A stretch of DNA of 64,000 nucleotides from Ruania rhizosphaerae (GTDB lineage Bacteria; Actinomycetota; Actinomycetes; Actinomycetales; Beutenbergiaceae). The stretch lies in contig NZ_VSMB01000013.1 of NCBI RefSeq assembly GCF_009805705.1, positions 1 to 64,000 of the forward strand, in the 5' to 3' direction. The notes below the pieces were generated by a model, which saw only the letters and a list, made by a program, of their open reading frames with translations, ran no database searches and was not told the origin of the DNA. Made by a program: the position numbers and the translations under genes. Positions 1 through 64,000 of this stretch are shown piece after piece; the first letter of the stretch is position 1, and every line of letters starts with the position of its first letter.

Positions 1-66
1 GACTCCATCCTCGCTTCCAAGCTCAGGAGTCTCCACCGAACCCAGTGCGGTTCAGCCCGGGGGTTC

Positions 67-1014
67 ATGGACTCCGAACACAAGAGCTATCGCAACGATT
101 GGCAAACCGCCAAGGGGCAGGAGTCGGCCAGAGCCCACATCATGCGGCACTTGCTCTCCGAGCATGACCTTGTCGCCGACGAGGCTTGGGACGTGGCGCT
201 TCTCCTGGCCGATCACCGTTGGCTCGACGAAGGCGATGCCGAACTCCTGGCGGAGAGCCTTCGCGACGACCTCAACAACCTGTCCCTGACGACTCTTGTA
301 CTGCAGGGCCCTGACGCTCAGCAACCGTCGAACGATTCGACGTTGAATCGCCGCCAGGTGTGGGCGCTTACCCATTGGGTCTTCGCGGACGCCATCCCTG
401 CCGCCTTCCGCTTCGCCGGTTTCGCCGAGGAGGCGCAGCGGTTCGCGACGGCCGCGCCGTCATTCCCGCTGGAGAACTCGGCATACGTGCTCGAAGAGCG
501 GCTCAGCGCGGTCGCGGGCTGGCAGCAACTGGAAACGTCCGCGACGGATGAGGCGGCGAATGATCTTGACGCCTATTTCGGCGGCCTCATGGGTGCCAGT
601 CGGCGCGCTCAGAAGGAAGCCCTGCGTTTAGCCGAAGATGTCCTTGGTGCCGCAGGCCTCGCAGGTCGCCGAAGCCCTCTGGTCACTGTCTACGGCGCGA
701 CGGCCGAGGACGAGGTCCACGAGGGTGGGGAAGGGAAGTGGCGTCTGCTGCGCGGCCGGCGACTTTGGATCGGGATGTATCTCACGATGACCCCAGACGA
801 ACGTGACACCTGGGTAGCGTTGTGGGAGTTAGGGGGCCTGCTCCTGGTACGTGCTCTAAGCGCATCGGTGCGCCGAGTCGCCGAAGAACTGGAGGTTGAT
901 CTCGCTGGAAGCGCATCGCTGAACGCGGAGTTCCGCGAGCGCTGCCGGACACTTCAGGAGGCGTATGCGCTCTCGATGCGTGACTTTGTCGACGCCGCGG
1001 TGTCCTTGAGGTAA
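67..1014 (+). CDS. hypothetical protein, 315 aa
   Basis: I do not recognise this protein. It is acidic and largely helical-looking, with no signal peptide and no obvious membrane segment. A short stretch of residues 240-265 (GMYLTMTPDERDTWVALWEL) is tryptophan rich. The ATG lies a few bases after a G-rich run that could act as a ribosome binding site. It stands alone, followed by about 170 bases without a gene and then a decayed insertion sequence. Its codon use fits a real high-GC gene, and the other frames over it are only short shadows. Function unknown. Confidence 0.7.
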   Translation: MDSEHKSYRNDWQTAKGQESARAHIMRHLLSEHDLVADEAWDVALLLADHRWLDEGDAELLAESLRDDLNNLSLTTLVLQGPDAQQPSNDSTLNRRQVWALTHWVFADAIPAAFRFAGFAEEAQRFATAAPSFPLENSAYVLEERLSAVAGWQQLETSATDEAANDLDAYFGGLMGASRRAQKEALRLAEDVLGAAGLAGRRSPLVTVYGATAEDEVHEGGEGKWRLLRGRRLWIGMYLTMTPDERDTWVALWELGGLLLVRALSASVRRVAEELEVDLAGSASLNAEFRERCRTLQEAYALSMRDFVDAAVSLR

Positions 1015-1308
1015 GCCCGGTCCGACGCTGGCTGCAAGGTTAGTCGCGCTTCGAGCAGGCGGGGATCTGCATGCAGGAGTGGCTGGAGTACTGGTTCACT
1101 CGGGCTCCTTGCACCAGGCGCAGGTGCAGTCGCATCGTGCCAGTTGGCATGTCGGATCCCTCTCATTCTGTTGGTGGTGACCTTAACCTCGATCCACCGA
1201 TCGGTGAGCGTTGCGTGCAGGCGTGGGAACGCGAGAATGCCCCTCTGACCTGGGAAGATAGGACTTGCTTAGGGTCCGTATCGCCAGTTCAAGAAGGGCA
1301 TCTCGTAG

Positions 1309-2741
1309 GTGCAACTTTCTCACATCCGCCCCGTGAGGTCTGCGACCTTCGACGAGCCGAATCTCGTGTCGGCTGCTGGCTTGGTTCCGTTGATGGCCCT
1401 GGCCCGCAAGGCGGGACTGCGCACCCTTGCCGATGAGCGGCTGAGCGTGCCCAGCGACAAGGGCGCCAACCCAGGTTTGAAGCTGTCCTCGCTGGTGGCT
1501 GGCATGGTCGCCGATGCCGACAGCATTGATGGCATGGCGCTGCTGCGCCACGGCGGGATGGGTAAGGTCTTCGACCGCGGCTATGCGCCCTCGACACTGG
1601 GGCAGTTCCTGCGGTCCTTCACCTTTGGGCACGTCCGCCAGGGCGACGCTGTGGCCTCACGGTTGCTGCTGAACCTCGCCGAGCACACCGGTCTGCTCGG
1701 CACCGCGGAGCAGGCCGGCCCGGTGATGGTCGATATCGACGACACCATCATCGAGGTCCACGGTTACGCCAAGCAGGGCGCCTCCTTCGGCCACTCCGGC
1801 ATCCGGGGTCTGAACGCGCTGCTCGCGGTCGTCTCCACCGATCACATCGCCCCGGTGATCGCCGCTCAGCGCTTGCGTAAAGGCTCGGCCGGGTCCCCGC
1901 GTGGGGCTGCCCGGCTTGCTACCGACACCCTGGCCCTGGTCCGCCGCAGCCACCTGGCCGGGCGAGAAGTACTGGTGCGGGCCGACTCGGCGTTCTACTC
2001 CCACGCCATGGTCAGCGCCGTGATGCAGACCGGGGCGCAAGTCTCGATCACCGTGCGGATGGACCCGGCCGTCAAACGCGCCCTCGCCTCGATCAGCGAC
2101 CAGGCCTGGACACCGATCAGATACACCGATGCGATCTACGACGAAATCACCGGCAGCTGGGTCTCGCGGGCTGAGGTTGCCTTCACCGCGTTCTCCTCCA
2201 AGAAGAAGGCCGAGCAGGTCCCCGGCCGCCTCGTGGTTCGCCGCATCCCTGATCTCACCCCAAGAACAGCCAGGGTCAGCAGACACTGTTCGACACCTGG
2301 CGCTTCCACGCCTTCTTCACCACCACCGACGCCGACGAGCGCGACACTGTCACCGCCGATCAAGTCCACCGCGCTCACGCGATCATCGAGAACGTCAATG
2401 CCGATCTGAAGGCCTCGGCGCTGGCCCACCTGCCCTCGGGGTGTTCACCGCCAATGCCGCCTGGCTCATCTGTGCCGTCATGGCCTTCAACCTCACCCGC
2501 GCCGCAGCCACGTTGACCCAGGCGCCCTCGCTGCTGCGGGCCACGACGGCGACGATCCGCCGCAAGCTCATCAACATCCCCGCCCGGATCGACCTCCGCG
2601 AGACGATTGCACCTGCACCTGCACCTGCACCTGCACCTGCACCTGCACCTGCACCTGCACCTACCTCGCCGCTGGCCCTGGGAACAGGCCGGGATCCGGC
2701 TTTACCGCGCTGTCACTGGCCTCCAGGCCGTGCCTACCTGA
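1309..2741 (+). pseudogene. IS1380-family transposase, three frameshifts
   Basis: The protein starts at a GTG and reads as an IS1380-type DDE transposase. Features are the N-terminal VSAAGLVPLMALARKAGL segment, the first catalytic Asp region VMVDIDDTIIEVHG, LVRADSAFYS, and DTWRFHAFFT further on. The frame must change three times to stay homologous: a missing base near 2260 (LTP to KNSQGQQ), another near 2440 (LPSG to VFTANAAW), and a third near 2590-2600 that restores RRWPWEQAG up to the stop at 2739-2741. The second and third parts lie in frames 3, 2 and 3 again. A nine-copy hexanucleotide run sits at the third break. Sequencing error is possible for the first two, but three breaks favour real decay. 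Confidence 0.85.
2609..2662 (+). repeat. nine tandem copies of GCACCT
   Basis: Nine perfect copies of a six-base unit lie in the 3' part of the decayed transposase. In the ancestral transposase frame the run would encode alternating His-Leu before the LPRRWPWEQ segment; in the present frame it reads Ala-Pro. Expansion by multiples of six does not itself shift the frame. Slippage in a gene no longer under selection is the simplest explanation. Confidence 0.9.
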
Positions 2742-2945
2742 CCCCACGCCTCAGCCCCTACGACCCAAGGACACAGTGGAAAGGCCGGACAGACTGGCAA
2801 CTTCTACACGCCCACGACCCCGAATCCACACGCGCCCGCTGCCATCACCACAACTCACCATCGATCGGTGGATCGAGGCTTAGCCCGGGGATGGCCCGTT
2901 CGGATGGCAACACGTCCGCTCGCAGTGGATCGGAAGATGAGAACC

Positions 2946-3860
2946 TCACAGCGGCGTGATGCGCGTCCAGTCGACGTGCGCGGCGATATCGCGCACGCGC
3001 GGACGCTCCACGGCGTCCGGGTTGCCTTCGGGCCACCAACCGTCGGTGTGCCAGACGTTGTGCAGCAGGTAGGCGGGCACGTGTGGGATCCGGTCGCTCG
3101 GGCCCTGGTAGTCCCAGAGGGTGATCGTCTGGCCGTCGACGACGATCCAGAAGTGCACGCGATCCGGCTCCCAGGTGAAGCCGTACTCGTAGTACTCGGC
3201 CGAGGAGTCGAAACCGGGCACCGCCGGGATACTCGCCGGCTGCGCCTCCGCACCCGAGATCGGGTCGCAATAGTGCCCGCCGAAGCCTTCGTAGTGGCAG
3301 GTCGAGAGGATCTGCCCGGTGGCGAGATTGACGGCACGCATCACCCGGCTCTGGGCGCCGTCGGAGGGACGGTAGTCGGTCCACACGGTCATGTAGAGGA
3401 CCTCGGGTTGCGCGCAGAGGGTCTCGAAGTCGATCTCGCTGTTGTCGGGCAGGCCGTCGCCGTCGGAGTCGGAGCCATCGTGGAAGTAAGTGAACATCTG
3501 GCCGGTGACCACACCGGCGTCCGGCTGAGCCGAGCAGTCGGCCGTCCGCAGCCGGGACTCGAAGGTGCCGTAGAGGAACCGGTCGTAGGACTCACCGTAG
3601 GCGCCCCCGCCCGGTCCGGCGGTCGCGTTCTTCGGCAGCTCCAGCCGCAAGGCCAGGTCATCCTCTGCCGAGGGGTCCCACGTGCCGGGGTCGGAGGAGC
3701 TGCGCGCCAGGTCGTAGGTGATGAAGTGGTCGGGTGAGGCGTCCCAGTCCTCCATCAGCACTGAGGCGGTGCCCGCCTGCGCGGGAGCAGCCCCGATCGC
3801 GGCGGCGGGAAGGACCAGAGCGGTCGCGACCACGGCGACCAGGCGAGTTCGGCGGGTCAT
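2946..3860 (-). CDS. secreted glycoside hydrolase family 16-like protein
   Basis: This is a 304-residue exported protein with a signal peptide (MTRRTRLVAVVATALVLP..., ending near the APAQA cleavage area) followed by a concanavalin-like fold. The GH16 catalytic signature is visible as EIDFE: E142 as likely nucleophile, D144, and E146 as likely acid/base. It is immediately preceded by an Asp/Gly-rich loop (DSDGDGLPDN) that looks like a calcium site. The family cleaves beta-1,3/1,4-glucans and galactans; the exact substrate cannot be read here. The start at 3860 is chosen over the longer frame because GAGGAG lies just upstream and the signal peptide begins there. It lies on the same strand as a small membrane protein and a glycosyltransferase, which suggests a shared polysaccharide. 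Confidence 0.85.
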   Translation of the reverse strand: MTRRTRLVAVVATALVLPAAAIGAAPAQAGTASVLMEDWDASPDHFITYDLARSSSDPGTWDPSAEDDLALRLELPKNATAGPGGGAYGESYDRFLYGTFESRLRTADCSAQPDAGVVTGQMFTYFHDGSDSDGDGLPDNSEIDFETLCAQPEVLYMTVWTDYRPSDGAQSRVMRAVNLATGQILSTCHYEGFGGHYCDPISGAEAQPASIPAVPGFDSSAEYYEYGFTWEPDRVHFWIVVDGQTITLWDYQGPSDRIPHVPAYLLHNVWHTDGWWPEGNPDAVERPRVRDIAAHVDWTRITPL

Positions 3861-3985
3861 GACGGATCGACTCCTCAGCGGATCGCGGTTGGCGGTCCGT
3901 TCAGTGTGTCGGTCCGCCACCCTCCCCGCACCTGGTCGTCCGTATAGCGGTCAGTGCATGCCTGATGCTCGTTCCAGCGAGAGCC

Positions 3986-4034
3986 CGGTGGTCGTGGCCG
4001 TGGCAGCAAGGAGAGGCCGTGGCCACGACCGCCG
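3986..4034 (-). terminator. hairpin after the small membrane protein gene
   Basis: The arms GGTCGTGGCC (3990-3999) and GGCCACGACC (4021-4030) pair perfectly and the pairing extends outward with one mismatch. It lies 12 bases past the minus-strand stop at 4046 and before the GH16 gene. There is no strong U-tract, as is common in high-GC actinobacteria. Confidence 0.55.
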
Positions 4035-4045
4035 GAGAAGGTCTT

Positions 4046-4264
4046 CTAGTGCCCGATCGGGCGTCCGTTCCGGGTCACGTGCCACCGGTGCTGTCCGTCG
4101 GCGCCTTGCACCGGCTCGAGTGCTACCCGGGTGGTGAGCTTGCCGGCCACGGCCAGTGCGCCGCCGATGGCGACGAGGGCGAGGAACCAGTAGAGACCGG
4201 TGGTGGCCGTGAGTCCGAATCCTGTTGCGGCGAGTGTTGCTGAGTTGGCAGGGCCGCTGTACAT
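4046..4264 (-). CDS. small membrane protein, 72 aa
   Basis: A short protein with one clear membrane segment (about residues 23-43, LYWFLALVAIGGALAVAG) and a 30-residue polar tail (TTRVALEPVQGADGQ...). The motif LAATGF precedes the membrane segment and resembles a class E sortase signal. The protein has no N-terminal leader, however, and the tail is too long, so I do not call it a sorted protein. It starts 86 bases after the stop of the family 2 glycosyltransferase on the same strand, probably in one transcript. An AAGGAG lies 12 bases before the ATG. It may be an accessory subunit of the polysaccharide synthase; that is inference from position only. Confidence 0.6.
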   Translation of the reverse strand: MYSGPANSATLAATGFGLTATTGLYWFLALVAIGGALAVAGKLTTRVALEPVQGADGQHRWHVTRNGRPIGH

Positions 4265-4350
4265 CGAGAGACGTCGCTCCTTCGTTCGTGATGATGGTGG
4301 GTGTGTCGCTGTCTTGTTGTTCGTCAGTGCTCTTCTTGCGCGTCAGGTGC

Positions 4351-5499
4351 TCACGTGTGGACCCACTCTCCTTTCCTTCCTGAGAGGAAGCTGAACGTTG
4401 CGGCGCAGAAGATGAGAAGCAGGAAGACGTTGTAGAACGGTTCCACGGTGAGAGTGAGAATCCGGGCACGCCGGCCCATCCGCCAGATCATCGCCATGTT
4501 CGCCAGCAGGATGCAGGCGGCCAGGCCCGTCCACCACGGCGAGAGCGAGAACGTCCCCAGTCCGAGCAGGATCGCCACGAGCAGCACGTGCGCAGCGACC
4601 GCCAGCACGGAGAGCGCCAAGCCCGCCTGCTGGCGCCAGTACACCCAGCGCATGTGCCAGGGCATGCGGGAGCCGTAGGCCTGCAGGTTCCGCAGCGCGC
4701 CGAGGTACCAACGGTGGCGCTGCTGCCACAGCATGGAGGGCGTTTCCATCACATCGGTGGTCGTGGTCATCTCCACCGGGGACAGGCACTGGTAGCCACA
4801 CGCCAGCATGGCGAAGGTGAGTTCGTTGTCCTCGGTGAGGCTGAAGGTGTCGTAGAAGGAGGTTCCGGCCGGAAGGGTCTCGCCGTCGCGGGCGGACTTG
4901 ACGGCGTTCAGTGCCTCCACGCTGATGAGTGCCCCGGTACCGCTCAGTACAAAGGCCCGTTCGCCTCGCTGCACGATCTCGCGGCGATAGCGGTAGTACT
5001 CCATGCGCTGCAGGTAGCCGACGGTGGAGCGGCACTCGCGACCGATGAATGCACCGCCGACTCCGCCGACGTTCCCCGTCAGTCGCTCGGAGGCAATCTC
5101 GATGAATGTCTCAGAGAGGGTGGTATCGGCATCCATCGCCAGCACTGCGTCGGAGTCTTCGAGCAACGGCACCACGAACTCGAGTGCCATGTTCAACGCA
5201 CCGGCCTTCTTGTCCTTGTTCGGCTCGGCGAGGAACACCAGGGCGCCGTGCTCGCGCGCGACGTCCTCGGTCCTGTCGGTGCAGTTGTTGGCGACCACCA
5301 CGGTCGCCGTTGGCAGCACGGATTGTTGCGCGATGCTGTCGATCGTCGCCGCGATCGACCCGGCCTCGTTGTAGGCGGGAATGAGCACCACGATCCGGCG
5401 TGCCTCGGTCGGCGCGGCGAGCCGTGCGGCGATCTGTGCCCGGTCATCGGTCTTGCCGGCCGGGAGCGTGGCCGTGGGGGGCGGGGCGAGCGTGGTCAC
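4351..5499 (-). CDS. processive family 2 glycosyltransferase
   Basis: The protein has 382 residues if translated from the GTG at 5499, which has AGAAGGA just upstream. A longer frame to 5808 would run into the divergent regulator. It carries the full motif set of membrane-bound processive GT2 enzymes (cellulose, hyaluronan and curdlan synthase type): PAYNEAGS at about 41-48, DAD (D123, D125), TED (E223, D224) and QQRHRW (259-264). Two or more membrane helices follow, around 290-360 (LALSVLAVAAHVLLVAILLG and FYNVFLLLIFCAATFSF). It would polymerise a nucleotide sugar and move the chain across the membrane. The product cannot be deduced, but the neighbouring GH16 enzyme hints at a beta-glucan. 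Confidence 0.88.
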   Translation of the reverse strand: MTTLAPPPTATLPAGKTDDRAQIAARLAAPTEARRIVVLIPAYNEAGSIAATIDSIAQQSVLPTATVVVANNCTDRTEDVAREHGALVFLAEPNKDKKAGALNMALEFVVPLLEDSDAVLAMDADTTLSETFIEIASERLTGNVGGVGGAFIGRECRSTVGYLQRMEYYRYRREIVQRGERAFVLSGTGALISVEALNAVKSARDGETLPAGTSFYDTFSLTEDNELTFAMLACGYQCLSPVEMTTTTDVMETPSMLWQQRHRWYLGALRNLQAYGSRMPWHMRWVYWRQQAGLALSVLAVAAHVLLVAILLGLGTFSLSPWWTGLAACILLANMAMIWRMGRRARILTLTVEPFYNVFLLLIFCAATFSFLSGRKGEWVHT

Positions 5500-5695
5500 G
5501 GGGTCCTTCTCTTCAGGTCTGGGCGTGTGTTCAGTCGCTGCCTGTGAGAGGAAGGGGTCGCCATCGTGATGACGCACGCGCGTTATGACCTCGATCACGT
5601 CGCTACTTGGACGGTCGTATACTCCCTGCGGTACTGCGATCACGCCGGTGGGTGGCCCGGCTGCCGCTGATCGACTCGAGATGAGGAAATGCTCG
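5500..5695. promoter_or_regulatory. divergent promoter region, glycosyltransferase / LuxR regulator
   Basis: This 196-base gap separates the minus-strand glycosyltransferase from the plus-strand regulator and must hold both promoters. A plausible plus-strand -10 hexamer TATACT lies at 5618-5623, but I see no convincing -35. The region could be where the LuxR-family regulator acts. Confidence 0.35.
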
Positions 5696-8134
5696 GTGGA
5701 CAACCGTTCCGGAAGGCTCCGTCGCGGTGCGCTCGTGTCGAAGTTGGAGCAGTTGGGTCCCGGCTCAGTCGCGATGGTGGGTGGCCCGTACGGGAGCGGC
5801 CGGGCCACGCTCGTGCGTCAGTGGCTCGAGGGGATTGACCGGCAGGCGCTGTGGTGGAGCACCGCCCGGGCGATCCCTGGACCCGTGGATGCTGCCGTTG
5901 CCGGCGACCCGGACGTGGTCGTGATCAGACTGCACGACGGCGGAGCCCACGATGCTGAGTCGATCCTCGCCTGCCGCCGGTGCTGGCCGGCGTCCATCCT
6001 CGTCGTCGTCAGCCCGTACGGCTGGCCGGAAGGGCTTCGTACCGGTCCGCTTCGCCCCGAAGTCGCGGTGGTGGCCCACGATCTGGGGTTCACGGCGGAC
6101 GATGTTCGCGCGTGGGCGGGTGACCTGGGCGTTGACCTGTCGGCGGGTGACGCGGCGGATGTTGTGACCGCCACGGGGGGCTACGCCGTGGTGGTGGACG
6201 CCGTCGTCCGCCGGGCGGCAGCATGGGGGACGTACGGTCCTGAGGCACTGGCTCGCGGCTGTGATGACGCCATGGCTGAACTTTCGGCCGCGTCATCCGG
6301 CGGGGTGGTCCCGTGGGAGCTGTGGGAGATATCGCTGATCGCTGCGCTCGGCGGTGAGCTGAGGTTCTCCGTGATGGAGTCGTTGTGGGCGAGGGTTGCG
6401 CAGGGAGCGGCTGCGCTGCGTTCCATGCGGGACGGCGGACTGATCGCCGATGGTGCGCAGGGCCGCCTCACCCTCGCTCCAGGCATCAGGGACGCGTGTC
6501 GCCGCCGGGTCGGCACCGATCTCGCCGCGTCCAGGCACTGGGAACTCGTCGAGCCGTTGGTCGATCGGTGGTCGAACGCCGGCGCGCTCGACGATGCGAT
6601 CGCGGTGCTCGAGACACCGCTCCTCGAGGGTGAGCGGACTGCCCTGATGGCCCGCCATTGGGCGGATCTCGCGGAGCTACCGGCGGTGCACGTACGAGAA
6701 CGAATGAGTGGGCTCGCCCCCGATGCCGATCCCCGCCTGCTTGTGGCAGCAGCGCGAGCCCATCTCGACATCACCCACGCCGGGCATCCCGGGCTGGTGA
6801 CCGGCGCCGACCGGGACGCAGCGAATGCGTTGCTCGCGCGTGTCCGCCCGGACCAGCGGCTCGATGCTGCCGGGCACGCGATGGTCACCGCACTCGATGC
6901 GGTCTCGCTGCGGGTGGTGGGTCGCCACGACGACGCTCACGCCCTGCACAGCCGGGTCCTGGCCGATCTGCCTCATCCCGGTGCTACCCGCGCGGCCATC
7001 ACCTTGCAGGCCGCGCTGAGCGCGATGTCGGCTGGGGCACTGTCGATGACGGGCGAGCATGCCGCCTCCGCGGCCCGGCTCGCGCGGGAGGCGGGCCAGA
7101 CGCAGCTCGGCGCGATGGCGGCCGAGCTCGAGGGGCTCGTGCATATCCTCGGAGCCGACCCGTCGAGCTGGTGGCGGCGAGCATACGCACGCTCTGGCGA
7201 TCAGGCATCGGCCTGGCGGCAGGTCTCGCAGCTGGCTCAGCTCGTCAAAGCCGTGCGTGCTGTCGACGTGACGGCATTGCTCGAGGCATGTGCAGATGAC
7301 ACCGGTGCCGCGACGCTCGAGGACCCGGTGGTGATCGGCCTGTTTGCCTGGTGCTTCCAGGCGATGGCACTGACCCTCCTGGACCGCCCGCAGGTAGCGC
7401 TGACCCACACCCAGGTCATGCAGACGGCACTTGCCGATCGTGAACTCTCCGGGTTTGAGCAGCGCATGCTGATCGTGGCCCGTGCCGAGGCTCTCTCAGC
7501 AAGCGGCGATCCGACTGCGGCGCTGGAGCTGCTGGCAGAGCACTATCCCGAACCAGACCATCGCTATGACGTCGAGCTGCTGCGTGCTCGCGCGGAGATC
7601 GACAGTGGTGCGCACGCTGCAGCGCTCCTCCGGATCCAGCGGACTGTTGCGGGGCACGAGGGGCACCTCGGCAGGCATACGGCGTGGGGAAACGTGTTGC
7701 TCGCGATCGCCCACCGCGGGGTGGGTTCGGCGCGTGCGTCGGACCGTGTGCTGGAATCGGCGCTCGCGGCCGCCGCCCGCAACGGTCAGCGCCAGCCGTT
7801 CGCACGACAGGGCCTGGACGAGTTCGGGCGGCTGATCGCACAGGGACAGCAGCTGGTGCTGGATCCGGTGACGCATGAGTTTCTGACTGAACTGACGTCC
7901 ACGCGTGACATGCTGCGCGCGGTGACGGCGCCCGTCACGCTGACAACTCGTGAGCGCCTCCTGCTCGAGCGGCTCGTCCGGACTGAAGGGGTACGGCGAC
8001 TCGCGGGGGAGCTGCACGTCTCGCCGAACACGGTGAAGTCCCAGTTGAGGACGCTCTACCGCAAACTGGAGGTGTCCTCCCGGGCGGAGGCGATCCGGGT
8101 GGCGCAGGCGATGAGGCTCGTCCCGCTGACCTGA
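5696..8134 (+). CDS. large LuxR-family (LAL/MalT-like) transcriptional regulator
   Basis: About 812 residues. The N-terminus carries a P-loop-like stretch (VGGPYGSGRATLVRQW) in which the usual Lys of Walker A is Arg, so ATP binding may be altered. The long helical middle resembles the repeat region of MalT/LAL regulators. The C-terminus is a clear LuxR helix-turn-helix: LTTRERLLLERL, then HVSPNTVKSQLRTLYRKLEV. The GTG at 5696 is preferred because GAGGA (5683-5687) lies at ideal distance; ATG 5681 and an ATG at 5585 are alternatives. It is divergent from the glycosyltransferase and directly upstream of the giant surface protein, so either or both are likely targets. Ligand unknown. Confidence 0.85.
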   Translation: MDNRSGRLRRGALVSKLEQLGPGSVAMVGGPYGSGRATLVRQWLEGIDRQALWWSTARAIPGPVDAAVAGDPDVVVIRLHDGGAHDAESILACRRCWPASILVVVSPYGWPEGLRTGPLRPEVAVVAHDLGFTADDVRAWAGDLGVDLSAGDAADVVTATGGYAVVVDAVVRRAAAWGTYGPEALARGCDDAMAELSAASSGGVVPWELWEISLIAALGGELRFSVMESLWARVAQGAAALRSMRDGGLIADGAQGRLTLAPGIRDACRRRVGTDLAASRHWELVEPLVDRWSNAGALDDAIAVLETPLLEGERTALMARHWADLAELPAVHVRERMSGLAPDADPRLLVAAARAHLDITHAGHPGLVTGADRDAANALLARVRPDQRLDAAGHAMVTALDAVSLRVVGRHDDAHALHSRVLADLPHPGATRAAITLQAALSAMSAGALSMTGEHAASAARLAREAGQTQLGAMAAELEGLVHILGADPSSWWRRAYARSGDQASAWRQVSQLAQLVKAVRAVDVTALLEACADDTGAATLEDPVVIGLFAWCFQAMALTLLDRPQVALTHTQVMQTALADRELSGFEQRMLIVARAEALSASGDPTAALELLAEHYPEPDHRYDVELLRARAEIDSGAHAAALLRIQRTVAGHEGHLGRHTAWGNVLLAIAHRGVGSARASDRVLESALAAAARNGQRQPFARQGLDEFGRLIAQGQQLVLDPVTHEFLTELTSTRDMLRAVTAPVTLTTRERLLLERLVRTEGVRRLAGELHVSPNTVKSQLRTLYRKLEVSSRAEAIRVAQAMRLVPLT

Positions 8135-8162
8135 CCCGTCTCAGTGTGTGGCCACAACCGTC

Positions 8163-8197
8163 TCACCCTCGCTTCACCCTCGTTTCACCCCGGGTGA
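8163..8197 (+). promoter_or_regulatory. three 11-bp-phased direct repeats, possible activator site
   Basis: TCACCCTCG at 8163-8171 and 8174-8182 and TCACCCCGG at 8185-8193 recur exactly every 11 bases, about one turn of the helix. The third copy extends into the palindrome TCACC-CCG-GGTGA (8185-8197). They lie between the LuxR-family regulator and the surface-protein gene, about 100 bases before its start. Direct repeats phased with the helix are typical of MalT/LAL-type activator boxes. Confidence 0.45.
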
Positions 8198-8295
8198 CTC
8201 TGGCCCTGCGTCTGGGTGCGGAGTTGGATGGGTTGCGGGCGGCTGTTGTGTGCCGCCCGTCGAGTGCACCGCCGGGTGCGGGGGAGGACTAATTC

Positions 8296-11200
8296 GTGCA
8301 CATGGAACGACGGATCGGCCGGCAAACGGCCGCTGTGGCGGCGACAACGGCCCTGGTCGGTTCGATGATGGTCGCTGTAGCCGGAGCTGCGACAGCGGCC
8401 ACGGGGGACGAGATCACCGGCTCTGTCTGGCAGGACTACGACGCCAACGGGACGTTCGACTCCTACGAGGACGGTCTCGCAGGGATCGAGGTGGTCGCCT
8501 ATGACGCCGACGGCAACGTGGCCGGGCCGGTCACCACCGCCCAGGACGGGACCTACGCACTCGCGGTGACCTCGGACGCTCCCGGGTGGCGAGTGGAGGC
8601 GAACCTCCCGGATGGCCCGCAGTGGGACCAGTGGCAGCCCACCGCGGTCGGTCGCGCTGGAGGCCCGTCCAACGGGACCACCGTGCAGTTCGTGACGGTG
8701 ACCGATGGCGCAGGCGTCGATGGGGTGGACTTCTCCTTCCACGTGCCGACGGCCTATGTGGAGAACGACCCGCTCGTCTACATCCCTGTGCTGCAGGCCG
8801 GGGTTTCCGACGGCGCCTCCGCCGATCTGCCCGGCTCCGCCGTCATCAACTGGACGGCAGAGAACGGTGACTCACCGGTACCGCAGAGCGGCGTGGTGCC
8901 GTTCAGTGAGATCGGGGCCACCAACGGTTCGGCGATGGTGCGCGCAGAGTCCTCCGATGACATTCCCACGGCCTTCGCGGCCGCCTACCTGCGGCGCCAC
9001 GTGGGCTTCGGTCCTGGCGGCATCGGCGCCATCTACCGCGTGAACCCGGACGGCGCGGACTGGACAGCGCCGACGGCGTCCGCTGAGGTGTACGTGGACG
9101 TGACCGACTACGGCATCGACCTCGGCGGACCCGATCCTGCAGCAGATCCGTCGGACCCGGACGGCCTACGTCCGAATGTGTTCAGTGACAACCCGGACTA
9201 CGACTGGAGCCGCGATGCCCAGGCGTGGAACAACGTGGGGCGTGCTGGCCTCGGGCTGATGGCGATGAGCCCGGACGAGCGCTACCTGTTCGTGGTCAAT
9301 CTGCACAACCGCTCCCTGATCCGGATCGACACCGGAGGTGACCCCGCGGCTCCGCCGGCGGCGGTCGAGGAGTTCGAGCTCGACGCCTACTTCCCGGATA
9401 GCTCAGATGTCCGCCCGTACGGCGTGACGGTGGACCCGCTCACCGGGACGATGTACCTGACGGCGACCGATACGGCCGAGTCGACGCAGGACTACACCGA
9501 CTTGCACGGATACGTCTACTCCTTCGACGACGACGCCCCTGGCACCTTGACTGAAGTTCTCGACTTCCCACTGGACTTCCAGCGCGAGGACTTCACGGAG
9601 CACTTCGTGCCGTGGGCGACGTCGCTGGACGACTACCTCAACGGTGACTCGGGCGGTGGCACACCCGGGATCGTCGACGGTACTGCGGGCAGGGTACGGG
9701 TCTTCTATGCGCAACCCGTCGTGGCCTCGGCCCAGGTGTTGCATGGGGACCTCGTACTCGGTGTGCGCGACCTCTCCGGGGACGTCTTCGGCATCATGAC
9801 CTACGCCTCCGGTGATCCCGCGGACGGTGACGATCGGCTCGTCCAGCACGAGCGGTCGGAGGGTGATGTCTTCATCGCCGCCCCGAACGGGGATGGCACG
9901 TTCACGCTGGAGAACAACGGCGTCCATGACGGCGTCGTCGGGAACGGGGCGCTCCAAGGAGACCTGGGCCCGGGCGGGCTCCGGTACTTCGACACCGGCT
10001 ACACGCCGTTGAACCAGGACAACGAAGCGACCGGATCGATCGTGGTGATGCCCAGCCGCCCGGACGGCATCATGACCACCGGCATCCACGTCGCCAACGC
10101 CGGCCTGCAGGAAGGAACCCGACGCCTCTTCCAGGACACAGGTGCGGCCTATGACCCGGCGGGAGCGTTGATCCGGAGCACCAGCGGCACCACGGTGACG
10201 TCCAAGGGCAACGGCCTCGGCAACGCGACCGTGCTCGCGTCGGCCGCCCCGATCGAGATCGGCAACTACGTCTGGTACGACGTCGACAACGACGGCGTGC
10301 AGGATCCGGACGAGACACCGGTCGAGGGCGCGACAGTGAACCTGTACGAGGTCGCCGGGGACGGCACCCGGACCCTCGTCAACAGCACGACGACAAACGC
10401 GCGAGGCGAGTACTACTTCTCCTCCTTCGACGAGGCGTACCAGCTGGCGACCAACACCGACTACGTCGTCGGGGTGGACAACCCGGATGATTACGCGGCT
10501 GGTGGTCCGTTGGAGAACTGGTATCCGACGGTGCCCGACACCGGTGACGGCGCTTCGGTGGACGCCGATCGCAACGACTCCGATGGTCTGGTCGAGGAGA
10601 CCGCTGATGGGTGGTTCCCGTTCGCCGCGATCACCACCGGTGGTCCCGGGGAGAACGACCACACCATCGACTTCGGCTACTCGAACATCGACTACGAGTT
10701 CGACAAGCGGACGGTCTCCGGGCCGACCCAGTCTCCCGAGGACGACGGCACCTGGGTACTCGAGTACGAGCTGATCGCCGAGAACACCGGCGCGATCGAC
10801 GGCGCGTATGGCCTCACCGATGACCTCACCGGTTATGGCGACGGCATCATCGTCACCGACACTGAGGTGGTCTCGGGTCCGGACGGTGCGGCGTTGAACC
10901 CGGACTGGGACGGCGTCGATGACATGCGCGTGATCACCGAGGGTCAGCCGATCACGGCTGGCTCCACGGTGGAGAACGAGAGCGAGCACGTCTACCTGCT
11001 CCGCGTGACGGTCGCGCTCGAGGCAGATGCCGACACGAACGAAGCTCTCGTGGAGGCCGAGCAGCTCGCCTGCCGGGAGGGCCAGACCTCGGGCGACGAG
11101 GTTCCCACGACCGGCTTGTTCAACGAGGCCACCATGGAACCGGACAATCACAGCGAGTTCGTCGACGACGAGTGCGGTGAGCTGCCGAAGGTCGTGGTCG

Positions 11201-13164
11201 ACAAGAGCGTCACGAGCGAACCCGCTGTCGTGGATCCGGAGACGAACCCGGGTGAGTACACCATCACCTACGGGTTGACCGTCACGAACGAGACCGGTGC
11301 GTCCACTACCTACGATCTCACCGATCCGCTGCGCTTCGGCGAAGGTATCGAGATCGTGGACGGCTCGATCGAGACAACTGCGCTCGACCCGGCCGACACG
11401 ATCCTCAACGCCGCCTATGACGGTGTGATCGACGATCTGATCGTCGGCGATGTGCCGATCGAGGGCGGTGCCGTGCACACCTACGAGGTCACCGTCCGCT
11501 ACACCGTCGACCTGCCCGAGCGTGCCGAGGGCGATGTGGCGCCGGATCCGTCGGCCTGCCGGGACGAGGCCACGTTCGACGCTGATGAGGCTACGGGTCT
11601 GTACAACCAAGCATCCACCTCATTCAACGGGTATCGCGACTATGACGATGAGTGCCGTGAGGTGGGTGAGGTCACCCACGACAAGGAGCTCCTCTCGGCC
11701 GAGCCGACGGGTGAGGGCCAGTGGGAGATCCTCTACCAGATCGAGGTGAGCAACGAGGGTGTGGAGCCCGTCGGTTACGACCTGGATGACGAGCTGCACT
11801 TCGGCGAGGGCATCGAGGTGGTGAGCTCCGCCGTCACCGGGTCCCCGGACGGGGTGACCCTGGCGGACCCGGTGTGGAACGGTCAGGAGAACACCCGGAT
11901 CGCCTCCGAGGTCGTGATGCCAGGTACCGACGATGAGGGATACACCCCGCACGTCTACGAGCTGACCGTGCTGGCGGACGTGCCGCTGAACTTCGCCGAT
12001 GCCGTCGACGGGGTCGACCCAGCCACGTGTGGCGTGGGTGTGGTCGACCATGCCGACCCACAGGCACGCGCGTTCCTCAATGTCTCGCACCTGACCGGCG
12101 AGGCGGGTGCGACCGAGGACGACGACGCGTGCGCAGCGCCGCCGGAGCTGGTGATCGACAAGACGGTGGACGCCGGATCTCCCGCACCGCAGGGCGATGG
12201 CACCTGGTTGGTGACCTACGGCCTTGAGGTGTCCAACACCGGCGGCATGGCCGGCGAGTACGATCTGGTCGACCTGCTGTTGTTCGGCGATGACGTCGAG
12301 GTGCTCAGCGCCGGGGTGACGACCGCTCCGGACGGTGTGGACGTCAACGATTCCTGGACTGGAAGCGAGGCTGAGCTGGGTGGTTCGCTCATCGCCGCCG
12401 ATGTACCGCTCGATGCCGGTGCTGTGCACTCCTACCAGGTTCAGGTGGCCGTCACCGTCGCTGACCCGTCCGATCCCGAGTCGGTGACGGCGGCGTTCAC
12501 GTGCCCCGAGCCAGGGTCACGGGAGAGCGCCGGACTGAACAACCAGGCAGTGATCGGGCACAACGACCTGAGTGCTGACGATGTGGTCTGCCCCGAGCCG
12601 GCGGTGATCGTGATGGACAAGACCATCGCGCACGGTCCGGACCTGGACGCCAACGGCCAGTACACGATCACCTACCAGATCGAGGTCGCCAACCCGGGGG
12701 AGAACGAGACCGTCTACGATCTGGCCGACGAGCTCCACTACGGCGACGGGATCGAGGTCACGGACGCCCAGGTCACCTCAGCTCCCGACGGCGCCCAGGT
12801 GAACCCTGCATGGACGGGAACGGGCAACGATCTGGTCATCGCTACGTCAGTCCCTCTCCCAGGCGGAGCAATACATGTCTACACTGTCATCGTGACCGGA
12901 ACGATCGCGGAGTCTGCGCTGAGCGTAGCCACGATGGCTTGCCCACCCGCCGGGAGTGCGGGAGAGAGCGGGGGCTTCTTGAATGTCGCCACCGTCACCG
13001 GTGCGGGCATCGTGTTGCAGGACGATGCCTGTGCCAGCCCGCCCGACGAGCTCCCCACCACCGGAGCCGACGGAATGGGCGCCCTCGCGGCACTCGCCGC
13101 CTTGACCGCGATCACCGGTGCGGTGCTGGTGACACTCCGATTCCGGAAGGGACGGATCGACTGA
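8296..13164 (+). CDS. giant cell-wall-anchored surface protein (SdrD-like B domains, LPTTG)
   Basis: This is a 1622-residue exported protein. The order is: signal peptide (to about 37, AGAATAATG); an SdrD-type B domain (about 38-150, ITGSVWQDYDANGTFDSYEDGLAG); a long propeller-like region (about 150-650, with MSPDERYLFVVNLHNRSLIRIDTGG); a second SdrD-like domain (about 652-775, IGNYVWYDVDNDGVQDPDETPVEG); and five related units of about 150-165 residues each opening with a DK motif (about 800, 967, 1126, 1285, 1437; DUF11-like). It ends with LPTTG at 1586-1590, a membrane helix and RKGRID. A class A-type sortase would anchor it to peptidoglycan. The GTG start has GGGGAGGA 8 bases upstream. Very acidic with Asp-rich loops, so calcium binding is likely. 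Role probably adhesion or envelope structure. Confidence 0.88.
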   Translation: MHMERRIGRQTAAVAATTALVGSMMVAVAGAATAATGDEITGSVWQDYDANGTFDSYEDGLAGIEVVAYDADGNVAGPVTTAQDGTYALAVTSDAPGWRVEANLPDGPQWDQWQPTAVGRAGGPSNGTTVQFVTVTDGAGVDGVDFSFHVPTAYVENDPLVYIPVLQAGVSDGASADLPGSAVINWTAENGDSPVPQSGVVPFSEIGATNGSAMVRAESSDDIPTAFAAAYLRRHVGFGPGGIGAIYRVNPDGADWTAPTASAEVYVDVTDYGIDLGGPDPAADPSDPDGLRPNVFSDNPDYDWSRDAQAWNNVGRAGLGLMAMSPDERYLFVVNLHNRSLIRIDTGGDPAAPPAAVEEFELDAYFPDSSDVRPYGVTVDPLTGTMYLTATDTAESTQDYTDLHGYVYSFDDDAPGTLTEVLDFPLDFQREDFTEHFVPWATSLDDYLNGDSGGGTPGIVDGTAGRVRVFYAQPVVASAQVLHGDLVLGVRDLSGDVFGIMTYASGDPADGDDRLVQHERSEGDVFIAAPNGDGTFTLENNGVHDGVVGNGALQGDLGPGGLRYFDTGYTPLNQDNEATGSIVVMPSRPDGIMTTGIHVANAGLQEGTRRLFQDTGAAYDPAGALIRSTSGTTVTSKGNGLGNATVLASAAPIEIGNYVWYDVDNDGVQDPDETPVEGATVNLYEVAGDGTRTLVNSTTTNARGEYYFSSFDEAYQLATNTDYVVGVDNPDDYAAGGPLENWYPTVPDTGDGASVDADRNDSDGLVEETADGWFPFAAITTGGPGENDHTIDFGYSNIDYEFDKRTVSGPTQSPEDDGTWVLEYELIAENTGAIDGAYGLTDDLTGYGDGIIVTDTEVVSGPDGAALNPDWDGVDDMRVITEGQPITAGSTVENESEHVYLLRVTVALEADADTNEALVEAEQLACREGQTSGDEVPTTGLFNEATMEPDNHSEFVDDECGELPKVVVDKSVTSEPAVVDPETNPGEYTITYGLTVTNETGASTTYDLTDPLRFGEGIEIVDGSIETTALDPADTILNAAYDGVIDDLIVGDVPIEGGAVHTYEVTVRYTVDLPERAEGDVAPDPSACRDEATFDADEATGLYNQASTSFNGYRDYDDECREVGEVTHDKELLSAEPTGEGQWEILYQIEVSNEGVEPVGYDLDDELHFGEGIEVVSSAVTGSPDGVTLADPVWNGQENTRIASEVVMPGTDDEGYTPHVYELTVLADVPLNFADAVDGVDPATCGVGVVDHADPQARAFLNVSHLTGEAGATEDDDACAAPPELVIDKTVDAGSPAPQGDGTWLVTYGLEVSNTGGMAGEYDLVDLLLFGDDVEVLSAGVTTAPDGVDVNDSWTGSEAELGGSLIAADVPLDAGAVHSYQVQVAVTVADPSDPESVTAAFTCPEPGSRESAGLNNQAVIGHNDLSADDVVCPEPAVIVMDKTIAHGPDLDANGQYTITYQIEVANPGENETVYDLADELHYGDGIEVTDAQVTSAPDGAQVNPAWTGTGNDLVIATSVPLPGGAIHVYTVIVTGTIAESALSVATMACPPAGSAGESGGFLNVATVTGAGIVLQDDACASPPDELPTTGADGMGALAALAALTAITGAVLVTLRFRKGRID

Positions 13165-13175
13165 CAGCACCGCCC

Positions 13176-14021
13176 ATGATCGGCGGAAACCGCACCTGCC
13201 CCCTAGCGGTGACCGTCGCACGGATCCGGTTCCAGACCAGCTCCCCTGCTTGGTCTGGGACCGGATCCACCTCACACCCATCCATCGGCCCTACCCGCGC
13301 CGGCCGATGGCTCCGGGCGGTGGCCGGCATGCTCCTGCTGGCGCTCGCCCTGACGGCCTGTGCTGGTGAGACGACCCGCCCGTTGACCACGGCGGAGTCT
13401 GAACTGCTGGCCCTCACCCGGTTCCGCAACTTCGATGCCGGCGTTCGCAGCGTCTCTTTCGCGGTGACCGATGCTGGGACGCGCTACGAGGTCGACGCCT
13501 GGGTCGATTTCCCGGCCGGAACGGGGTATGGAACGGTTCAGTTGCCGGACGCCGAGGAGTCAGCACTCCTCGCGTGGACCAGTCAGGGCGTCGCCACGGC
13601 GGCAACTGCGGCGGCCGGTCCGGCGCCGCTGCCTCCCCCCACACAGGGCTGGACATCCTCGGAGCTGCTGCCCGGGCAGTCTCGATTGCACGCTGTGCTG
13701 GCTGTGCTCCTCACCCTCGGCAACGACCGCCCCGACAACGCGGTGCTGCTCGCCCAGACCGACGCCCAGTGGTTGCGTGAGGACACGGTGACAGGCACCG
13801 ACGTCACCGTCTTCCGCGGGCCGTCGTCCGACGCCCCGGCCGGGGCCGGCATCCCCGCCCCGCCCGGACTGGACGAGAGCGGGGCGGCCGAGGTGCGCTA
13901 CTGGGTGGCCGAGGATGGCCTGCTGCACCGGCTCGAGGTCACCCTCGGCGGCGGTCAGGACGCGGTGGTCATCGACCTCGACAATGCCGATGTGACCGTC
14001 GACCTCTCCCAGCTGCAGTGA
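13176..14021 (+). CDS. putative lipoprotein
   Basis: A protein of about 281 residues with a hydrophobic stretch and lipobox (MLLLALALTACAG, Cys at residue 62 from this start). I do not recognise the mature part (for example FAVTDAGTRYEVDAWVDFPAG and a C-terminal VIDLDNADVTVDLSQLQ). The ATG at 13176 gives an unusually long pre-lipobox segment of about 50 residues, and no better start with a good ribosome site is visible, so the true start is uncertain. It begins 11 bases after the stop of the surface protein and is probably cotranscribed with it. It ends only 6 bases before the convergent gcvP stop. Confidence 0.7.
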   Translation: MIGGNRTCPLAVTVARIRFQTSSPAWSGTGSTSHPSIGPTRAGRWLRAVAGMLLLALALTACAGETTRPLTTAESELLALTRFRNFDAGVRSVSFAVTDAGTRYEVDAWVDFPAGTGYGTVQLPDAEESALLAWTSQGVATAATAAAGPAPLPPPTQGWTSSELLPGQSRLHAVLAVLLTLGNDRPDNAVLLAQTDAQWLREDTVTGTDVTVFRGPSSDAPAGAGIPAPPGLDESGAAEVRYWVAEDGLLHRLEVTLGGGQDAVVIDLDNADVTVDLSQLQ

Positions 14022-14027
14022 CAGTCC

Positions 14028-16957
<2,930 letters not shown>

Positions 16958-16961
<4 letters not shown>

Positions 16962-17341
16962 GAACCGCTCCCCGTCATCGCGAGGTAGGCGTCGCGGTCC
17001 AGCAGTCCGGCAGCGACGTCGGTCACCCGCACCTTGATCAGCCACCCGTCCTCGAACGGGGAGGAGTTGACCAGGTCAGGGTTGGCGTCGACCTCCTCGT
17101 TGACCTCGATCACCTCCCCGGCCACGGGCGCGTACAGGTCGGAGACGGACTTGGTGGACTCGATCTCCCCGATGGCCTCGCCCATCGTGAGCATGCTGCC
17201 GACGTCGGGCAGGTCCACATAAACCACGTCTCCGAGCTGCTCGGCGGCGTAGTCGGTGATGCCGATCGTGGCGATGTCGTCGGTGATCTCCAGCCATTCG
17301 TGCTGGGCGGTGTACTGCAGGGAGGTCAGGTGGTCGGTCAT
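16958..17341 (-). CDS. gcvH: glycine cleavage system H protein
   Basis: Lipoyl carrier protein of 127 residues, the usual family length. The lipoylated lysine lies in [20 protein letters not shown], followed by the conserved [21 protein letters not shown]. It shuttles the aminomethyl group between GcvP and GcvT. Its start overlaps the end of gcvT by four bases (ATGA) and its stop overlaps the start of gcvP, so the three cleavage genes are translationally coupled. Confidence 0.97.
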
Positions 17342-18681
17342 GATGTTCTCCGGTAGAAGGGCGGGGTGGTCAGCCTCGCGCGGATGGATGTCCCGCGCAC
17401 GTCGATGGACAGGTCGGTATCGGGGTCCTCGGCAACAGCGCGATCCACGTAGGCCAGCGCAATCGGGTGCCCGAGAGTGGGGCTCAGCGCACCGCTGGTG
17501 ATTTCGCCGACCACCCGGTCGCCCTGATGCACGGCGTAGCCGGCGCGCCCCGCTCGGCGTCCCTCGGCAACCAATCCCACCAGGACCGGTGCTTGTGGGC
17601 GCGGCTCCAGGGCCGGTTCGCCGATGAAGCCCCGCTTGTCGGCGGGGATGATCCGGCCCAGGCCGGCCTGTGCCGGGACGATGTCGCGGGAGAGCTCGTG
17701 GCCGTACAGCGGCATCCCGGCCTCCAGTCGCAGCGTGTCCCGTGCGGCCAGCCCGGCGGGGACAAGGCCGTGAGACTCACCAGCTGCCAGCAGTGCGCGC
17801 CACAGCTCCGGCGCGTGCTCGGCGGCGACGTAGAGCTCGAACCCATCCTCACCGGTGTACCCGGTGCGCGCCAGCAGCAGCGGCGTCGTCCCGGATCCGC
17901 TGCCAGCGGGAGCATCCCCGCCGGCGCTGCCACCACCACCGACGCCACTGTCACCGGGGGTGAGGTTGTGGTCGGTTTTCGCCCGATTATCGACGCCCGG
18001 CTCACCGGGGGTGAGGTTGCGGTCGGTGGTGGCGCGGGATTCGACGACAACGTCACCGGGGGTGAAGTTGGCGTCGGTCCAGGCATAGTTCTTCACCTCG
18101 GCCAAGGGCATACCCAGTCCGGAGATCGTTCCGTCTGCCACGACCTCGTCGAGGATGGTCACGGCGCGCGGGCCCTGCAGCGCGAGCAGCGCGTAGCCGT
18201 CCGATGCGTCGGTCACTGTGACGTCGAAACCGTCGGCACGTGCGGTCAGCTCGGTGGCCACCGTCTCCCGGTTCGCGGCATTGGCGATCACCAGGAACTC
18301 CCGCTCCCCGAGCCGGTACACCACCAGGTCGTCCAGGATCCCGCCGTCAGGGGCGAGCAGCATCGTGTACTTCGCGCGCCCGACCTTCACCGCCGAGAGC
18401 CGCCCGGCGAGCGCGAAGTCGAGGTACTCCCCGGCCTGCGGTCCGCGCACGAAGATCTCTCCCATATGGGAGATGTCGAACAGCCCGGCCGCCTCCCGCA
18501 CAGCGGTGTGCTCGGCGCGGTCGGAGGTGTAGCGCACCGGCATCCACCACCCGCCGAAGTCCGTGAAAGCAGCGCCGAGTGCCTCGTGCTCGGCCCGCAG
18601 CGGCGTCTCCCGTGGCGCGCCCCCGTCCGCCTCGGCTCCAGCGTCAGCCCCATCCATGGAATCGCTCGTCGAATTGGTCAC
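17338..18681 (-). CDS. gcvT: aminomethyltransferase, T protein, with repeat insertion
   Basis: Folate-binding T protein releases ammonia and forms methylene-tetrahydrofolate. Family landmarks are [51 protein letters not shown] and [14 protein letters not shown], then [14 protein letters not shown]. The GTG at 18681 is preferred because GAGGAGG lies directly upstream; a GTG at 18702 is the alternative. With 447 residues it is longer than the usual 360-400. The excess is explained by an insertion of about 63 residues just before the conserved RTGYTG strand. It contains three copies of a unit like NLTPG...V..RA.TD and a Gly/Ser/Ala-rich linker, encoded by a 51-base tandem repeat. Confidence 0.95.
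17952..18086 (-). repeat. 51-bp tandem repeat inside gcvT
   Basis: CACCGGGGGTGA(G/A)GTTG recurs at 17952, 18003 and 18054, exactly 51 bases apart; the third unit is partial. Because 51 is a multiple of three the insertion keeps the reading frame and adds 17 residues per unit. The copies share TCACCGGGGGTGA and the following GTCGG, and diverge in the middle. The insertion sits at a surface loop of GcvT, between the sequences for VKNYAWTDA and [10 protein letters not shown]. Confidence 0.9.
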
Positions 18682-18695
18682 GCCATCCTCCTCGA

Positions 18696-20129
18696 TCAGC
18701 ACTCGACCACGTTCACGGCGAGCCCGCCAGTGGCAGTTTCCTTGTACTTGTCACTCATGTCCTTGCCCGTCTGCCGCATGGTCTCGATCACCTGGTCCAG
18801 TGACACCCGGTGCGTACCGTCTCCCCACATCGCCATCTTGGCGGCATTGACCGCCTTACCGGCGGCGATCGCGTTGCGTTCGATACATGGAATCTGCACC
18901 AACCCACCCACCGGGTCACACGTCAGCCCGAGATTGTGCTCCATCGCGATCTCGGCGGCGTTCTCCACCTGTTCCGGCGTCCCGCCAAGCACAGCCGCCA
19001 GGCCGCCGGCAGCCATCGAGGACGCCGAGCCCACCTCGCCCTGGCATCCCACCTCGGCGCCGGAGATCGACGCGCGCGCCTTGTACAAGGACCCGATCGC
19101 AGCCGCTGTGAGCAGGAAGGTGACGGCGATACCGTCCCGGGCTGCGCCGTCGGAGCGGGCGGCGGGGGAGTAGTGCGTGGCGTACTCCAGCACCGCCGGG
19201 ATCACCCCGGCCGCGCCATTCGTCGGTGCTGTGACCACCCGCCCACCGGCCGCGTTCTCCTCGTTCACCGCCAGGGCCACCAGGTTCACCCACTCCTGCG
19301 CGAAGCCCGGGTCGCGGTCTGGATCCTCCGCCTGCAGCCGCGCGGCCCAGGCAGGCGCCCGACGGCGCACCTTCAGCCCGCCGGGAAGCTCGCCCGAGGC
19401 GGCCGTCCCGCTGGCGACGCACTCGCTCATCGCGTCGCGGATGTGCAGCACGCCCGCACGCACCGCGGACTCGGCCTTGTCAGGCGCCTCGCCGCGCAGG
19501 GCGATCTCGTTGCGCATCGCTGCCTCGGCGATACTCAGGCGCTCGCGTGTGCACAGCGTCAGCAGTTCGGCGGCTGTCCCGAACGGCAGCGGCACCTCGC
19601 CGGCCATCTCGGGATGGTGACCAGTGCGCACAGGCTGAGGGTCGCCGTCGGGGGCCTCCCGCACCACGAAACCTCCACCGACGGAGTAGTAGGTCTCCTC
19701 GGCCACCTGGTGGCCAGCGGCATCGCGGGCGCACAGGCGCAGGGCGTTGGTGTGATGGGCGAGCACGGTGAGCGGACGCATGACGATCTGGTCGGGGCCG
19801 AAGGGCAGCGAGATCGTGCCGCCCAGGAGCACGGTGCGCTCGCGGGCGATCCGGTCCGAGCGCTCGATGACCTCACGGGTGCTGACCTGATCGGGGGCGC
19901 ATCCCTCGAGGCCGAGGAGCACCGCCGTCGGGGTGCCGTGACCGTGCCCGGTGGCAGCGAGGGAGCCGAACAGCTCCACCTCGAGGCTTGCCACATCGGT
20001 GGGGTCGGCGATCCGGGTGGTGAAGTCGCGGGCGGCACGCATCGGACCGACCGTGTGCGAGCTGGATGGGCCGATCCCGACCGTGAACAGGTCGAAGACG
20101 CCCACATAGGCGGGGGGCGGTGACGTCAT
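18696..20129 (-). CDS. sdaA: L-serine ammonia-lyase, iron-sulfur, single chain
   Basis: Deaminates L-serine to pyruvate and ammonia using a 4Fe-4S cluster. The 477 residues fit the single-chain form: N-terminal beta domain with [14 protein letters not shown], then the alpha domain. The three likely cluster cysteines are visible in [18 protein letters not shown] and QIPCIERN. The ATG at 20129 has CCAGGAG upstream. It is the first gene behind the glycine riboswitch and ends 14 bases before gcvT. Serine made from glycine by serine hydroxymethyltransferase would be removed here, so the operon drains both glycine and serine. Confidence 0.96.
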
Positions 20130-20169
20130 CGAGGAACTCCTGGGTCGGGTGCGCGGGGTGCGGCCTGAG

Positions 20170-20362
20170 TTCCTCCCGCTCTGTCTTGTGCCTGAGAGAT
20201 TGTGCAGATCGTGCTGTCTGCTTGCCCCGTCGGCGGGTGCCCTGGCCGCAGCCAGTCACCACTCTCCAGAGTGACCTACCGCCACGGTGCGTGGGCCTGA
20301 GAGTTTCCCGGGAGGATTTGCTCCTACGGCAGCCGCATGACGCGGCGTTCTCCCATGGCGGG
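20170..20362 (-). promoter_or_regulatory. tandem glycine riboswitch
   Basis: Read on the minus strand, two glycine aptamers lie head to tail in the leader of sdaA. Aptamer 1 (20361-20280) is closed by a P1 stem CCGCCAT/GTGGCGG. It contains GGGAGAAC, a GGAGCAAATCC hairpin side and the conserved CTCTCAGGC. Aptamer 2 (about 20279-20170) contains GGAGAGTGG, GACGGGGCAAG and again CTCTCAGGC, then the closing ACAGAG...GGGAGG. The sequence order is that of the gcvT RNA motif. It ends about 40 bases before the sdaA start, close enough to affect transcription or ribosome access. In most bacteria glycine binding switches the downstream glycine-cleavage genes on. Confidence 0.95.
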
Positions 20363-20435
20363 TAGACGGTCGATGATGTTGTGTCGGTCAGTGTAGCGGG
20401 GGTGGGGACGCTCCAGTAGGTCGGGCGCGATGGCG

Positions 20436-20513
20436 TGCGAACGCAACTGACGGCCCACAGCGACTCCGTGCCACATCTGGCACGGAGCCCCCCAAGGCCG
20501 TCAGCTCCGTTCG
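20436..20513 (-). repeat. long palindromic repeat, copy 1 (possible terminator)
   Basis: An inverted-repeat element with an inner stem CTCCGTGCCA / TGGCACGGAG (20464-20487) and an outer stem AACTGACGGCC / GGCCGTCAGCTC (20445-20507), extended further to about 20436 and 20513. It begins two bases after the stop of the minus-strand membrane protein at 20515, so it probably also ends that transcript. A second copy sits inside hrpA at about 54444-54517; the 25-base centres match at 23 positions. Confidence 0.85.
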
Positions 20514-20514
20514 G

Positions 20515-20961
20515 CTACTCGCCGTCGAACCAGGCCCGGTGCTGCCACAGCAGCGCGCTGCCCACCCCGATCCACAGCACCGGCACGATGACCTGCGGGC
20601 CAAGTGCCTGGTAGACGAGCGCCAGGACGCACCCGAAGGTCGTCACCGCGCCGAGCAGCAATAGACCGTACATCGCGGGCTTCCGGCGCCTGAGGATCCC
20701 GATGGTGCAGGTGATCGACAGACCGGCCGCGATCAGGAGTGCGCCGCCGAGCAGCGGGACAACCGTGGTGCTGTGTGCGCCCAGGGCTCCCAGCTGTTCC
20801 GGTGCCACACTGCCGAGCGCCAGCAGGCCGCCGCCTAGCAGGGTGAGGACGAAGGCGCCCAGGAGGGTCATGACTGCGACAGCGGTGATGCCTCCGGGGC
20901 GAGAATCGTGCGCATTGTGCCGACGCCTGGGAGTCACCGTGGCGCTCGTTGCGACCGACAC
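20515..20961 (-). CDS. small four-helix membrane protein
   Basis: A 148-residue protein with four hydrophobic segments (AVMTLLGAFVLTLLGGGLLAL, TVVPLLGGALLIAAGLSIT, YGLLLLGAVTTFGCVLALVY, VIVPVLWIGVGSALLW) and the C-terminal HRAWFDGE. It resembles the membrane protein at 46066-46719: both share PGG(I/V)TA, a K..(M/L)YGLL.LGA segment and the ending (H/A)RAWFD, so they are likely paralogues. Function unknown. The GTG at 20961 has no good ribosome site, so the start is uncertain. Confidence 0.7.
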   Translation of the reverse strand: MSVATSATVTPRRRHNAHDSRPGGITAVAVMTLLGAFVLTLLGGGLLALGSVAPEQLGALGAHSTTVVPLLGGALLIAAGLSITCTIGILRRRKPAMYGLLLLGAVTTFGCVLALVYQALGPQVIVPVLWIGVGSALLWQHRAWFDGE

Positions 20962-20971
20962 CAGCGAGGGG

Positions 20972-21193
20972 TCACTGGTGGGTTCGTTGGGAGTGGTCCG
21001 TGACGTTGCACAGTTTCACGTCCATGCCGAGTACGATCTCCGTCGCGCCGATCACGGCGCCATCTTCCGTGCGAGTTTACGGGATGTGGAGTCGGACCGT
21101 GGTGCGGGCGGCGACGGCTGAAGGGAGAAGCCCGCCTTCGTACTCGGCCAGATGCCTCCAGAACCGAATCGGTTCGCCCCGCGTGTGGCTCAT
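20972..21193 (-). pseudogene. possible small broken frame
   Basis: An ATG at 21193 with GAGGAG six bases upstream opens a 38-codon frame (MSHTRGEPIRFWRHLAEYEG...) that stops at TAA (21079-21077). The same frame continues with coding-like sequence (TRTEDGAVIGATEIVLGMDV...) to a TGA at 20974-20972. It could be a 38-residue peptide gene or a 73-codon gene with a nonsense mutation. I do not recognise it. Confidence 0.3.
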
Positions 21194-21350
21194 CCGCACT
21201 CCTCACTGTGCTGATGCTTGAGGGAAGTCGCAGGACGTTGTCGTTCTGATGCGGGTCTCCTCGGTGCGTACACACCGACAGCAATATGTAGTGATGGCGC
21301 CTGTCCGGTGCTGTTCAAGGGCCTCGGGATGCCTTCTGTTCCGGTGGGAC

Positions 21351-21400
21351 GTCGATGGCTCGACCTTGAGGCCGCCGCGCGCTGAGGTCGAGCCATCGAC
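21351..21400 (-). terminator. 16-bp perfect hairpin after the beta-helix gene
   Basis: GTCGATGGCTCGACCT (21351-21366) and its exact reverse complement (21385-21400) form a 16-base-pair stem with an 18-base loop. It starts 10 bases past the minus-strand stop at 21410. No U-tract follows. The stability and position make a transcription terminator the likely role. Confidence 0.7.
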
Positions 21401-21409
21401 CCACCTTCA

Positions 21410-22756
21410 TCAAAGGTTGTTCGCGACGACCTTGTTCGGGCCACCGTTGTCGGTGATACCAGCGGTGAGATTGCCGAGTGTGTGGTTGCTAGTGATCACG
21501 TATCGATCGCAGTCTGATGTCACTCGGATCCCATGATCCTGAGTGTTTGGTAGTGCAGCGTGCAGGCCCGTGCGGCAGTTGCGTACCGCGAAGTCTGTCG
21601 CACCACCGGCGAAGGTGAAGCCGCCCGTCCCCCCGTTCGGGTTGCCGTTCCCGGCCGCGGCGCAGGCATCGATCGACACGTTACGAGCGGGCCCATTGAC
21701 GATCACTCCATGTCCTGCGTTCTGGAAGCTGCGGTGCCCGATCAGTTGGAGGCCGTCGACCTCTCCAGCGACGTGCACTCCGTCGCTATACTGAGACGTC
21801 GCGGTCCAGCAGTTGACGAACTCGATGCCTTTGCAGGCGTGAGCCGTAGAAGCTGGATTGATCTCAATTCCAGGTCCCCTGCAGGTGTCGAATGCGCAGG
21901 AGGTGAAGAAGAGCCAAGACACCGTTTCTCCGGCGGGTGGGTCGATGAGCAGACCTGTTTCCATTCTAATGATGTCGCAATCCCGCATCCATACTGCTTG
22001 CGAGCCTTGAATTCGCACACCGGAGACTCCTGAACCAGTGGTTTCATTCTGGTCCATCGTGATATTGGAGATCATCGTGTCGTTCGAGTTGGAGGCGTTG
22101 ATCCAGATCCCGACGCCCCCGTTGGTGAAGCTCGTCCAATAGCCGCGGTCGATGTATTGGAGAACGCCGCCGCCGTCGACGATACATCCAGCGAATTGCC
22201 TTGTCATGTCGATGTCTTGGACATAGACTTCCTCGGAGCTGTCGAGGTGGATGGCCGCACCGCTCGAACGGTGTGATTCGGCGTTGATGGAGAGCTGGCG
22301 CACACTGCACTTGCGGACCGTGTCGAAATGGAGGATGTCACCGCTGGTGTATCCCGTGGTCTTGATGACGGTGGCTCCCCTACCGGCGCCAACGAGGCTG
22401 ATGCCGTCGGTGTCAACGGAGAGCGTGCCGCTCACGAGGTAAGCGCCTTGCGGAAGGAAGACCACTCCGCCGCCGTCCGCGACCGCCGCTGCGATGGTGC
22501 TGTTGATCGCGGCCGTGTCGTCAGAGGTCCCGTCACCTACGGCCCCATACGCCTTGGCGTTGAAGACTGCGCCACCCTGGTCCAGCAGGGTGTCGGTGGT
22601 AGTAGCGCTTGCGGGCGTCGCTCCGGAAGTCGAGCCCACAACGGCTGCGGCTCCACCGGCGGCAACGACGAGCCCCCGGGTCAGCAGACTGCGCCGATTC
22701 GATCCGGCGATGGGAGTTGTAGTTGGGTGGGTGGTAATGCGATCTGAGGATGACAT
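21410..22756 (-). CDS. Tat-exported right-handed beta-helix protein (pectate lyase superfamily)
   Basis: Protein of 448 residues. The N-terminus carries a twin-arginine type leader (NRRSLLTRGLVVAAGGAAAV), then the start of a pectate-lyase-3-type beta helix: FNAKAYGAVGDGTSDDTAAINSTIAAAV, GGGVVFLPQGAYLVSGTL. Coils of the helix follow (GVRIQGSQAVWMRDCDII, GIEFVNCW, FQNAGHGVIVNG). Such proteins are polysaccharide lyases, epimerases or hydrolases; no catalytic assignment is possible. The ATG at 22756 has AGAAGGAAGG upstream, so the longer frame is rejected. It has its own promoter with a LacI-type operator at 22800-22813, which ties it to the mannoside locus. Confidence 0.82.
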   Translation of the reverse strand: MSSSDRITTHPTTTPIAGSNRRSLLTRGLVVAAGGAAAVVGSTSGATPASATTTDTLLDQGGAVFNAKAYGAVGDGTSDDTAAINSTIAAAVADGGGVVFLPQGAYLVSGTLSVDTDGISLVGAGRGATVIKTTGYTSGDILHFDTVRKCSVRQLSINAESHRSSGAAIHLDSSEEVYVQDIDMTRQFAGCIVDGGGVLQYIDRGYWTSFTNGGVGIWINASNSNDTMISNITMDQNETTGSGVSGVRIQGSQAVWMRDCDIIRMETGLLIDPPAGETVSWLFFTSCAFDTCRGPGIEINPASTAHACKGIEFVNCWTATSQYSDGVHVAGEVDGLQLIGHRSFQNAGHGVIVNGPARNVSIDACAAAGNGNPNGGTGGFTFAGGATDFAVRNCRTGLHAALPNTQDHGIRVTSDCDRYVITSNHTLGNLTAGITDNGGPNKVVANNL

Positions 22757-22799
22757 CGAGCACCTTCCTTCTGCGCGGTCGCGCTGAGATCCACGCGTG

Positions 22800-22813
22800 A
22801 AACAACGTTGTTT
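22800..22813. promoter_or_regulatory. LacI-type operator 1
   Basis: The perfect 14-base palindrome AAACAACGTTGTTT lies in the leader of the beta-helix gene, 44 bases before its start and just downstream of its predicted promoter. The central CG pair is typical of LacI/GalR operators. It matches the four other sites at 28406, 31571, 31627 and 40050. Confidence 0.85.
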
Positions 22814-22821
22814 GCTCGATA

Positions 22822-22851
22822 AAAATACCAGAGGGATCAACTCAACGTCAA
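22822..22851 (-). promoter_or_regulatory. predicted promoter of the beta-helix gene
   Basis: Read on the minus strand: -35 TTGACG (22851-22846), an 18-base spacer and -10 TATTTT (22827-22822). The operator at 22813-22800 would cover the transcription start, so repression by a LacI-type protein is expected. Confidence 0.55.
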
Positions 22852-22902
22852 GATGGATAGTTTCCAGGATCCGAGAAGAATCGGTCCATCGAGTGGTCGC
22901 GC

Positions 22903-23910
22903 TCAGGTCGAACGCCGTCGGTCACGGGCGTATTCGTCTTTGAAGCGCCGGTTCAGCCAGTTCACCTGGCGTTCCCAGTGAGTGGAACCACCCCCTTCAT
23001 GACCGTTGTATGGATAGACCTCGATCTCCTTGTCCGCGCTCTTCAATTGGTGGTAGGCGGCGAACACCGTCGAGGGCAGCGAGATGTCGTCCATCAGGGC
23101 GACTGACATCAAGGCTGGTGCTTCTACGGAAGCGGCGAAGGTGACCCCGTCGAGATAGGAGAGCGTGTGCAGGGCGGTGGCCGTGGAGTTGCGGTGGACT
23201 GAGAGGTACTGCCTGAATTCTCCGGCCGCATCGGCGGAGGCCAATTCCAGGTAGCGCTCAAAGTGGCACAAGAACGGAACGTCGGGCAGGACGGCGCGGA
23301 CGAGGCTCGACAGTCCGGCCACCGCGAGGCTCACGCCACCACCCTGGCTCATTCCTGTGACGGCGATTCGCGTCGAGTCGACGATGTCCAGCTGCGCGGC
23401 GGCCTCGACCAGGAGGATGGCGTCGGTGTACAGCCGCCGATAATAGCTCGTCATGGGGTCAGTGATCCCCCGGGTGAGGAAGCCGGGCGCTGCGGGACCA
23501 CTCCCGTGAGGGTCAGGCGTTGCACCGGGACCGGCATTCGGCCATGCGCTGCCCTGTCCTCTGGTGTCCATGACGAGATGGGCGAATCCGCTGGCCGCCC
23601 AACCCAGCCGGTCAGCGGCCACTCCGCGGCCGCCGCCGTAGCCGATGAACTCGACTACCGCAGGGAATGGGCCCGGCCCGCTCGGATGCAGCAGCCACGC
23701 CTTGATCGGGTCGCCGCCGAAGCCAGAGAAGGTGACGTCCCACGCCTCCAGCTCGGTGAGGGGGGTAGGTGCTCGGGAGAGGACCATTCCGCGGGTCAGG
23801 GCCCGAGACTCTTGAAGCGTTGAGGCCCAGAACGAGTCGAAGTCCGCGGGTCGGTCCACCTGGGGCCGGTAGGACCAGAGTTCATCGATCGGCAGATCGG
23901 TCAGCGGCAT
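22903..23910 (-). CDS. acetyl xylan esterase / cephalosporin-C deacetylase-like (CE7)
   Basis: A 335-residue alpha/beta hydrolase with no signal peptide. It shows the CE7 (AXE1) landmarks: DLPIDELWSYRPQVDRPADFDSFW at the N-terminus, RGQGS around the oxyanion region, the nucleophile elbow GMSQGG (Ser188), the catalytic Asp region ALMDDISLPSTVFAAY and the catalytic His in YNGHEGG. The family removes acetyl groups from acetylated sugars. It begins 12 bases after the GH38-like gene and is the last gene of the minus-strand operon. Deacetylation of imported mannose-containing oligosaccharides is a plausible role. Confidence 0.88.
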   Translation of the reverse strand: MPLTDLPIDELWSYRPQVDRPADFDSFWASTLQESRALTRGMVLSRAPTPLTELEAWDVTFSGFGGDPIKAWLLHPSGPGPFPAVVEFIGYGGGRGVAADRLGWAASGFAHLVMDTRGQGSAWPNAGPGATPDPHGSGPAAPGFLTRGITDPMTSYYRRLYTDAILLVEAAAQLDIVDSTRIAVTGMSQGGGVSLAVAGLSSLVRAVLPDVPFLCHFERYLELASADAAGEFRQYLSVHRNSTATALHTLSYLDGVTFAASVEAPALMSVALMDDISLPSTVFAAYHQLKSADKEIEVYPYNGHEGGGSTHWERQVNWLNRRFKDEYARDRRRST

Positions 23911-23922
23911 GATCGCGGGAGA

Positions 23923-26283
23923 CTATCCGTTGACGCGGAACGTCTCTGGACCCTCCGCGAGAGCGCAGGCTCGGTCAAGCGCGTCGGCGGCGGACATCTC
24001 GCCCCATGTGAGATGGAATCGGAACTCGTGAAAGCCACTGACGTCGGCTCGGAAGTTGGTCTCCCAGGCCGTGTTAACGGCCCACGCGGCAACATCTCGC
24101 TGGTTTGCCTGCTGGTCCGGACCGGAATGCAGGCTGACCGTCCGGTGCTCGATTCCACCGAGCGCGAGCAGCGGCGTATCCGGTGTGGCGACCGCGACGG
24201 CGAAACCGTCAGCCTCCTGGACGAAGCCTCGCTGGAGCAACAGATAGTCCTGCAGCGTGCCGTGGACCTGGTCGATCGCTGGCCGAAGCAGTGTGCCGGT
24301 CTTCTCGACCCAGAGAGTTCCGGCTGCGTTGGGACCGAACGGCAGGGGGAGTAGGAGGTTCTCGGCCTCCCAACTGCCCGTGGCGCGGAACCGGACTGCG
24401 ACGGTCAGCAAGGGCTCGACCATCGAGCACATCAGATCGGCTCGAAAGTGCTGGAACCCGCGCAGATCCAGATGCAGCTCCGCTCGAGTGACGAGCGGGC
24501 CGCGGGACGTCACCCGGGCCGAGGTGACCGTGGCGGTGGTGACGACGTCATCGGCGGCCGACCTATTCCGTCCTGCCGTCACGCGAGGGCTGACGGGGTC
24601 GGCGCCGCGGCGGGCCCGCGAGTGGATCGCGGCGAACGGGGCGGGCCTGGTCCCTCGCAGGATGCTGCGCCCAGTCGAGGGATCGACGGCCTCGACGATC
24701 CCGTGCTCAGGAGCGAGAAGCAGCCGGAGCCGGGCACCTTCCAGGAGATGGTTGTCAACACGTTCGGCGCTGACGTCGGGGATCCTGTCCACACCGGCGA
24801 TCCGTTCGGCCTGCATCGGCTCTTCCCGAACCTCGATGATGACGTCTGCACCCGGAAGCATCACGAGCTCGGCGAGCAATTCGACCCCCCGGGCAACCGG
24901 CCGACTCTGACAGGGCAGGCGCGTCCCATCGTGGAAAGCAACTGGGACTGTACCGGGGCGGGTCAGCAACCAGTCGTCGATGTGTAGCCGCAGGACCGAG
25001 ACCGTGGTCGTCGAGGTGTTCACGGCACGGTAGCGCAACGGTTGACACGTCAGCGTTAGCAACGTCTCGCCGGCTCCAGCGCGCGCACGGGTCAGCGCCC
25101 GGGTCGCCGCCGCATGCGCCTGTGCCGCTACCGAGGTCTTCGCTACGTCCTGCGCGATCACCTCGGTCAGCCACGGCATCAGCACCGAATGGGAGTGCCC
25201 CCACGTGTGCTCGGCGTAGATCGCGATCTGTTGTCGCGCGTCGTCGACGTCGGCGGAGATGTCCGCGCCTGTGACGGCGGCCAGGGTCTGGGATCGTTCG
25301 AGGCGGCGCTGCGCGTCGCGAGCCACCCGGAGCTCGCGGGGTGTCGAGGCGACGCCGTCCGCCCACCAGTCGGTCCAGTCGCCGCGCTCGGTGGGGACCT
25401 CGCCGAAGGCCGGCTCCTCCCGGAGCGCGTCGAAGAACTCATCGGCGGTGGACAGGCGCACCCGAACGCCGTCCGGATGACGTTCGTTCCAGTCCCGGAC
25501 AGCGTCGGCGAGTGCAACATCCGGAGGAGCGTTGTCGGAGGCAGCACCCGAGATCAGCGCCGGAACCACGGAATACGGGTAGTCGCGTTCGGCGAGTTCG
25601 TCGAGGTAGTCCGCCACGCGATCCTGGCGCATCTGTGCCGATGCGGATGCGCCGTGTCCGTCGTAGGCATCTCTGATCGTGTAGCTCATCGCCCCGCGGG
25701 GGCAGAAGCCGAGATCGTTGCCGAGCTGGTAATGCGGTGAGACCCAGGCGAGCACCCGGCCACCCGTCGGTCCCTCCCACCAGAACGCGCGCTGGTCGCG
25801 GCCCTCCGGCGCCAGCCCGTGGTGGGTGTGAATGCTCGAGAACAGGTGCTCCACGCCGTGCCGGGCCAGGATGTCGGCGTAGCCCCAGGAGTAGCCGTTG
25901 ATGTCAGCCGTGAGTGCGGTGCGCAGCGGTTGAGCGTGATCGGCGAACCAGTCGGTGGCACGAGCCGTGACCGAGTCCAGCGTGACGGCGTCGATCACCT
26001 CCGTCAGGTTGAGGTAACTGGCCGACCCGCCGACCTGACCCGATCGGATCAGGTCAGCCAACTCGTCTGCCTCCCCGGGCAGGGCAGTCGCCAGGAACTG
26101 TTCCAGCTGCCAGAAGTTCTCCAGCTGCCAGCGATAGGCCGGCGTCGACCGGCACGCCCGGACCACCTCGCGCAGAAAGTCCGCGTGAGCACGGGCTACC
26201 TCGGCACGAGGGGACGTGTAGCCCAGGTCCGTGTGCGAATGCGGGATCAGGTGGACAGTGAGCGGGCGTGCGGTCGAACGCAT
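23923..26283 (-). CDS. GH38-like alpha-mannosidase
   Basis: About 786 residues. The N-terminal zinc motif HSHTDLGYTSP (His15, His17, Asp19) and the likely nucleophile region TADINGYSWGYAD (Asp127) are those of GH38-type retaining alpha-mannosidases. SSIHTHHG and a C-terminal beta-sandwich region (with ELHLDLRGFQHFRADLMCSMVEP) follow. Plain GH38 members usually show a Trp after HxHxD, so this is a divergent branch. There is no signal peptide, which implies a cytoplasmic enzyme. The ATG at 26283 is chosen because the motif-bearing protein begins there; the frame upstream is a shadow of the neighbour. It lies 20 bases after the oxidoreductase gene, same operon. Confidence 0.85.
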   Translation of the reverse strand: MRSTARPLTVHLIPHSHTDLGYTSPRAEVARAHADFLREVVRACRSTPAYRWQLENFWQLEQFLATALPGEADELADLIRSGQVGGSASYLNLTEVIDAVTLDSVTARATDWFADHAQPLRTALTADINGYSWGYADILARHGVEHLFSSIHTHHGLAPEGRDQRAFWWEGPTGGRVLAWVSPHYQLGNDLGFCPRGAMSYTIRDAYDGHGASASAQMRQDRVADYLDELAERDYPYSVVPALISGAASDNAPPDVALADAVRDWNERHPDGVRVRLSTADEFFDALREEPAFGEVPTERGDWTDWWADGVASTPRELRVARDAQRRLERSQTLAAVTGADISADVDDARQQIAIYAEHTWGHSHSVLMPWLTEVIAQDVAKTSVAAQAHAAATRALTRARAGAGETLLTLTCQPLRYRAVNTSTTTVSVLRLHIDDWLLTRPGTVPVAFHDGTRLPCQSRPVARGVELLAELVMLPGADVIIEVREEPMQAERIAGVDRIPDVSAERVDNHLLEGARLRLLLAPEHGIVEAVDPSTGRSILRGTRPAPFAAIHSRARRGADPVSPRVTAGRNRSAADDVVTTATVTSARVTSRGPLVTRAELHLDLRGFQHFRADLMCSMVEPLLTVAVRFRATGSWEAENLLLPLPFGPNAAGTLWVEKTGTLLRPAIDQVHGTLQDYLLLQRGFVQEADGFAVAVATPDTPLLALGGIEHRTVSLHSGPDQQANQRDVAAWAVNTAWETNFRADVSGFHEFRFHLTWGEMSAADALDRACALAEGPETFRVNG

Positions 26284-26303
26284 AGTCGAGGGCCTCTCGA
26301 ACG

Positions 26304-27473
26304 TCAGGCGATAGCGGGCTCTGCTTCGAGTGCGACGGCCCGGCCCTCCTGGTGGGATTCCAGTGCGGCGGCCGCCAACCGATGGGTCGTGGCCGCTTCC
26401 TGGGGACCGGCGGTCGCGAATCGTGCCCCCAGGTCTCCTGCACGTTCGGCGAGGAAACACGCCCACATCTGCAGGATCGCATCGGAGAACCCGAACTCGA
26501 AGATTCCGCCCGTGACGGTCGGCCAGGCCGACTGGCTCCCGGCATCGATCTGCTGCCAGGACTGCTCGCTGCCACCACCGGTGAGAGGGATCTTTGCGAA
26601 GATCTCGACCCGCTTGGGGTTCTTGGTGCTGAACCGTACGCCACCGTCCATACCGACCACCTCGAGGAGCCAGGTGTTCTTCTCGCCCGGATCGATCCGC
26701 TTGGTTTCCACAGTCATCGGGAAGGAGTACTCGCCAGAGTCGACGCGGCAGTGCAGCACGGCGTTGTCCCAGGTGTCGCAGGGCACCAGGGTGCCATCCG
26801 GCCCGGGGCGTTCGGTGACGATGTTCTCCAGGTCGGCGTGGACCGTGCGCGGCGTCCAGCCGAGCCGGAGCGGCACGTGCCAGGCGTGCAGCCCGAGGTC
26901 GTTCATGACCCCCGCCGCACCGCACGTGGCGACTTGGCGCTTCCAGTTGATGGCCTTGGTCACGTCCAGGTCGCTGGAGTGCAGGAACGCACTCCGCACT
27001 GAGACGATCCGGCCCAGCTGCCCGGAAGCGATGGTCCGGTACGCGAGCTGTGCGCCAGGGAAGTACGGCATCTCACTGGAGCAGCGCACGAACACCTCGG
27101 GGTGTTCGGCCGCGGCGCGCAGGATTGCTTCGGCCGCCGGCCCGTCGATGCCGAACGGCTTCTCGGCGAGCAGGTCTTTCCCTGCCGCGATGACGTCGGT
27201 GTAGATGCTCTCGTGCAGGTCGTGACGCACAGCCACGTAGACCACGTCGATCTCGTCCGAGGCGAGCATCTCTCGATAGTCGGTGGTGAGTTGCGTGACC
27301 GTGTCGATCTGCCGGAACCACTCCAGGGCCTCAGGTCGGATGTCGCACACTGCCGTCAGGCGAGGGCGCACGGGGTGATCGATGAGGGCGGGCCAGCGCC
27401 CGAGAGCGGCGGCGAGTTCGCGCCCCATCAGTCCGCCGCCAATGATCCCAACCCGCACGTCGCCGGCGCTCAT
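26304..27473 (-). CDS. Gfo/Idh/MocA-family oxidoreductase
   Basis: A 389-residue NAD(P)-dependent sugar dehydrogenase-type protein. The Rossmann motif is GIIGGGLMGRELAAAL, followed by AVCDIRP, VYVAVRHDLHE and the conserved catalytic EKPFG. The second domain contains NDLGLHAWHVPLRLGW. It would oxidise or reduce a sugar or sugar derivative; the substrate is unknown. The ATG overlaps the stop of the aldolase gene by four bases. The operon order aldolase, oxidoreductase, mannosidase, esterase suggests a catabolic side path. Confidence 0.9.
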   Translation of the reverse strand: MSAGDVRVGIIGGGLMGRELAAALGRWPALIDHPVRPRLTAVCDIRPEALEWFRQIDTVTQLTTDYREMLASDEIDVVYVAVRHDLHESIYTDVIAAGKDLLAEKPFGIDGPAAEAILRAAAEHPEVFVRCSSEMPYFPGAQLAYRTIASGQLGRIVSVRSAFLHSSDLDVTKAINWKRQVATCGAAGVMNDLGLHAWHVPLRLGWTPRTVHADLENIVTERPGPDGTLVPCDTWDNAVLHCRVDSGEYSFPMTVETKRIDPGEKNTWLLEVVGMDGGVRFSTKNPKRVEIFAKIPLTGGGSEQSWQQIDAGSQSAWPTVTGGIFEFGFSDAILQMWACFLAERAGDLGARFATAGPQEAATTHRLAAAALESHQEGRAVALEAEPAIA

Positions 27474-28312
27474 CGGGCGTGCTCCGCGAGGATCGCCAGC
27501 GCTTCGTCGACACTGGCATCGGCGTGCACCGTGGCCATCAGTGCCGCCGTGATCCCTGCGGGGGTCCGGTGCTGAATGATGTTGCGCCCGTAGACGATGC
27601 CTCGTGCACCGGCTTGCAGCACGGCTTGGGTCCGCTCCAGCAGGGTTCGGTCATCGACGCGACCGCCGCCGCGCACGAGCACGGGGACTTCACCGGCCAC
27701 CTCGATCACCCGCTCGTACTGGGTGATGTCCTCTGACGGGTCGGCCTTGATCAGGTCGGCACCGAGCTCGACCGCCTGTCGCACGAGCGCGGTGATCCGG
27801 TCGATATCGCCGTCCACCATGTAGCCGCCGGCGGTCGCGTTGTCCTGCATCACCAGTGGTTCGATCATCAGCGGCATACCGAGCCGGGTGGCTTCCTCTC
27901 GCAGCGCCATGATCGACCGGATGTTGGCCTCACGGATCTCTGGGCGGCCGGGCAGCTGCATGAGGTTCACGCACACCGCGACGGCGTCGAGACGGGCAGC
28001 GACCTCAATCGCATTCGGGACGTGATGGCTGAACAGGTGCTCGTCCAGCGGGTTGCCGTACACGTTCGCGACGTCGGTGCGCAGCACCAGCGCCGGCTTG
28101 TCCCGTTTCGGGATGCGCTGCAGCAGTGGGGCCTGCCCCATGGTCAGCTGAACGGCGTCCGGAGCCGCGTCCACCAGAGTCTTCACGGTTGCTGGCATGT
28201 CGGTGATTCCGGCAAGGAATGAGGGTTCGCCGAAGAAGCCGTGGTCTACGGCCACGTCGAGCGCGCGGCCGGAAGTCGGATGAAACAGCCGGTTGAGGCG
28301 ATAGGCAGTCAC
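27470..28312 (-). CDS. class I aldolase (DeoC/LacD/DhnA-like)
   Basis: A 280-residue TIM-barrel protein. Landmarks are ALDVAVDHGFFGEP, PDAVQLTMGQAPLL, the Schiff-base-lysine type strand ELGADLIKADPSED, and the phosphate-binding VPVLVRGGGRVDD and GARGIVYGRNIIQH. The family includes class I fructose-bisphosphate and tagatose-bisphosphate aldolases and AroA'/LsrF-like enzymes. The GTG at 28312 has AAGGA upstream. It is the first gene of the minus-strand operon, with an operator in the shared divergent region. It may cleave the phosphorylated sugar made by the neighbouring kinase/isomerase, but that is inference. Confidence 0.88.
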   Translation of the reverse strand: MTAYRLNRLFHPTSGRALDVAVDHGFFGEPSFLAGITDMPATVKTLVDAAPDAVQLTMGQAPLLQRIPKRDKPALVLRTDVANVYGNPLDEHLFSHHVPNAIEVAARLDAVAVCVNLMQLPGRPEIREANIRSIMALREEATRLGMPLMIEPLVMQDNATAGGYMVDGDIDRITALVRQAVELGADLIKADPSEDITQYERVIEVAGEVPVLVRGGGRVDDRTLLERTQAVLQAGARGIVYGRNIIQHRTPAGITAALMATVHADASVDEALAILAEHAR

Positions 28313-28391
28313 GTGCGGTCCTTGTCCGTCGTCGGGGGATCGCGGCTGAACGCCACGATGTCGATAGGTGCGATATGGCCAGCCGTGTGCC

Positions 28392-28420
28392 AGAGTAGTG
28401 CTGCGAAACAACGTTGTCTA
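28392..28420 (-). promoter_or_regulatory. predicted promoter of the aldolase operon
   Basis: On the minus strand: -35 TAGACA (28420-28415), a 17-base spacer and -10 TACTCT (28397-28392). The -35 and spacer overlap the operator at 28406-28419, so a bound LacI-type repressor would block RNA polymerase. Confidence 0.45.
28406..28419. promoter_or_regulatory. LacI-type operator 2
   Basis: AAACAACGTTGTCT, one mismatch from a perfect palindrome. It lies between the divergent aldolase operon (start 28312) and the kinase-isomerase gene (start 28442), so one site can serve both directions. Confidence 0.8.
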
Positions 28421-28441
28421 CCTGAACAAAGGAACCGCAGC

Positions 28442-30433
28442 ATGCGCAGAGTTGCCGTCGCTGGGCACGTGTGCCTCGACCTCGTCCCCCGGCAGTTGCC
28501 GCATGGCGGGCTGGCGCCTGGATCGCTCGTCGAGGTCGGACCGATCGAGGTCTCACTCGGAGGAAGCGTCGCCAATGCTGCCCGAACGCTGCAACATCTC
28601 GGGCACCCGGTGCGCGCATGTGCCGTGGTCGGCGATGACGACCTCGCCGATGTGCTGCGCAGGCGGATGGTCGGTCCGTTGCTGCAGGCTGATCTCGTTC
28701 AGGTGCCGGCGACGACCTCCTACAGTCTTGTGCTCGAGCCCGGCGGGCAGGACCGGGCTTTCTGGCACCACGTGGGCGCCAACGCCGCGTTCGGCGCAGG
28801 TGCACTGGACCTCTCTGGCATCGATCTGCTGCACCTCGGCTACCCGTCACTACTGCCCGGGCTGGTCGCCGACGATGGTGAGCCGCTGCTTGCGCTGCTG
28901 CGCGACGCCCGGCGGCAGGGCGTGACGACCTCGGTCGACCTTGCCGTCGTGAGTCCGGCGGATCGCGCGAGCGGGCCCGACTGGGAGCGTTTGCTCCCGG
29001 CCCTGGCGGCCGAGTGCGATGTGCTCTCCCCCAGTTTGGCCGACCTGCAGTCGATCCTGCCTGACGGCGAACAGCTGGCCTCGTCCTTTGCGAAGCGGTT
29101 GGTGGAGTGGGGAGCGGGTGTGGTCGCCGTCTCCGACGGCGAGAACGGCCTGACGCTGCGGGCCGGCGATCGTGCGCGCCTGCGCGCGGGTGGCGCCGCC
29201 CTCACGCCGCTGGCCGATACCTGGGCCAGCTCATCGCTGCACCAGCGGGCTGTTCCCCTTGATCGAGTGGTCACCACGAACGGTGCCGGTGACGCTGTGA
29301 GTGCTGCGCTGCTCTACGCACTCTCCGTCGAGCTGGACCCCGCCAGGGCTGCCACGCTGATGGCCGCCGTCGCGGCGGCAGTCGTCTCCGGCCAGGATCC
29401 GGGAGCCGACGCCATCGCTCGGCTGTGCCCGGAGCTGGCGGCGATGGGCGCGATCGAGATCACGGCCAACCAACCGCCGGCCCGGTTCTATCGCGGGGGT
29501 GCACAGATTGCCGGCTTCCGCGGCCAGGAGCACGTGGACGACTACACCCCGGAGGACTGGGTGGCCTCGACCGTGGAGGTCCGTGGTGATGAGCCGACCG
29601 GTCTCACTCGCCTTCTGGACGGGACGGTCCTGCGTGAGGCCATCGCGGCACAGCCGGAACTCTGGCTTGGTGCGGAGCACGTGGCCCGCTTCGGTGCTGA
29701 CACGAAGCTGCTGGTGAAGCTTCTCGACGCCGGGCAGCGTCTGCCGGTCCACGCCCATCCCGACGGCGTGTTCGCCCGCCGCGAGGTGGGCACCGCTCAC
29801 GGCAAGGCTGAGGCCTGGTACATCCTGAGCCCCGGCACAGTGCATCTCGGCCTGCGTGAGCCGGTCGGCCGGGAGGAGATGGCTGACCTCGTCGCGCGCC
29901 AGGACGCCGAGACCATGCTCGGCCTCCTGCACGAGATTGCGGTGCAGCCGGGCGACTGCGTCTATGTTCCTCCCGGCGTGCTGCACGCGATCGGGGAGGG
30001 GATCCTTCTGGTGGAAGTGCAGGAGCCAGAAGATCTGTCCATCCTGCTGGAATGGCGGGACTTCGATCTGGACGGTGCCGTGCACGGCCACCTGGGTCTA
30101 GGTTTCGACCGTGCGTTGGAAGCGGTCGACCTGACGGCAATGACGACCGAACGCCTCGCCGAACTCGTCCTGGCCTCACCAGAAGGTGCATGCCTGCCCG
30201 AGGAAGCCGAGGCCTACTTCCGGCTCGAGGTGATCCCGGTCGCCGGGGTGACGGCCTTGCCCACGGGGTATTGCGTCGTCGTGGGTCTGGAGGGGGACGT
30301 GCAGATCGGCGGAACCGGTGGGGCGCCCACGTCGGTGGCTGGTGGCAGGGCGGCATTGGTGCCGGCGTTCGTGGCAGCGCCCTGGCTGGCCGGTACCGGT
30401 CGCGTGGTCGTGTTGCGTCCACCGGCGCCGTGA
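28442..30433 (+). CDS. PfkB sugar kinase fused to class I mannose-6-phosphate isomerase
   Basis: A single 663-residue frame joins two enzymes. Residues 1 to about 340 are a ribokinase/PfkB-type kinase: AVAGHVCLDLVP, EVSLGGSVANAARTLQHLG and the ATP/catalytic motif TTNGAGDAVSAALL (about 278-290). From about 350 onward it is a cupin-type mannose-6-phosphate isomerase: FYRGGAQIAGFRG, the metal site LPVHAHPDG (about 435-442, where many homologues have Gln in place of the first His), GKAEAWYIL and YVPPGVLHAIGEGILLVEVQEPEDLS. The pair could phosphorylate mannose (or fructose) and convert mannose-6-phosphate to fructose-6-phosphate in one polypeptide. ATG 28442 follows AAAGGAACC; the longer frame is upstream shadow. 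Confidence 0.92.
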   Translation: MRRVAVAGHVCLDLVPRQLPHGGLAPGSLVEVGPIEVSLGGSVANAARTLQHLGHPVRACAVVGDDDLADVLRRRMVGPLLQADLVQVPATTSYSLVLEPGGQDRAFWHHVGANAAFGAGALDLSGIDLLHLGYPSLLPGLVADDGEPLLALLRDARRQGVTTSVDLAVVSPADRASGPDWERLLPALAAECDVLSPSLADLQSILPDGEQLASSFAKRLVEWGAGVVAVSDGENGLTLRAGDRARLRAGGAALTPLADTWASSSLHQRAVPLDRVVTTNGAGDAVSAALLYALSVELDPARAATLMAAVAAAVVSGQDPGADAIARLCPELAAMGAIEITANQPPARFYRGGAQIAGFRGQEHVDDYTPEDWVASTVEVRGDEPTGLTRLLDGTVLREAIAAQPELWLGAEHVARFGADTKLLVKLLDAGQRLPVHAHPDGVFARREVGTAHGKAEAWYILSPGTVHLGLREPVGREEMADLVARQDAETMLGLLHEIAVQPGDCVYVPPGVLHAIGEGILLVEVQEPEDLSILLEWRDFDLDGAVHGHLGLGFDRALEAVDLTAMTTERLAELVLASPEGACLPEEAEAYFRLEVIPVAGVTALPTGYCVVVGLEGDVQIGGTGGAPTSVAGGRAALVPAFVAAPWLAGTGRVVVLRPPAP

Positions 30434-30518
30434 CGGGGCGTGGACGCGCCAGGGAACGGGCGGGTATGAGGCGGCGCTGATTGTAGGGTGTTGCCGACCT
30501 GTACCGAGGAGGCGCCCC

Positions 30519-31517
30519 ATGGATCGTGGCCCCACGATGATCGACGTGGCCGAAGCGGCGTCGGTGTCTTTGAAGACCGTCTCGCGGTACGTCAACGGCG
30601 CCACGAACATCAATCCGGAACTGGCTGAACGCATCCGCGAGGCGGTCCAAACGCTCGGCTACCGGCGCAATCTTGCAGCTGCCAGTATCCGCCCGGGGTG
30701 GACGAGCAGGATGCTCGGGCTGATCATCGGTGACCTGGGAAACCCGTATTACTCCACACTGGCGAGAGGAGTGGAGCGGGAGGTGCACGCTCGCGGGTAC
30801 ATCCTCACGACGGCGAGCTCGGATGAGGACGCCACGCGCAACGATGAGCTCGTCGATCGCATGCTCGAGCAGCGGGTGGACGGGCTGATCATCGTGCCGC
30901 CGTACACCGGTGGGCGTTCCTGGGCCGACCTGCCACCCCCGCTGCCGCCGCGCGTCTTCGTGGACCGGCCAGCACCCGACGGAGGCGGACCCACCGTGCT
31001 CGCGGACAACGCCGCGGGTGCGGCGCGTGCGGTCGAGTTGCTGCTCCAAGAGGGTGCCACGCGGATCGCCTTCGTGGGCGACTCCGAGCTCATTTCGACG
31101 ATGGCCGAGCGGCGCCAAGGGTATGAGGCGGCGTTGCTGGCTGCGGGTGTCGAGGTTGAACCGTCGCTGGTGAACCACGGTGTGCACACCGATGAGCAGG
31201 CCGCACGGACCGTTGAAACCTTACTGACCGAGCATGGTGCGGACGCCGTGTTCGCTGCCAACAACCGTGCCTCAATTGGTGCCCTGCGGGCATTCCGGGC
31301 TCGGGGAGAGCGTGTTCCACTCGTCGGGTTCGACGATTTTGAGTCGGCCGAGTTGACGTCGCCGCCGACGACGGTCGTCAGCCACGACATCGCCGAAATG
31401 GGCGCTATCGCAGCCCGGACCCTGCTCGACCTGATCGACGGGGTGGAACCGATCGAACGCTCGATCGTGCTTCCCGCCGTACTGCGGCAGCGGGGGTCAG
31501 AGAAGCGCCTGCAGTAG
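30519..31517 (+). CDS. LacI-family transcriptional regulator
   Basis: 332 residues. The N-terminal helix-turn-helix (MIDVAEAASVSLKTVSRYVNG, residues about 7-27) and hinge (NLAAASIR) are followed by a periplasmic-binding-like sensor domain (LGLIIGDLGNPYYSTLARGVE, VGFDDFESAELTSPPTTVV). GAGGAGG lies 5 bases before the ATG. It sits between the kinase-isomerase and the ABC importer, in the middle of five identical-type palindromes, and is the obvious candidate to bind them. No such palindrome lies in front of its own gene, so it is probably not autoregulated through that site. Ligand likely a mannoside or its phosphate. Confidence 0.93.
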   Translation: MDRGPTMIDVAEAASVSLKTVSRYVNGATNINPELAERIREAVQTLGYRRNLAAASIRPGWTSRMLGLIIGDLGNPYYSTLARGVEREVHARGYILTTASSDEDATRNDELVDRMLEQRVDGLIIVPPYTGGRSWADLPPPLPPRVFVDRPAPDGGGPTVLADNAAGAARAVELLLQEGATRIAFVGDSELISTMAERRQGYEAALLAAGVEVEPSLVNHGVHTDEQAARTVETLLTEHGADAVFAANNRASIGALRAFRARGERVPLVGFDDFESAELTSPPTTVVSHDIAEMGAIAARTLLDLIDGVEPIERSIVLPAVLRQRGSEKRLQ

Positions 31518-31535
31518 CGTTCGCTAGCCGTTCCC

Positions 31536-31564
31536 TTGTCAACGCCCAGAAGAACGTGTATAAT
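31536..31564 (+). promoter_or_regulatory. strong promoter of the ABC importer operon
   Basis: -35 TTGTCA (31536-31541), a 17-base spacer and a perfect -10 TATAAT (31559-31564). This is the best sigma-70-type promoter seen in the window. Operator 3 begins 7 bases after the -10, covering the expected transcription start. Confidence 0.8.
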
Positions 31565-31570
31565 TTCATG

Positions 31571-31584
31571 AGACAACGTTGTTT
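31571..31584. promoter_or_regulatory. LacI-type operator 3
   Basis: AGACAACGTTGTTT, one change from the perfect palindrome. It overlaps the predicted start of transcription of the importer operon. Confidence 0.82.
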
Positions 31585-31626
31585 CCGTGATGGAACGATA
31601 TTGATGTGAGATGCTTCGAATCACCT

Positions 31627-31640
31627 GGACAACGTTGTTT
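31627..31640. promoter_or_regulatory. LacI-type operator 4
   Basis: GGACAACGTTGTTT, 56 bases centre to centre from operator 3 and 74 bases before the importer start codon. Two sites in one leader could permit looping by a tetramer or simple cooperative binding. Confidence 0.78.
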
Positions 31641-31713
31641 CGCGTATGTAGCCTGACTACCGGCGGTGCCTCTGATCCGAGGACCCCCCCGCCGTTGCAC
31701 AAAGGAGTGAATC

Positions 31714-33177
31714 ATGCATAGCACCGGAATGCGCAGGCGCGTCGGCGCCGTGGCCACTGTCTCGGCCGTTGCGGCCATGTCGCTTGCGGCTTGTTCGCCC
31801 TCCGGCGAGGGCGCGGAGACGGTCGTTCGCATCGCGAACCCGATCACCGACTTCTGGGGTGACCCCCTGCAGGAAGCGGCCGCAGTCTACGAAGAGCAGA
31901 ACGACGGTATCCGGATCGAGATCGACTCGGTCCCATATGACAGTTACGAGGAAGTGCTCCAGACGCAACTGGTTGGTGAGACAGCTGCCGATATCCTGTT
32001 CCTGGAGCCGCCAGCCGTCGCGAATTTCTCCGGCAGGGATTTCCTGCTCGCGCTCGATGACGAGCTCTCGCCCACGACCGAGTGGGGTGAGACCTTTGTC
32101 AGCGGCATGCTCGACGCCACTCGCTCTCCAGACGGCAGGCAGTACGTTGTCCCGTGGTCTTCTGTGGCCGTGCTGATCGCCTACCGCCAGTCAGAGTTCA
32201 GCGCAGTCGGCTCGAACGAGGCGCCGGTCACTTTTTCCGAGTGGATCGATGTGATGAACCGACTCGAAAGCGAACCAGCGCCGCTCAATGTCTCGCTTCG
32301 CGGTGACGATGCCAGTCTGTTCTGGATCCTCACGAACAAACTTGAGGCTACCCTGCGACCTCTCACAGAAGACATCAATCTGTTGCACGCGGATGACTGG
32401 GCCTACGACCCCGATGATCTCGCGTCGACCCTGGGTGAGACATACACGACTGATGAGTTGTACGTCGCGTTCGAGACAGGCCTGATCGATCCGGCTCAGT
32501 CTCCGGGCTACCGGGCAGCAGTGGAGCAGGTAGTGCAGCTCAGCCCCTTCATCAACGAGGACTCGGCCACGGTACAGCCCGCCGATGTGGCTCAACGCTT
32601 CGGTGCTGGGGAGATTCCACAGCTCATCGGCGTCGGCGGGACGATCGCCGAAGTGGGTGCGGAGGCGGCGGACTCAGAAGACATCGCGACGTTCAACTTG
32701 CCGACGATCACGCAGGATGACTTCCCCGGCCTCGCCGCAGGTGGGGAGAATCCGCTGGCGGGTCCGAGGAACGGGTTCGCGGTGAACGCCGCCAGTGAGG
32801 TTCAGGCCGAAGCGCTCGACTTTCTGAGGTTCCTCACGCAGCCGGACACGGTTAGTGACATGTACAGGGTGCAAGTGCAGGGCGATCCGTCGGCAGTTGA
32901 CGGTGTCGCCTACCCGGACGACAGTGTGCTTCAAGAGACCGACGGGCAGGAGTTCGCTCAGATCAGCCCGTACGGCTTCGGTGCGCCCCCGACGTTCGAC
33001 ACTCAGGACACTGACGAGTTCCATGCCCAGTGGCAAAGCCTCCTGACCGGCAACTCCTCGGTTGATGAGTTCCTGGAAGATCGCAGTGCCTCCAACCGTG
33101 CAGCGCTTGAGCGCAATCTGGTCCTGGAGGAGGACTCTATCGACCAGTCGTTCATCGACGAGCAGCTCGGTCAGTGA
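31714..33177 (+). CDS. ABC sugar transporter, substrate-binding lipoprotein
   Basis: A 487-residue solute-binding protein of the family 1 (carbohydrate uptake 1) type with a lipobox MSLAACSPSG (Cys27). It captures the sugar outside the membrane. Typical segments are ITDFWGDPLQEAAAVYEEQN at the start of the mature domain and FAVNAASEVQAEALDFLRFLTQP near the C-terminus. An AAAGGAG lies 6 bases before the ATG. It is the first gene of the operon with two permeases, GH2 and GH92. No ATP-binding subunit is encoded nearby; such importers often share one encoded elsewhere. Confidence 0.93.
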   Translation: MHSTGMRRRVGAVATVSAVAAMSLAACSPSGEGAETVVRIANPITDFWGDPLQEAAAVYEEQNDGIRIEIDSVPYDSYEEVLQTQLVGETAADILFLEPPAVANFSGRDFLLALDDELSPTTEWGETFVSGMLDATRSPDGRQYVVPWSSVAVLIAYRQSEFSAVGSNEAPVTFSEWIDVMNRLESEPAPLNVSLRGDDASLFWILTNKLEATLRPLTEDINLLHADDWAYDPDDLASTLGETYTTDELYVAFETGLIDPAQSPGYRAAVEQVVQLSPFINEDSATVQPADVAQRFGAGEIPQLIGVGGTIAEVGAEAADSEDIATFNLPTITQDDFPGLAAGGENPLAGPRNGFAVNAASEVQAEALDFLRFLTQPDTVSDMYRVQVQGDPSAVDGVAYPDDSVLQETDGQEFAQISPYGFGAPPTFDTQDTDEFHAQWQSLLTGNSSVDEFLEDRSASNRAALERNLVLEEDSIDQSFIDEQLGQ

Positions 33178-34109
33178 CACTTCTCGAACGCCGTCGTCGG
33201 GTGCCGAGGCCTCGGGCTGCCCGACGGCGTCCACACCGGCTGCGGCGTCGGGCGCTGGCGTACCTCATGCTCACTCCGGCGCTCGCCTTCGTGGCGGTCT
33301 TCATCGCGTATCCACTGCTCCGCGGATTCTACAAATCGTTCTTTGACTACAACGGTGGCAACGTCGATCGCTTCGTCGGTATGAAGAACTACATCGAGCT
33401 TTTCAACGACCCTGCGGTGCTACCGTCTTTCGTCAACGTCTTCTGGCTCACCGTGGCCCTGATGCTGAATCAGGTCGGAGTGGCGTTCATCGCTGCGTGG
33501 TTGATCCATCACCTGAGAAGCGCGCGTCTGCAGTACGCCTTTCGGATTGTCGTGATGGTGCCGGCCGTGGTTCCAACGATCGTTGGATTCCTGATCTGGA
33601 GTCAGTTCCTCTCGGTCGACGGCGCGGTGAATCGCATCCTTGGTGCGCTCGGAGCAGAGTGGCTTATCGGAAACTGGCTCGGGGACCCGGACCGGGTGAT
33701 CATCGGGCTGATCCTCGTCGGCCTTCCGTGGCTCAACGGCATCAATTGCCTCCTGTTCCTTGCTGGCTTGGAAAATATCCCTGGCGAGCGGTATGAGGCT
33801 GCGCGGCTGGATCGGGCAAGTCGCTGGCAGATCCTGCGATACATGGAAATTCCCGCAGTGCTTCCCCAGATGATTGTTCTGGGGGTGCTAGCCGTCGTTC
33901 TGAGTCTGCAGAGCTACGAGAACGTATACGTGCTCACCGGCGGTGGTCCGTTCGATTCGTCTAACGTTCCGGGCCTGCTTCTGTTCAAGAATGCCTTCAC
34001 CTACGGTCGGTTCGGATACGCGAACGCTATCGGGGTGCTGCTTGTCGTAGTGATTGCCGTGATTCTGCTCGCGGGGCGGATGCTCGGGCGCGGAGGGGAG
34101 GATCGATGA
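33174..34109 (+). CDS. ABC sugar transporter permease (MalF type)
   Basis: A 311-residue inner-membrane permease with six or so helices. The EAA coupling loop is visible as EAARLDRASRWQILRYMEIP, and ENVYVLTGGGPFDSSN is typical of sugar permeases. The GTG start overlaps the stop of the binding-protein gene (GTGA), indicating coupling. An Arg-rich N-terminal tail precedes the first helix. Confidence 0.95.
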   Translation: MTLLERRRRVPRPRAARRRPHRLRRRALAYLMLTPALAFVAVFIAYPLLRGFYKSFFDYNGGNVDRFVGMKNYIELFNDPAVLPSFVNVFWLTVALMLNQVGVAFIAAWLIHHLRSARLQYAFRIVVMVPAVVPTIVGFLIWSQFLSVDGAVNRILGALGAEWLIGNWLGDPDRVIIGLILVGLPWLNGINCLLFLAGLENIPGERYEAARLDRASRWQILRYMEIPAVLPQMIVLGVLAVVLSLQSYENVYVLTGGGPFDSSNVPGLLLFKNAFTYGRFGYANAIGVLLVVVIAVILLAGRMLGRGGEDR

Positions 34110-34939
34110 CACGGATGGACGGACTCGGAATCGGGCGGCTCCTCCGGTTCATTGCACTGGTGTTGCTCAGCGTGGGGACCCTTTTCCCACTCTACTTCCT
34201 CGTGGTGACGGCACTCAAGACGAACACTGAATTCGCCACAAACTACTTTCTCCCCCCGCTAAAACCGGATTTCTCCAACCTCATAGAGGGGATGGGGCTG
34301 ATGGGGAGATTCGTGATGAACTCCGTTTTCATCTCGCTGATGACCACGCTAATTATCCTGCTTGTGGTCGTACCAGCTGTGTACGCCTTCACCTGGTTGC
34401 GATTTCCGGGTGCGCCGATCCTCTATACGGTGGCCATCGCATCGCTGATGGTGCCGCCAGTTCTCACCTTCATACCGCAGTATATCTTGACCAGGCAGCT
34501 CAATCTTCTCAACACCCACTGGGGGGTTATACTCCCGTTCGTCGCTACCGGGATTGGGCTCTCGGTATACCTCTTGCGCACATTCTTTGCCGCTCTGCCC
34601 TATGAGCTCATCGAGGCGGCGCGGATCGAAGGCGCGGGAGAGATGAGGATCCTCCGCACGATCGTCCTTCCGCTTACAGTGCCCTCGCTCGTCACTGTGT
34701 CTGTCGTGCAGATTGTCACCACATGGAACGCGTTCCTATGGCCGCTGGTGGTCGTCTCTTCGGAGTCCAAACGGGCAGTGTCTGTGGCCGTCACCTTCCT
34801 CTCAGGGAGCAGCCAAGTACCGGACACACCCGCCTTGATGGCCGGATACCTGGCTGCCTCGATACCGCTCATCCTGATCCTGTCTGCGCTGATGCGGTTC
34901 TTCGTGCGCGGTATGACTGAGGGGGCATTGAAGGGATGA
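34106..34939 (+). CDS. ABC sugar transporter permease (MalG type)
   Basis: A 277-residue permease, partner of the preceding one. Six hydrophobic segments and the EAA loop EAARIEGAGEMRILRTIVLP are seen, together with TTWNAFLWPLVVVSSESKR and the ending IPLILILSALMRFFVRGMTEGALKG typical of MalG-type proteins. Its ATG overlaps the previous stop by four bases. Confidence 0.95.
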   Translation: MTRMDGLGIGRLLRFIALVLLSVGTLFPLYFLVVTALKTNTEFATNYFLPPLKPDFSNLIEGMGLMGRFVMNSVFISLMTTLIILLVVVPAVYAFTWLRFPGAPILYTVAIASLMVPPVLTFIPQYILTRQLNLLNTHWGVILPFVATGIGLSVYLLRTFFAALPYELIEAARIEGAGEMRILRTIVLPLTVPSLVTVSVVQIVTTWNAFLWPLVVVSSESKRAVSVAVTFLSGSSQVPDTPALMAGYLAASIPLILILSALMRFFVRGMTEGALKG

Positions 34940-36844
34940 ATGATGGAAGTTGAGATCAAGGAGTGGACACTGGAAGGGTGGCGTCCCTGGGAGTGGCAGA
35001 TGGCAGCGTCAGTCGAGTCTGGTACGACTTTCACCCCGGAGCTTGGACCGTTCCCCGCTGCAGTGCCTGGCGACGTGCGGACAGTGTTGCGGCAACAAGA
35101 AGTTGTTCCGGAACCCTTCCATGGGACGGCGTCGCGCGCCTCGGAGTTCATCGAGCGGCGCCATTGGGTCTACCAGGCTGATCTCGGGTCGTTCGCGCGA
35201 GGGACGGCAGAGCCTGTCGACATCGTGTTCGACGCCATTGACGGACCGTGCCTCGTGCTGTTCGACGGAGCCGTTGTCGCCCGACACGATAACGTGCACC
35301 TTTCGTTCACCATTCGAGTCGAGCTTGATGGAGCCGAGCGTCCGCTGCTCGAGGTTGTCATGCTCGAGCCTCCCACGAATCTAGGACAGGTGTGCCGGAC
35401 CGACGAGATCCTGCCCACCAGGTCTCGCTTCTGCTACGGCTGGGACTGGACACCCCGGATGGTGCAGATTGGGATGCCCGGGCGCGTGACGATCAAACCC
35501 GCACGCGCACCGAGACTGCAGCTCCGGGAGTTGCACACCGGCCTGCGCGGATCGGATGGGGTGCTGACACTCGAGCTGGAGCCCTCAGTTGCCGCGTACC
35601 CGTCTACAGAGGTGTCGGTGGAACTGCGCCATTCCGGATGCACCGTGCACCACTCGAGGCATCAGCTCGTATCGACGATCACGGTGAACGTGCCGGACGC
35701 GCAACCGTGGCACGTCGATGACCCGCAGCTCTATGAGCTCGTTGTCACGTCCTGGATCGGCGAGTCTCCGGTTTCGCTGCACCGTTCTGTCGGCTTCTCA
35801 CACGTGGAGTGGCGGAACGCGCCTGGAGACCCGGAGGGAGCCGAAGGTTGGCTGCTCCACCTCAACGGCGAGCCGTTGCCATTCGTCGGTGTGAACTGGG
35901 TGCCGATCCGGCCCGACTTCGCCTCGGTCCGCGATGAGGAGTACATCGCTCGTCTGACGCTGTACCGGGAACTCGGCTTCACGATGATCAGGGTGTGGGG
36001 CGGGGCCACCAGGGAGCGCGACTTGTTCTACGACCTCTGCGACCGTCTCGGGATCCTCGTGTGGCAGGACCTGCCGCTCAGTTCGTCCGGGATCAACAAC
36101 TCGCCACCGGAGTCGGAGGAGTTCGCGACGCTCCTCGACGAAATCGCTAAGGAATGGCGGCAGCGGCTCATGCATCACCCGTCTCTCGTGGTCTGGTGCG
36201 GCGGGAATGAACTTACTGTCCACGACCATAGCGAAGATCGCCCTGGCCGACCGATCACGGCAGACCACCCGGGAGTAGGCCGGGCTCTGCGAACGCTGGC
36301 TGCCGGCGGCCGTTGGAAGGTGGTGCCGGCTACTCCGTCGGGCCCGCGCTTCGGGTGGACTGAGCAGGAGCGCGGACTAGGGCTGCACCACGACGTACAT
36401 GGTCCTTGGGAGACCGGCGACGATGCCGACGACTGGGCCAGCCTTTGGGCCCTAGACGATGCGCGTCTCCGCTCGGAAGTCGGCGTGGCCGGAGCGAGCC
36501 CGGTCGACCTGTTACAGGAGTTTGACCTGTGGAACAGCGGCACGGCGAACTGGTCGCACTCCTCGAGTTGGTGGCTGACTGGACGCGAGGAGGCTAGCCC
36601 TGAATGGGTCGAGATGAGCCAACTCCGCCAGCAGCACCTGCTGGTTGACGTCGTACACATGCTCCGCCGTCGACAGAAGGAGTGCGGAGGTGTTCTCTTC
36701 TGGCTGGGTCACGACACATTCCCGTGCGCCGTGAGCCTGGCTCTCGTGGACTTCCACGGCCGCCCCAAACCGGCTGCCGTCGGAATCGCACAGGCGCTAC
36801 GGGAGTGGCGTGAGGACATGAGGAGCGTGGCTGAGGTCCAATGA
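34940..36844 (+). CDS. GH2 beta-mannosidase-like enzyme
   Basis: 634 residues with a GH2 layout: N-terminal jelly roll (AVPGDVRTVL, HWVYQADL, FYGWDWTPRMVQIG-like FCYGWDWTPR), immunoglobulin-like domain, and TIM barrel with VNWVPIRPDF, FTMIRVWGGATRERDLFYDLCDRLGILVWQDLPLSS. The acid/base Glu is in WCGGNE (E424) and the nucleophile in RSEVG (E513). The WGG and WQDLP signatures favour beta-mannosidase over other GH2 enzymes. There is no signal peptide, so it is probably cytoplasmic. It starts directly after the permease stop (two ATGs at 34940 and 34943). It is shorter than many beta-mannosidases of 800 or more residues. Confidence 0.88.
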   Translation: MMEVEIKEWTLEGWRPWEWQMAASVESGTTFTPELGPFPAAVPGDVRTVLRQQEVVPEPFHGTASRASEFIERRHWVYQADLGSFARGTAEPVDIVFDAIDGPCLVLFDGAVVARHDNVHLSFTIRVELDGAERPLLEVVMLEPPTNLGQVCRTDEILPTRSRFCYGWDWTPRMVQIGMPGRVTIKPARAPRLQLRELHTGLRGSDGVLTLELEPSVAAYPSTEVSVELRHSGCTVHHSRHQLVSTITVNVPDAQPWHVDDPQLYELVVTSWIGESPVSLHRSVGFSHVEWRNAPGDPEGAEGWLLHLNGEPLPFVGVNWVPIRPDFASVRDEEYIARLTLYRELGFTMIRVWGGATRERDLFYDLCDRLGILVWQDLPLSSSGINNSPPESEEFATLLDEIAKEWRQRLMHHPSLVVWCGGNELTVHDHSEDRPGRPITADHPGVGRALRTLAAGGRWKVVPATPSGPRFGWTEQERGLGLHHDVHGPWETGDDADDWASLWALDDARLRSEVGVAGASPVDLLQEFDLWNSGTANWSHSSSWWLTGREEASPEWVEMSQLRQQHLLVDVVHMLRRRQKECGGVLFWLGHDTFPCAVSLALVDFHGRPKPAAVGIAQALREWREDMRSVAEVQ

Positions 36845-39800
36845 AAGAACAGTCGGGTAGCCATCGCAGAGTCGATGCTGGGCGAGGGATCCGGATCCTG
36901 CAGGTCGACAGCGATCTGGTGGGGCGTTCCGTCGCGGTGGGCGAGGCCTTGGTCTACGACGTGCGCCCACACCGGGGGGACATGACGGACCGCGCCGACG
37001 AGAGTGAGTGGTGGAGTGGCGGGTTCGGAGCGACCGGCGTGTCGGTGGAGCTGGTCTTCCAGGATGAGTCAAGTACCGCGGGAGCGCCCGACCAGTACGG
37101 TGTCCCCACTACCGCGAACTCACAGGGAGCCTCGCGACTCATCCGCTGCGACCAGTGGAACCGACGCTCTGTCGCCCTCGACGACTTCGCGGGAAGGGTC
37201 ATTCGCACCGTCTATATCACGCTCGATGTCCGTGTGGACGCCGCGAGTGTCGATCTCGGTTCTGTGTCGCTACGTCGCCCCGATTCACCGACGGACTGGA
37301 CCCACTTGGCGGATACGACGCGGGGAACGAACTCCACATTCGGCTACTCTCGGGGGAACACGGTCCCGGCGACAGCGGTCCCACACGGGTTTGCCCTGAC
37401 CTTCCCGGTGACCGACCTGCGGCACGGATCGTGGCCCTCGGTCTACGGCGACCCCGCCGAGGATGTTCCGTTTCTGGGTGTGCGGCTCGGCCACACCCCG
37501 AGTCCGTGGATTGGCGACTACGGAGTACTCGACATCCAGCCAACTGTGACCCCCGACAGCGGACCGGACCTATTCGAGCGCCCTCGCCAGCGAGCTCACC
37601 CACACCGATATGAGGTCGTCCTACGCAGCGGCATCGAACTGCGCCTCGCCCCCACTCGCAGTGGCATGGTGTCCGAGATGCGATACCCGCATGAGTACGG
37701 AGCTCTCCATGTGCACGGATCTGGGGGGCATGCGATGTCTGTGCAGCGGCCGGCCGGGCGGACGCTGCTGACCGGATGCTCGATGGGGGCCTCGCCGGTG
37801 CTCGCCGGCGCTCCTCCGGTGTACTGGTCGGTCGTTGTCGACCGGGCAGTGGAGGTCTCGTCTGGGTGTGCCGCGCACGGCACAGACTGCACCGTCATGC
37901 GCTGGACGCGCGGTTCGGGTCCGATCACGGTGAGTGTGGCCACATCGCTCGTTGCCGCGGGCGTCGCGGAGGCAGCATCCGCGCAGCTTGGCGCTGGGGC
38001 TGCGGCCACTGCGCGCGAGGCAGAGCGTCTCTGGGATGAGATCATGTCCCGGTTCCGCCCGTCCGGGGCGACGCAGGATCAACTCGTCTCCTTCTACTCG
38101 TCGCTGTACCGACTCTTCCTCTATCCGAGCAGGATCGGCGATCCTGGGCTCCTCGGTGAGACGTTCGCGGCGCGTGCCGTGGGCGGCCCGGATGGCGTCC
38201 GGTGTACGGGAGCGCTGACGGTCAACAACGGGTTCTGGGATACATACCGCACGGTCTGGCCGGCGCTGGCGCTGTTCGATCCCGCGCGGGCCGCGGGGTT
38301 GCTCGATGGTCTCCTCAACCACTTCCGGATCGCTGGATGGATGCCCCGCTGGACTGCTCCGATGGCGATCGACATCATGGTGGGCACTGGCTCTGATGTC
38401 GTCTTCGCGGATTCGCTCGTCCGCGGGGTCGAACTCGACGAACACACGGCCCTAGCCGCAGGGCTTAAGAACGCTACCGTGCCAAGCGCCGATTCCGCTG
38501 TCGGTCGCCGGGAGTTGGAGAGAGCAATCTTTCTCGGCTTCACGCCGGCCGACGTTCCGGAGAGCGTCTCCTGGACGATTGAGAACGCGATCTCGGACGC
38601 TGCGACCGAGGCAGTCGTCGACAGGCTTCGCACCAGGGGTGAAACCGAGTTCCTCGGCATCGACCTGGCGACGCTCGGACGCTATCTACGTTCGCGTGCT
38701 CGGACGCATGCGAACACCTTCGACTCCGCTTCGGGCTTCTACCGGCCGGTGGTCCGAGGCGGTGGCTTCGCGGAGCCGTTCGATCCGCGGGAATGGGGCG
38801 GTGCCTACACCGAAACCAACGCCTGGGGAACCGCCTTCGCAGCGATGCATGACCCGTGGGCGATGCAGAGCCTGCACGGCGGACCATCCGGCTTGCGCCG
38901 GAAGCTGGACGAGTACTTCGCCTCCCCCGAGTTCCTGGACTGTGCGTACGAGGGAACGTACGGGATGCGTATCCATGAGATGACGGAGGCGTATGACGTG
39001 CGTATGGGCATGTTCGCTCTGTCGAACCAGCCTGCTCACCACATCCCGTTCCTGTATGCGTTCACTGATAGGCCGTGGAAGACTTCGGCGATCACCCGGG
39101 CAGCGCTTCGTCGCCAGTTCACGGGCTCAGATATCGGCCAGGGATATCCGGGTGACGAGGACAACGGTGAGATGAGTGCTTGGTACCTCTTCGCTGCGCT
39201 TGGCTTCTACCCCGTGGCTCCGGGGTCTGCCTGGTACGTCCTGACCGCGCCCCTTCTTGACCGTGTGGAGATCGACCTGCCTGGCGGAATGCTCTCCGTC
39301 GTCTGTGAGAACAACACTTCCGAGAACGACTTCATCCAGGAAGTTCGCTTCGATGGGGTCCGATGGGAGTCGCCGTTCATCGAGCACGAGCGCCTTGCCG
39401 GCGGGGGAGAGCTGCGGTTCGTGCTGGGCCCCACTCCCGTCAATCCTGGGCCAGCCTCGGCGCCGGCCATGGGGCCAACGATTCCGGGTGAGCAGCCCCG
39501 CCCCCTGCGTGATCTCTCCCCGGGCCACGTGCGTGCCATGCACAAGGGATACCGGGTGCTCGAGGACGACTCCTCGGTGACGGAGGCCTCGTTCGCGTCG
39601 GAGCGGACCCTGCACTGGCGTCAGGACCTCCCGCCTGCGCGGGTCGAGATGTACACGCTGACCTGCGGCAACGACCCGAATTGCGCTCCGACGGACTGGA
39701 CGCTGTGGGGATCCGACGATGGCGTCACCTGGGAGGAACTCGATGAGCGTCGCGGCTTCGCCTTCCAATGGCCGCGGCAGACGGTGCCGTTTCCGGTGCG

Positions 39801-39969
39801 GGAAGGTGTTGGCCAGGCGTTCCTGCGGCTGGTGGTCGGCGCCGGAAACCTGGCGCAGATTGAGTTCCTTGGCGACACGACCTGCGCTTGGAAGGAGGCG
39901 CCACACGTGGGGGAGTATTCGGTCGGCGGCTCGCCATGTACTCCAACTGATCTGGGTCGCATGAGGTGA
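36841..39969 (+). CDS. GH92 alpha-mannosidase with C-terminal F5/8-like domain
   Basis: 1042 residues, no signal peptide. GH92 is a calcium-dependent inverting alpha-mannosidase family. Seen are the N-terminal beta-sandwich, NNGFWDTYRTVWPALALFDP, MPRWTAP, YTETNAWGTAF (a conserved Glu, probable acid), SNQPAHHIPFLY, and GYPGDEDNGEMSAWY with the Asp pair believed to act as base. SENDFIQEVRFDG closes the catalytic part. Residues after about 890 look like a discoidin-type carbohydrate-binding domain (WTLWGSDDGVTWEEL). The start overlaps the GH2 stop by four bases (ATGA). The enzyme would trim terminal alpha-1,2 or related mannose from N-glycan or mannan fragments. Confidence 0.93.
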   Translation: MKEQSGSHRRVDAGRGIRILQVDSDLVGRSVAVGEALVYDVRPHRGDMTDRADESEWWSGGFGATGVSVELVFQDESSTAGAPDQYGVPTTANSQGASRLIRCDQWNRRSVALDDFAGRVIRTVYITLDVRVDAASVDLGSVSLRRPDSPTDWTHLADTTRGTNSTFGYSRGNTVPATAVPHGFALTFPVTDLRHGSWPSVYGDPAEDVPFLGVRLGHTPSPWIGDYGVLDIQPTVTPDSGPDLFERPRQRAHPHRYEVVLRSGIELRLAPTRSGMVSEMRYPHEYGALHVHGSGGHAMSVQRPAGRTLLTGCSMGASPVLAGAPPVYWSVVVDRAVEVSSGCAAHGTDCTVMRWTRGSGPITVSVATSLVAAGVAEAASAQLGAGAAATAREAERLWDEIMSRFRPSGATQDQLVSFYSSLYRLFLYPSRIGDPGLLGETFAARAVGGPDGVRCTGALTVNNGFWDTYRTVWPALALFDPARAAGLLDGLLNHFRIAGWMPRWTAPMAIDIMVGTGSDVVFADSLVRGVELDEHTALAAGLKNATVPSADSAVGRRELERAIFLGFTPADVPESVSWTIENAISDAATEAVVDRLRTRGETEFLGIDLATLGRYLRSRARTHANTFDSASGFYRPVVRGGGFAEPFDPREWGGAYTETNAWGTAFAAMHDPWAMQSLHGGPSGLRRKLDEYFASPEFLDCAYEGTYGMRIHEMTEAYDVRMGMFALSNQPAHHIPFLYAFTDRPWKTSAITRAALRRQFTGSDIGQGYPGDEDNGEMSAWYLFAALGFYPVAPGSAWYVLTAPLLDRVEIDLPGGMLSVVCENNTSENDFIQEVRFDGVRWESPFIEHERLAGGGELRFVLGPTPVNPGPASAPAMGPTIPGEQPRPLRDLSPGHVRAMHKGYRVLEDDSSVTEASFASERTLHWRQDLPPARVEMYTLTCGNDPNCAPTDWTLWGSDDGVTWEELDERRGFAFQWPRQTVPFPVREGVGQAFLRLVVGAGNLAQIEFLGDTTCAWKEAPHVGEYSVGGSPCTPTDLGRMR

Positions 39970-40049
39970 ACGTATGGCTTGATGTGTTGGGAGCAGACGA
40001 GGATGAATGCGCCGTAGGACAGTTTCACTTGAGCATCCATTTCTCTATG

Positions 40050-40063
40050 AAACAACGTTATCT
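40050..40063. promoter_or_regulatory. LacI-type operator 5
   Basis: AAACAACGTTATCT, a variant of the same palindrome with two changes on the right arm. It lies about 157 bases before the start of the surface propeller protein and just after a possible weak promoter (TTTCAC, 17-base spacer, TATGAA). Confidence 0.7.
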
Positions 40064-40151
40064 AGACATGTCTGTACCGATCGAGGAGATGTCTGTGGGC
40101 TTGTCAGTCGTGAGTCACCTGTGGGTGAACCTCGAACTCGACATTGCCAAA

Positions 40152-40177
40152 GGGGCTGAGAGTCGTACCTCTCGCCC
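40152..40177 (+). promoter_or_regulatory. leader hairpin
   Basis: GGGGCTGAGAG and CTCTCGCCCC pair around a six-base loop with one unpaired base, in the untranslated leader 40 bases before the ATG at 40220. It may stabilise or attenuate the transcript. Confidence 0.4.
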
Positions 40178-40219
40178 CGCCTGTACATGTCCATACAACT
40201 CACTGTTGAGGAGTGCACG

Positions 40220-42673
40220 ATGAAGCAGCAAGCCCGAAGAAGGGTCAAGCGATCAGGACTCGCGCTGGCGGTTGCGGCGACGATGGCCACCAACGCCGTC
40301 CTCGCCGACCCCTCGCGGGCCAGGGCCGACGAAGTGCCGTTGCAGGAGGTCGAGGATTGCTCGCTCGCTGACCTCTGGGACAACCGTTGCTACCTGGCAC
40401 AGGACGACGAGAACCGCATGATGGGCTACGACGAATCTATGCATTTCGTCGACGTGGTCACCGTCGACGACGAGTACTACTTTTATGGGATCCGCGACAA
40501 TGGCGTCTCCCTGTCGACGACGAAGGACGGCGTTACATTTGTCGACCGTGGACAGGTGTTGACCCCGGGTGAGGACGTGACCTATGAGACCTTCCCCGGG
40601 ATCTACTACGAGGACGGGGTCTTCTATCTTTACACCGAGCGCGGGGTCTTCGGCGTCAACGACTACGAGATCCAACTCGCGACCTCGACCGATGGTGTGA
40701 ACTTCACCGATCAGGGGATCGTCCTGAGTCCCACTCCAGGCACGTTCGACGAACGCGGCATGGGCACTCCGACGATGGTGGAGAAGGACGGTGAGTATTA
40801 CCTGTTCTATCACGGGGCGAACGGGACGGACATGTGCAACGGGGTGGCGATCGGCTCTTCGCCTTCGGGGCCGTTCACGAAACACTCGACTAGTCCGGTC
40901 CTCCCTTGTGGGCCTGACGGCACCTTCGACAGTGGCACGGCCGGTAAGCGCGACATCCTCCTCGAGGACGGCGTGTACTACATGATCTACGAGGGCAGCA
41001 CCGACGGAGTGAACCAGGACTTCTCGCGTTCCGCCTGGAGCACGGGGCTGGCGCGCTCGACCGACCTGCTGACTTGGGAGAAGTTCGAGCAGAACCCTTT
41101 GCTGCCGGTCACCGAGCCTCGGTTGCCAGAAGATCAAGGTTACGGCAACGACGGACCGGCGTTCGTCCAGATCGACGGGGCGACTTGGGTCTACTACCGG
41201 GCCAGTAGCGGGGCCAATTACACCAAGCGTGCCCGGCTGACAACCGAAGGACTCCCGGACGCATTCGACCAGCGGTTTCCGGCGGCGTCGCTCACGCATG
41301 ATATCGGCAGTCTCACTGCTGGCGGGCTTCTCGCTAGCCCAGGCTCGGACTCGACCGGGTACCTGGTTTCCGGACCTGCCCACACTGGCATCCCGCATGG
41401 GGAGAACACCGCGATCGTCGCAGCCTCCGTTCAGGAGACTTCCGGCCCGGACGAGGACGTGATGAGGATCGAGGCCGTCGATGCCTCCGGTGCTGTGGTC
41501 GCTGAACGCCAGGTGACCCGCGACATGTTCCGTACGCCGGGCCAGGTCGAGTATTTCGTGCTTCCGTACTACCTGGGAACGGACGCCGACATTCGGTATC
41601 GGGTGCATTGGGACGGGAACACAGAACTGACCGTCGAGAGCATGCTCGTCAAATACGGGGACGAGGACCGCTACGGCCTACAGAACCCCCGGATCTTTGA
41701 GGCTGAAGGGCAGGAGTTCGGGCACCAGATGGGGCGAGTCGAGGGCGATGGATGGTCTGCCGATCCAGTGCAGGACACTGCTCCTGGTTACCTGCTGTTC
41801 GGCCCCTACGTCTCCGATCTCGACCCAGGAAACCGCGCAGCGCGAATTCGGATCATGACCGATGATGTGAGTAGTGACAACCAAGCACTTGTGCACATAG
41901 AGGTCCACGACGCGAACTCGGAAGAAGTGTTGGCTGAGAGATCGATCCGGCGCAGTGACTTCCGCGAGGCGGGCGCCTACCAGGACTTCGCGTTGTGGGG
42001 CTGGCAGGCTCCGCCGTACAGCAGCATCGAGTTCCGCGTGTACTGGCATGGCCACGCCTACATCAATGTCGACCGTGTCGCAGTCGACGGCGCCGCGCCC
42101 CAGCCGGAATATGCTCCCGAGGCTTCCGTCTTCCCGTCGTCACTGTCCCAGGCCGACCTTGCCGGAGACGGCGTGACCGTCACCGGTACGGGCTTCCCGG
42201 GTGACGAGACGGTGACTATGACCGTAGAAGGCGCCGAGGAGGGAACCGCTAAGGCTGACATGTACGGCGAGGTGGCGTTCACCTACACCGCTGACACGGC
42301 CGGCGCTGGAACTTACGAGGTCGTCCTCGAATCGAGCGCGCACTCAGCTATGACGTCGTTCACGGTCCAGGGCGCGGGAGGCGGGGCCGACGGGTCGGGC
42401 GACGCTGGTTCCGGTGGGACGGGCGGGACCAGTGAGGCGAGTTCTGATGGGACGGACCGGACGGGCGAGGCTGGCTCCGGTGGGACGAGTGGGGCTCACG
42501 GTCCTGCAGCGTCTGGTGTCTCGGATGTCCCCGATTCGGGCGAGAACACCTCTCATCAGGGGACCAGCGCGTTGGCGGCGACTGGCCTCTCAGCGCCGTG
42601 GGTGGCACTCGCAGCTGCGGTGTTGCTGTTGTTCGGTGGTGCGCTGGTGCTGCGAGTACGCATGGAGGCCTGA
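40220..42673 (+). CDS. surface-anchored five-bladed propeller hydrolase (GH43/GH130-like), LAATG
   Basis: An 817-residue exported protein. The order is: signal peptide (RSGLALAVAATMATNAVLADPSRARA); a propeller domain (about 45-370) with repeated blades such as VTVDDEYYFYGIRDNGVSLSTTKDG, GVFYLYTERGVFGVND and DGEYYLFYHGANG; two related beta-sandwich domains (about 385-490 and 500-630); an immunoglobulin-like domain; a Gly/Ser/Thr-rich linker; and LAATGLSAPWVALAAAVLLLF plus RVRMEA. The LAxTG signal is the kind used by class E sortases of actinobacteria. GAGGAG precedes the ATG at 40220. The operator upstream suggests it acts outside the cell on the same glycan imported by the locus. Exact activity uncertain. 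Confidence 0.82.
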   Translation: MKQQARRRVKRSGLALAVAATMATNAVLADPSRARADEVPLQEVEDCSLADLWDNRCYLAQDDENRMMGYDESMHFVDVVTVDDEYYFYGIRDNGVSLSTTKDGVTFVDRGQVLTPGEDVTYETFPGIYYEDGVFYLYTERGVFGVNDYEIQLATSTDGVNFTDQGIVLSPTPGTFDERGMGTPTMVEKDGEYYLFYHGANGTDMCNGVAIGSSPSGPFTKHSTSPVLPCGPDGTFDSGTAGKRDILLEDGVYYMIYEGSTDGVNQDFSRSAWSTGLARSTDLLTWEKFEQNPLLPVTEPRLPEDQGYGNDGPAFVQIDGATWVYYRASSGANYTKRARLTTEGLPDAFDQRFPAASLTHDIGSLTAGGLLASPGSDSTGYLVSGPAHTGIPHGENTAIVAASVQETSGPDEDVMRIEAVDASGAVVAERQVTRDMFRTPGQVEYFVLPYYLGTDADIRYRVHWDGNTELTVESMLVKYGDEDRYGLQNPRIFEAEGQEFGHQMGRVEGDGWSADPVQDTAPGYLLFGPYVSDLDPGNRAARIRIMTDDVSSDNQALVHIEVHDANSEEVLAERSIRRSDFREAGAYQDFALWGWQAPPYSSIEFRVYWHGHAYINVDRVAVDGAAPQPEYAPEASVFPSSLSQADLAGDGVTVTGTGFPGDETVTMTVEGAEEGTAKADMYGEVAFTYTADTAGAGTYEVVLESSAHSAMTSFTVQGAGGGADGSGDAGSGGTGGTSEASSDGTDRTGEAGSGGTSGAHGPAASGVSDVPDSGENTSHQGTSALAATGLSAPWVALAAAVLLLFGGALVLRVRMEA

Positions 42674-43027
42674 CGAAAGCGCACGTTGCGGGGGCTGCTG
42701 GTTCTTGTGGTTGCCGGCTGCCCCCGCACATCAGGCACATCTGTGGCGGTCCTTCGGCAGTGTGATGTGAAGCCTCTGCGTGAACGCCGACATTGCTCGG
42801 AACAGGAGACACGCGCGAAACTTGGCGTAGCGCCGGAGCACACCCGGTTCTACGAGCGGAGCCGCCCTCGTCTGGTGCCGCCGTTACTGGCGGGACCGCT
42901 GCATCGACAGGTTCGTTGCCTTGGGACTCCAGCTCGAGAAGTTCCTGCCGTGACATCCCCGCGATCGGAGCTCTTGCCGCAATACGTGGCGAGGGGAAGG
43001 CACAGCAAACGTGGCTAGGGTGGTGGA
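42674..43027. other. intergenic stretch, no gene seen
   Basis: About 350 bases between two plus-strand genes. It holds the hairpin at 42687-42728 and an AG/GT-rich ribosome binding region before 43028. Frames present are short and overlap the shadow of the downstream gene; none looks coding. Confidence 0.5.
42687..42728 (+). terminator. hairpin after the surface propeller gene
   Basis: TGCGGGGGC (42687-42695) pairs with GCCCCCGCA (42720-42728). It lies 14 bases past the stop of the surface protein and probably ends the mannoside locus on this side. Confidence 0.6.
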
Positions 43028-45916
43028 ATGGCGAACCCGTCCCTGAACGCAGACGTCCTCGAGCAGGTGAGGGCCGCCGTCGCCCCAGACGCCTGGAGCA
43101 CCGCACCGGCGGACCTGGCGGGGATGTCGCATGACGCCTCCCACTACCTGCTCCGCCCACGCGCGGTCGTCACGCCACAGAGCTTCCCCGAGCTGGTCGC
43201 CGTCCTCACCTCCGCCCACCGCGCCGGGCAACCGGTGGCCTTCCGTGCCGGGGGAACCTCCCTCTCCGGTCAGGCCGGGACCGACGGGATCCTCATCGAT
43301 GTCCGCCGCCACTTCGATGCCGTCGAGGTGCTCGATGGTGGGGAGCGGGTGCGGTGCGGACCCGGTGCGGTGCTGCGCCGGGTCAACGCGATGCTCGCCC
43401 GGCATCGTCGCAAGCTGGGCCCGGACCCGGCGAGCGAGATCGCCTGCACCATCGGTGGTGTGGTCGCGAACAACTCCTCGGGCATGACCAGCGGCATCGC
43501 TGCGACGGCGTATCACACGATGGAGTCGATCCGGTTCGTGCTCCCCTCCGGCACTGTGGTCGACACTGCCGACCCGGGCGCTGATGCGCATCTGCGCGAC
43601 CGCGAGCCGGAGCTGCATTCCGGCCTGCTGCGGCTGCGGGACCAAATCCGCAGCACACCGGCCCTGCGGCGCACCGTCGAGCACCAGTTCTCGATGAAGA
43701 ACACCATGGGCTACGCCCTCAACTCTTTCCTCGACCACGATGAGCCTGCGCAGATCCTCGGCCATCTGATGGTCGGCTCGGAGGGCACGCTCGGGTATGT
43801 CGCCTCGGTGGTGCTGCGCACCGTCCCCGTGGCCACGGAGCATGCCACCGCGCTGCTCGTGCTGGACTCGGTCGACCGTGCCACCGACGCGGTGGGCGGT
43901 CTGCTCGGAGCGGGTGCCAAGGCCGTCGAGCTCATGGACGCCGCTGCCCTGCGGGTCGCGCAGGACCTGCCCGCCGCCCCCGACGTGATCCGTGACATCC
44001 AGGTGAAGGCGCATGCGGGCCTGCTGGTGGAGTTCCAGACCACCGATGCCGGCGAACTCGCTCAGCAGGTCGCCGCCGCCGGTCCGGTGATCGAGGCGCA
44101 GCGGCCCACCACCCCGGCCGCGCTGACCGCCGACCCCGCCCAGCGCTCGGCACTGTGGGTGGTGCGCAAGGGCCTGTATGCCGCGGTTGCCGGGGCGCGC
44201 CGACCGGGCACCGTCAATCTGCTGGAGGACGTCGCCGTCCCGCCGGGCGCGCTGACCGGAACCGTGCAGGGCCTGATCGAGCTCTTCGGCCGCTACGACT
44301 ACGACGACGCGGTCATCTTCGGCCACGCGCGCGACGCCAACCTGCACTTCATGATCACCCCCAACCTGGATGATCCCGCCGAGCTGGCGGGCTACGAGGC
44401 GTTCACCGAGGACATGGTGGACCTCATCCTCGGAGCGAACGGCACCCTCAAGGCCGAACACGGAACCGGACGCATCATGTCCGCCTACGTGCGCCGTCAG
44501 TACGGGGACGAGCTGTACGCCGCGATGGGCGAGATCAAGCGGCTCTGCGACCCGCGGGGAATCCTCGCTCCCGGGGTGCTTCTCGACGACGACCCCCGCG
44601 CCCACGTGCGCCACCTCAAGGTGGTGCCCACCGTCAACGGCGCCGTCGATCGGTGCGTCGACTGCGGTTTCTGCGAGCCCGCCTGCCCGTCCCGGAACAC
44701 CACGACCACGCCCCGGCGACGGATCGCGCTGCTGCGGGAGGCGGATATCGCCGGTGCTGCGGGCGATGAGGCCACGCGGGAGGCGATCGAGTCCGCCTAC
44801 TCCTACGACGCCGTGGACACCTGCGCAGCCGACTCGCTGTGCGCGGGCGCCTGCCCGGTGAACATCGACACCGGTGCGGTGATGAAGTCCTTCCGCGCCG
44901 AGCGGCATGGGGCGTTCGCTCAGCGGGCCGGGAGCACGGTGGCCAGCGCGTGGGCGCCGCTCACCTCGGTGCTGCGCACCGGTCTCACGATTGCCGACGG
45001 CGTCCCCTCTTCCCTGCTCTCGGGCGTGACCTCCGCAGCGCGCACCGTGCTGCCGCATGAGCTGTTGCCCGCTGTGGGTAAGGATCTGCCCGGCCCGGGG
45101 CGCAAGCGCAGCAACCTGGGCGTGCCCGAGACCGGCGGAGCGAGTGTGCCGGACGTCGTGTTCTTTCCCTCCTGCACCGGCGCCTTGTTCGGGCCGGCCA
45201 CCGGGGATGTGGGGGCTTCGGCGGCGATGCTCGAGGTGTGCGAGCGGGCGGGGCTCCGGATCGAACTCGTGCAGGGTATCGACGGGCTCTGCTGCGGGAC
45301 GCCGTGGGCGTCGAAGGGATTCACGCAGGGTCAGAACACGATGGCGGCACGGGTGGCGGATGCCGTGATCGCGGCGACCGACGGCGGACGGGTTCCACTG
45401 GTGTGCGATGCGGCTTCCTGCACGCACGGGATCGCCGATCTGGGCGCTCATCTCGACCCCGTGCGCGCGGCGCTGTGGGAGGAGATCGAGGTTCTCGACG
45501 CCGTCACCTACGCCCGGCGGGAGGTGCTACCGCGGCTGGAGGTGCCCGACGACGCCCGCCTGGACTCACTGGTGCTGCACCCCACGTGCTCGACTGAGCA
45601 CCTGGGCACCGGAGCCGACCTGACGGCCGTGGGGGAGGCCGTCGCACACGAGGTGACTGTGCCGCCGTCGTGGGGGTGCTGTGGGTTCGCCGGGGACCGG
45701 GGGATGCTGCATCCGGAACTGACCGCGGGGGCGACCGAGGCGGAGGCGCGAGATGTCGCCGAGGTCGTGGCGACGATCGAGGCAGCGGGCGGGCCGGCTG
45801 ATCGGACGGCGTTCGCCTCCTGCAATCGCACCTGCGAGATGGGCATGAGTCGCGCCACGGGTCAGGACTATGAGCACGTGCTGGAGACGCTGGCCAGGGT
45901 GACCCGGCCGGCGTAG
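43028..45916 (+). CDS. FAD-binding and iron-sulfur oxidoreductase, D-lactate dehydrogenase-like
   Basis: 962 residues. An FAD-binding PCMH domain comes first (VVTPQSFPELVAVL, FRAGGTSLSGQAGTDGILID, ACTIGGVVANNSSGM), then the lactate-oxidase-type C-terminal FAD domain ending at AEHGTGR. A 4Fe-4S ferredoxin module follows (CVDCGFCEPACPSR, then CAADSLCAGACPVNID), and last a heterodisulfide-reductase-like CCG domain (CCGTPWASKGF and WGCCGFAGDRGM). This three-part layout is that of quinone-linked D-lactate (or 2-hydroxyacid) dehydrogenases. It stands alone on the plus strand. The ATG at 43028 is preceded by AGGGTGGTGG. Confidence 0.9.
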   Translation: MANPSLNADVLEQVRAAVAPDAWSTAPADLAGMSHDASHYLLRPRAVVTPQSFPELVAVLTSAHRAGQPVAFRAGGTSLSGQAGTDGILIDVRRHFDAVEVLDGGERVRCGPGAVLRRVNAMLARHRRKLGPDPASEIACTIGGVVANNSSGMTSGIAATAYHTMESIRFVLPSGTVVDTADPGADAHLRDREPELHSGLLRLRDQIRSTPALRRTVEHQFSMKNTMGYALNSFLDHDEPAQILGHLMVGSEGTLGYVASVVLRTVPVATEHATALLVLDSVDRATDAVGGLLGAGAKAVELMDAAALRVAQDLPAAPDVIRDIQVKAHAGLLVEFQTTDAGELAQQVAAAGPVIEAQRPTTPAALTADPAQRSALWVVRKGLYAAVAGARRPGTVNLLEDVAVPPGALTGTVQGLIELFGRYDYDDAVIFGHARDANLHFMITPNLDDPAELAGYEAFTEDMVDLILGANGTLKAEHGTGRIMSAYVRRQYGDELYAAMGEIKRLCDPRGILAPGVLLDDDPRAHVRHLKVVPTVNGAVDRCVDCGFCEPACPSRNTTTTPRRRIALLREADIAGAAGDEATREAIESAYSYDAVDTCAADSLCAGACPVNIDTGAVMKSFRAERHGAFAQRAGSTVASAWAPLTSVLRTGLTIADGVPSSLLSGVTSAARTVLPHELLPAVGKDLPGPGRKRSNLGVPETGGASVPDVVFFPSCTGALFGPATGDVGASAAMLEVCERAGLRIELVQGIDGLCCGTPWASKGFTQGQNTMAARVADAVIAATDGGRVPLVCDAASCTHGIADLGAHLDPVRAALWEEIEVLDAVTYARREVLPRLEVPDDARLDSLVLHPTCSTEHLGTGADLTAVGEAVAHEVTVPPSWGCCGFAGDRGMLHPELTAGATEAEARDVAEVVATIEAAGGPADRTAFASCNRTCEMGMSRATGQDYEHVLETLARVTRPA

Positions 45917-45936
45917 AAGGGGCGCCCCCACCGAAC

Positions 45937-46002
45937 AACCGAGAAGGGGCCGAACTTTCGACCCCTTCTCGGTTCAGGGGTGCAAAGTTCGGCCCCTTCT
46001 CG
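45937..46002. repeat. inverted-repeat element between convergent genes, copy A
   Basis: CGAGAAGGGGCCGAACTTT (45940-45958) and its exact reverse complement (45984-46002) flank a third inverted copy of CCCCTTCTCG (45962-45971), so alternative hairpins can form (for example a 13-base-pair stem 45937-45949 with 45962-45974). It lies between the convergent stops at 45916 and 46066 and probably works as a two-way terminator. A diverged copy with the same spacing is at about 51853-51908. Confidence 0.85.
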
Positions 46003-46065
46003 GGGTCGGTTGGCGCGGATCGACCGTCGAGCCGGAGCCGAGGTCGGGCCAGTCACCTCGTGCGA

Positions 46066-46719
46066 TCAGGCGTAGGTCGTGCGGCCCTGGTCGAACCAGG
46101 CCCGGGCGCGGAACAGCAGACCGCATGCGACCGCAACCCAGAGCAGGCCGACGACTCCTCCGCCGCCAGCACCGGAGACCATGCTGATGACGGTCATGAT
46201 CAGGTAGATCGCGCCGAGCGCCAGCAGACCGTACAAGCCGACCTTGCTGCGGCGGAACGCCAGCACGGCGAGCACGATCGCGGCGATCCCGATCACGAGG
46301 AAGATGCCGCCGAACGCGGGCATCATGTCGATCATGTCGCGCGGGAGTCCGGCATCAGCCATCTCGTCGGCCATTCCGGATGCTCCGAGGAGCACGAATC
46401 CGATGACGACGAGGAATGCGCTGCCCACCCAGGTCATGATCGCTGCCGCGGTCACGCCACCAGGGCGTGCATCCGGCGTGGTGGAGCCGGAGGTGCCGTA
46501 GGTGCTGTACTCACCCGCGGCCGGTGCCGTCGGGGCCATGGGCGGCATTGCCCGATCCGTGCCGGGGCCTGGCCCCTGCGCGGCGTAGGGCGGTGCTGCG
46601 GGAGGCGCCTGGGGTGTGTTCGGGTCGGCCTGACTGGGGCCGGTGCCATAGCTTGGTCGATTCGGGTCCGGCTGCTGCTGCGTGTTGTACGGGTCGTTCG
46701 GCTGATTCGGATTCGACAT
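46066..46719 (-). CDS. Pro-rich membrane protein, paralogue of the 20.5 kb protein
   Basis: 217 residues. The first 85 are Pro/Gln/Asn rich and disordered (MSNPNQPNDPYNTQQQPD...). Four hydrophobic segments then follow (IMTWVGSAFLVVIGFVLLG, FGGIFLVIGIAAIVLAVLAF, GLYGLLALGAIYLIMTVIS, VVGLLWVAVACGLLF), ending in RARAWFDQG. The membrane part resembles the protein at 20515-20961. GAGGGTGA precedes the ATG. Function unknown. Confidence 0.8.
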   Translation of the reverse strand: MSNPNQPNDPYNTQQQPDPNRPSYGTGPSQADPNTPQAPPAAPPYAAQGPGPGTDRAMPPMAPTAPAAGEYSTYGTSGSTTPDARPGGVTAAAIMTWVGSAFLVVIGFVLLGASGMADEMADAGLPRDMIDMMPAFGGIFLVIGIAAIVLAVLAFRRSKVGLYGLLALGAIYLIMTVISMVSGAGGGGVVGLLWVAVACGLLFRARAWFDQGRTTYA

Positions 46720-46838
46720 GTGTGGTCACCCTCTTCGTTCTCGTCCTGCCACGGTACGGCGCCTGAGCAGGGCTTGCCATCGGCACTGTGGGGGAGAACT
46801 GCCCACCCGTCTCCGCCACGCGGTGGATCCTGGCTGCC

Positions 46839-46867
46839 ATCGGGACCTATCGGGACCTATCGGGACG
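46839..46867. repeat. 10-bp tandem repeat ATCGGGACCT
   Basis: Two full copies (46839-46848, 46849-46858) and a partial third (ATCGGGACG to 46867). It lies upstream of the membrane protein gene on the minus strand and just past the end of the methyltransferase. It may be a protein-binding site or simple slippage. Confidence 0.6.
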
Positions 46868-46948
46868 TCGCCAACTCGAACGTGTGAGTCGGCCCAGAAG
46901 GCACTCATCGCCCGGGCGCTGAGTCTGTCGACGCCACTGCCGAGCGGC

Positions 46949-47557
46949 TCACCCACCGTCGTCGGGATCGACCAACGGAACGAACCGGTACTCGCCTGCC
47001 GTCCGGCGATGGAAGGACTCCCTGGCCCGGTCGACCACGGTCATCGTGGTGCCGACCGGGATGACCATCCGGCCGCCGTCGGCAAGTTGATGGAGCAGCG
47101 CTGGGGGAAGCGTCGGCGTCGTGGCGGAGACGAGGATGCGGTGGTAGGGCGCCCCTTCCGGGCGGCCGAGCACATCCGAGCGAGCGGTGCGGATCCGAGC
47201 CCACGGCACCCCCGCGGCACGTACGTTCCTTCTGCCTATCCGCACCAGGGCCGGACGCACCTCCACCCCGTCCACCAGACCCTCCGGACCCACCAGGTGT
47301 GCGAGCAGCGCCGTGGTCCAGCCCGAACCACTGCCGAGGTCGAGTACGTGGGCCCCGCGGGGCACCGCAAGCAGCGCCAGCATCTGCCTGACCGTGCTGG
47401 GCTGGGAGCAGGTCTGTCCCTCGCCCAGGTGCACAGGCCGGTCCTCGCCCGCCTCAGCCCGTGCCGCGGACGGCAGGAACCACTCCCGCGGGGTAGCGGC
47501 GAACGCGGCGTCCAGCGCGGCCTGCGGGGTCGTCTCGAGATCCTCGACCTTGTCCAT
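46949..47557 (-). CDS. pcm: protein-L-isoaspartate O-methyltransferase-like protein
   Basis: 202 residues from the ATG at 47557. The SAM-binding motif LDLGSGSGWTTALLAHLVG and the preceding GQTCSQPSTVRQML (the PCMT substrate-side motif, usually GQTISQP) identify the family. The C-terminal MVIPVGTTMTVVDR fits too. The enzyme methylates isoaspartyl residues to start repair of damaged proteins; some actinobacterial members act in other methylations. It is transcribed away from the secreted protein at 47827. Confidence 0.85.
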   Translation of the reverse strand: MDKVEDLETTPQAALDAAFAATPREWFLPSAARAEAGEDRPVHLGEGQTCSQPSTVRQMLALLAVPRGAHVLDLGSGSGWTTALLAHLVGPEGLVDGVEVRPALVRIGRRNVRAAGVPWARIRTARSDVLGRPEGAPYHRILVSATTPTLPPALLHQLADGGRMVIPVGTTMTVVDRARESFHRRTAGEYRFVPLVDPDDGG

Positions 47558-47826
47558 GCTCACTTCCCGGATCCCAGAATACCGATGAGGTCCAGCAGCC
47601 TCCCTCCGAGACGCTCGGATCGGTGCCCTGACCGAGGCCCGACACCCGGTGTTCAACTTCGGGCGCCCGGCGCGTCACCGTTCGGCGAGACCGCGTTCAC
47701 CACGTGCACCTAGCGTGCAGTGGTCGCGATCGGCGCCCCCTGCCTCGTGACACTTCTCCTGGCCCGGCAGCGCTCGCCCTGTCCGGGCTTGTCGCCGTGC
47801 CCAAGAACGCACCATCTAGGAGTGAT

Positions 47827-49323
47827 ATGACGTTGTCCACTGGCTCTCTTCGCGTATGGGGGGCGACCGTGGCGGGTCTTGCCCTCGTTGCGGGGGTACT
47901 CGGCGCCGGGATCGGTGGTGAGTCGGCGTCCGCCGACACCGTCACCGACGGCGCAGCGGTCGGAGAACCACAGACCGTCCTGATCGAGAGTACGCACGCG
48001 ACCGGAAAGACGGCGGTGATCGCAGCGGAGGACATCCCGTTGTCCAGCCGGACGATCGCCACCGAACCGGATGCGCTGACCGCGCAGGTCGTGGTGATGT
48101 ATCCGATCGCGGGAGCCTCGGACACGTTCGTGCTGACGAGTGCCGCGGGGGATGTGCTCGCTCGCGCCGAAGAGTCTCGCGCACTCGAGCTGCTGGACGT
48201 CACCCCGGTGGCAGCGGCGGCCAACGATCTGGCCACCTGGTCGGTCACAGAGCGAGATGACATCTCGATGCTCATCAACGGCCGCGCGCTCAACGGGAAC
48301 GACGCCGCGCTGAACCTGTACGGCTGGAGTACCGCGGACGGTGCCGAGATCGGCACCTGGGACGCGGGCGACTTCGGTGGCAACGAGTCATGGCGCATCC
48401 ACCCGGTGCAGGCAACCACGGAGACGGTCGGCCAGCTCGTCCTGCCCGGTTCCGTGCCCGACCTGCCTGACGCCGTCACTGCCGTCTACGGTTGGGGTGC
48501 CTCGGTCGAGGTGGAGGGTATCCACTGGGAGATGCCCGATGGCGCAGTGTGGAACGTCGACGGCGTCGTCGAGTTCGCAGGGTACGCAGACGGCCCCTAC
48601 GGCGATACGGTCCGGGTCGATGCACGGTTCACGGTCGGGACGGTCGGCGATGCGCTCGATAGCGAACTGAGGAGTTTCGCCGGAGTGCGGCTCGGCACGC
48701 TGCGTTCGCTCGCACCTCGCACGGTTGACCGCTCCGTGAGCGGCTCCGAGATGACTGTCGAGGCAGCCGTGCGTTGGGACTGGGATGCGATTGACCCCGA
48801 GGTACTCACCCGCGACGGTGAGTTCACGGTGCCCGCTGCTGCCGACCTCGGCTTTGCCGCGTCGCTGCACGTCACGCTGGCCCCTGCGTCCGAGGTGAAT
48901 GTGCTGCGCGCCGGTGGCGTCCGGTCGTGGCGCCTGGCAGGCTCCGAGGATCTCAGTGGCCTCACCGACGGCGACCGTGATGCGGAAGCCTTCGGCGACT
49001 GGCGGTCCGGCGGTGCGGACAACCGCGTGAACCCGAACTGGGTCGCCTACTACTTCGAACGGCCCACGCAGGTTCATAGCGCCGCCCTGTACGAGTTCGC
49101 CGGGGCCGACAACATCGGCACGGTGACCTTCCAATGGCGCAACATGCGCGGTGGCTGGGAAGACGTCTCCGTCGGAACGCTGACGAACGACGGCGAGCGG
49201 CTGCAGCTGGAAACGGAGTTCGAGCCCGTGACCGCAACGGGCTTTCGCGCGGTGATCGAGAACAAGTCGGACGCCTCTTGGATGCAGCTGGCGGAGTTCG
49301 AGGTCTGGGGTCCGGGACTGTGA
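47827..49323 (+). CDS. secreted multidomain protein (ricin-like, Ig-like, F5/8 C)
   Basis: 498 residues. A signal peptide (VWGATVAGLALVAGVLGAGIGG) is followed by a ricin-B-like segment (SMLINGRALNGNDAALNLYGWSTADGAEIGTWDAGDFGGNESWRIHPV). Two bacterial Ig-like (Big_4 type) segments (VTAVYGWGASVEVEGIHWEMPD...) come next, and a discoidin/F5-8 type C domain with NWVAYYFERPTQVHSAALYEF and VEVWGPGL-like ending FEVWGPGL. These modules normally accompany glycoside hydrolases, but no catalytic domain is present, so it may be a sugar-binding protein or a detached part of a larger enzyme. TAGGAG precedes the ATG at 47827. It ends 14 bases before the phosphoesterase, probably cotranscribed. Confidence 0.8.
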   Translation: MTLSTGSLRVWGATVAGLALVAGVLGAGIGGESASADTVTDGAAVGEPQTVLIESTHATGKTAVIAAEDIPLSSRTIATEPDALTAQVVVMYPIAGASDTFVLTSAAGDVLARAEESRALELLDVTPVAAAANDLATWSVTERDDISMLINGRALNGNDAALNLYGWSTADGAEIGTWDAGDFGGNESWRIHPVQATTETVGQLVLPGSVPDLPDAVTAVYGWGASVEVEGIHWEMPDGAVWNVDGVVEFAGYADGPYGDTVRVDARFTVGTVGDALDSELRSFAGVRLGTLRSLAPRTVDRSVSGSEMTVEAAVRWDWDAIDPEVLTRDGEFTVPAAADLGFAASLHVTLAPASEVNVLRAGGVRSWRLAGSEDLSGLTDGDRDAEAFGDWRSGGADNRVNPNWVAYYFERPTQVHSAALYEFAGADNIGTVTFQWRNMRGGWEDVSVGTLTNDGERLQLETEFEPVTATGFRAVIENKSDASWMQLAEFEVWGPGL

Positions 49324-49337
49324 GGACACAACGATCC

Positions 49338-51842
49338 ATGAAGAAGACAATGGTGCGCTGGACGGCCGTGCTCGGGGCCGCTGCGACGGTTGCCGCGCTG
49401 GCGGCGCCCGTGACGGCGCAGGAGGCGCAGGCGGCTGAGGACCCCGGTTCGCGGTTCACCGTCGCGGTGCTGCCGGACACGCAGTTCTATTCGCGCTACT
49501 CGGCCGAGCAGTTCATGCCGCGTTACGGCACCGACCCGTTCGAGGCGCAGACCACCTGGCTCGCCGGCAACGCCGAGGAGCTGAACGTCCGGTTCACCAC
49601 GCACCTCGGTGACGTCGTGGACCAGGAGTGGGTGCCGGGGGAGTGGGAGGCCGGCGACCGGGCGATGCGCGTCCTGGACGAGGCAGGCATGGACTACTCG
49701 GTTCTGCCGGGCAACCACGACGTCGCGGACTGGGGCGCCCGGAGCTCGGAGAGCAACGCGGCGAACTACCTCGCGAACTTCCCCGCGAGCCGGCTCTCGG
49801 CCGACACCGTTGTCTCGACCCACCAGAACGGATACTCGAATGCGCACGTGTTCGAGGCGGAAGGGCAACAGTTCCTCGTCCTCGCGATCGGCTGGAACGC
49901 CGAACCGGGAACCTGGGCGTGGGCGCAGTCGGTGCTCGATGCGAACCCGACGCTGCCGACGATTCTGACCTCGCACGCGATCATCGACATCGACAAGGCG
50001 ACGGGCGAGCCGGCCGAGTTCTGGTTCGGGCAGGAGATGTGGGAGGAGCTGATCCGCTCCAACGACCAGATCTTCATCACCCTCAATGGACACTTCCACG
50101 GCCAGACCCGCCGCGTTCTCACCAACGACGCCGGCAACGACGTGCACCAGATCCTGCTCGACTCGCAGATGGCCGCTGACGGCGGCAACGGGATCATGGC
50201 GATGATGGAGTTCGATCTGAGCAACGACCGGATCGACTTCGCCACGATCTCGCCGTGGGTGACGATGAAGGACGCCGAGACGTTGACTCCCTCGGACACC
50301 CCCGTGGTGAGCACACCGGAAGCGGACTTCTCCCTGGAGATCGACTTCTCGGAGCGGTTCTCCTTCGCCGAGGGCTTCGGACCGGGTGAGGGCTCCTACG
50401 GCGACCTCTCCGAGCGGGCGAAGGAGATCGTCAGCGAGGGCTGGGACGGCGACGGCGGTGCTGACCTGCTCGTGCCGGCCGGTGCGCGGTCGGACTACAT
50501 CGAGGTGCCGGGCACGCTTGCCCACTGGCGCTTCGGTGACCAGGAGGAAGGCATTCTGCCCGAGAACGCCAAGATCACCGACGAGACCGGGCAGAACCCG
50601 ATGTACCGGCTTCCGGTCGATCAGATCAACGCCCCAGCGCAGGTCGAGGACGTCACCATCACGCGTGAGAACGCCCCGAGGCTCTCCGCCGACGCCTCCG
50701 CGGTGTGCTTCGCGGACGCCTCGCGCAGCACCGGGAACCTCAACTACCTGACCACCGAGTACGACGTACCCGTCACGCACGCCACATTCGAGGACGGGTA
50801 CACGATCGAGTCCTACGTCTACCTCTCCGAGGAGTGGACTGTCGAGGACAACCAGTGGGGCGGATGGTTCTCGCGCACCGGCCGCCGCTCGGCCCTGCCC
50901 GTGGCCTGGGAGCAGTACGACTACACCATGGGCCCGGCGTTCTTCTCGGTCTCGAACCTGCGGGAGTTCCAGTGGGCAACCACGAACGGCACGCCGTGGA
51001 CGAACACCGGTTCGCTGTGGTCCGGGGAGATCATGACCGGCAACTGGTACCACGTCGCTGCGGTGAACGACCCCGCCACGCATCGCACGACGATGTACGT
51101 CGACGGGGTGCCGGTGCTGCGCAATGCGACGAATCTGGACGGTATGACCTTCGCCCCCGGCTACCCGTGGGTGATCGGAACCGTGTTCAACTACGACGAG
51201 GCCTCGAACGGCTGGAACGGGTGCGTCGGCGAGACACGCATCGTGGACCATCCGATCGACCCGACCCAGTTCCTCTACAACCGTGTGGACATCGACAGCG
51301 ACTTCGCGGTCACGGACGCCCCGTCCGGGGAGCTCGTGGCAGGGTCGGAGGTCACTGGGCTGCAGGGCACCGGACGACCTGGATCGCAGGTCCGCATGAC
51401 CGACGGCGCGGTGGGAGCTCGGGCAGCGGCCGAGACGACCGTCTCGGAAGATGGCACGTGGAGCCTGCAACTCGGGACGCCGATCTCCGCGGCAGGCAAT
51501 CACGAGCTGACGGTCATGCCGAGCCTCGGCACGCGTGACGGCGAGGCAGCCACCGTCACGTTCTCGATCGCCGACGAGGGCTCGGGTGATGCCTCGAGCG
51601 ACCCGGGCACCGGCGCGGACGCAGACGCGACCGGTGGGGGCGACGCATCGAATGGGGACGATGATCCCTCCGCGAACGGCAGCACGGGCGCGGACGACGC
51701 GGGCGATCCGGCTGCCGAGGACAATGGCGGACTGCCTTCCACCGGCGCGTCGACGATCTTGTGGGTGATGCTGGTGGCCGGTGCACTGGCGATCGGGATC
51801 GGACTTGGGCTGCGCCGCCGGCGCGGGGTGGGTGCGATCTGA
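49338..51842 (+). CDS. cell-wall-anchored calcineurin-like phosphoesterase with LamG domain
   Basis: 834 residues, signal peptide cleaved near AQEAQA. The metallophosphoesterase motifs are in order: VLPDTQFYS, THLGDVVDQE, VLPGNHDVADW, LTSHAIIDID and LNGHFHGQTRR. A concanavalin/LamG-like domain follows (DGYTIESYVYLSEEWTVEDNQWGGWFSRTGRR ... WYHVAAVNDPATHRTTMYVDGV). An acidic Gly/Asp/Ser linker and a sorting signal LPSTGASTILWVMLVAGALAIGIGL then RRRRG complete it. The enzyme hydrolyses phosphoesters outside the cell; the LamG part may hold it to a polymer. ATG 49338 has GAGGA 11 bases upstream. An alternative reading from 49134 overlaps the previous gene and is rejected. Confidence 0.9.
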   Translation: MKKTMVRWTAVLGAAATVAALAAPVTAQEAQAAEDPGSRFTVAVLPDTQFYSRYSAEQFMPRYGTDPFEAQTTWLAGNAEELNVRFTTHLGDVVDQEWVPGEWEAGDRAMRVLDEAGMDYSVLPGNHDVADWGARSSESNAANYLANFPASRLSADTVVSTHQNGYSNAHVFEAEGQQFLVLAIGWNAEPGTWAWAQSVLDANPTLPTILTSHAIIDIDKATGEPAEFWFGQEMWEELIRSNDQIFITLNGHFHGQTRRVLTNDAGNDVHQILLDSQMAADGGNGIMAMMEFDLSNDRIDFATISPWVTMKDAETLTPSDTPVVSTPEADFSLEIDFSERFSFAEGFGPGEGSYGDLSERAKEIVSEGWDGDGGADLLVPAGARSDYIEVPGTLAHWRFGDQEEGILPENAKITDETGQNPMYRLPVDQINAPAQVEDVTITRENAPRLSADASAVCFADASRSTGNLNYLTTEYDVPVTHATFEDGYTIESYVYLSEEWTVEDNQWGGWFSRTGRRSALPVAWEQYDYTMGPAFFSVSNLREFQWATTNGTPWTNTGSLWSGEIMTGNWYHVAAVNDPATHRTTMYVDGVPVLRNATNLDGMTFAPGYPWVIGTVFNYDEASNGWNGCVGETRIVDHPIDPTQFLYNRVDIDSDFAVTDAPSGELVAGSEVTGLQGTGRPGSQVRMTDGAVGARAAAETTVSEDGTWSLQLGTPISAAGNHELTVMPSLGTRDGEAATVTFSIADEGSGDASSDPGTGADADATGGGDASNGDDDPSANGSTGADDAGDPAAEDNGGLPSTGASTILWVMLVAGALAIGIGLGLRRRRGVGAI

Positions 51843-51852
51843 TCGTTTCGCC

Positions 51853-51948
51853 CCTGAGGGGCCGAATGTTCGCCCCCTTCTCGCTGACGGGATCACACAT
51901 TCGGCCCCCGGGGCCCCGGCGCCGCCGCTCCCGGGGCCCCGGCGCCGG
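51853..51948. repeat. inverted-repeat element between convergent genes, copy B, plus GC-rich duplication
   Basis: GAGGGGCCGAATGTTCG, CCCCCTTCTCG (51873-51883) and ACATTCGGCCCCC (about 51896-51908) occur in the same order, orientation and spacing as copy A at 45937-46002, but diverged. They are followed by a direct duplication of CCCGGGGCCCCGGCGCCG at 51907-51924 and 51931-51948. The element lies between convergent stops at 51842 and 51972 and is likely a two-way terminator. Confidence 0.7.
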
Positions 51949-51971
51949 CCCCGATCGCCGCGGCGCTGCTC

Positions 51972-52940
51972 TCAGGCGTCCTCGCGGACCGTGGGCGTAT
52001 CACCGGGGCCGCCCGGGGCTCGGCCTCCTTCGTTTCCGCCTGCCGGTGCACCGCCGCCGCCCGTATCGGTGGTGGTGTCCACGCCAACGGTCAGAGTCAC
52101 GGTGTACCCGGCAGCGACATCCCCGGTGACGGTGGCGAGCTGGCTAGCACCGCCGTCATCGGAGAAGACGTTGTCCGAGTCCAGGCTGACGCGGGCGAGA
52201 TTGTCCACCGACGCCTCGTACCCCGCTTCGGCGTAGACGGTTTCGCAGACGTCCTGCGGGAGGGCCACCTGCGAGGTCGCGATGACGTTGGCGACGTCGG
52301 TGATGTTCTCCTGGTCCGGGTACACCTCGAAGTGGATGTGCGGCCAGCGTCCGTCGTAGCAGGCCGGGAAGATGCTGGTGTAGCTGACCAGGCCCGCCTC
52401 GTCGGCGATCTGTACTCCGCGCAGGAAGTTCTCCTCGGTCACGCCTTCGGAGTACATCGAATACCCACCCTCACGGGTGCAGTGCCACACGTACACCGCC
52501 ACACCTTCGAAGGGCGCGCCGTCGTCGGCGAGGTCCACGATGGTCAGGTCGAGCGTCATCGGCACTCCCTCGGCCACCCCTGAGGACTCCCCGATGCTCG
52601 TGGTGATGTCACTGCGCACGATGCCGGATTCCTGCAGTACATCGGGCCCGTTCGAGCCGTCGCCGGGGTAGGGGCCCGCCGTCTCCTCCGGAATCTCGGT
52701 CAGTGCGTCGGTACTGGACGTGGTGCTGCCCGCCGTGCCGCCGCCTGAACTGCCGGTATCGGTGACGGCGCTGCAGGCAACCAGACCGAATCCAGCCGCC
52801 CCGGCACCGAGAGCGCCGAGCATCGTCCGCCGCGACATCAGCGTGGCCACGTCGAACGCCAGGCCCTGGTCCACCACCTCCTCGTCCTGGTGGGGCAGAA
52901 CCCGGCCCTCGTAGGTCCGCAGTGTCGGGGTGGAACTCAT
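51972..52940 (-). CDS. Tat-exported intradiol ring-cleavage dioxygenase-like protein
   Basis: 322 residues. A twin-arginine leader lies unusually far in (MSRRTMLGALGAGAAGFGLVACS, starting about residue 35), and a Cys after LVA may also be a lipobox. The mature part shows the intradiol dioxygenase pattern: PYPGDGSNG, ADDGAPFEGVAVYVWHCTREGGYSMY and the metal-ligand stretch CYDGRWPHIHFEVYP with Tyr and two His. Cytoplasmic relatives open catechols between the hydroxyls; exported versions are poorly understood and may act on lignin-like or other secreted aromatics. The C-terminus is Gly/Pro rich. GGAGATCGCC precedes the ATG at 52940. Confidence 0.85.
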   Translation of the reverse strand: MSSTPTLRTYEGRVLPHQDEEVVDQGLAFDVATLMSRRTMLGALGAGAAGFGLVACSAVTDTGSSGGGTAGSTTSSTDALTEIPEETAGPYPGDGSNGPDVLQESGIVRSDITTSIGESSGVAEGVPMTLDLTIVDLADDGAPFEGVAVYVWHCTREGGYSMYSEGVTEENFLRGVQIADEAGLVSYTSIFPACYDGRWPHIHFEVYPDQENITDVANVIATSQVALPQDVCETVYAEAGYEASVDNLARVSLDSDNVFSDDGGASQLATVTGDVAAGYTVTLTVGVDTTTDTGGGGAPAGGNEGGRAPGGPGDTPTVREDA

Positions 52941-53069
52941 GGCGATCTCCTCGCGTTGTGACTGTCGGTGATGACGCCAGACGCTAGAGCGCGCATCTGT
53001 CGGCATACCGAGAGAACGCTGGGAGGTCCCTGAGCCCGGTCGAGGATCGCCACAAGGCCCGTAAGGGCG

Positions 53070-53588
53070 TCATCGGCTGGGCGCGGCAGCTCCCAGGATT
53101 CGGCGAAGTTCCGCCGTGTATCGCGGGCCCAGATCCACCTCACGGCCGTGGTGGCGCCAGGTGATGAGATTCTCCGGCGAGAAGCGCCGGGCGCACGTCG
53201 CGCACGCCATCGGCCGCGTGGGTCGGCGATAGCGGCGGTGCACGTGACCGGCGCGGCAGTGCCCCTCCCATGGGGCCGGCGGTGCGGGCGCGTCCGCCGG
53301 CAGGCACCGCTCGCCACTGGCGCCGATCTGGACGGCGATCGCCCGCCACCGGGGTCCGTGGCCAGTGCGGGGGCCGGCCAGGGCGTGGGCGATCTCATGC
53401 AGCACGGTGTCCCGGACCGCGGATTCCTCCAGCAGCGGGATCAGGTGGCGGCTCAGGCTGATCGTGCGCCGGTCGTAGCGGCACAGTCCGGCCCGTCGGC
53501 GAGCAGAGTCCAGCGTCAGCCGCCAATCGGTCAGACCGTGCTGGTCGAGCAGGTCACGCCCCAGGGTCAGGGCTGCGTTCAGGTCCAC
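53070..53588 (-). CDS. SprT-like zinc-dependent protein
   Basis: 172 residues. The metal-binding motif HEIAHALAG lies mid-protein and is followed by GHGPRWRAIAVQIGA, as in SprT/Spartan-like domains. A C-terminal zinc-finger-like part contains Cys pairs (CRAGH and CATCARRF). The family covers DNA-protein crosslink proteases and poorly characterised bacterial SprT proteins. It lies upstream of the intradiol dioxygenase on the same strand with about 130 bases between. Confidence 0.85.
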   Translation of the reverse strand: MDLNAALTLGRDLLDQHGLTDWRLTLDSARRRAGLCRYDRRTISLSRHLIPLLEESAVRDTVLHEIAHALAGPRTGHGPRWRAIAVQIGASGERCLPADAPAPPAPWEGHCRAGHVHRRYRRPTRPMACATCARRFSPENLITWRHHGREVDLGPRYTAELRRILGAAAPSR

Positions 53589-53697
53589 GTGCCTCCGCCT
53601 ATCGTCGCGCTGTATCTGTCAGGGACGGTATCGGTACCCGCCGACATCGAGCCACGCGGGTGCCGATCTCGGTTCGCGGGTGCCCACCGCGCAGCGC

Positions 53698-56600
53698 TCA
53701 GGCCTCCGCGAGCGCCTTGCGCAGTCGTTTCGGTGAGACGGGTTCGCTGGTGCCGAGTTGCTGGGCGAAGAAGCTCACGCGCAACTCTTCCAGCAGCCAC
53801 CGCACCTGCTCGAGCCGGAGGAGCCGGGCCGGGTCGTGCTCGGCGCTGCGCGCCGCCGCCCACCACGCATCCCGCAGCTCTCCGAGCTGCCAGGCCAGTG
53901 TCGCGTCCCGCCCGGGGTTCTCGGCGGCCTTCTGCAGGCGCACGACGGCGGAGCGTAGGTACCGAGGCAGGTCGCCCAATCGTTCGGGCGGGGTGGTGCT
54001 GAGGAACCCGTCGTGGATGAGCGCCGCCTGCTGGTCCCGCACATCGGTGAGCACGTCCAGCAGGGCCATCGAGGTGGTGGCCTTGATCTGGGCATCCAGC
54101 TCCCGGGAGACCGTCAGGGTGTCGGCGGCGATGCCGGCGAGGCGGTGGGTCTCGTCCTCCAGCTTGTCGCGCAGGCCGGTGGCGAGGGTCTCGAACGCGG
54201 ACCGGGTGCGCAGCCCCGCCAGGTCCGTGCCGGCGGTGAGGGAGGCGAGTGCCGCGCGCTGCAGCTCGGTCACCAAGGCATCGGTGCTCGCGTACGGGCT
54301 TGCGGCCAGGGCCAGGGAGCGCTGGGCGTCCCACCGGGAGGTCACCCGGCTGGTGGGCAGCACCAACCGCTGCAGGAGGAGCGCCCGGACGCCTTCGCGG
54401 TGCTGCAGTGCCTGTTCGCCGGCGTCGGTCAGCACGGTGAGCCGGACAGAACTGACGGCCCTGGGGAACTCCGTGCCAGATATGGCACGGAGTCGCCGTG
54501 AGCCTTCAGTTGTGTCCGCTGCCTCGTCCACCAGGGCCGGGTAGCCGCGCACTTCCAGCCCGCCCGGGCCGGTGGAGGTGACCGATGCCGGGATGGCATC
54601 GATCGATGGCCAGTCGGTCAGTCCGGTCTCCTCGGCGAGCCCCGGGGTGAGCCCAGCACCGGCTGGGGTGGAGGAGCCAGCAGTCTGGGCCCGACCTCGG
54701 CTGCGATCACCGCCGCGCCGATCACCGTTCCTGCGGTCCTTCGGCAGCGGGCCACCGGCCTCCCGCAACGCGCCTCGCACGGCGGAGCGGACGGCGTCGG
54801 CCGACTCCCGGGCGAGCCGGCGCTGCAGGGCCGCCAGATCGCTGCCGGTACCGAGCACCGCGCCACGCTCTGACTCCACCTGAAAGGTGACCTGCAGGTG
54901 GGCCGGGATCCGGGAGACGTCCACATCATCGGGACGTACCTCGACCTCGCGCACCTGCGCCGCGGCGGCGGCGAAGGCCTCCAGGAAGGAGGGGTCGCCG
55001 TCGGGGGCCACCTGGTCCCAGGCGGGGAGGCGGGCGACGATCTGCCTGGCGACATCGGGTGCAGGCACGAGCTCACGGCGGATCGGTTTGGGCAGCGCCC
55101 GGATGGTGGCGATGATCAATTCCTCGACCAGCCCTGGGACCAGCCAGTCGAAGCCCGCGGGCCGGACCTGGTTGAGCACTGCGACCGGGATGTGCACGGT
55201 GATGCCGTCGGTCTCGGTGCCGGGCTCGAACTGATAGGTCAGCGGCAGCGTGAGATCGCCCTGGTGCCAGGTGTCGGGAAAGGCATCCGGGTCGAGCTCA
55301 TCGGCCTGCGGCAGCAGCAGCTCGGTGGTGAAGGTGAGCAGGTCCGGCGTCTCGCGGCGGGCCTTCTTCCACCAGGAGTCGAAGTGCGCAGCTGTGGTGA
55401 CCTCACGCGGGATGCGCGCGTCGTAGAAGTCGTAGATGCCCTGGTCGTCGAGCAGCAGATCGTGGCGGCGCTCGCGGGCGGCCAGGGACTCCGCCTCGGC
55501 GAGGATCCGGGCGTTCTCGGCCACGAAGGCGTGGTGGGAGCGCCAGTCTCCTTCCACCAGTGCGCGGCGGATGAACATCTCCCGCGCGACCTCGGCGTCG
55601 ATCCGGCCGAGCGGCACCATCCGGTCGGCCACGATCGGCACCCCGTACAGGAGCACCTTCTCCTTGACCATCGCCGCACCGCGCTTGGCTGACCAGACCG
55701 GCTCGTTGTGGACGCGCTTGACCAGGTGCTCGGCCAGCGGTTCGGCCCATTCGGGTTTGATCCGGGCCACGGTGCGGGCGAATAGCCGCGAGGTCTCCAC
55801 CAGTTCCCCGGCCATCACCCAGGCGGGGTTCCTCTTGGCCAGATGGGATCCGGGGAAGATGACGAACCGGGTGCCGCGCGCGCCGGCGTACTCGCGGCGG
55901 CGCTCGTCCCAGGCGCCGATGTGGGAGAGGAGGCCGGCGAGGAGGGCCTGGTGGATGGCGTCGGCCTTCGCCTCGGCCTGCTCCTTGGTGTCGGTGGCCG
56001 GATCGTGCCGCTCGTGCCCCATCGGGAGCCCCAGCTGCTTGACCATCTGGCGGAGCTGGGAGTGCACGTCCTGCCACTCCCGGATGCGCAGGAAGTGCAG
56101 GAACTCGGCCTTGCACTGGCGACGGAACGCGGAGGAGGAGAGCTCGCGCTGCTGCTCGCTCAGGTAGCGCCAGAGGTTGAGGATGGCGAGGAAGTCCGAG
56201 GTGGGGTCGGCGAAGCGGCGGTGCTTCTCGTCGGCGGCTTGCTGGGCCTCGGCCGGCCGCTCACGCACGTCCTGCACGGACATCCCGGCCACGATCACCA
56301 TCACCTCGCGCAGGCAGCCCAGGCGTGCAGCCTCGGTGATCATCCGCCCCATCCGCGGGTCGATCGGGAGGTGGGCGAGCTGGCGCCCGGTCGAGGTCAG
56401 CTGGTTCGTTCGCGGATCGATCGCGCCCAGCTCGTGCAACAACTGCGTGCCGTCGCGGATCGCCCGCGGGTCGGGAGCGTCGAGGAAGTCGAAGGCACTG
56501 ATCTCCCCGAGCCCGGCGGCGGCCATCTGCAGGATCACCGACGCCAGCGAGGTGCGCAGGATCTCCGGTTCGGTGAACTCCGGGCGGCCGGAGTAGTCGC

Positions 56601-57966
56601 GCGCCGAGTACAGCCGGATGCAGATGCCGTCAGCCACGCGCCCGCAGCGCCCGGCTCGCTGGTTGGCGCTGGCCTGGCTGACCGGTTCGATCGGCAGACG
56701 CTGGACCTTGGTGCGGTTGGAGTAGCGGGAGATGCGGGCGGTACCGGTGTCGATCACGTACCGGATCCCGGGCACGGTCAGGGATGTCTCGGCCACATTG
56801 GTGGCGATCACGATCCGCCGGGTGGTGTGGGCCTCGAACACCCGGTGCTGCTCGGCTGCGGAGAGCCGGGCGTACAGCGGCACCACCTCGACGGCGTTCG
56901 CCGCATGCGCCGAGTTGCGCGCCGTTCCGGCCTTCACGTAGCGCGTGCCGAGGTGGGAGGCGAGGGCGTCGGTGGCATCGCGGATCTCGCGTTCGCCGGA
57001 GCAGAACACCAGGATGTCACCGGGGCCTTCGGCCATCAGCTCATCGGCGGCGACGCAGATGCCGGTGGACTGGTCGATGGCATCCTCGCCCCCAGTGACC
57101 GGAGGCTCGGGCGAGCCGCCGGGAGAGGAGGGGGCGCCGTCGTCGGGGTCCTCCACATCGGGAACGAGGGGCCGGTAGCGCACCTCGACCGGATACGTGC
57201 GACCGGAGACCTCGATCACCGGCGTCTCGCCGGCGGCCTTCGCGAAGTAGCCGGCGAACCGCTCGGAGTCGATCGTGGCGGAGGTGACGATCACCTTCAG
57301 ATCGGGGCGCTGGGGCAGGAGCTGGTGCAGGTAACCGAGCAGGAAGTCGATGTTGAGGGAGCGTTCGTGCGCCTCGTCCACGATGATCGTGTCGTAGCGG
57401 CGCAGCAGCGGGTCGCGCTGGATTTCGGCGAGCAGGATCCCGTCGGTCATCACCTTGACCAGGGTCTGCTCGGAGACCTGGTCGGTGAAGCGCACCTGGT
57501 ACCCCACAACCCCGCCGAGGGGGACGGAGAGCTCTTCGCTGAGGCGTTCGGCCACCGTGCGTGCGGCGATCCGGCGCGGCTGGGTGTGCCCGATCGTGCC
57601 ACCGATGCCGCGGCCGAGCTCCAGGCAGATCTTCGGGATCTGCGTGGTCTTCCCGGAGCCGGTGGCGCCGGCCACGATCACCACCTGGTGATCCCGGATC
57701 GCCGCGGCAATGTCCTCCACGCGCGCGCTCACCGGCAACTGGGGCGGGTAGGAGATGGCCGGGCGGGCGGCCTCCCGGGTGGCGATCAGTTCCGGCGACG
57801 GCGGCCGGTAGCCCTGATTCTTCGGATTCGGCCTGCGCTGGGGGTCACCTGAGCGGCCGCGGCGGGGGTCACCTGAGCGACCGCGGCGGGGGTTACCGGA
57901 ACGCCCGCGGCGCCGGGGCTGGTGATTCGGGCGCGCAGGTTCGGGGCGGGGGTTGGTCTCGCTCAC
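53698..57966 (-). CDS. hrpA: ATP-dependent RNA helicase HrpA
   Basis: 1422 residues. DEAH-box helicase core: Walker A GATGSGKTTQIPK (about 100-112), VDEAHERSLNIDFLL (about 198), TSATIDSERF, then NVAETSLTVPGIRYVIDTG and QRAGRCGR in the second RecA domain, the HA2/OB region and a long C-terminal DUF3418-type domain. It acts on structured RNA and stalled ribosomes in other bacteria. The N-terminal tail holds three RRGRSG(N/D)P repeats encoded by 24-base units. About residues 1151-1173 (TTEGSRRLRAISGTEF...) come from a palindromic repeat element read in frame, an insertion absent from typical family alignments as I remember them. The GTG at 57966 has only a weak ribosome site. Confidence 0.95.
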   Translation of the reverse strand: MSETNPRPEPARPNHQPRRRGRSGNPRRGRSGDPRRGRSGDPQRRPNPKNQGYRPPSPELIATREAARPAISYPPQLPVSARVEDIAAAIRDHQVVIVAGATGSGKTTQIPKICLELGRGIGGTIGHTQPRRIAARTVAERLSEELSVPLGGVVGYQVRFTDQVSEQTLVKVMTDGILLAEIQRDPLLRRYDTIIVDEAHERSLNIDFLLGYLHQLLPQRPDLKVIVTSATIDSERFAGYFAKAAGETPVIEVSGRTYPVEVRYRPLVPDVEDPDDGAPSSPGGSPEPPVTGGEDAIDQSTGICVAADELMAEGPGDILVFCSGEREIRDATDALASHLGTRYVKAGTARNSAHAANAVEVVPLYARLSAAEQHRVFEAHTTRRIVIATNVAETSLTVPGIRYVIDTGTARISRYSNRTKVQRLPIEPVSQASANQRAGRCGRVADGICIRLYSARDYSGRPEFTEPEILRTSLASVILQMAAAGLGEISAFDFLDAPDPRAIRDGTQLLHELGAIDPRTNQLTSTGRQLAHLPIDPRMGRMITEAARLGCLREVMVIVAGMSVQDVRERPAEAQQAADEKHRRFADPTSDFLAILNLWRYLSEQQRELSSSAFRRQCKAEFLHFLRIREWQDVHSQLRQMVKQLGLPMGHERHDPATDTKEQAEAKADAIHQALLAGLLSHIGAWDERRREYAGARGTRFVIFPGSHLAKRNPAWVMAGELVETSRLFARTVARIKPEWAEPLAEHLVKRVHNEPVWSAKRGAAMVKEKVLLYGVPIVADRMVPLGRIDAEVAREMFIRRALVEGDWRSHHAFVAENARILAEAESLAARERRHDLLLDDQGIYDFYDARIPREVTTAAHFDSWWKKARRETPDLLTFTTELLLPQADELDPDAFPDTWHQGDLTLPLTYQFEPGTETDGITVHIPVAVLNQVRPAGFDWLVPGLVEELIIATIRALPKPIRRELVPAPDVARQIVARLPAWDQVAPDGDPSFLEAFAAAAAQVREVEVRPDDVDVSRIPAHLQVTFQVESERGAVLGTGSDLAALQRRLARESADAVRSAVRGALREAGGPLPKDRRNGDRRGGDRSRGRAQTAGSSTPAGAGLTPGLAEETGLTDWPSIDAIPASVTSTGPGGLEVRGYPALVDEAADTTEGSRRLRAISGTEFPRAVSSVRLTVLTDAGEQALQHREGVRALLLQRLVLPTSRVTSRWDAQRSLALAASPYASTDALVTELQRAALASLTAGTDLAGLRTRSAFETLATGLRDKLEDETHRLAGIAADTLTVSRELDAQIKATTSMALLDVLTDVRDQQAALIHDGFLSTTPPERLGDLPRYLRSAVVRLQKAAENPGRDATLAWQLGELRDAWWAAARSAEHDPARLLRLEQVRWLLEELRVSFFAQQLGTSEPVSPKRLRKALAEA
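54444..54517 (-). repeat. long palindromic repeat, copy 2, inside hrpA
   Basis: Inner stem CTCCGTGCCA / TGGCACGGAG (54469-54492) and outer stem GGACAGAACTGA / TCAGTTGTGTCC (54444-54455 with 54506-54517, one mismatch). It matches the element at 20436-20513. It preserves the hrpA reading frame and contributes about 22-24 residues. Confidence 0.85.
57841..57912 (-). repeat. three 24-bp repeats in the 5' end of hrpA
   Basis: Three consecutive 24-base units starting with GGGGT(C/T)ACC at 57841, 57865 and 57889. The first two differ at one base; the third is more diverged. Each encodes one RRGRSG(N/D)P unit of the basic N-terminal tail. Confidence 0.85.
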
Positions 57967-58171
57967 TCGTTCGTTGGCTCGGGGTCGGAGTCTGGGCGTG
58001 CTCGGCCCATTCTCCCTGATGTGTCAGCACCTTTTCCTGACAGGGCTCGCTTGGTGCCGGTGCGAGCCACGCTGCCGGCTGTCCACGGTCTCCGAACACT
58101 GTGACCTGCTTCACCACCATATCGACGTTGGATTTCGGAACAGGGGCGGGGTGAGGGGTGTTGGGCCTGTT

Positions 58172-59518
58172 GTGAGATCCCCTGCGCCGAACGCCTCCCC
58201 CGCATCAGAGCCGACCGCCCCCGCCGTGCCCGTCCAGGAGCGACTCGGGTTCGGATTCGTGCTGCTGCTGAGCGCGCTCGTGGCCGTCGGACCTCTCACC
58301 ATCGACCTCTACCTCGCGGCCTTCCCGCAGATCGTGACCGACCTGCGCACCACGCAGGCGAGCGTCCAGCTGACGATGACCGCCACGCTGGCGGGTCTCG
58401 CAGTCGGGCAGATCGTCGTCGGATCGCTCTCTGACTCCTACGGTCGCCGCCGCCCGATGCTCATCGCGTTGGTGGTGTACGTGCTCGCGTCGGTCGCGAT
58501 CATCGGCGTGCAGAGTGTGGAGATGCTGACTGTTCTGCGGGTGGTGCAGGGCCTGAGCGGGGCGGCCGGGATGGTGCTGGCACTCGCTGTCGTCCGCGAC
58601 AGGTTCGGCGGCCTGGGCATCGGCACCGTGATCTCCCGGCTGATGCTCGTGGTCGGTGTCGCGCCGATCCTCGCCCCCACGCTCGGTGCCCAGATCCTGC
58701 ATTTCGGCAGCTGGCGGATGATGTTCGCCGTGCTGGCCCTCTTCGGGTCGGTGCTGCTGGTCGTCGCCGCCATCTTCCTCAAGGAGTCACTCCCGCCGGA
58801 GCGCCGCCGCAGCGCCGGAGTCGGGGCAGCGCTGGTGTCCTACCGTTCACTGCTGACCGACTGGTCCTTCATCGGTGCGGTGCTCATGGGTGCGATGTAC
58901 ATGGGTGCCCTGTTCACCTACGTCTCCTCCTCGACCTTCGTGTTCCAGGAGGGGTTCGGCCTCACGGCCAGCGAGTTCGGCTACATCTTCGGCGCCGGGG
59001 CGCTCGCGGTGACCATCGGATCCCAGATCAACGGTGCACTCGTGCGCAGGGTCCGTCCGGAACGCATCGTGACGGCGGCCATCGCCACGGGCTGGGCGCT
59101 CGCCTTGGCACTGTTGGTCGTCACGCTCGTGGTGGCCGAGGGAGAGGGGTTCTGGCTGCTGCTCGCCTTCCTCGTCCCGACCCTGGGGACCGTCGGGTTC
59201 GTGATGCCCTCGGTTCCGGCGATCGTGCTCGAGCACAACGGCCACCGGGCCGGCTCCGCCGCCGCCCTCAACGGCGCGATGGGGTTCGTCATGGGAGCCC
59301 TCATCTCCCCGGTCAGCGGACTGCTCGGGGGAACCGCCCTGGCGATGGCGGCCGTGATGTTCACCGTCATCAGCATCGCCGGCATCCTGCTGCTGGCCGT
59401 GCGGCGGCAGTGGCGCCGAGCCGAGCGTGACCGTGTGGCGGCACTCTCGGCTGCCGTCTCGGCGCAGGCAACGCAGGAGGAACCGGCGGATGTCGAGCGG
59501 GAGGCCGTCGGTCGCTGA
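58172..59518 (+). CDS. Bcr/CflA-family drug efflux transporter (MFS)
   Basis: About 448 residues with 12 membrane helices. Seen are RLGFGFVLLLSALVAVGPLTIDLYLAAFPQI, GQIVVGSLSDSYGRRRPML (MFS motif A) and VVQGLSGAAGMVLALAVVRDRF, all typical of Bcr/CflA multidrug exporters. It uses the proton gradient to expel compounds. The start is uncertain: GTG 58172, or GTG 58151 with AGGGGCGG upstream, both well before the first helix. It is divergent from hrpA. Confidence 0.9.
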   Translation: MRSPAPNASPASEPTAPAVPVQERLGFGFVLLLSALVAVGPLTIDLYLAAFPQIVTDLRTTQASVQLTMTATLAGLAVGQIVVGSLSDSYGRRRPMLIALVVYVLASVAIIGVQSVEMLTVLRVVQGLSGAAGMVLALAVVRDRFGGLGIGTVISRLMLVVGVAPILAPTLGAQILHFGSWRMMFAVLALFGSVLLVVAAIFLKESLPPERRRSAGVGAALVSYRSLLTDWSFIGAVLMGAMYMGALFTYVSSSTFVFQEGFGLTASEFGYIFGAGALAVTIGSQINGALVRRVRPERIVTAAIATGWALALALLVVTLVVAEGEGFWLLLAFLVPTLGTVGFVMPSVPAIVLEHNGHRAGSAAALNGAMGFVMGALISPVSGLLGGTALAMAAVMFTVISIAGILLLAVRRQWRRAERDRVAALSAAVSAQATQEEPADVEREAVGR

Positions 59519-59536
59519 GACGCCCTCCCACCGGTG

Positions 59537-60598
59537 TTAGCCCGTTGTGGTGGCGACCGGCCGTGGACCGAGCGCTGCCGACCCGAGCAGCCGGCCGTGG
59601 GTGATGCGGTCAAGGTTGCGCGCGTAGATGCGGTGGCGGTCAGCCTCGCCGATGTCGAGCGCATCGATGATCCGGATCATCTCGCGGATGTACATCGGGC
59701 CGCCCTCGGGATCGAATGGGCAGTCCGAGGCGAACAGGACCCGCTCACTGCCGAAGAAATCCAGACCGCATCGTGTGCCGATCGCTGAACCGGAGAGCGC
59801 GGTGTCGGCATAGAAGGAGCGGAAGTAGTCGATCGGCTCCTGGGTGAGAGCGTCCAAGGCGGCTCGGGGCCCGTCACCGTGGGTGCGGCTGCCGAACTGA
59901 TCGGCCCATCCCAGTCTGACCCGTCCCTCCAGGAACGGGATCATCGCCCCCATGTGATGGGTGATGATCGCCAGGTTCGGGTAGCGTTCGAGCACGCCCG
60001 AGAAGACGAGTCGGGCCATGGCGGCGCTGCTCTCGTAGGGCCACCCGAGGGCCCACCAGATCTCGTACTGTGAGGTCGTCTCGGTGGCGTAGTCGGGTGT
60101 CCTGGCTGATCTTGTCGGATGCAGCCAGATCGGTAGGTCGCGCCGCGACATCTCCGCATAGAGCGGCTCGAAGCGGGCGTCGTCGATGGGTAGTCCGTTC
60201 ATGTTGGTGAACATCTGCACTCCGACCGCGCCGAGGGTGTCGATCGCGTAGTGCAGCTCCGCCAATGCGGCCGGCACATTGTTCAGCGGCAGCGAGGCGA
60301 CGAAGGCCGGAAACCGGCCCGGGTGCTCTTCGACCAGCTCGGCGAGGGTCTCGTTGGCCAGGCGAGCGAGTGCTGCTGATTCCTCGGGAGGCGCCAGCAG
60401 CTCGATGGGTGGTGACGAGAGAGTGAGGACCTGCTGGTACTCCGGCCCGAACTCCTCCATCATTGCCAGTCGTGCCTCGATGTCGTGCAGCGCTGGAAGG
60501 TCGAGCCATCGGGTCAGCGCACGTGGGTCGGTCACCAGTTCCCGCATCGCCGCGAAGTAGCGCGGTGGGAGCACGTGACTGAACGCATCGATCTTCAT
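59537..60598 (-). CDS. amidohydrolase family 2 (ACMSD-like) protein
   Basis: 353 residues, TIM-barrel metal hydrolase or decarboxylase. The N-terminus MKIDAFSHVLPP corresponds to the usual E/D-x-H-x-H metal motif, but the first His is Phe (D4, F6, H8). Other landmarks are NMNGLPIDDARFEPLYAEM, IWLHPTR (His), IITHHMGAMIPF (His) and FASDCPFDPEGG (Asp). Relatives include aminocarboxymuconate-semialdehyde and gamma-resorcylate decarboxylases. The ATG overlaps the upstream permease stop by four bases, so it is translated with the transporter and probably acts on its substrate, perhaps an aromatic or dicarboxylic acid. Confidence 0.9.
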   Translation of the reverse strand: MKIDAFSHVLPPRYFAAMRELVTDPRALTRWLDLPALHDIEARLAMMEEFGPEYQQVLTLSSPPIELLAPPEESAALARLANETLAELVEEHPGRFPAFVASLPLNNVPAALAELHYAIDTLGAVGVQMFTNMNGLPIDDARFEPLYAEMSRRDLPIWLHPTRSARTPDYATETTSQYEIWWALGWPYESSAAMARLVFSGVLERYPNLAIITHHMGAMIPFLEGRVRLGWADQFGSRTHGDGPRAALDALTQEPIDYFRSFYADTALSGSAIGTRCGLDFFGSERVLFASDCPFDPEGGPMYIREMIRIIDALDIGEADRHRIYARNLDRITHGRLLGSAALGPRPVATTTG

Positions 60599-61413
60599 GA
60601 CTTCTCCTTGCTCGTATCCGGCACCCAGCCGGTCAGTGCCCGGTCGACCATCTGGACGAGTCCGACGGCGCCGAGGGCCACGACGATGATGACGATCAGC
60701 ACTGCGAGCACCGCTGCTCCGTCAAAGGACTTTCCTGCCTGGGTGACCAGCCGGCCCAGCCCGGTCACGGCGATGAACATCTCGCCGTTGATCATGCCGA
60801 GGACGGCGCGCCCCATCCCGAGCCGGATTCCAGCGAGCATCGTCGGGAGCGCAGCCGGGACGATTACCCGGGTGACGAGTTGCCACTCCGAGGCGCCGTA
60901 GCTGCGCCCCATCTCGAGCATCGCTGCCGGAACGTTCTGTACGGCAGAGGCGGTGTTGATGATCATCACGAAGGTGGAGTACATGACCACGACGGCGATG
61001 ATCGACCCCTGCCCGGCGCCGAAGATCGAGAAGAAGATGGGGGCGAAGACCAAGGACGGTGCTGTCAGGAGCGCATAGACATAGACACCGAGGGCTGCAC
61101 GCACCCGCCAGTACCGGCCCATGGCCGTTCCCACGACGATCCCGATGACCAGTGAGATGGTGAAGCCGGCCACGAGGTTGCTGAGGCTGACCGCGAGGTT
61201 CCCGACGATGTCGCCCCGGCCGATCATCTCCATGAGCGTGCCGACCACGACCGTGAACGGCGGGAAGAACGGGAGCGCGAACACGCGGCCGACCAGTTCC
61301 CAGGCGAGTACGCCGAGAGTCAGGGACAGGGCGCTCATTCCGACACCGCCCAGCCGGAATCGGGGAACGGAGCGGGAGGTGCGCGGCGTGGTGCTCTGTG
61401 CGATGGCGGTCAT
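60595..61413 (-). CDS. ABC transporter permease (NitT/TauT type), second permease
   Basis: 272 residues from the ATG at 61413, which overlaps the ATPase stop by four bases. Six helices and the coupling loop GRSYGASEWQLVTRVIVPAALPTMLAGIRLGMGRA are as in SsuC/TauC. It pairs with the other permease of the operon (62201-63019), probably as a heterodimer. Confidence 0.93.
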   Translation of the reverse strand: MTAIAQSTTPRTSRSVPRFRLGGVGMSALSLTLGVLAWELVGRVFALPFFPPFTVVVGTLMEMIGRGDIVGNLAVSLSNLVAGFTISLVIGIVVGTAMGRYWRVRAALGVYVYALLTAPSLVFAPIFFSIFGAGQGSIIAVVVMYSTFVMIINTASAVQNVPAAMLEMGRSYGASEWQLVTRVIVPAALPTMLAGIRLGMGRAVLGMINGEMFIAVTGLGRLVTQAGKSFDGAAVLAVLIVIIVVALGAVGLVQMVDRALTGWVPDTSKEKS

Positions 61414-62204
61414 CGCACGGCCTCGACGGCACGATGCTCGCTGTGCATGGATCGCAGTTGGTCCCACAGGTGCGCGGTGATCTCGGTGTACTCCCGCGAT
61501 CGCTCGAGCCCACCGACGTCGCTGGACCGGGGCCGTGCGAGCGGGACCTCGACGATCTCGGAGATCTGCCCGGGCCGGGCACTCATCAGCACCACCCGGT
61601 CGCCGAGCAGGACTGCCTCCTCCATCGAGTGCGTCACGAACACGACGGTGAGCCGGTTGCGCTCCCAGATGCTGAGCAGCTCCTCCTGCAACAGTCGGCG
61701 GGTCTGCTCGTCGACGGCGCCGAACGGTTCATCCATGAGCAGGATCTGCGGATCGACCGCGAGTGCCCGCGCGATGCCGACCCGTTGCTGCATGCCACCG
61801 GAGAGCTCACCGGGCCGCTTGGACTCGAAACCGGACAGGCCCACCATCTCGATGAGTTCCTGAGCCCGCTCTTCTCGGGCGCGGCGTTCGGTACCCCGCA
61901 GCCGTAGTCCGAAGCACACGTTGTCCATGACCGTGGCCCACGGCAGGAGTGCGAAGTTCTGGAACACCATGCTGCGATCCGGGCCCGGCCCGGTCACAGC
62001 CTTGCCGTCGATGGTGATCGTTCCCCCATCCCAGCCCTGCAGGCCGGCGATCATCTTGAGCATCGTCGTCTTGCCGCAGCCACTGGGGCCGAGCAGGGTG
62101 AGGAACTCGTTGTCGTTCACCGTCAGGTCCACACCACCGAGGGCGTGGACGGGTGTGCCGTCCTGGCTGGTGAAGGTCTTGGTGAGCTGATTGATCTCGA
62201 TCAT
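61410..62204 (-). CDS. ABC transporter ATP-binding protein (NitT/TauT type)
   Basis: 264 residues. Walker A GPSGCGKTT, Q-loop FQNFALLPW, signature LSGGMQQR, Walker B ILLMDEPFGAVD and the switch His in FVTHSMEEA are all intact. The ATG at 62204 has AGGAAAGG upstream and overlaps the first permease stop by four bases. Confidence 0.95.
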   Translation of the reverse strand: MIEINQLTKTFTSQDGTPVHALGGVDLTVNDNEFLTLLGPSGCGKTTMLKMIAGLQGWDGGTITIDGKAVTGPGPDRSMVFQNFALLPWATVMDNVCFGLRLRGTERRAREERAQELIEMVGLSGFESKRPGELSGGMQQRVGIARALAVDPQILLMDEPFGAVDEQTRRLLQEELLSIWERNRLTVVFVTHSMEEAVLLGDRVVLMSARPGQISEIVEVPLARPRSSDVGGLERSREYTEITAHLWDQLRSMHSEHRAVEAVR

Positions 62205-63019
62205 GAACGTGCCTTTCCTGCCGAGGGCGCCCAGGGGGCGATCCGCCGTTCCAGCCACTGGGCGGCGGAGATGAGGACGAGTGCTTCGGCGATGATCGCC
62301 ACGATCACCGCGTACAGGGCCGGGCCGTTGAAGCTCCCGCGGTACTCGAGGATGAGGCCGCCGAGGGCCAGGGAGACCATGAGCAGCTCCACGATCACCA
62401 TCCCGGTGACCGCTCGGCCCAGTCCGAGCCGGATCCCGGTCATGATCGACGGCAGCGCTCCGGGCAGCAGGATCTCCCGCCAGATCTGCGCTTCACCTGC
62501 GCCGAAGGTGCGGGCCATCTGTATCAGTGAAGGATCCACCTGCCGGATGCCTGCCCGGACATTGACGATGATCATCACCACCGCGAACAACGTCACCAGG
62601 ATCACCCGGGAGAGGAGGCCGAATCCGACGGACATCACCAGCAGCGGGATGATCGCTGCCATGGGGGTGACGAGCAGGATGTTGAGGTAGACGTTCGAGA
62701 GCCGTTCGAGGGTGCGGAACCGGCCGAGCACGATACCGGTCGGCACTCCGATGGCGACGGCCGCGGCAAAGCCGAGGACCAGCGCCTGGTTGGAGACGAC
62801 GAACGCCTCCCAGAACTCGGCGCTCACGAGCGTCGGCACCAGGGCTGCCACGGTCTCGGTGAAGGTCGGCACCAGCAGGCCGCCGAAGAACGTGCCGTAG
62901 ATCTGCCAGCCGATCGCGAAGAGTGCGAACGTCAGAATCTGGTATGTGAGCGGACTGTCCAGGCGGTTCAGCATCGCCGGGCGGGCAGACCGTTCGGGCT
63001 CGTGCGTGAGACTTGTCAT
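62201..63019 (-). CDS. ABC transporter permease (NitT/TauT type), first permease
   Basis: 272 residues with six helices and the coupling segment ARTFGAGEAQIWREILLPGALPSIMTGIRLGLGRAV. Same family as the second permease but clearly diverged from it. Its ATG overlaps the binding-protein stop by four bases. All five genes of this operon are linked by such overlaps. Confidence 0.93.
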   Translation of the reverse strand: MTSLTHEPERSARPAMLNRLDSPLTYQILTFALFAIGWQIYGTFFGGLLVPTFTETVAALVPTLVSAEFWEAFVVSNQALVLGFAAAVAIGVPTGIVLGRFRTLERLSNVYLNILLVTPMAAIIPLLVMSVGFGLLSRVILVTLFAVVMIIVNVRAGIRQVDPSLIQMARTFGAGEAQIWREILLPGALPSIMTGIRLGLGRAVTGMVIVELLMVSLALGGLILEYRGSFNGPALYAVIVAIIAEALVLISAAQWLERRIAPWAPSAGKARS

Positions 63020-64000
63020 GAGGCGTTCTCGATGAAGGAGAGGTCGGCCACATCCTCAGCGGAGAGTTCTCCGACCACGCCGGCACCGACGAAGAAGTCG
63101 ATCGTGCCCTGGACGTTCTCGGGTGTGAGCGCAGCGGCGTCGAACAGACCGCGCTCGACGTAGGTCTCGGCGATCCGCTGTAGGTTCTCGTCTCCGACGA
63201 TGCCCAGATGTTCCTCCGCGAGGGTCACCAGGAGCGCCGGGTCGGCGTTGATCTCGGCATGGGTATCGACCAGCGCGTCGACGAACGCCTGCGCGAGGTC
63301 CGGCTGGTCGGCGAGGAAGTCGGAGTTCGCGTAGACCGTCTGCGGATGCAGGTCCGGCAATGAGGTGCCGAAGTTCGCGAGCTCGTGCAAGTCGGCATCG
63401 GTGGTGCCGGCCAGGGTGACCACGTCGGAAACCTCGAGCGCGGTGGCGCTGATCTCGCCGGTGACGAGCGCCTGCGCCCGCACTTCGGAGCCGCCGATCA
63501 CCAGATACTCCGGTTCACCGGCTGTGCACTCCTGCGCAACCCAATCGCGGACCATCGCCGTGGCTACCGCACCCTCGGAGAAGATGCCGACCGGCTCACC
63601 GACGAGGCTGTCGCAGGAGGTCAGGTCGGACTGGCTGTAGATGGCCCACTGGTTACCGATCACGTCGGCGATGATCTGGATGGGCGATCCACGCTCAGCC
63701 GCGATGAGGGCAGGACTCGTCGCCTCGGCCGAGATCTGGTAGTCGCCTTGTGCCAGCCCTTCGATGGCGAGCTCGGGCTCGGCGAGCTCGACGATGTCGA
63801 TCTCCATCCCGTCCTGGCGCAGCTGCTCGGCTGCGGCCATCAGCGGCACGGTCGTGAGGTCGGGCTCGATCAGCGCGAGCGTGAAGCCGTTGTCGTCGCC
63901 GCCGCCTGAGGCGGAGCAAGCGGCGAGCGCTGCTGCCAGCGCTCCAGCCGCGAGGGCGGCAGGGATGCGACGTGAACGAGATCGATCCCGGCTGGAAGAG
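63016..64000 (-). CDS. ABC transporter substrate-binding lipoprotein (NMT1/SsuA-like), 5' end outside window
   Basis: The partial gene runs off the right edge. The visible 327 or so codons begin inside the signal peptide (RRIPAALAAGALAAALAACSASGGG, lipobox LAAC). The mature protein reads GFTLALIEPDLTTVPLMAAAEQLRQDGMEIDIVEL, then GDYQISAEATSPALIAAERGSPIQIIADVIGN, typical of the NMT1/SsuA family that binds sulfonates, nitrate, pyrimidine or aromatic acids. DVVTLAG and YANSDFLADQPDLAQAFVDALVDTH follow. It delivers the ligand to the two permeases downstream. Confidence 0.9.
   Translation of the reverse strand, partial: SSSRDRSRSRRIPAALAAGALAAALAACSASGGGDDNGFTLALIEPDLTTVPLMAAAEQLRQDGMEIDIVELAEPELAIEGLAQGDYQISAEATSPALIAAERGSPIQIIADVIGNQWAIYSQSDLTSCDSLVGEPVGIFSEGAVATAMVRDWVAQECTAGEPEYLVIGGSEVRAQALVTGEISATALEVSDVVTLAGTTDADLHELANFGTSLPDLHPQTVYANSDFLADQPDLAQAFVDALVDTHAEINADPALLVTLAEEHLGIVGDENLQRIAETYVERGLFDAAALTPENVQGTIDFFVGAGVVGELSAEDVADLSFIENAS

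Follow-up and report, generated by a model that had tools for sequence, protein, structure and literature searches.

Here, a LacI-family regulator gene of Ruania rhizosphaerae is paired with five palindromic sites in a carbohydrate locus, and this link is supported by sequence comparison across genomes. The window analysed is a stretch of 64,000 nucleotides (contig NZ_VSMB01000013.1, positions 1 to 64,000) of a 4.43-Mb genome. Taken as a joint reading, it is very likely that the LacI protein acts as a local repressor of five transcription units via RRACAACGTTGTYY sites and is released by a sugar. This type of gene switch is well known, and the pair found in the window is, judged by its sequence, a new example that recurs in many related bacteria.

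The sites and the genes of the block

A scan of the window for AAACAACGTTGTTT with up to two mismatches revealed five sites spanning 17 kb, all between genes. They are listed below together with the genes of the block; for the operators no strand is given.

21410-22756, minus strand: secreted beta-helix protein, pectate-lyase-like (Pfam PF12708, PF13229; start by reading)
22800-22813: putative operator 1, AAACAACGTTGTTT, no mismatch, upstream of the beta-helix gene on the minus strand
22903-23910, minus strand: AXE1-family esterase (PF05448, E 1.5e-97)
23923-26295, minus strand: GH38 alpha-mannosidase-like protein (PF01074, E 2.9e-25; start approximate, from a 790-aa orthologue in genome G017)
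26304-27473, minus strand: Gfo/Idh/MocA oxidoreductase (PF01408; PDB matches to many family members)
27470-28312, minus strand: DhnA/LsrF-type class I aldolase (PF01791; 2qjg, E 8.7e-21; 3gkf, E 3.3e-19; start by reading)
28406-28419: putative operator 2, AAACAACGTTGTCT, one mismatch to AAACAACGTTGTTT, in the divergent region between aldolase and kinase-isomerase
28442-30433, plus strand: fusion of PfkB-type kinase and type I mannose-6-phosphate isomerase (PF00294; 1qwr, E 3.7e-13, residues 407-542)
30519-31517, plus strand: LacI-family regulator (PF00356, PF13377; recognition helix VSLKTVSR), candidate for binding the five sites
31571-31584: putative operator 3, AGACAACGTTGTTT, one mismatch to AAACAACGTTGTTT
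31627-31640: putative operator 4, GGACAACGTTGTTT, two mismatches to AAACAACGTTGTTT, 56 bp downstream of operator 3
31714-34939, plus strand: carbohydrate ABC importer with binding protein (31714-33177) and permeases (33174-34109, 34106-34939) (PF01547, PF00528)
34940-36844, plus strand: GH2 beta-mannosidase-like protein (5n6u, E 2.2e-37, residues 40-423 of 634)
36841-39969, plus strand: GH92 alpha-mannosidase (PF07971, E 5.9e-106; 7nsn, E 1.3e-154)
40050-40063: putative operator 5, AAACAACGTTATCT, two mismatches to AAACAACGTTGTTT, weaker, upstream of the surface propeller gene
40220-42673, plus strand: secreted GH43/GH130-like propeller (PF04616, E 3e-10)

The first-pass annotation had placed the same palindrome at 22800, 28406, 31571, 31627 and 40050, each copy ahead of a unit of the carbohydrate locus and with a LacI-family gene inside the block. 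The pattern scan reproduced all five coordinates, the sites are intergenic by reading and the regulator gene lies at 30519-31517. The sequences are the same only within two mismatches, since the 14-mer given is exact at one site. Four of the five share RRACAACGTTGTYY and the site at 40050 differs from it by one base (ACAACGTTAT). The central CG is present in all five; the half-site of the fifth is imperfect, and by its sequence 40050 is a weak site.

The site at 22800 lies 44-57 bp ahead of the beta-helix start at 22756 (assigned by reading). The 28406 site is found 23-36 bp ahead of the kinase-isomerase start and about 94-107 bp ahead of the divergent aldolase start (about 28312). The sites at 31571 and 31627 precede the binding-protein start at 31714 by 130-143 and 74-87 bp, respectively, and the site at 40050 lies 157-170 bp ahead of the likelier propeller start at 40220, or 124-137 bp ahead of 40187.

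Some assignments stay below curated thresholds. The kinase-isomerase fusion, matched at full length in 6 of 248 genomes, scores 38.8 bits against TIGR00218 (cut-off 116.2), and the propeller scores 34.1 bits against the beta-1,2-mannobiose phosphorylase model, far under the cut-off of 450. The propeller ends in an LAATG-like C-terminal motif, which we take to be a putative sorting signal. Reading the dehydrogenase as a levoglucosan or inositol enzyme was abandoned, since the model hits lie far under cut-off and the PDB matches are spread over the whole family.

Rarity of the site

The search pattern was itself derived from the window. Within the window no sixth match to AAACAACGTTGTTT was found with up to three mismatches, in agreement with the first-pass annotation, and 100 dinucleotide shuffles of the window yielded 0.30 matches on average at this threshold and never more than 2. 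In the whole genome only the five places match with up to two mismatches. Equally good sites elsewhere had been named beforehand as what would speak against a regulon, and none was present at this threshold. Nine further places have three mismatches; a reversed control pattern gave 4 places with up to three. One of the nine, C16:1387, carries a perfect 10-bp core and was rejected as a sixth site, lying inside a 249-aa ORF. Allowing one mismatch to RRACAACGTTGTYY, nine places are found in the genome, the five and four others. Given these four equally good places, the sequence of the 40050 site does not by itself make it stand out.

A weight matrix was also built from 22 sites of other genomes, which had been picked by the exact core. 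With this non-window matrix the five sites take ranks one to five in the window with scores of 25.2-29.3 (operator 2 first, operator 4 third, operator 1 fourth and operator 5 fifth), the next place scoring 11.2.

Regulator and site in other genomes

The link between regulator and sites was examined in 248 genomes of the order, with a LacI relative defined by E up to 1e-60 and a site by exact RRACAACGTTGTYY. Exact sites occur in seven of the nine genomes harboring a LacI relative versus 12 of 239 others (Fisher p 1.6e-7), and in those seven all 18 sites lie within 15 kb of lacI. In the other two, G145 and G238, the 16 and 15 kb examined did not contain the exact core. On family level, exact sites are present in 6 of 24 genomes; five carry a LacI relative and in the sixth, G018, the site lies beside a LacI homologue truncated at a contig end.

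Furthermore, among 80 loci of LacI relatives, exact ACAACGTTGT is present in 75 and the core is absent from five; in 66 it lies no more than 300 bp upstream of the lacI match. With nine control palindromes, no match was obtained in the same 80 loci. The regulon reading of the first-pass annotation is strengthened by this co-occurrence close to the regulator gene, together with the absence from the rest of the genome of any place within two mismatches of AAACAACGTTGTTT.

The regulator itself contains an N-terminal LacI helix-turn-helix (PF00356, E 1.1e-12) and a C-terminal sensor domain resembling periplasmic binding proteins (PF13377, E 7.5e-27). Among the curated NCBIfam LacI models (MalI, RbsR, CytR, CcpA, GalR and others) 18 match and none reaches its cut-off; the top model is MalI with 156.3 bits (cut-off 310).

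Promoter context and proposed mechanism

Promoter overlap was observed at two sites. The first base of operator 1 lies 14 bp, and that of operator 3 12 bp, past the start of a -10 box: on the minus strand TTGACG-18-TATTTT ends 8 bp ahead of operator 1, and operator 3 lies 6 bp behind a TTGTCA-17-TATAAT promoter. At 28406 (minus strand) and 40050 only weak promoter matches were seen, and on the plus strand of the 28406 region none was found. The spacing of -35 box, -10 box and operator 3 is identical at the corresponding sites of G017, G019 and G020, where this site downstream of lacI is kept though the importer genes of the window are unmatched at the cut-off used. The operator 2 site is also present in these genomes; because the whole region is conserved in them, footprinting does not set it off. 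No counterpart of operator 4 was found in the compared stretches of the three. A ACAACGTTATC variant, as in operator 5 and oriented alike with respect to the gene, is found ahead of genes for large secreted proteins in the loci L016 and L018.

In the proposed mechanism, a LacI dimer would bind RRACAACGTTGTYY palindromes overlapping or abutting the promoters of five units. The beta-helix gene would have its own site (operator 1), whereas operator 2 would serve two predicted units at once, aldolase-dehydrogenase-GH38-esterase and the divergent kinase/isomerase-lacI. The presumed importer-GH2-GH92 unit would be controlled by operators 3 and 4 and the surface propeller by operator 5. Breakdown of mannose-containing glycans would yield an intracellular sugar or sugar phosphate, which would release LacI, so that the block is expressed together. 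No operator lies directly upstream of lacI, the nearest upstream being the 28406 site of the kinase gene, and lacI is probably autoregulated solely by read-through from there.

Alternative readings

Binding of the sites by another LacI paralogue is improbable. The genome harbors 63 LacI-like matches, the window regulator included, and the helix of L183 (VSVKTVSR) is nearly identical to VSLKTVSR, L160 having VSQKTVSR; moreover, the exact core is present beside two VKTVSR relatives in the 80-relative set. Regular-expression helix calls misread some paralogues, among them L159, L164, L173, L180 and L189. When the 61 other stretches were read in six frames, KTVSR was found in a helix setting in L160 and L183 only, in neither case preceded by L, I or F. 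Their contigs (C40 and C11) contain no site within two mismatches of AAACAACGTTGTTT, although C11 has two one-mismatch RRACAACGTTGTYY places elsewhere, and across genomes the sites track the relatives of the window regulator, near its gene. It is very improbable that the regulator is an activator or that the palindrome is the target of a global regulator. Some LacI-family proteins both activate and repress, and by reading the palindrome may occupy a -35/-10 spacer, and not the region behind the -10 box, in the vicinity of operator 5 as well as at the sites of L016 and L018. The positions of operators 1 and 3 behind the -10 box starts nevertheless argue against activation, and a global role is opposed by the lack of any place outside the block within two mismatches. 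Chance or artefact is practically negligible: the one perfect 10-bp core inside an ORF elsewhere is outweighed by the shuffles, the genome scan, the 248-genome test, the non-window matrix and the control palindromes.

The nature of the sugar is a different matter. The regulon may be real and respond to a product of a shared core of kinase, aldolase and dehydrogenase and not to a mannoside, with the glycosidases as interchangeable cargo. This is possible but rather doubtful, concerns the inducer only and can be combined with the binding model above. It would fit the GH42 genes in L016 (Pfam) and L018 (by reading), the GH3 gene in L019 and the CUT2-like importer in G048 and G174 (by reading). 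Likewise, the importer binding protein (E up to 1e-60) and the propeller are each matched in one of 248 genomes, in the former case its own, and neither kinase nor isomerase was matched in L015 and L017, which are among the closest relatives. On the other hand, in 50 of 80 relatives a mannose-6-phosphate isomerase is encoded no farther than 4 kb from lacI, in 32 of 80 a GH92 homologue is found at a distance of up to 10 kb, the latter a raw count, and mannosidase families are present in the window. The mannoside reading of the first-pass annotation is supported by GH92, the beta-mannosidase-like GH2 and these neighbors, with the qualification that the cargo varies. With GH42 or GH3 enzymes in their place in some of the closest relatives, a shared sugar phosphate, and not a mannoside, may act as inducer.

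By sequence, the regulated cargo differs between species. For three large G017 proteins Pfam gave no match, nor did a PDB search with one of them. A GH38 signal in L019-L021 was discarded: the query had been begun too far upstream, at an ORF start, and the added part overlaps the dehydrogenase gene, which is where the matches fall.

Comparison with known systems

According to the excerpted text of Ravcheev et al. (2014, PMC4052901), local LacI-family sugar regulons use even palindromes with a central CG, in most cases 30-140 bp ahead of the start. The window sites are likewise even and CG-centred and would serve local control of sugar genes. In contrast to the local regulators in that text, which are mostly autoregulated, the window lacI lacks its own site. 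In the table of that study, ManR has an entry for mannose and mannosides; its number, 5, is taken to count orthologous groups, and this part gives no ManR motif. As far as the excerpt of PMC3750489 goes, ManR of Thermotoga maritima is likewise mannose-responsive and controls mannosidases and an importer, but belongs to the ROK family and not to the LacI family. AraQ (PMC4746261) and MalR (PMC6882875) of Bifidobacterium are, in the portions consulted, also actinobacterial LacI-type regulators with palindromic sites. Unlike the window regulator, AraQ has the consensus TGTGAGCGCTCACA, a global role and other genes; the main text of PMC4746261 contains no word beginning with "mannos".

Wider implications

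The window offers a candidate regulator-operator pair for the use of mannose glycans that is recognizable by sequence in many Actinomycetota. Due to this, a probable trigger can be assigned to otherwise unplaced glycosidases and surface proteins. Among genomes of one genus, operators are kept while the genes behind them differ.

Tentatively, and with somewhat less than even expectation, a clade-wide operator code of Actinomycetota could be proposed, in which GACAACGTTGTC is read by LacI proteins with [LIV]KTVSR. Such a regulon would be of a plug-in type: its regulator and core pathway would be fixed, whereas importers, glycosidases and surface proteins would be swapped between species, each arriving behind its own operator copy, and the core would represent a so far undescribed pathway for mannose or a closely related sugar. 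This core comprises a PfkB kinase and mannose-6-phosphate isomerase, fused here, a DhnA-type aldolase and a dehydrogenase.

Proposed operator sites and gene content

The positions of the five proposed LacI operators (22800, 28406, 31571, 31627 and 40050) were borne out by a pattern search of the window. Furthermore, the first-pass annotation had stated that the palindrome occurs nowhere else in this stretch, and indeed no further position lies within three mismatches of the search pattern AAACAACGTTGTTT; dinucleotide shuffles of the window gave a mean of 0.30 matches at this threshold. Throughout the window's own genome (4,426,037 bases, 43 contigs), matches with at most two mismatches are present only at these five sites. 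At three mismatches, nine further places were found, and the reversed pattern, used as a control, gave four genome places at up to three mismatches. Of these nine, C16:1387 matches the 10-bp core perfectly; it was set aside since it falls within an open reading frame.

The block contains the following genes, from left to right:

Minus strand, leftmost: beta-helix protein
Minus strand: AXE1 esterase
Minus strand: GH38
Minus strand: Gfo/Idh/MocA oxidoreductase
Minus strand: class I aldolase
Plus strand, 28442-30433: PfkB kinase fused to type I mannose-6-phosphate isomerase
Plus strand, 30519-31517: LacI
Plus strand: binding protein, then two permeases
Plus strand: GH2, matching beta-mannosidases (5n6u, E 2.2e-37, residues 40-423 of 634)
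Plus strand: GH92, matching alpha-1,2-mannosidases (7nsn, E 1.3e-154)
Plus strand, rightmost: secreted propeller

The isomerase half of the fusion has no Pfam match at E 0.001; it scores 38.8 bits against TIGR00218, below the cut-off of 116.2, and matches 1qwr at E 3.7e-13. Among the 248 genomes of the order (up to four candidates scored per genome), six match the fusion over its full length, and the same six carry at least two exact operators; in others the halves match separately. The binding protein and the propeller (up to six and three candidates scored per genome, respectively) were each matched in one genome of the 248, the window's own.

The probable regulator of the five sites

Since the genome holds 63 LacI-like matches, the nearness of lacI proves little on its own. 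The link to this regulator is drawn from comparison with other genomes. The exact form RRACAACGTTGTYY occurs 15 times in 6 of 24 family genomes, five of which encode a LacI relative at E ≤1e-60. In the sixth, G018, the contig ends within a LacI homologue next to the site (48% across 98 residues), an observation made post hoc; if it is disregarded, the site is found in 5/5 genomes with a relative vs 1/19 others (p 1.4e-4). Within the order, exact sites are present in 19 of 248 genomes and a LacI relative in nine (up to eight candidates scored per genome). Seven of these nine carry sites, 18 altogether, none of them more than 15 kb from lacI; for G145 and G238 the exact core was not found in the stretches read. 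Twelve of the 239 genomes lacking a scored relative have one exact site each, which in eight is GGACAACGTTGTCC. Four of the twelve were read: around the site, no LacI match was found in the stretches taken from G044, G234 and G112, and in G080 six ACAACGTTGT cores surround a LacI of more distant relationship (40% identical, helix IKTVSR), all in a 4-kb stretch around 174151-177841 of contig C7.

The loci of 80 listed LacI relatives, out of at least 520 found in named genomes, contain 90 exact ACAACGTTGT in 1,553,135 bases, distributed over 75 of the 80; nine control palindromes of the same composition do not occur there at all. In 66 of the 80, the core is no more than 300 bp upstream of the lacI match, or up to 30 bp into it. 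The recognition helix was found in 79 and ends in [LIV]KTVSR in 78 and LKTASR in one.

A paralogue of the same genome might instead be the binder. Among 61 other LacI-like stretches, a KTVSR ending in the helix setting is restricted to L160 (SQKTVSR) and L183 (SVKTVSR). Two of the 80 listed relatives combine a VKTVSR helix with the core, and L183 therefore stays a candidate by its helix; its contig has no site at up to two mismatches. Just beyond the window (C4:64177-65121) lies another LacI-family gene, 32% identical, with the different recognition helix VSRSAASR.

Promoter geometry and the 40050 site

At 31571, the -10 box of a TTGTCA-17-TATAAT promoter (11 of 12 positions matched) begins 12 bp ahead of the operator; at 22800, on the minus strand, that of TTGACG-18-TATTTT begins 14 bp ahead. 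Both operators would cover the transcription start, the usual position for repressor binding. The sole promoter match at 28406 is weak, on the minus strand and overlaps the operator, and 40050 has only a weak match. The site that follows lacI in G017, G019 and G020 is accompanied by a TTGTCA -35 box, with TACCGT or TAACGT at -12, spaced as in the window; beyond it, no match to the window's importer genes exceeds the cut-off applied. These genomes have a single operator there, the window two, 56 bp apart (31571-31640).

With a matrix built on 22 sites, none from the window's genome, the window sites take the top five ranks (scores of 25.2 to 29.3) and the next position reaches 11.2, a gap partly built in because each training site was picked by its exact core. 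The 40050 site needs other support, since nine genome places, five being the window sites, match RRACAACGTTGTYY at one mismatch. Its variant, ACAACGTTATC, with the odd half facing the gene, is seen again before large secreted-protein genes in the related loci L016 and L018, and this recurrence supports 40050 as a true site.

The proposed regulon in relatives

L016, L018, G048 and G174 have the aldolase, dehydrogenase, kinase-isomerase and LacI in common, the site lying between divergent units. L019-L021 share aldolase, dehydrogenase and LacI, but a kinase alone replaces the kinase-isomerase; in L015 and L017, LacI is the one gene shared at the cut-off applied. GH42 is present in L016 (Pfam) and L018 (by reading), GH3 in L019. 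Among the 80 listed relatives, more distant ones as well as L016 and L018, 50 have an isomerase match no further than 4 kb from lacI. GH92 homologues (24-30% identity over the catalytic part) lie within 10 kb in 32 of the 80; in 28 of these 32 the isomerase is also adjacent to lacI, and 31 have GH92 upstream of lacI on the opposite strand.

The block is probably controlled by a LacI-type repressor acting at five operators; the repressing role, the operon boundaries and the inducer are inferred. For the inducer, we lean toward a sugar or sugar phosphate that derives from mannose and is shared by the core pathway, rather than one particular mannoside. None of the titles listed in literature searches describes the LacI-operator pair, and those retrieved with the operator sequence deal with unrelated topics; PMC4052901, PMC3870299, PMC4746261 and PMC3750489 were also consulted. 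RegPrecise and most subscription journals were outside the scope and may record it.

In G017, of the same genus, large locus proteins (L136 67-3651 and 3769-7017, L137 114-2759), called on GC at third positions only, have no Pfam match at E 0.001. An FAD/4Fe-4S oxidase gene at 43028-45916 of the window has no operator; a homologue is found close to the core of the regulon in each of L016, L018, G048 and G174, and the oxidase may belong to the regulon by read-through.
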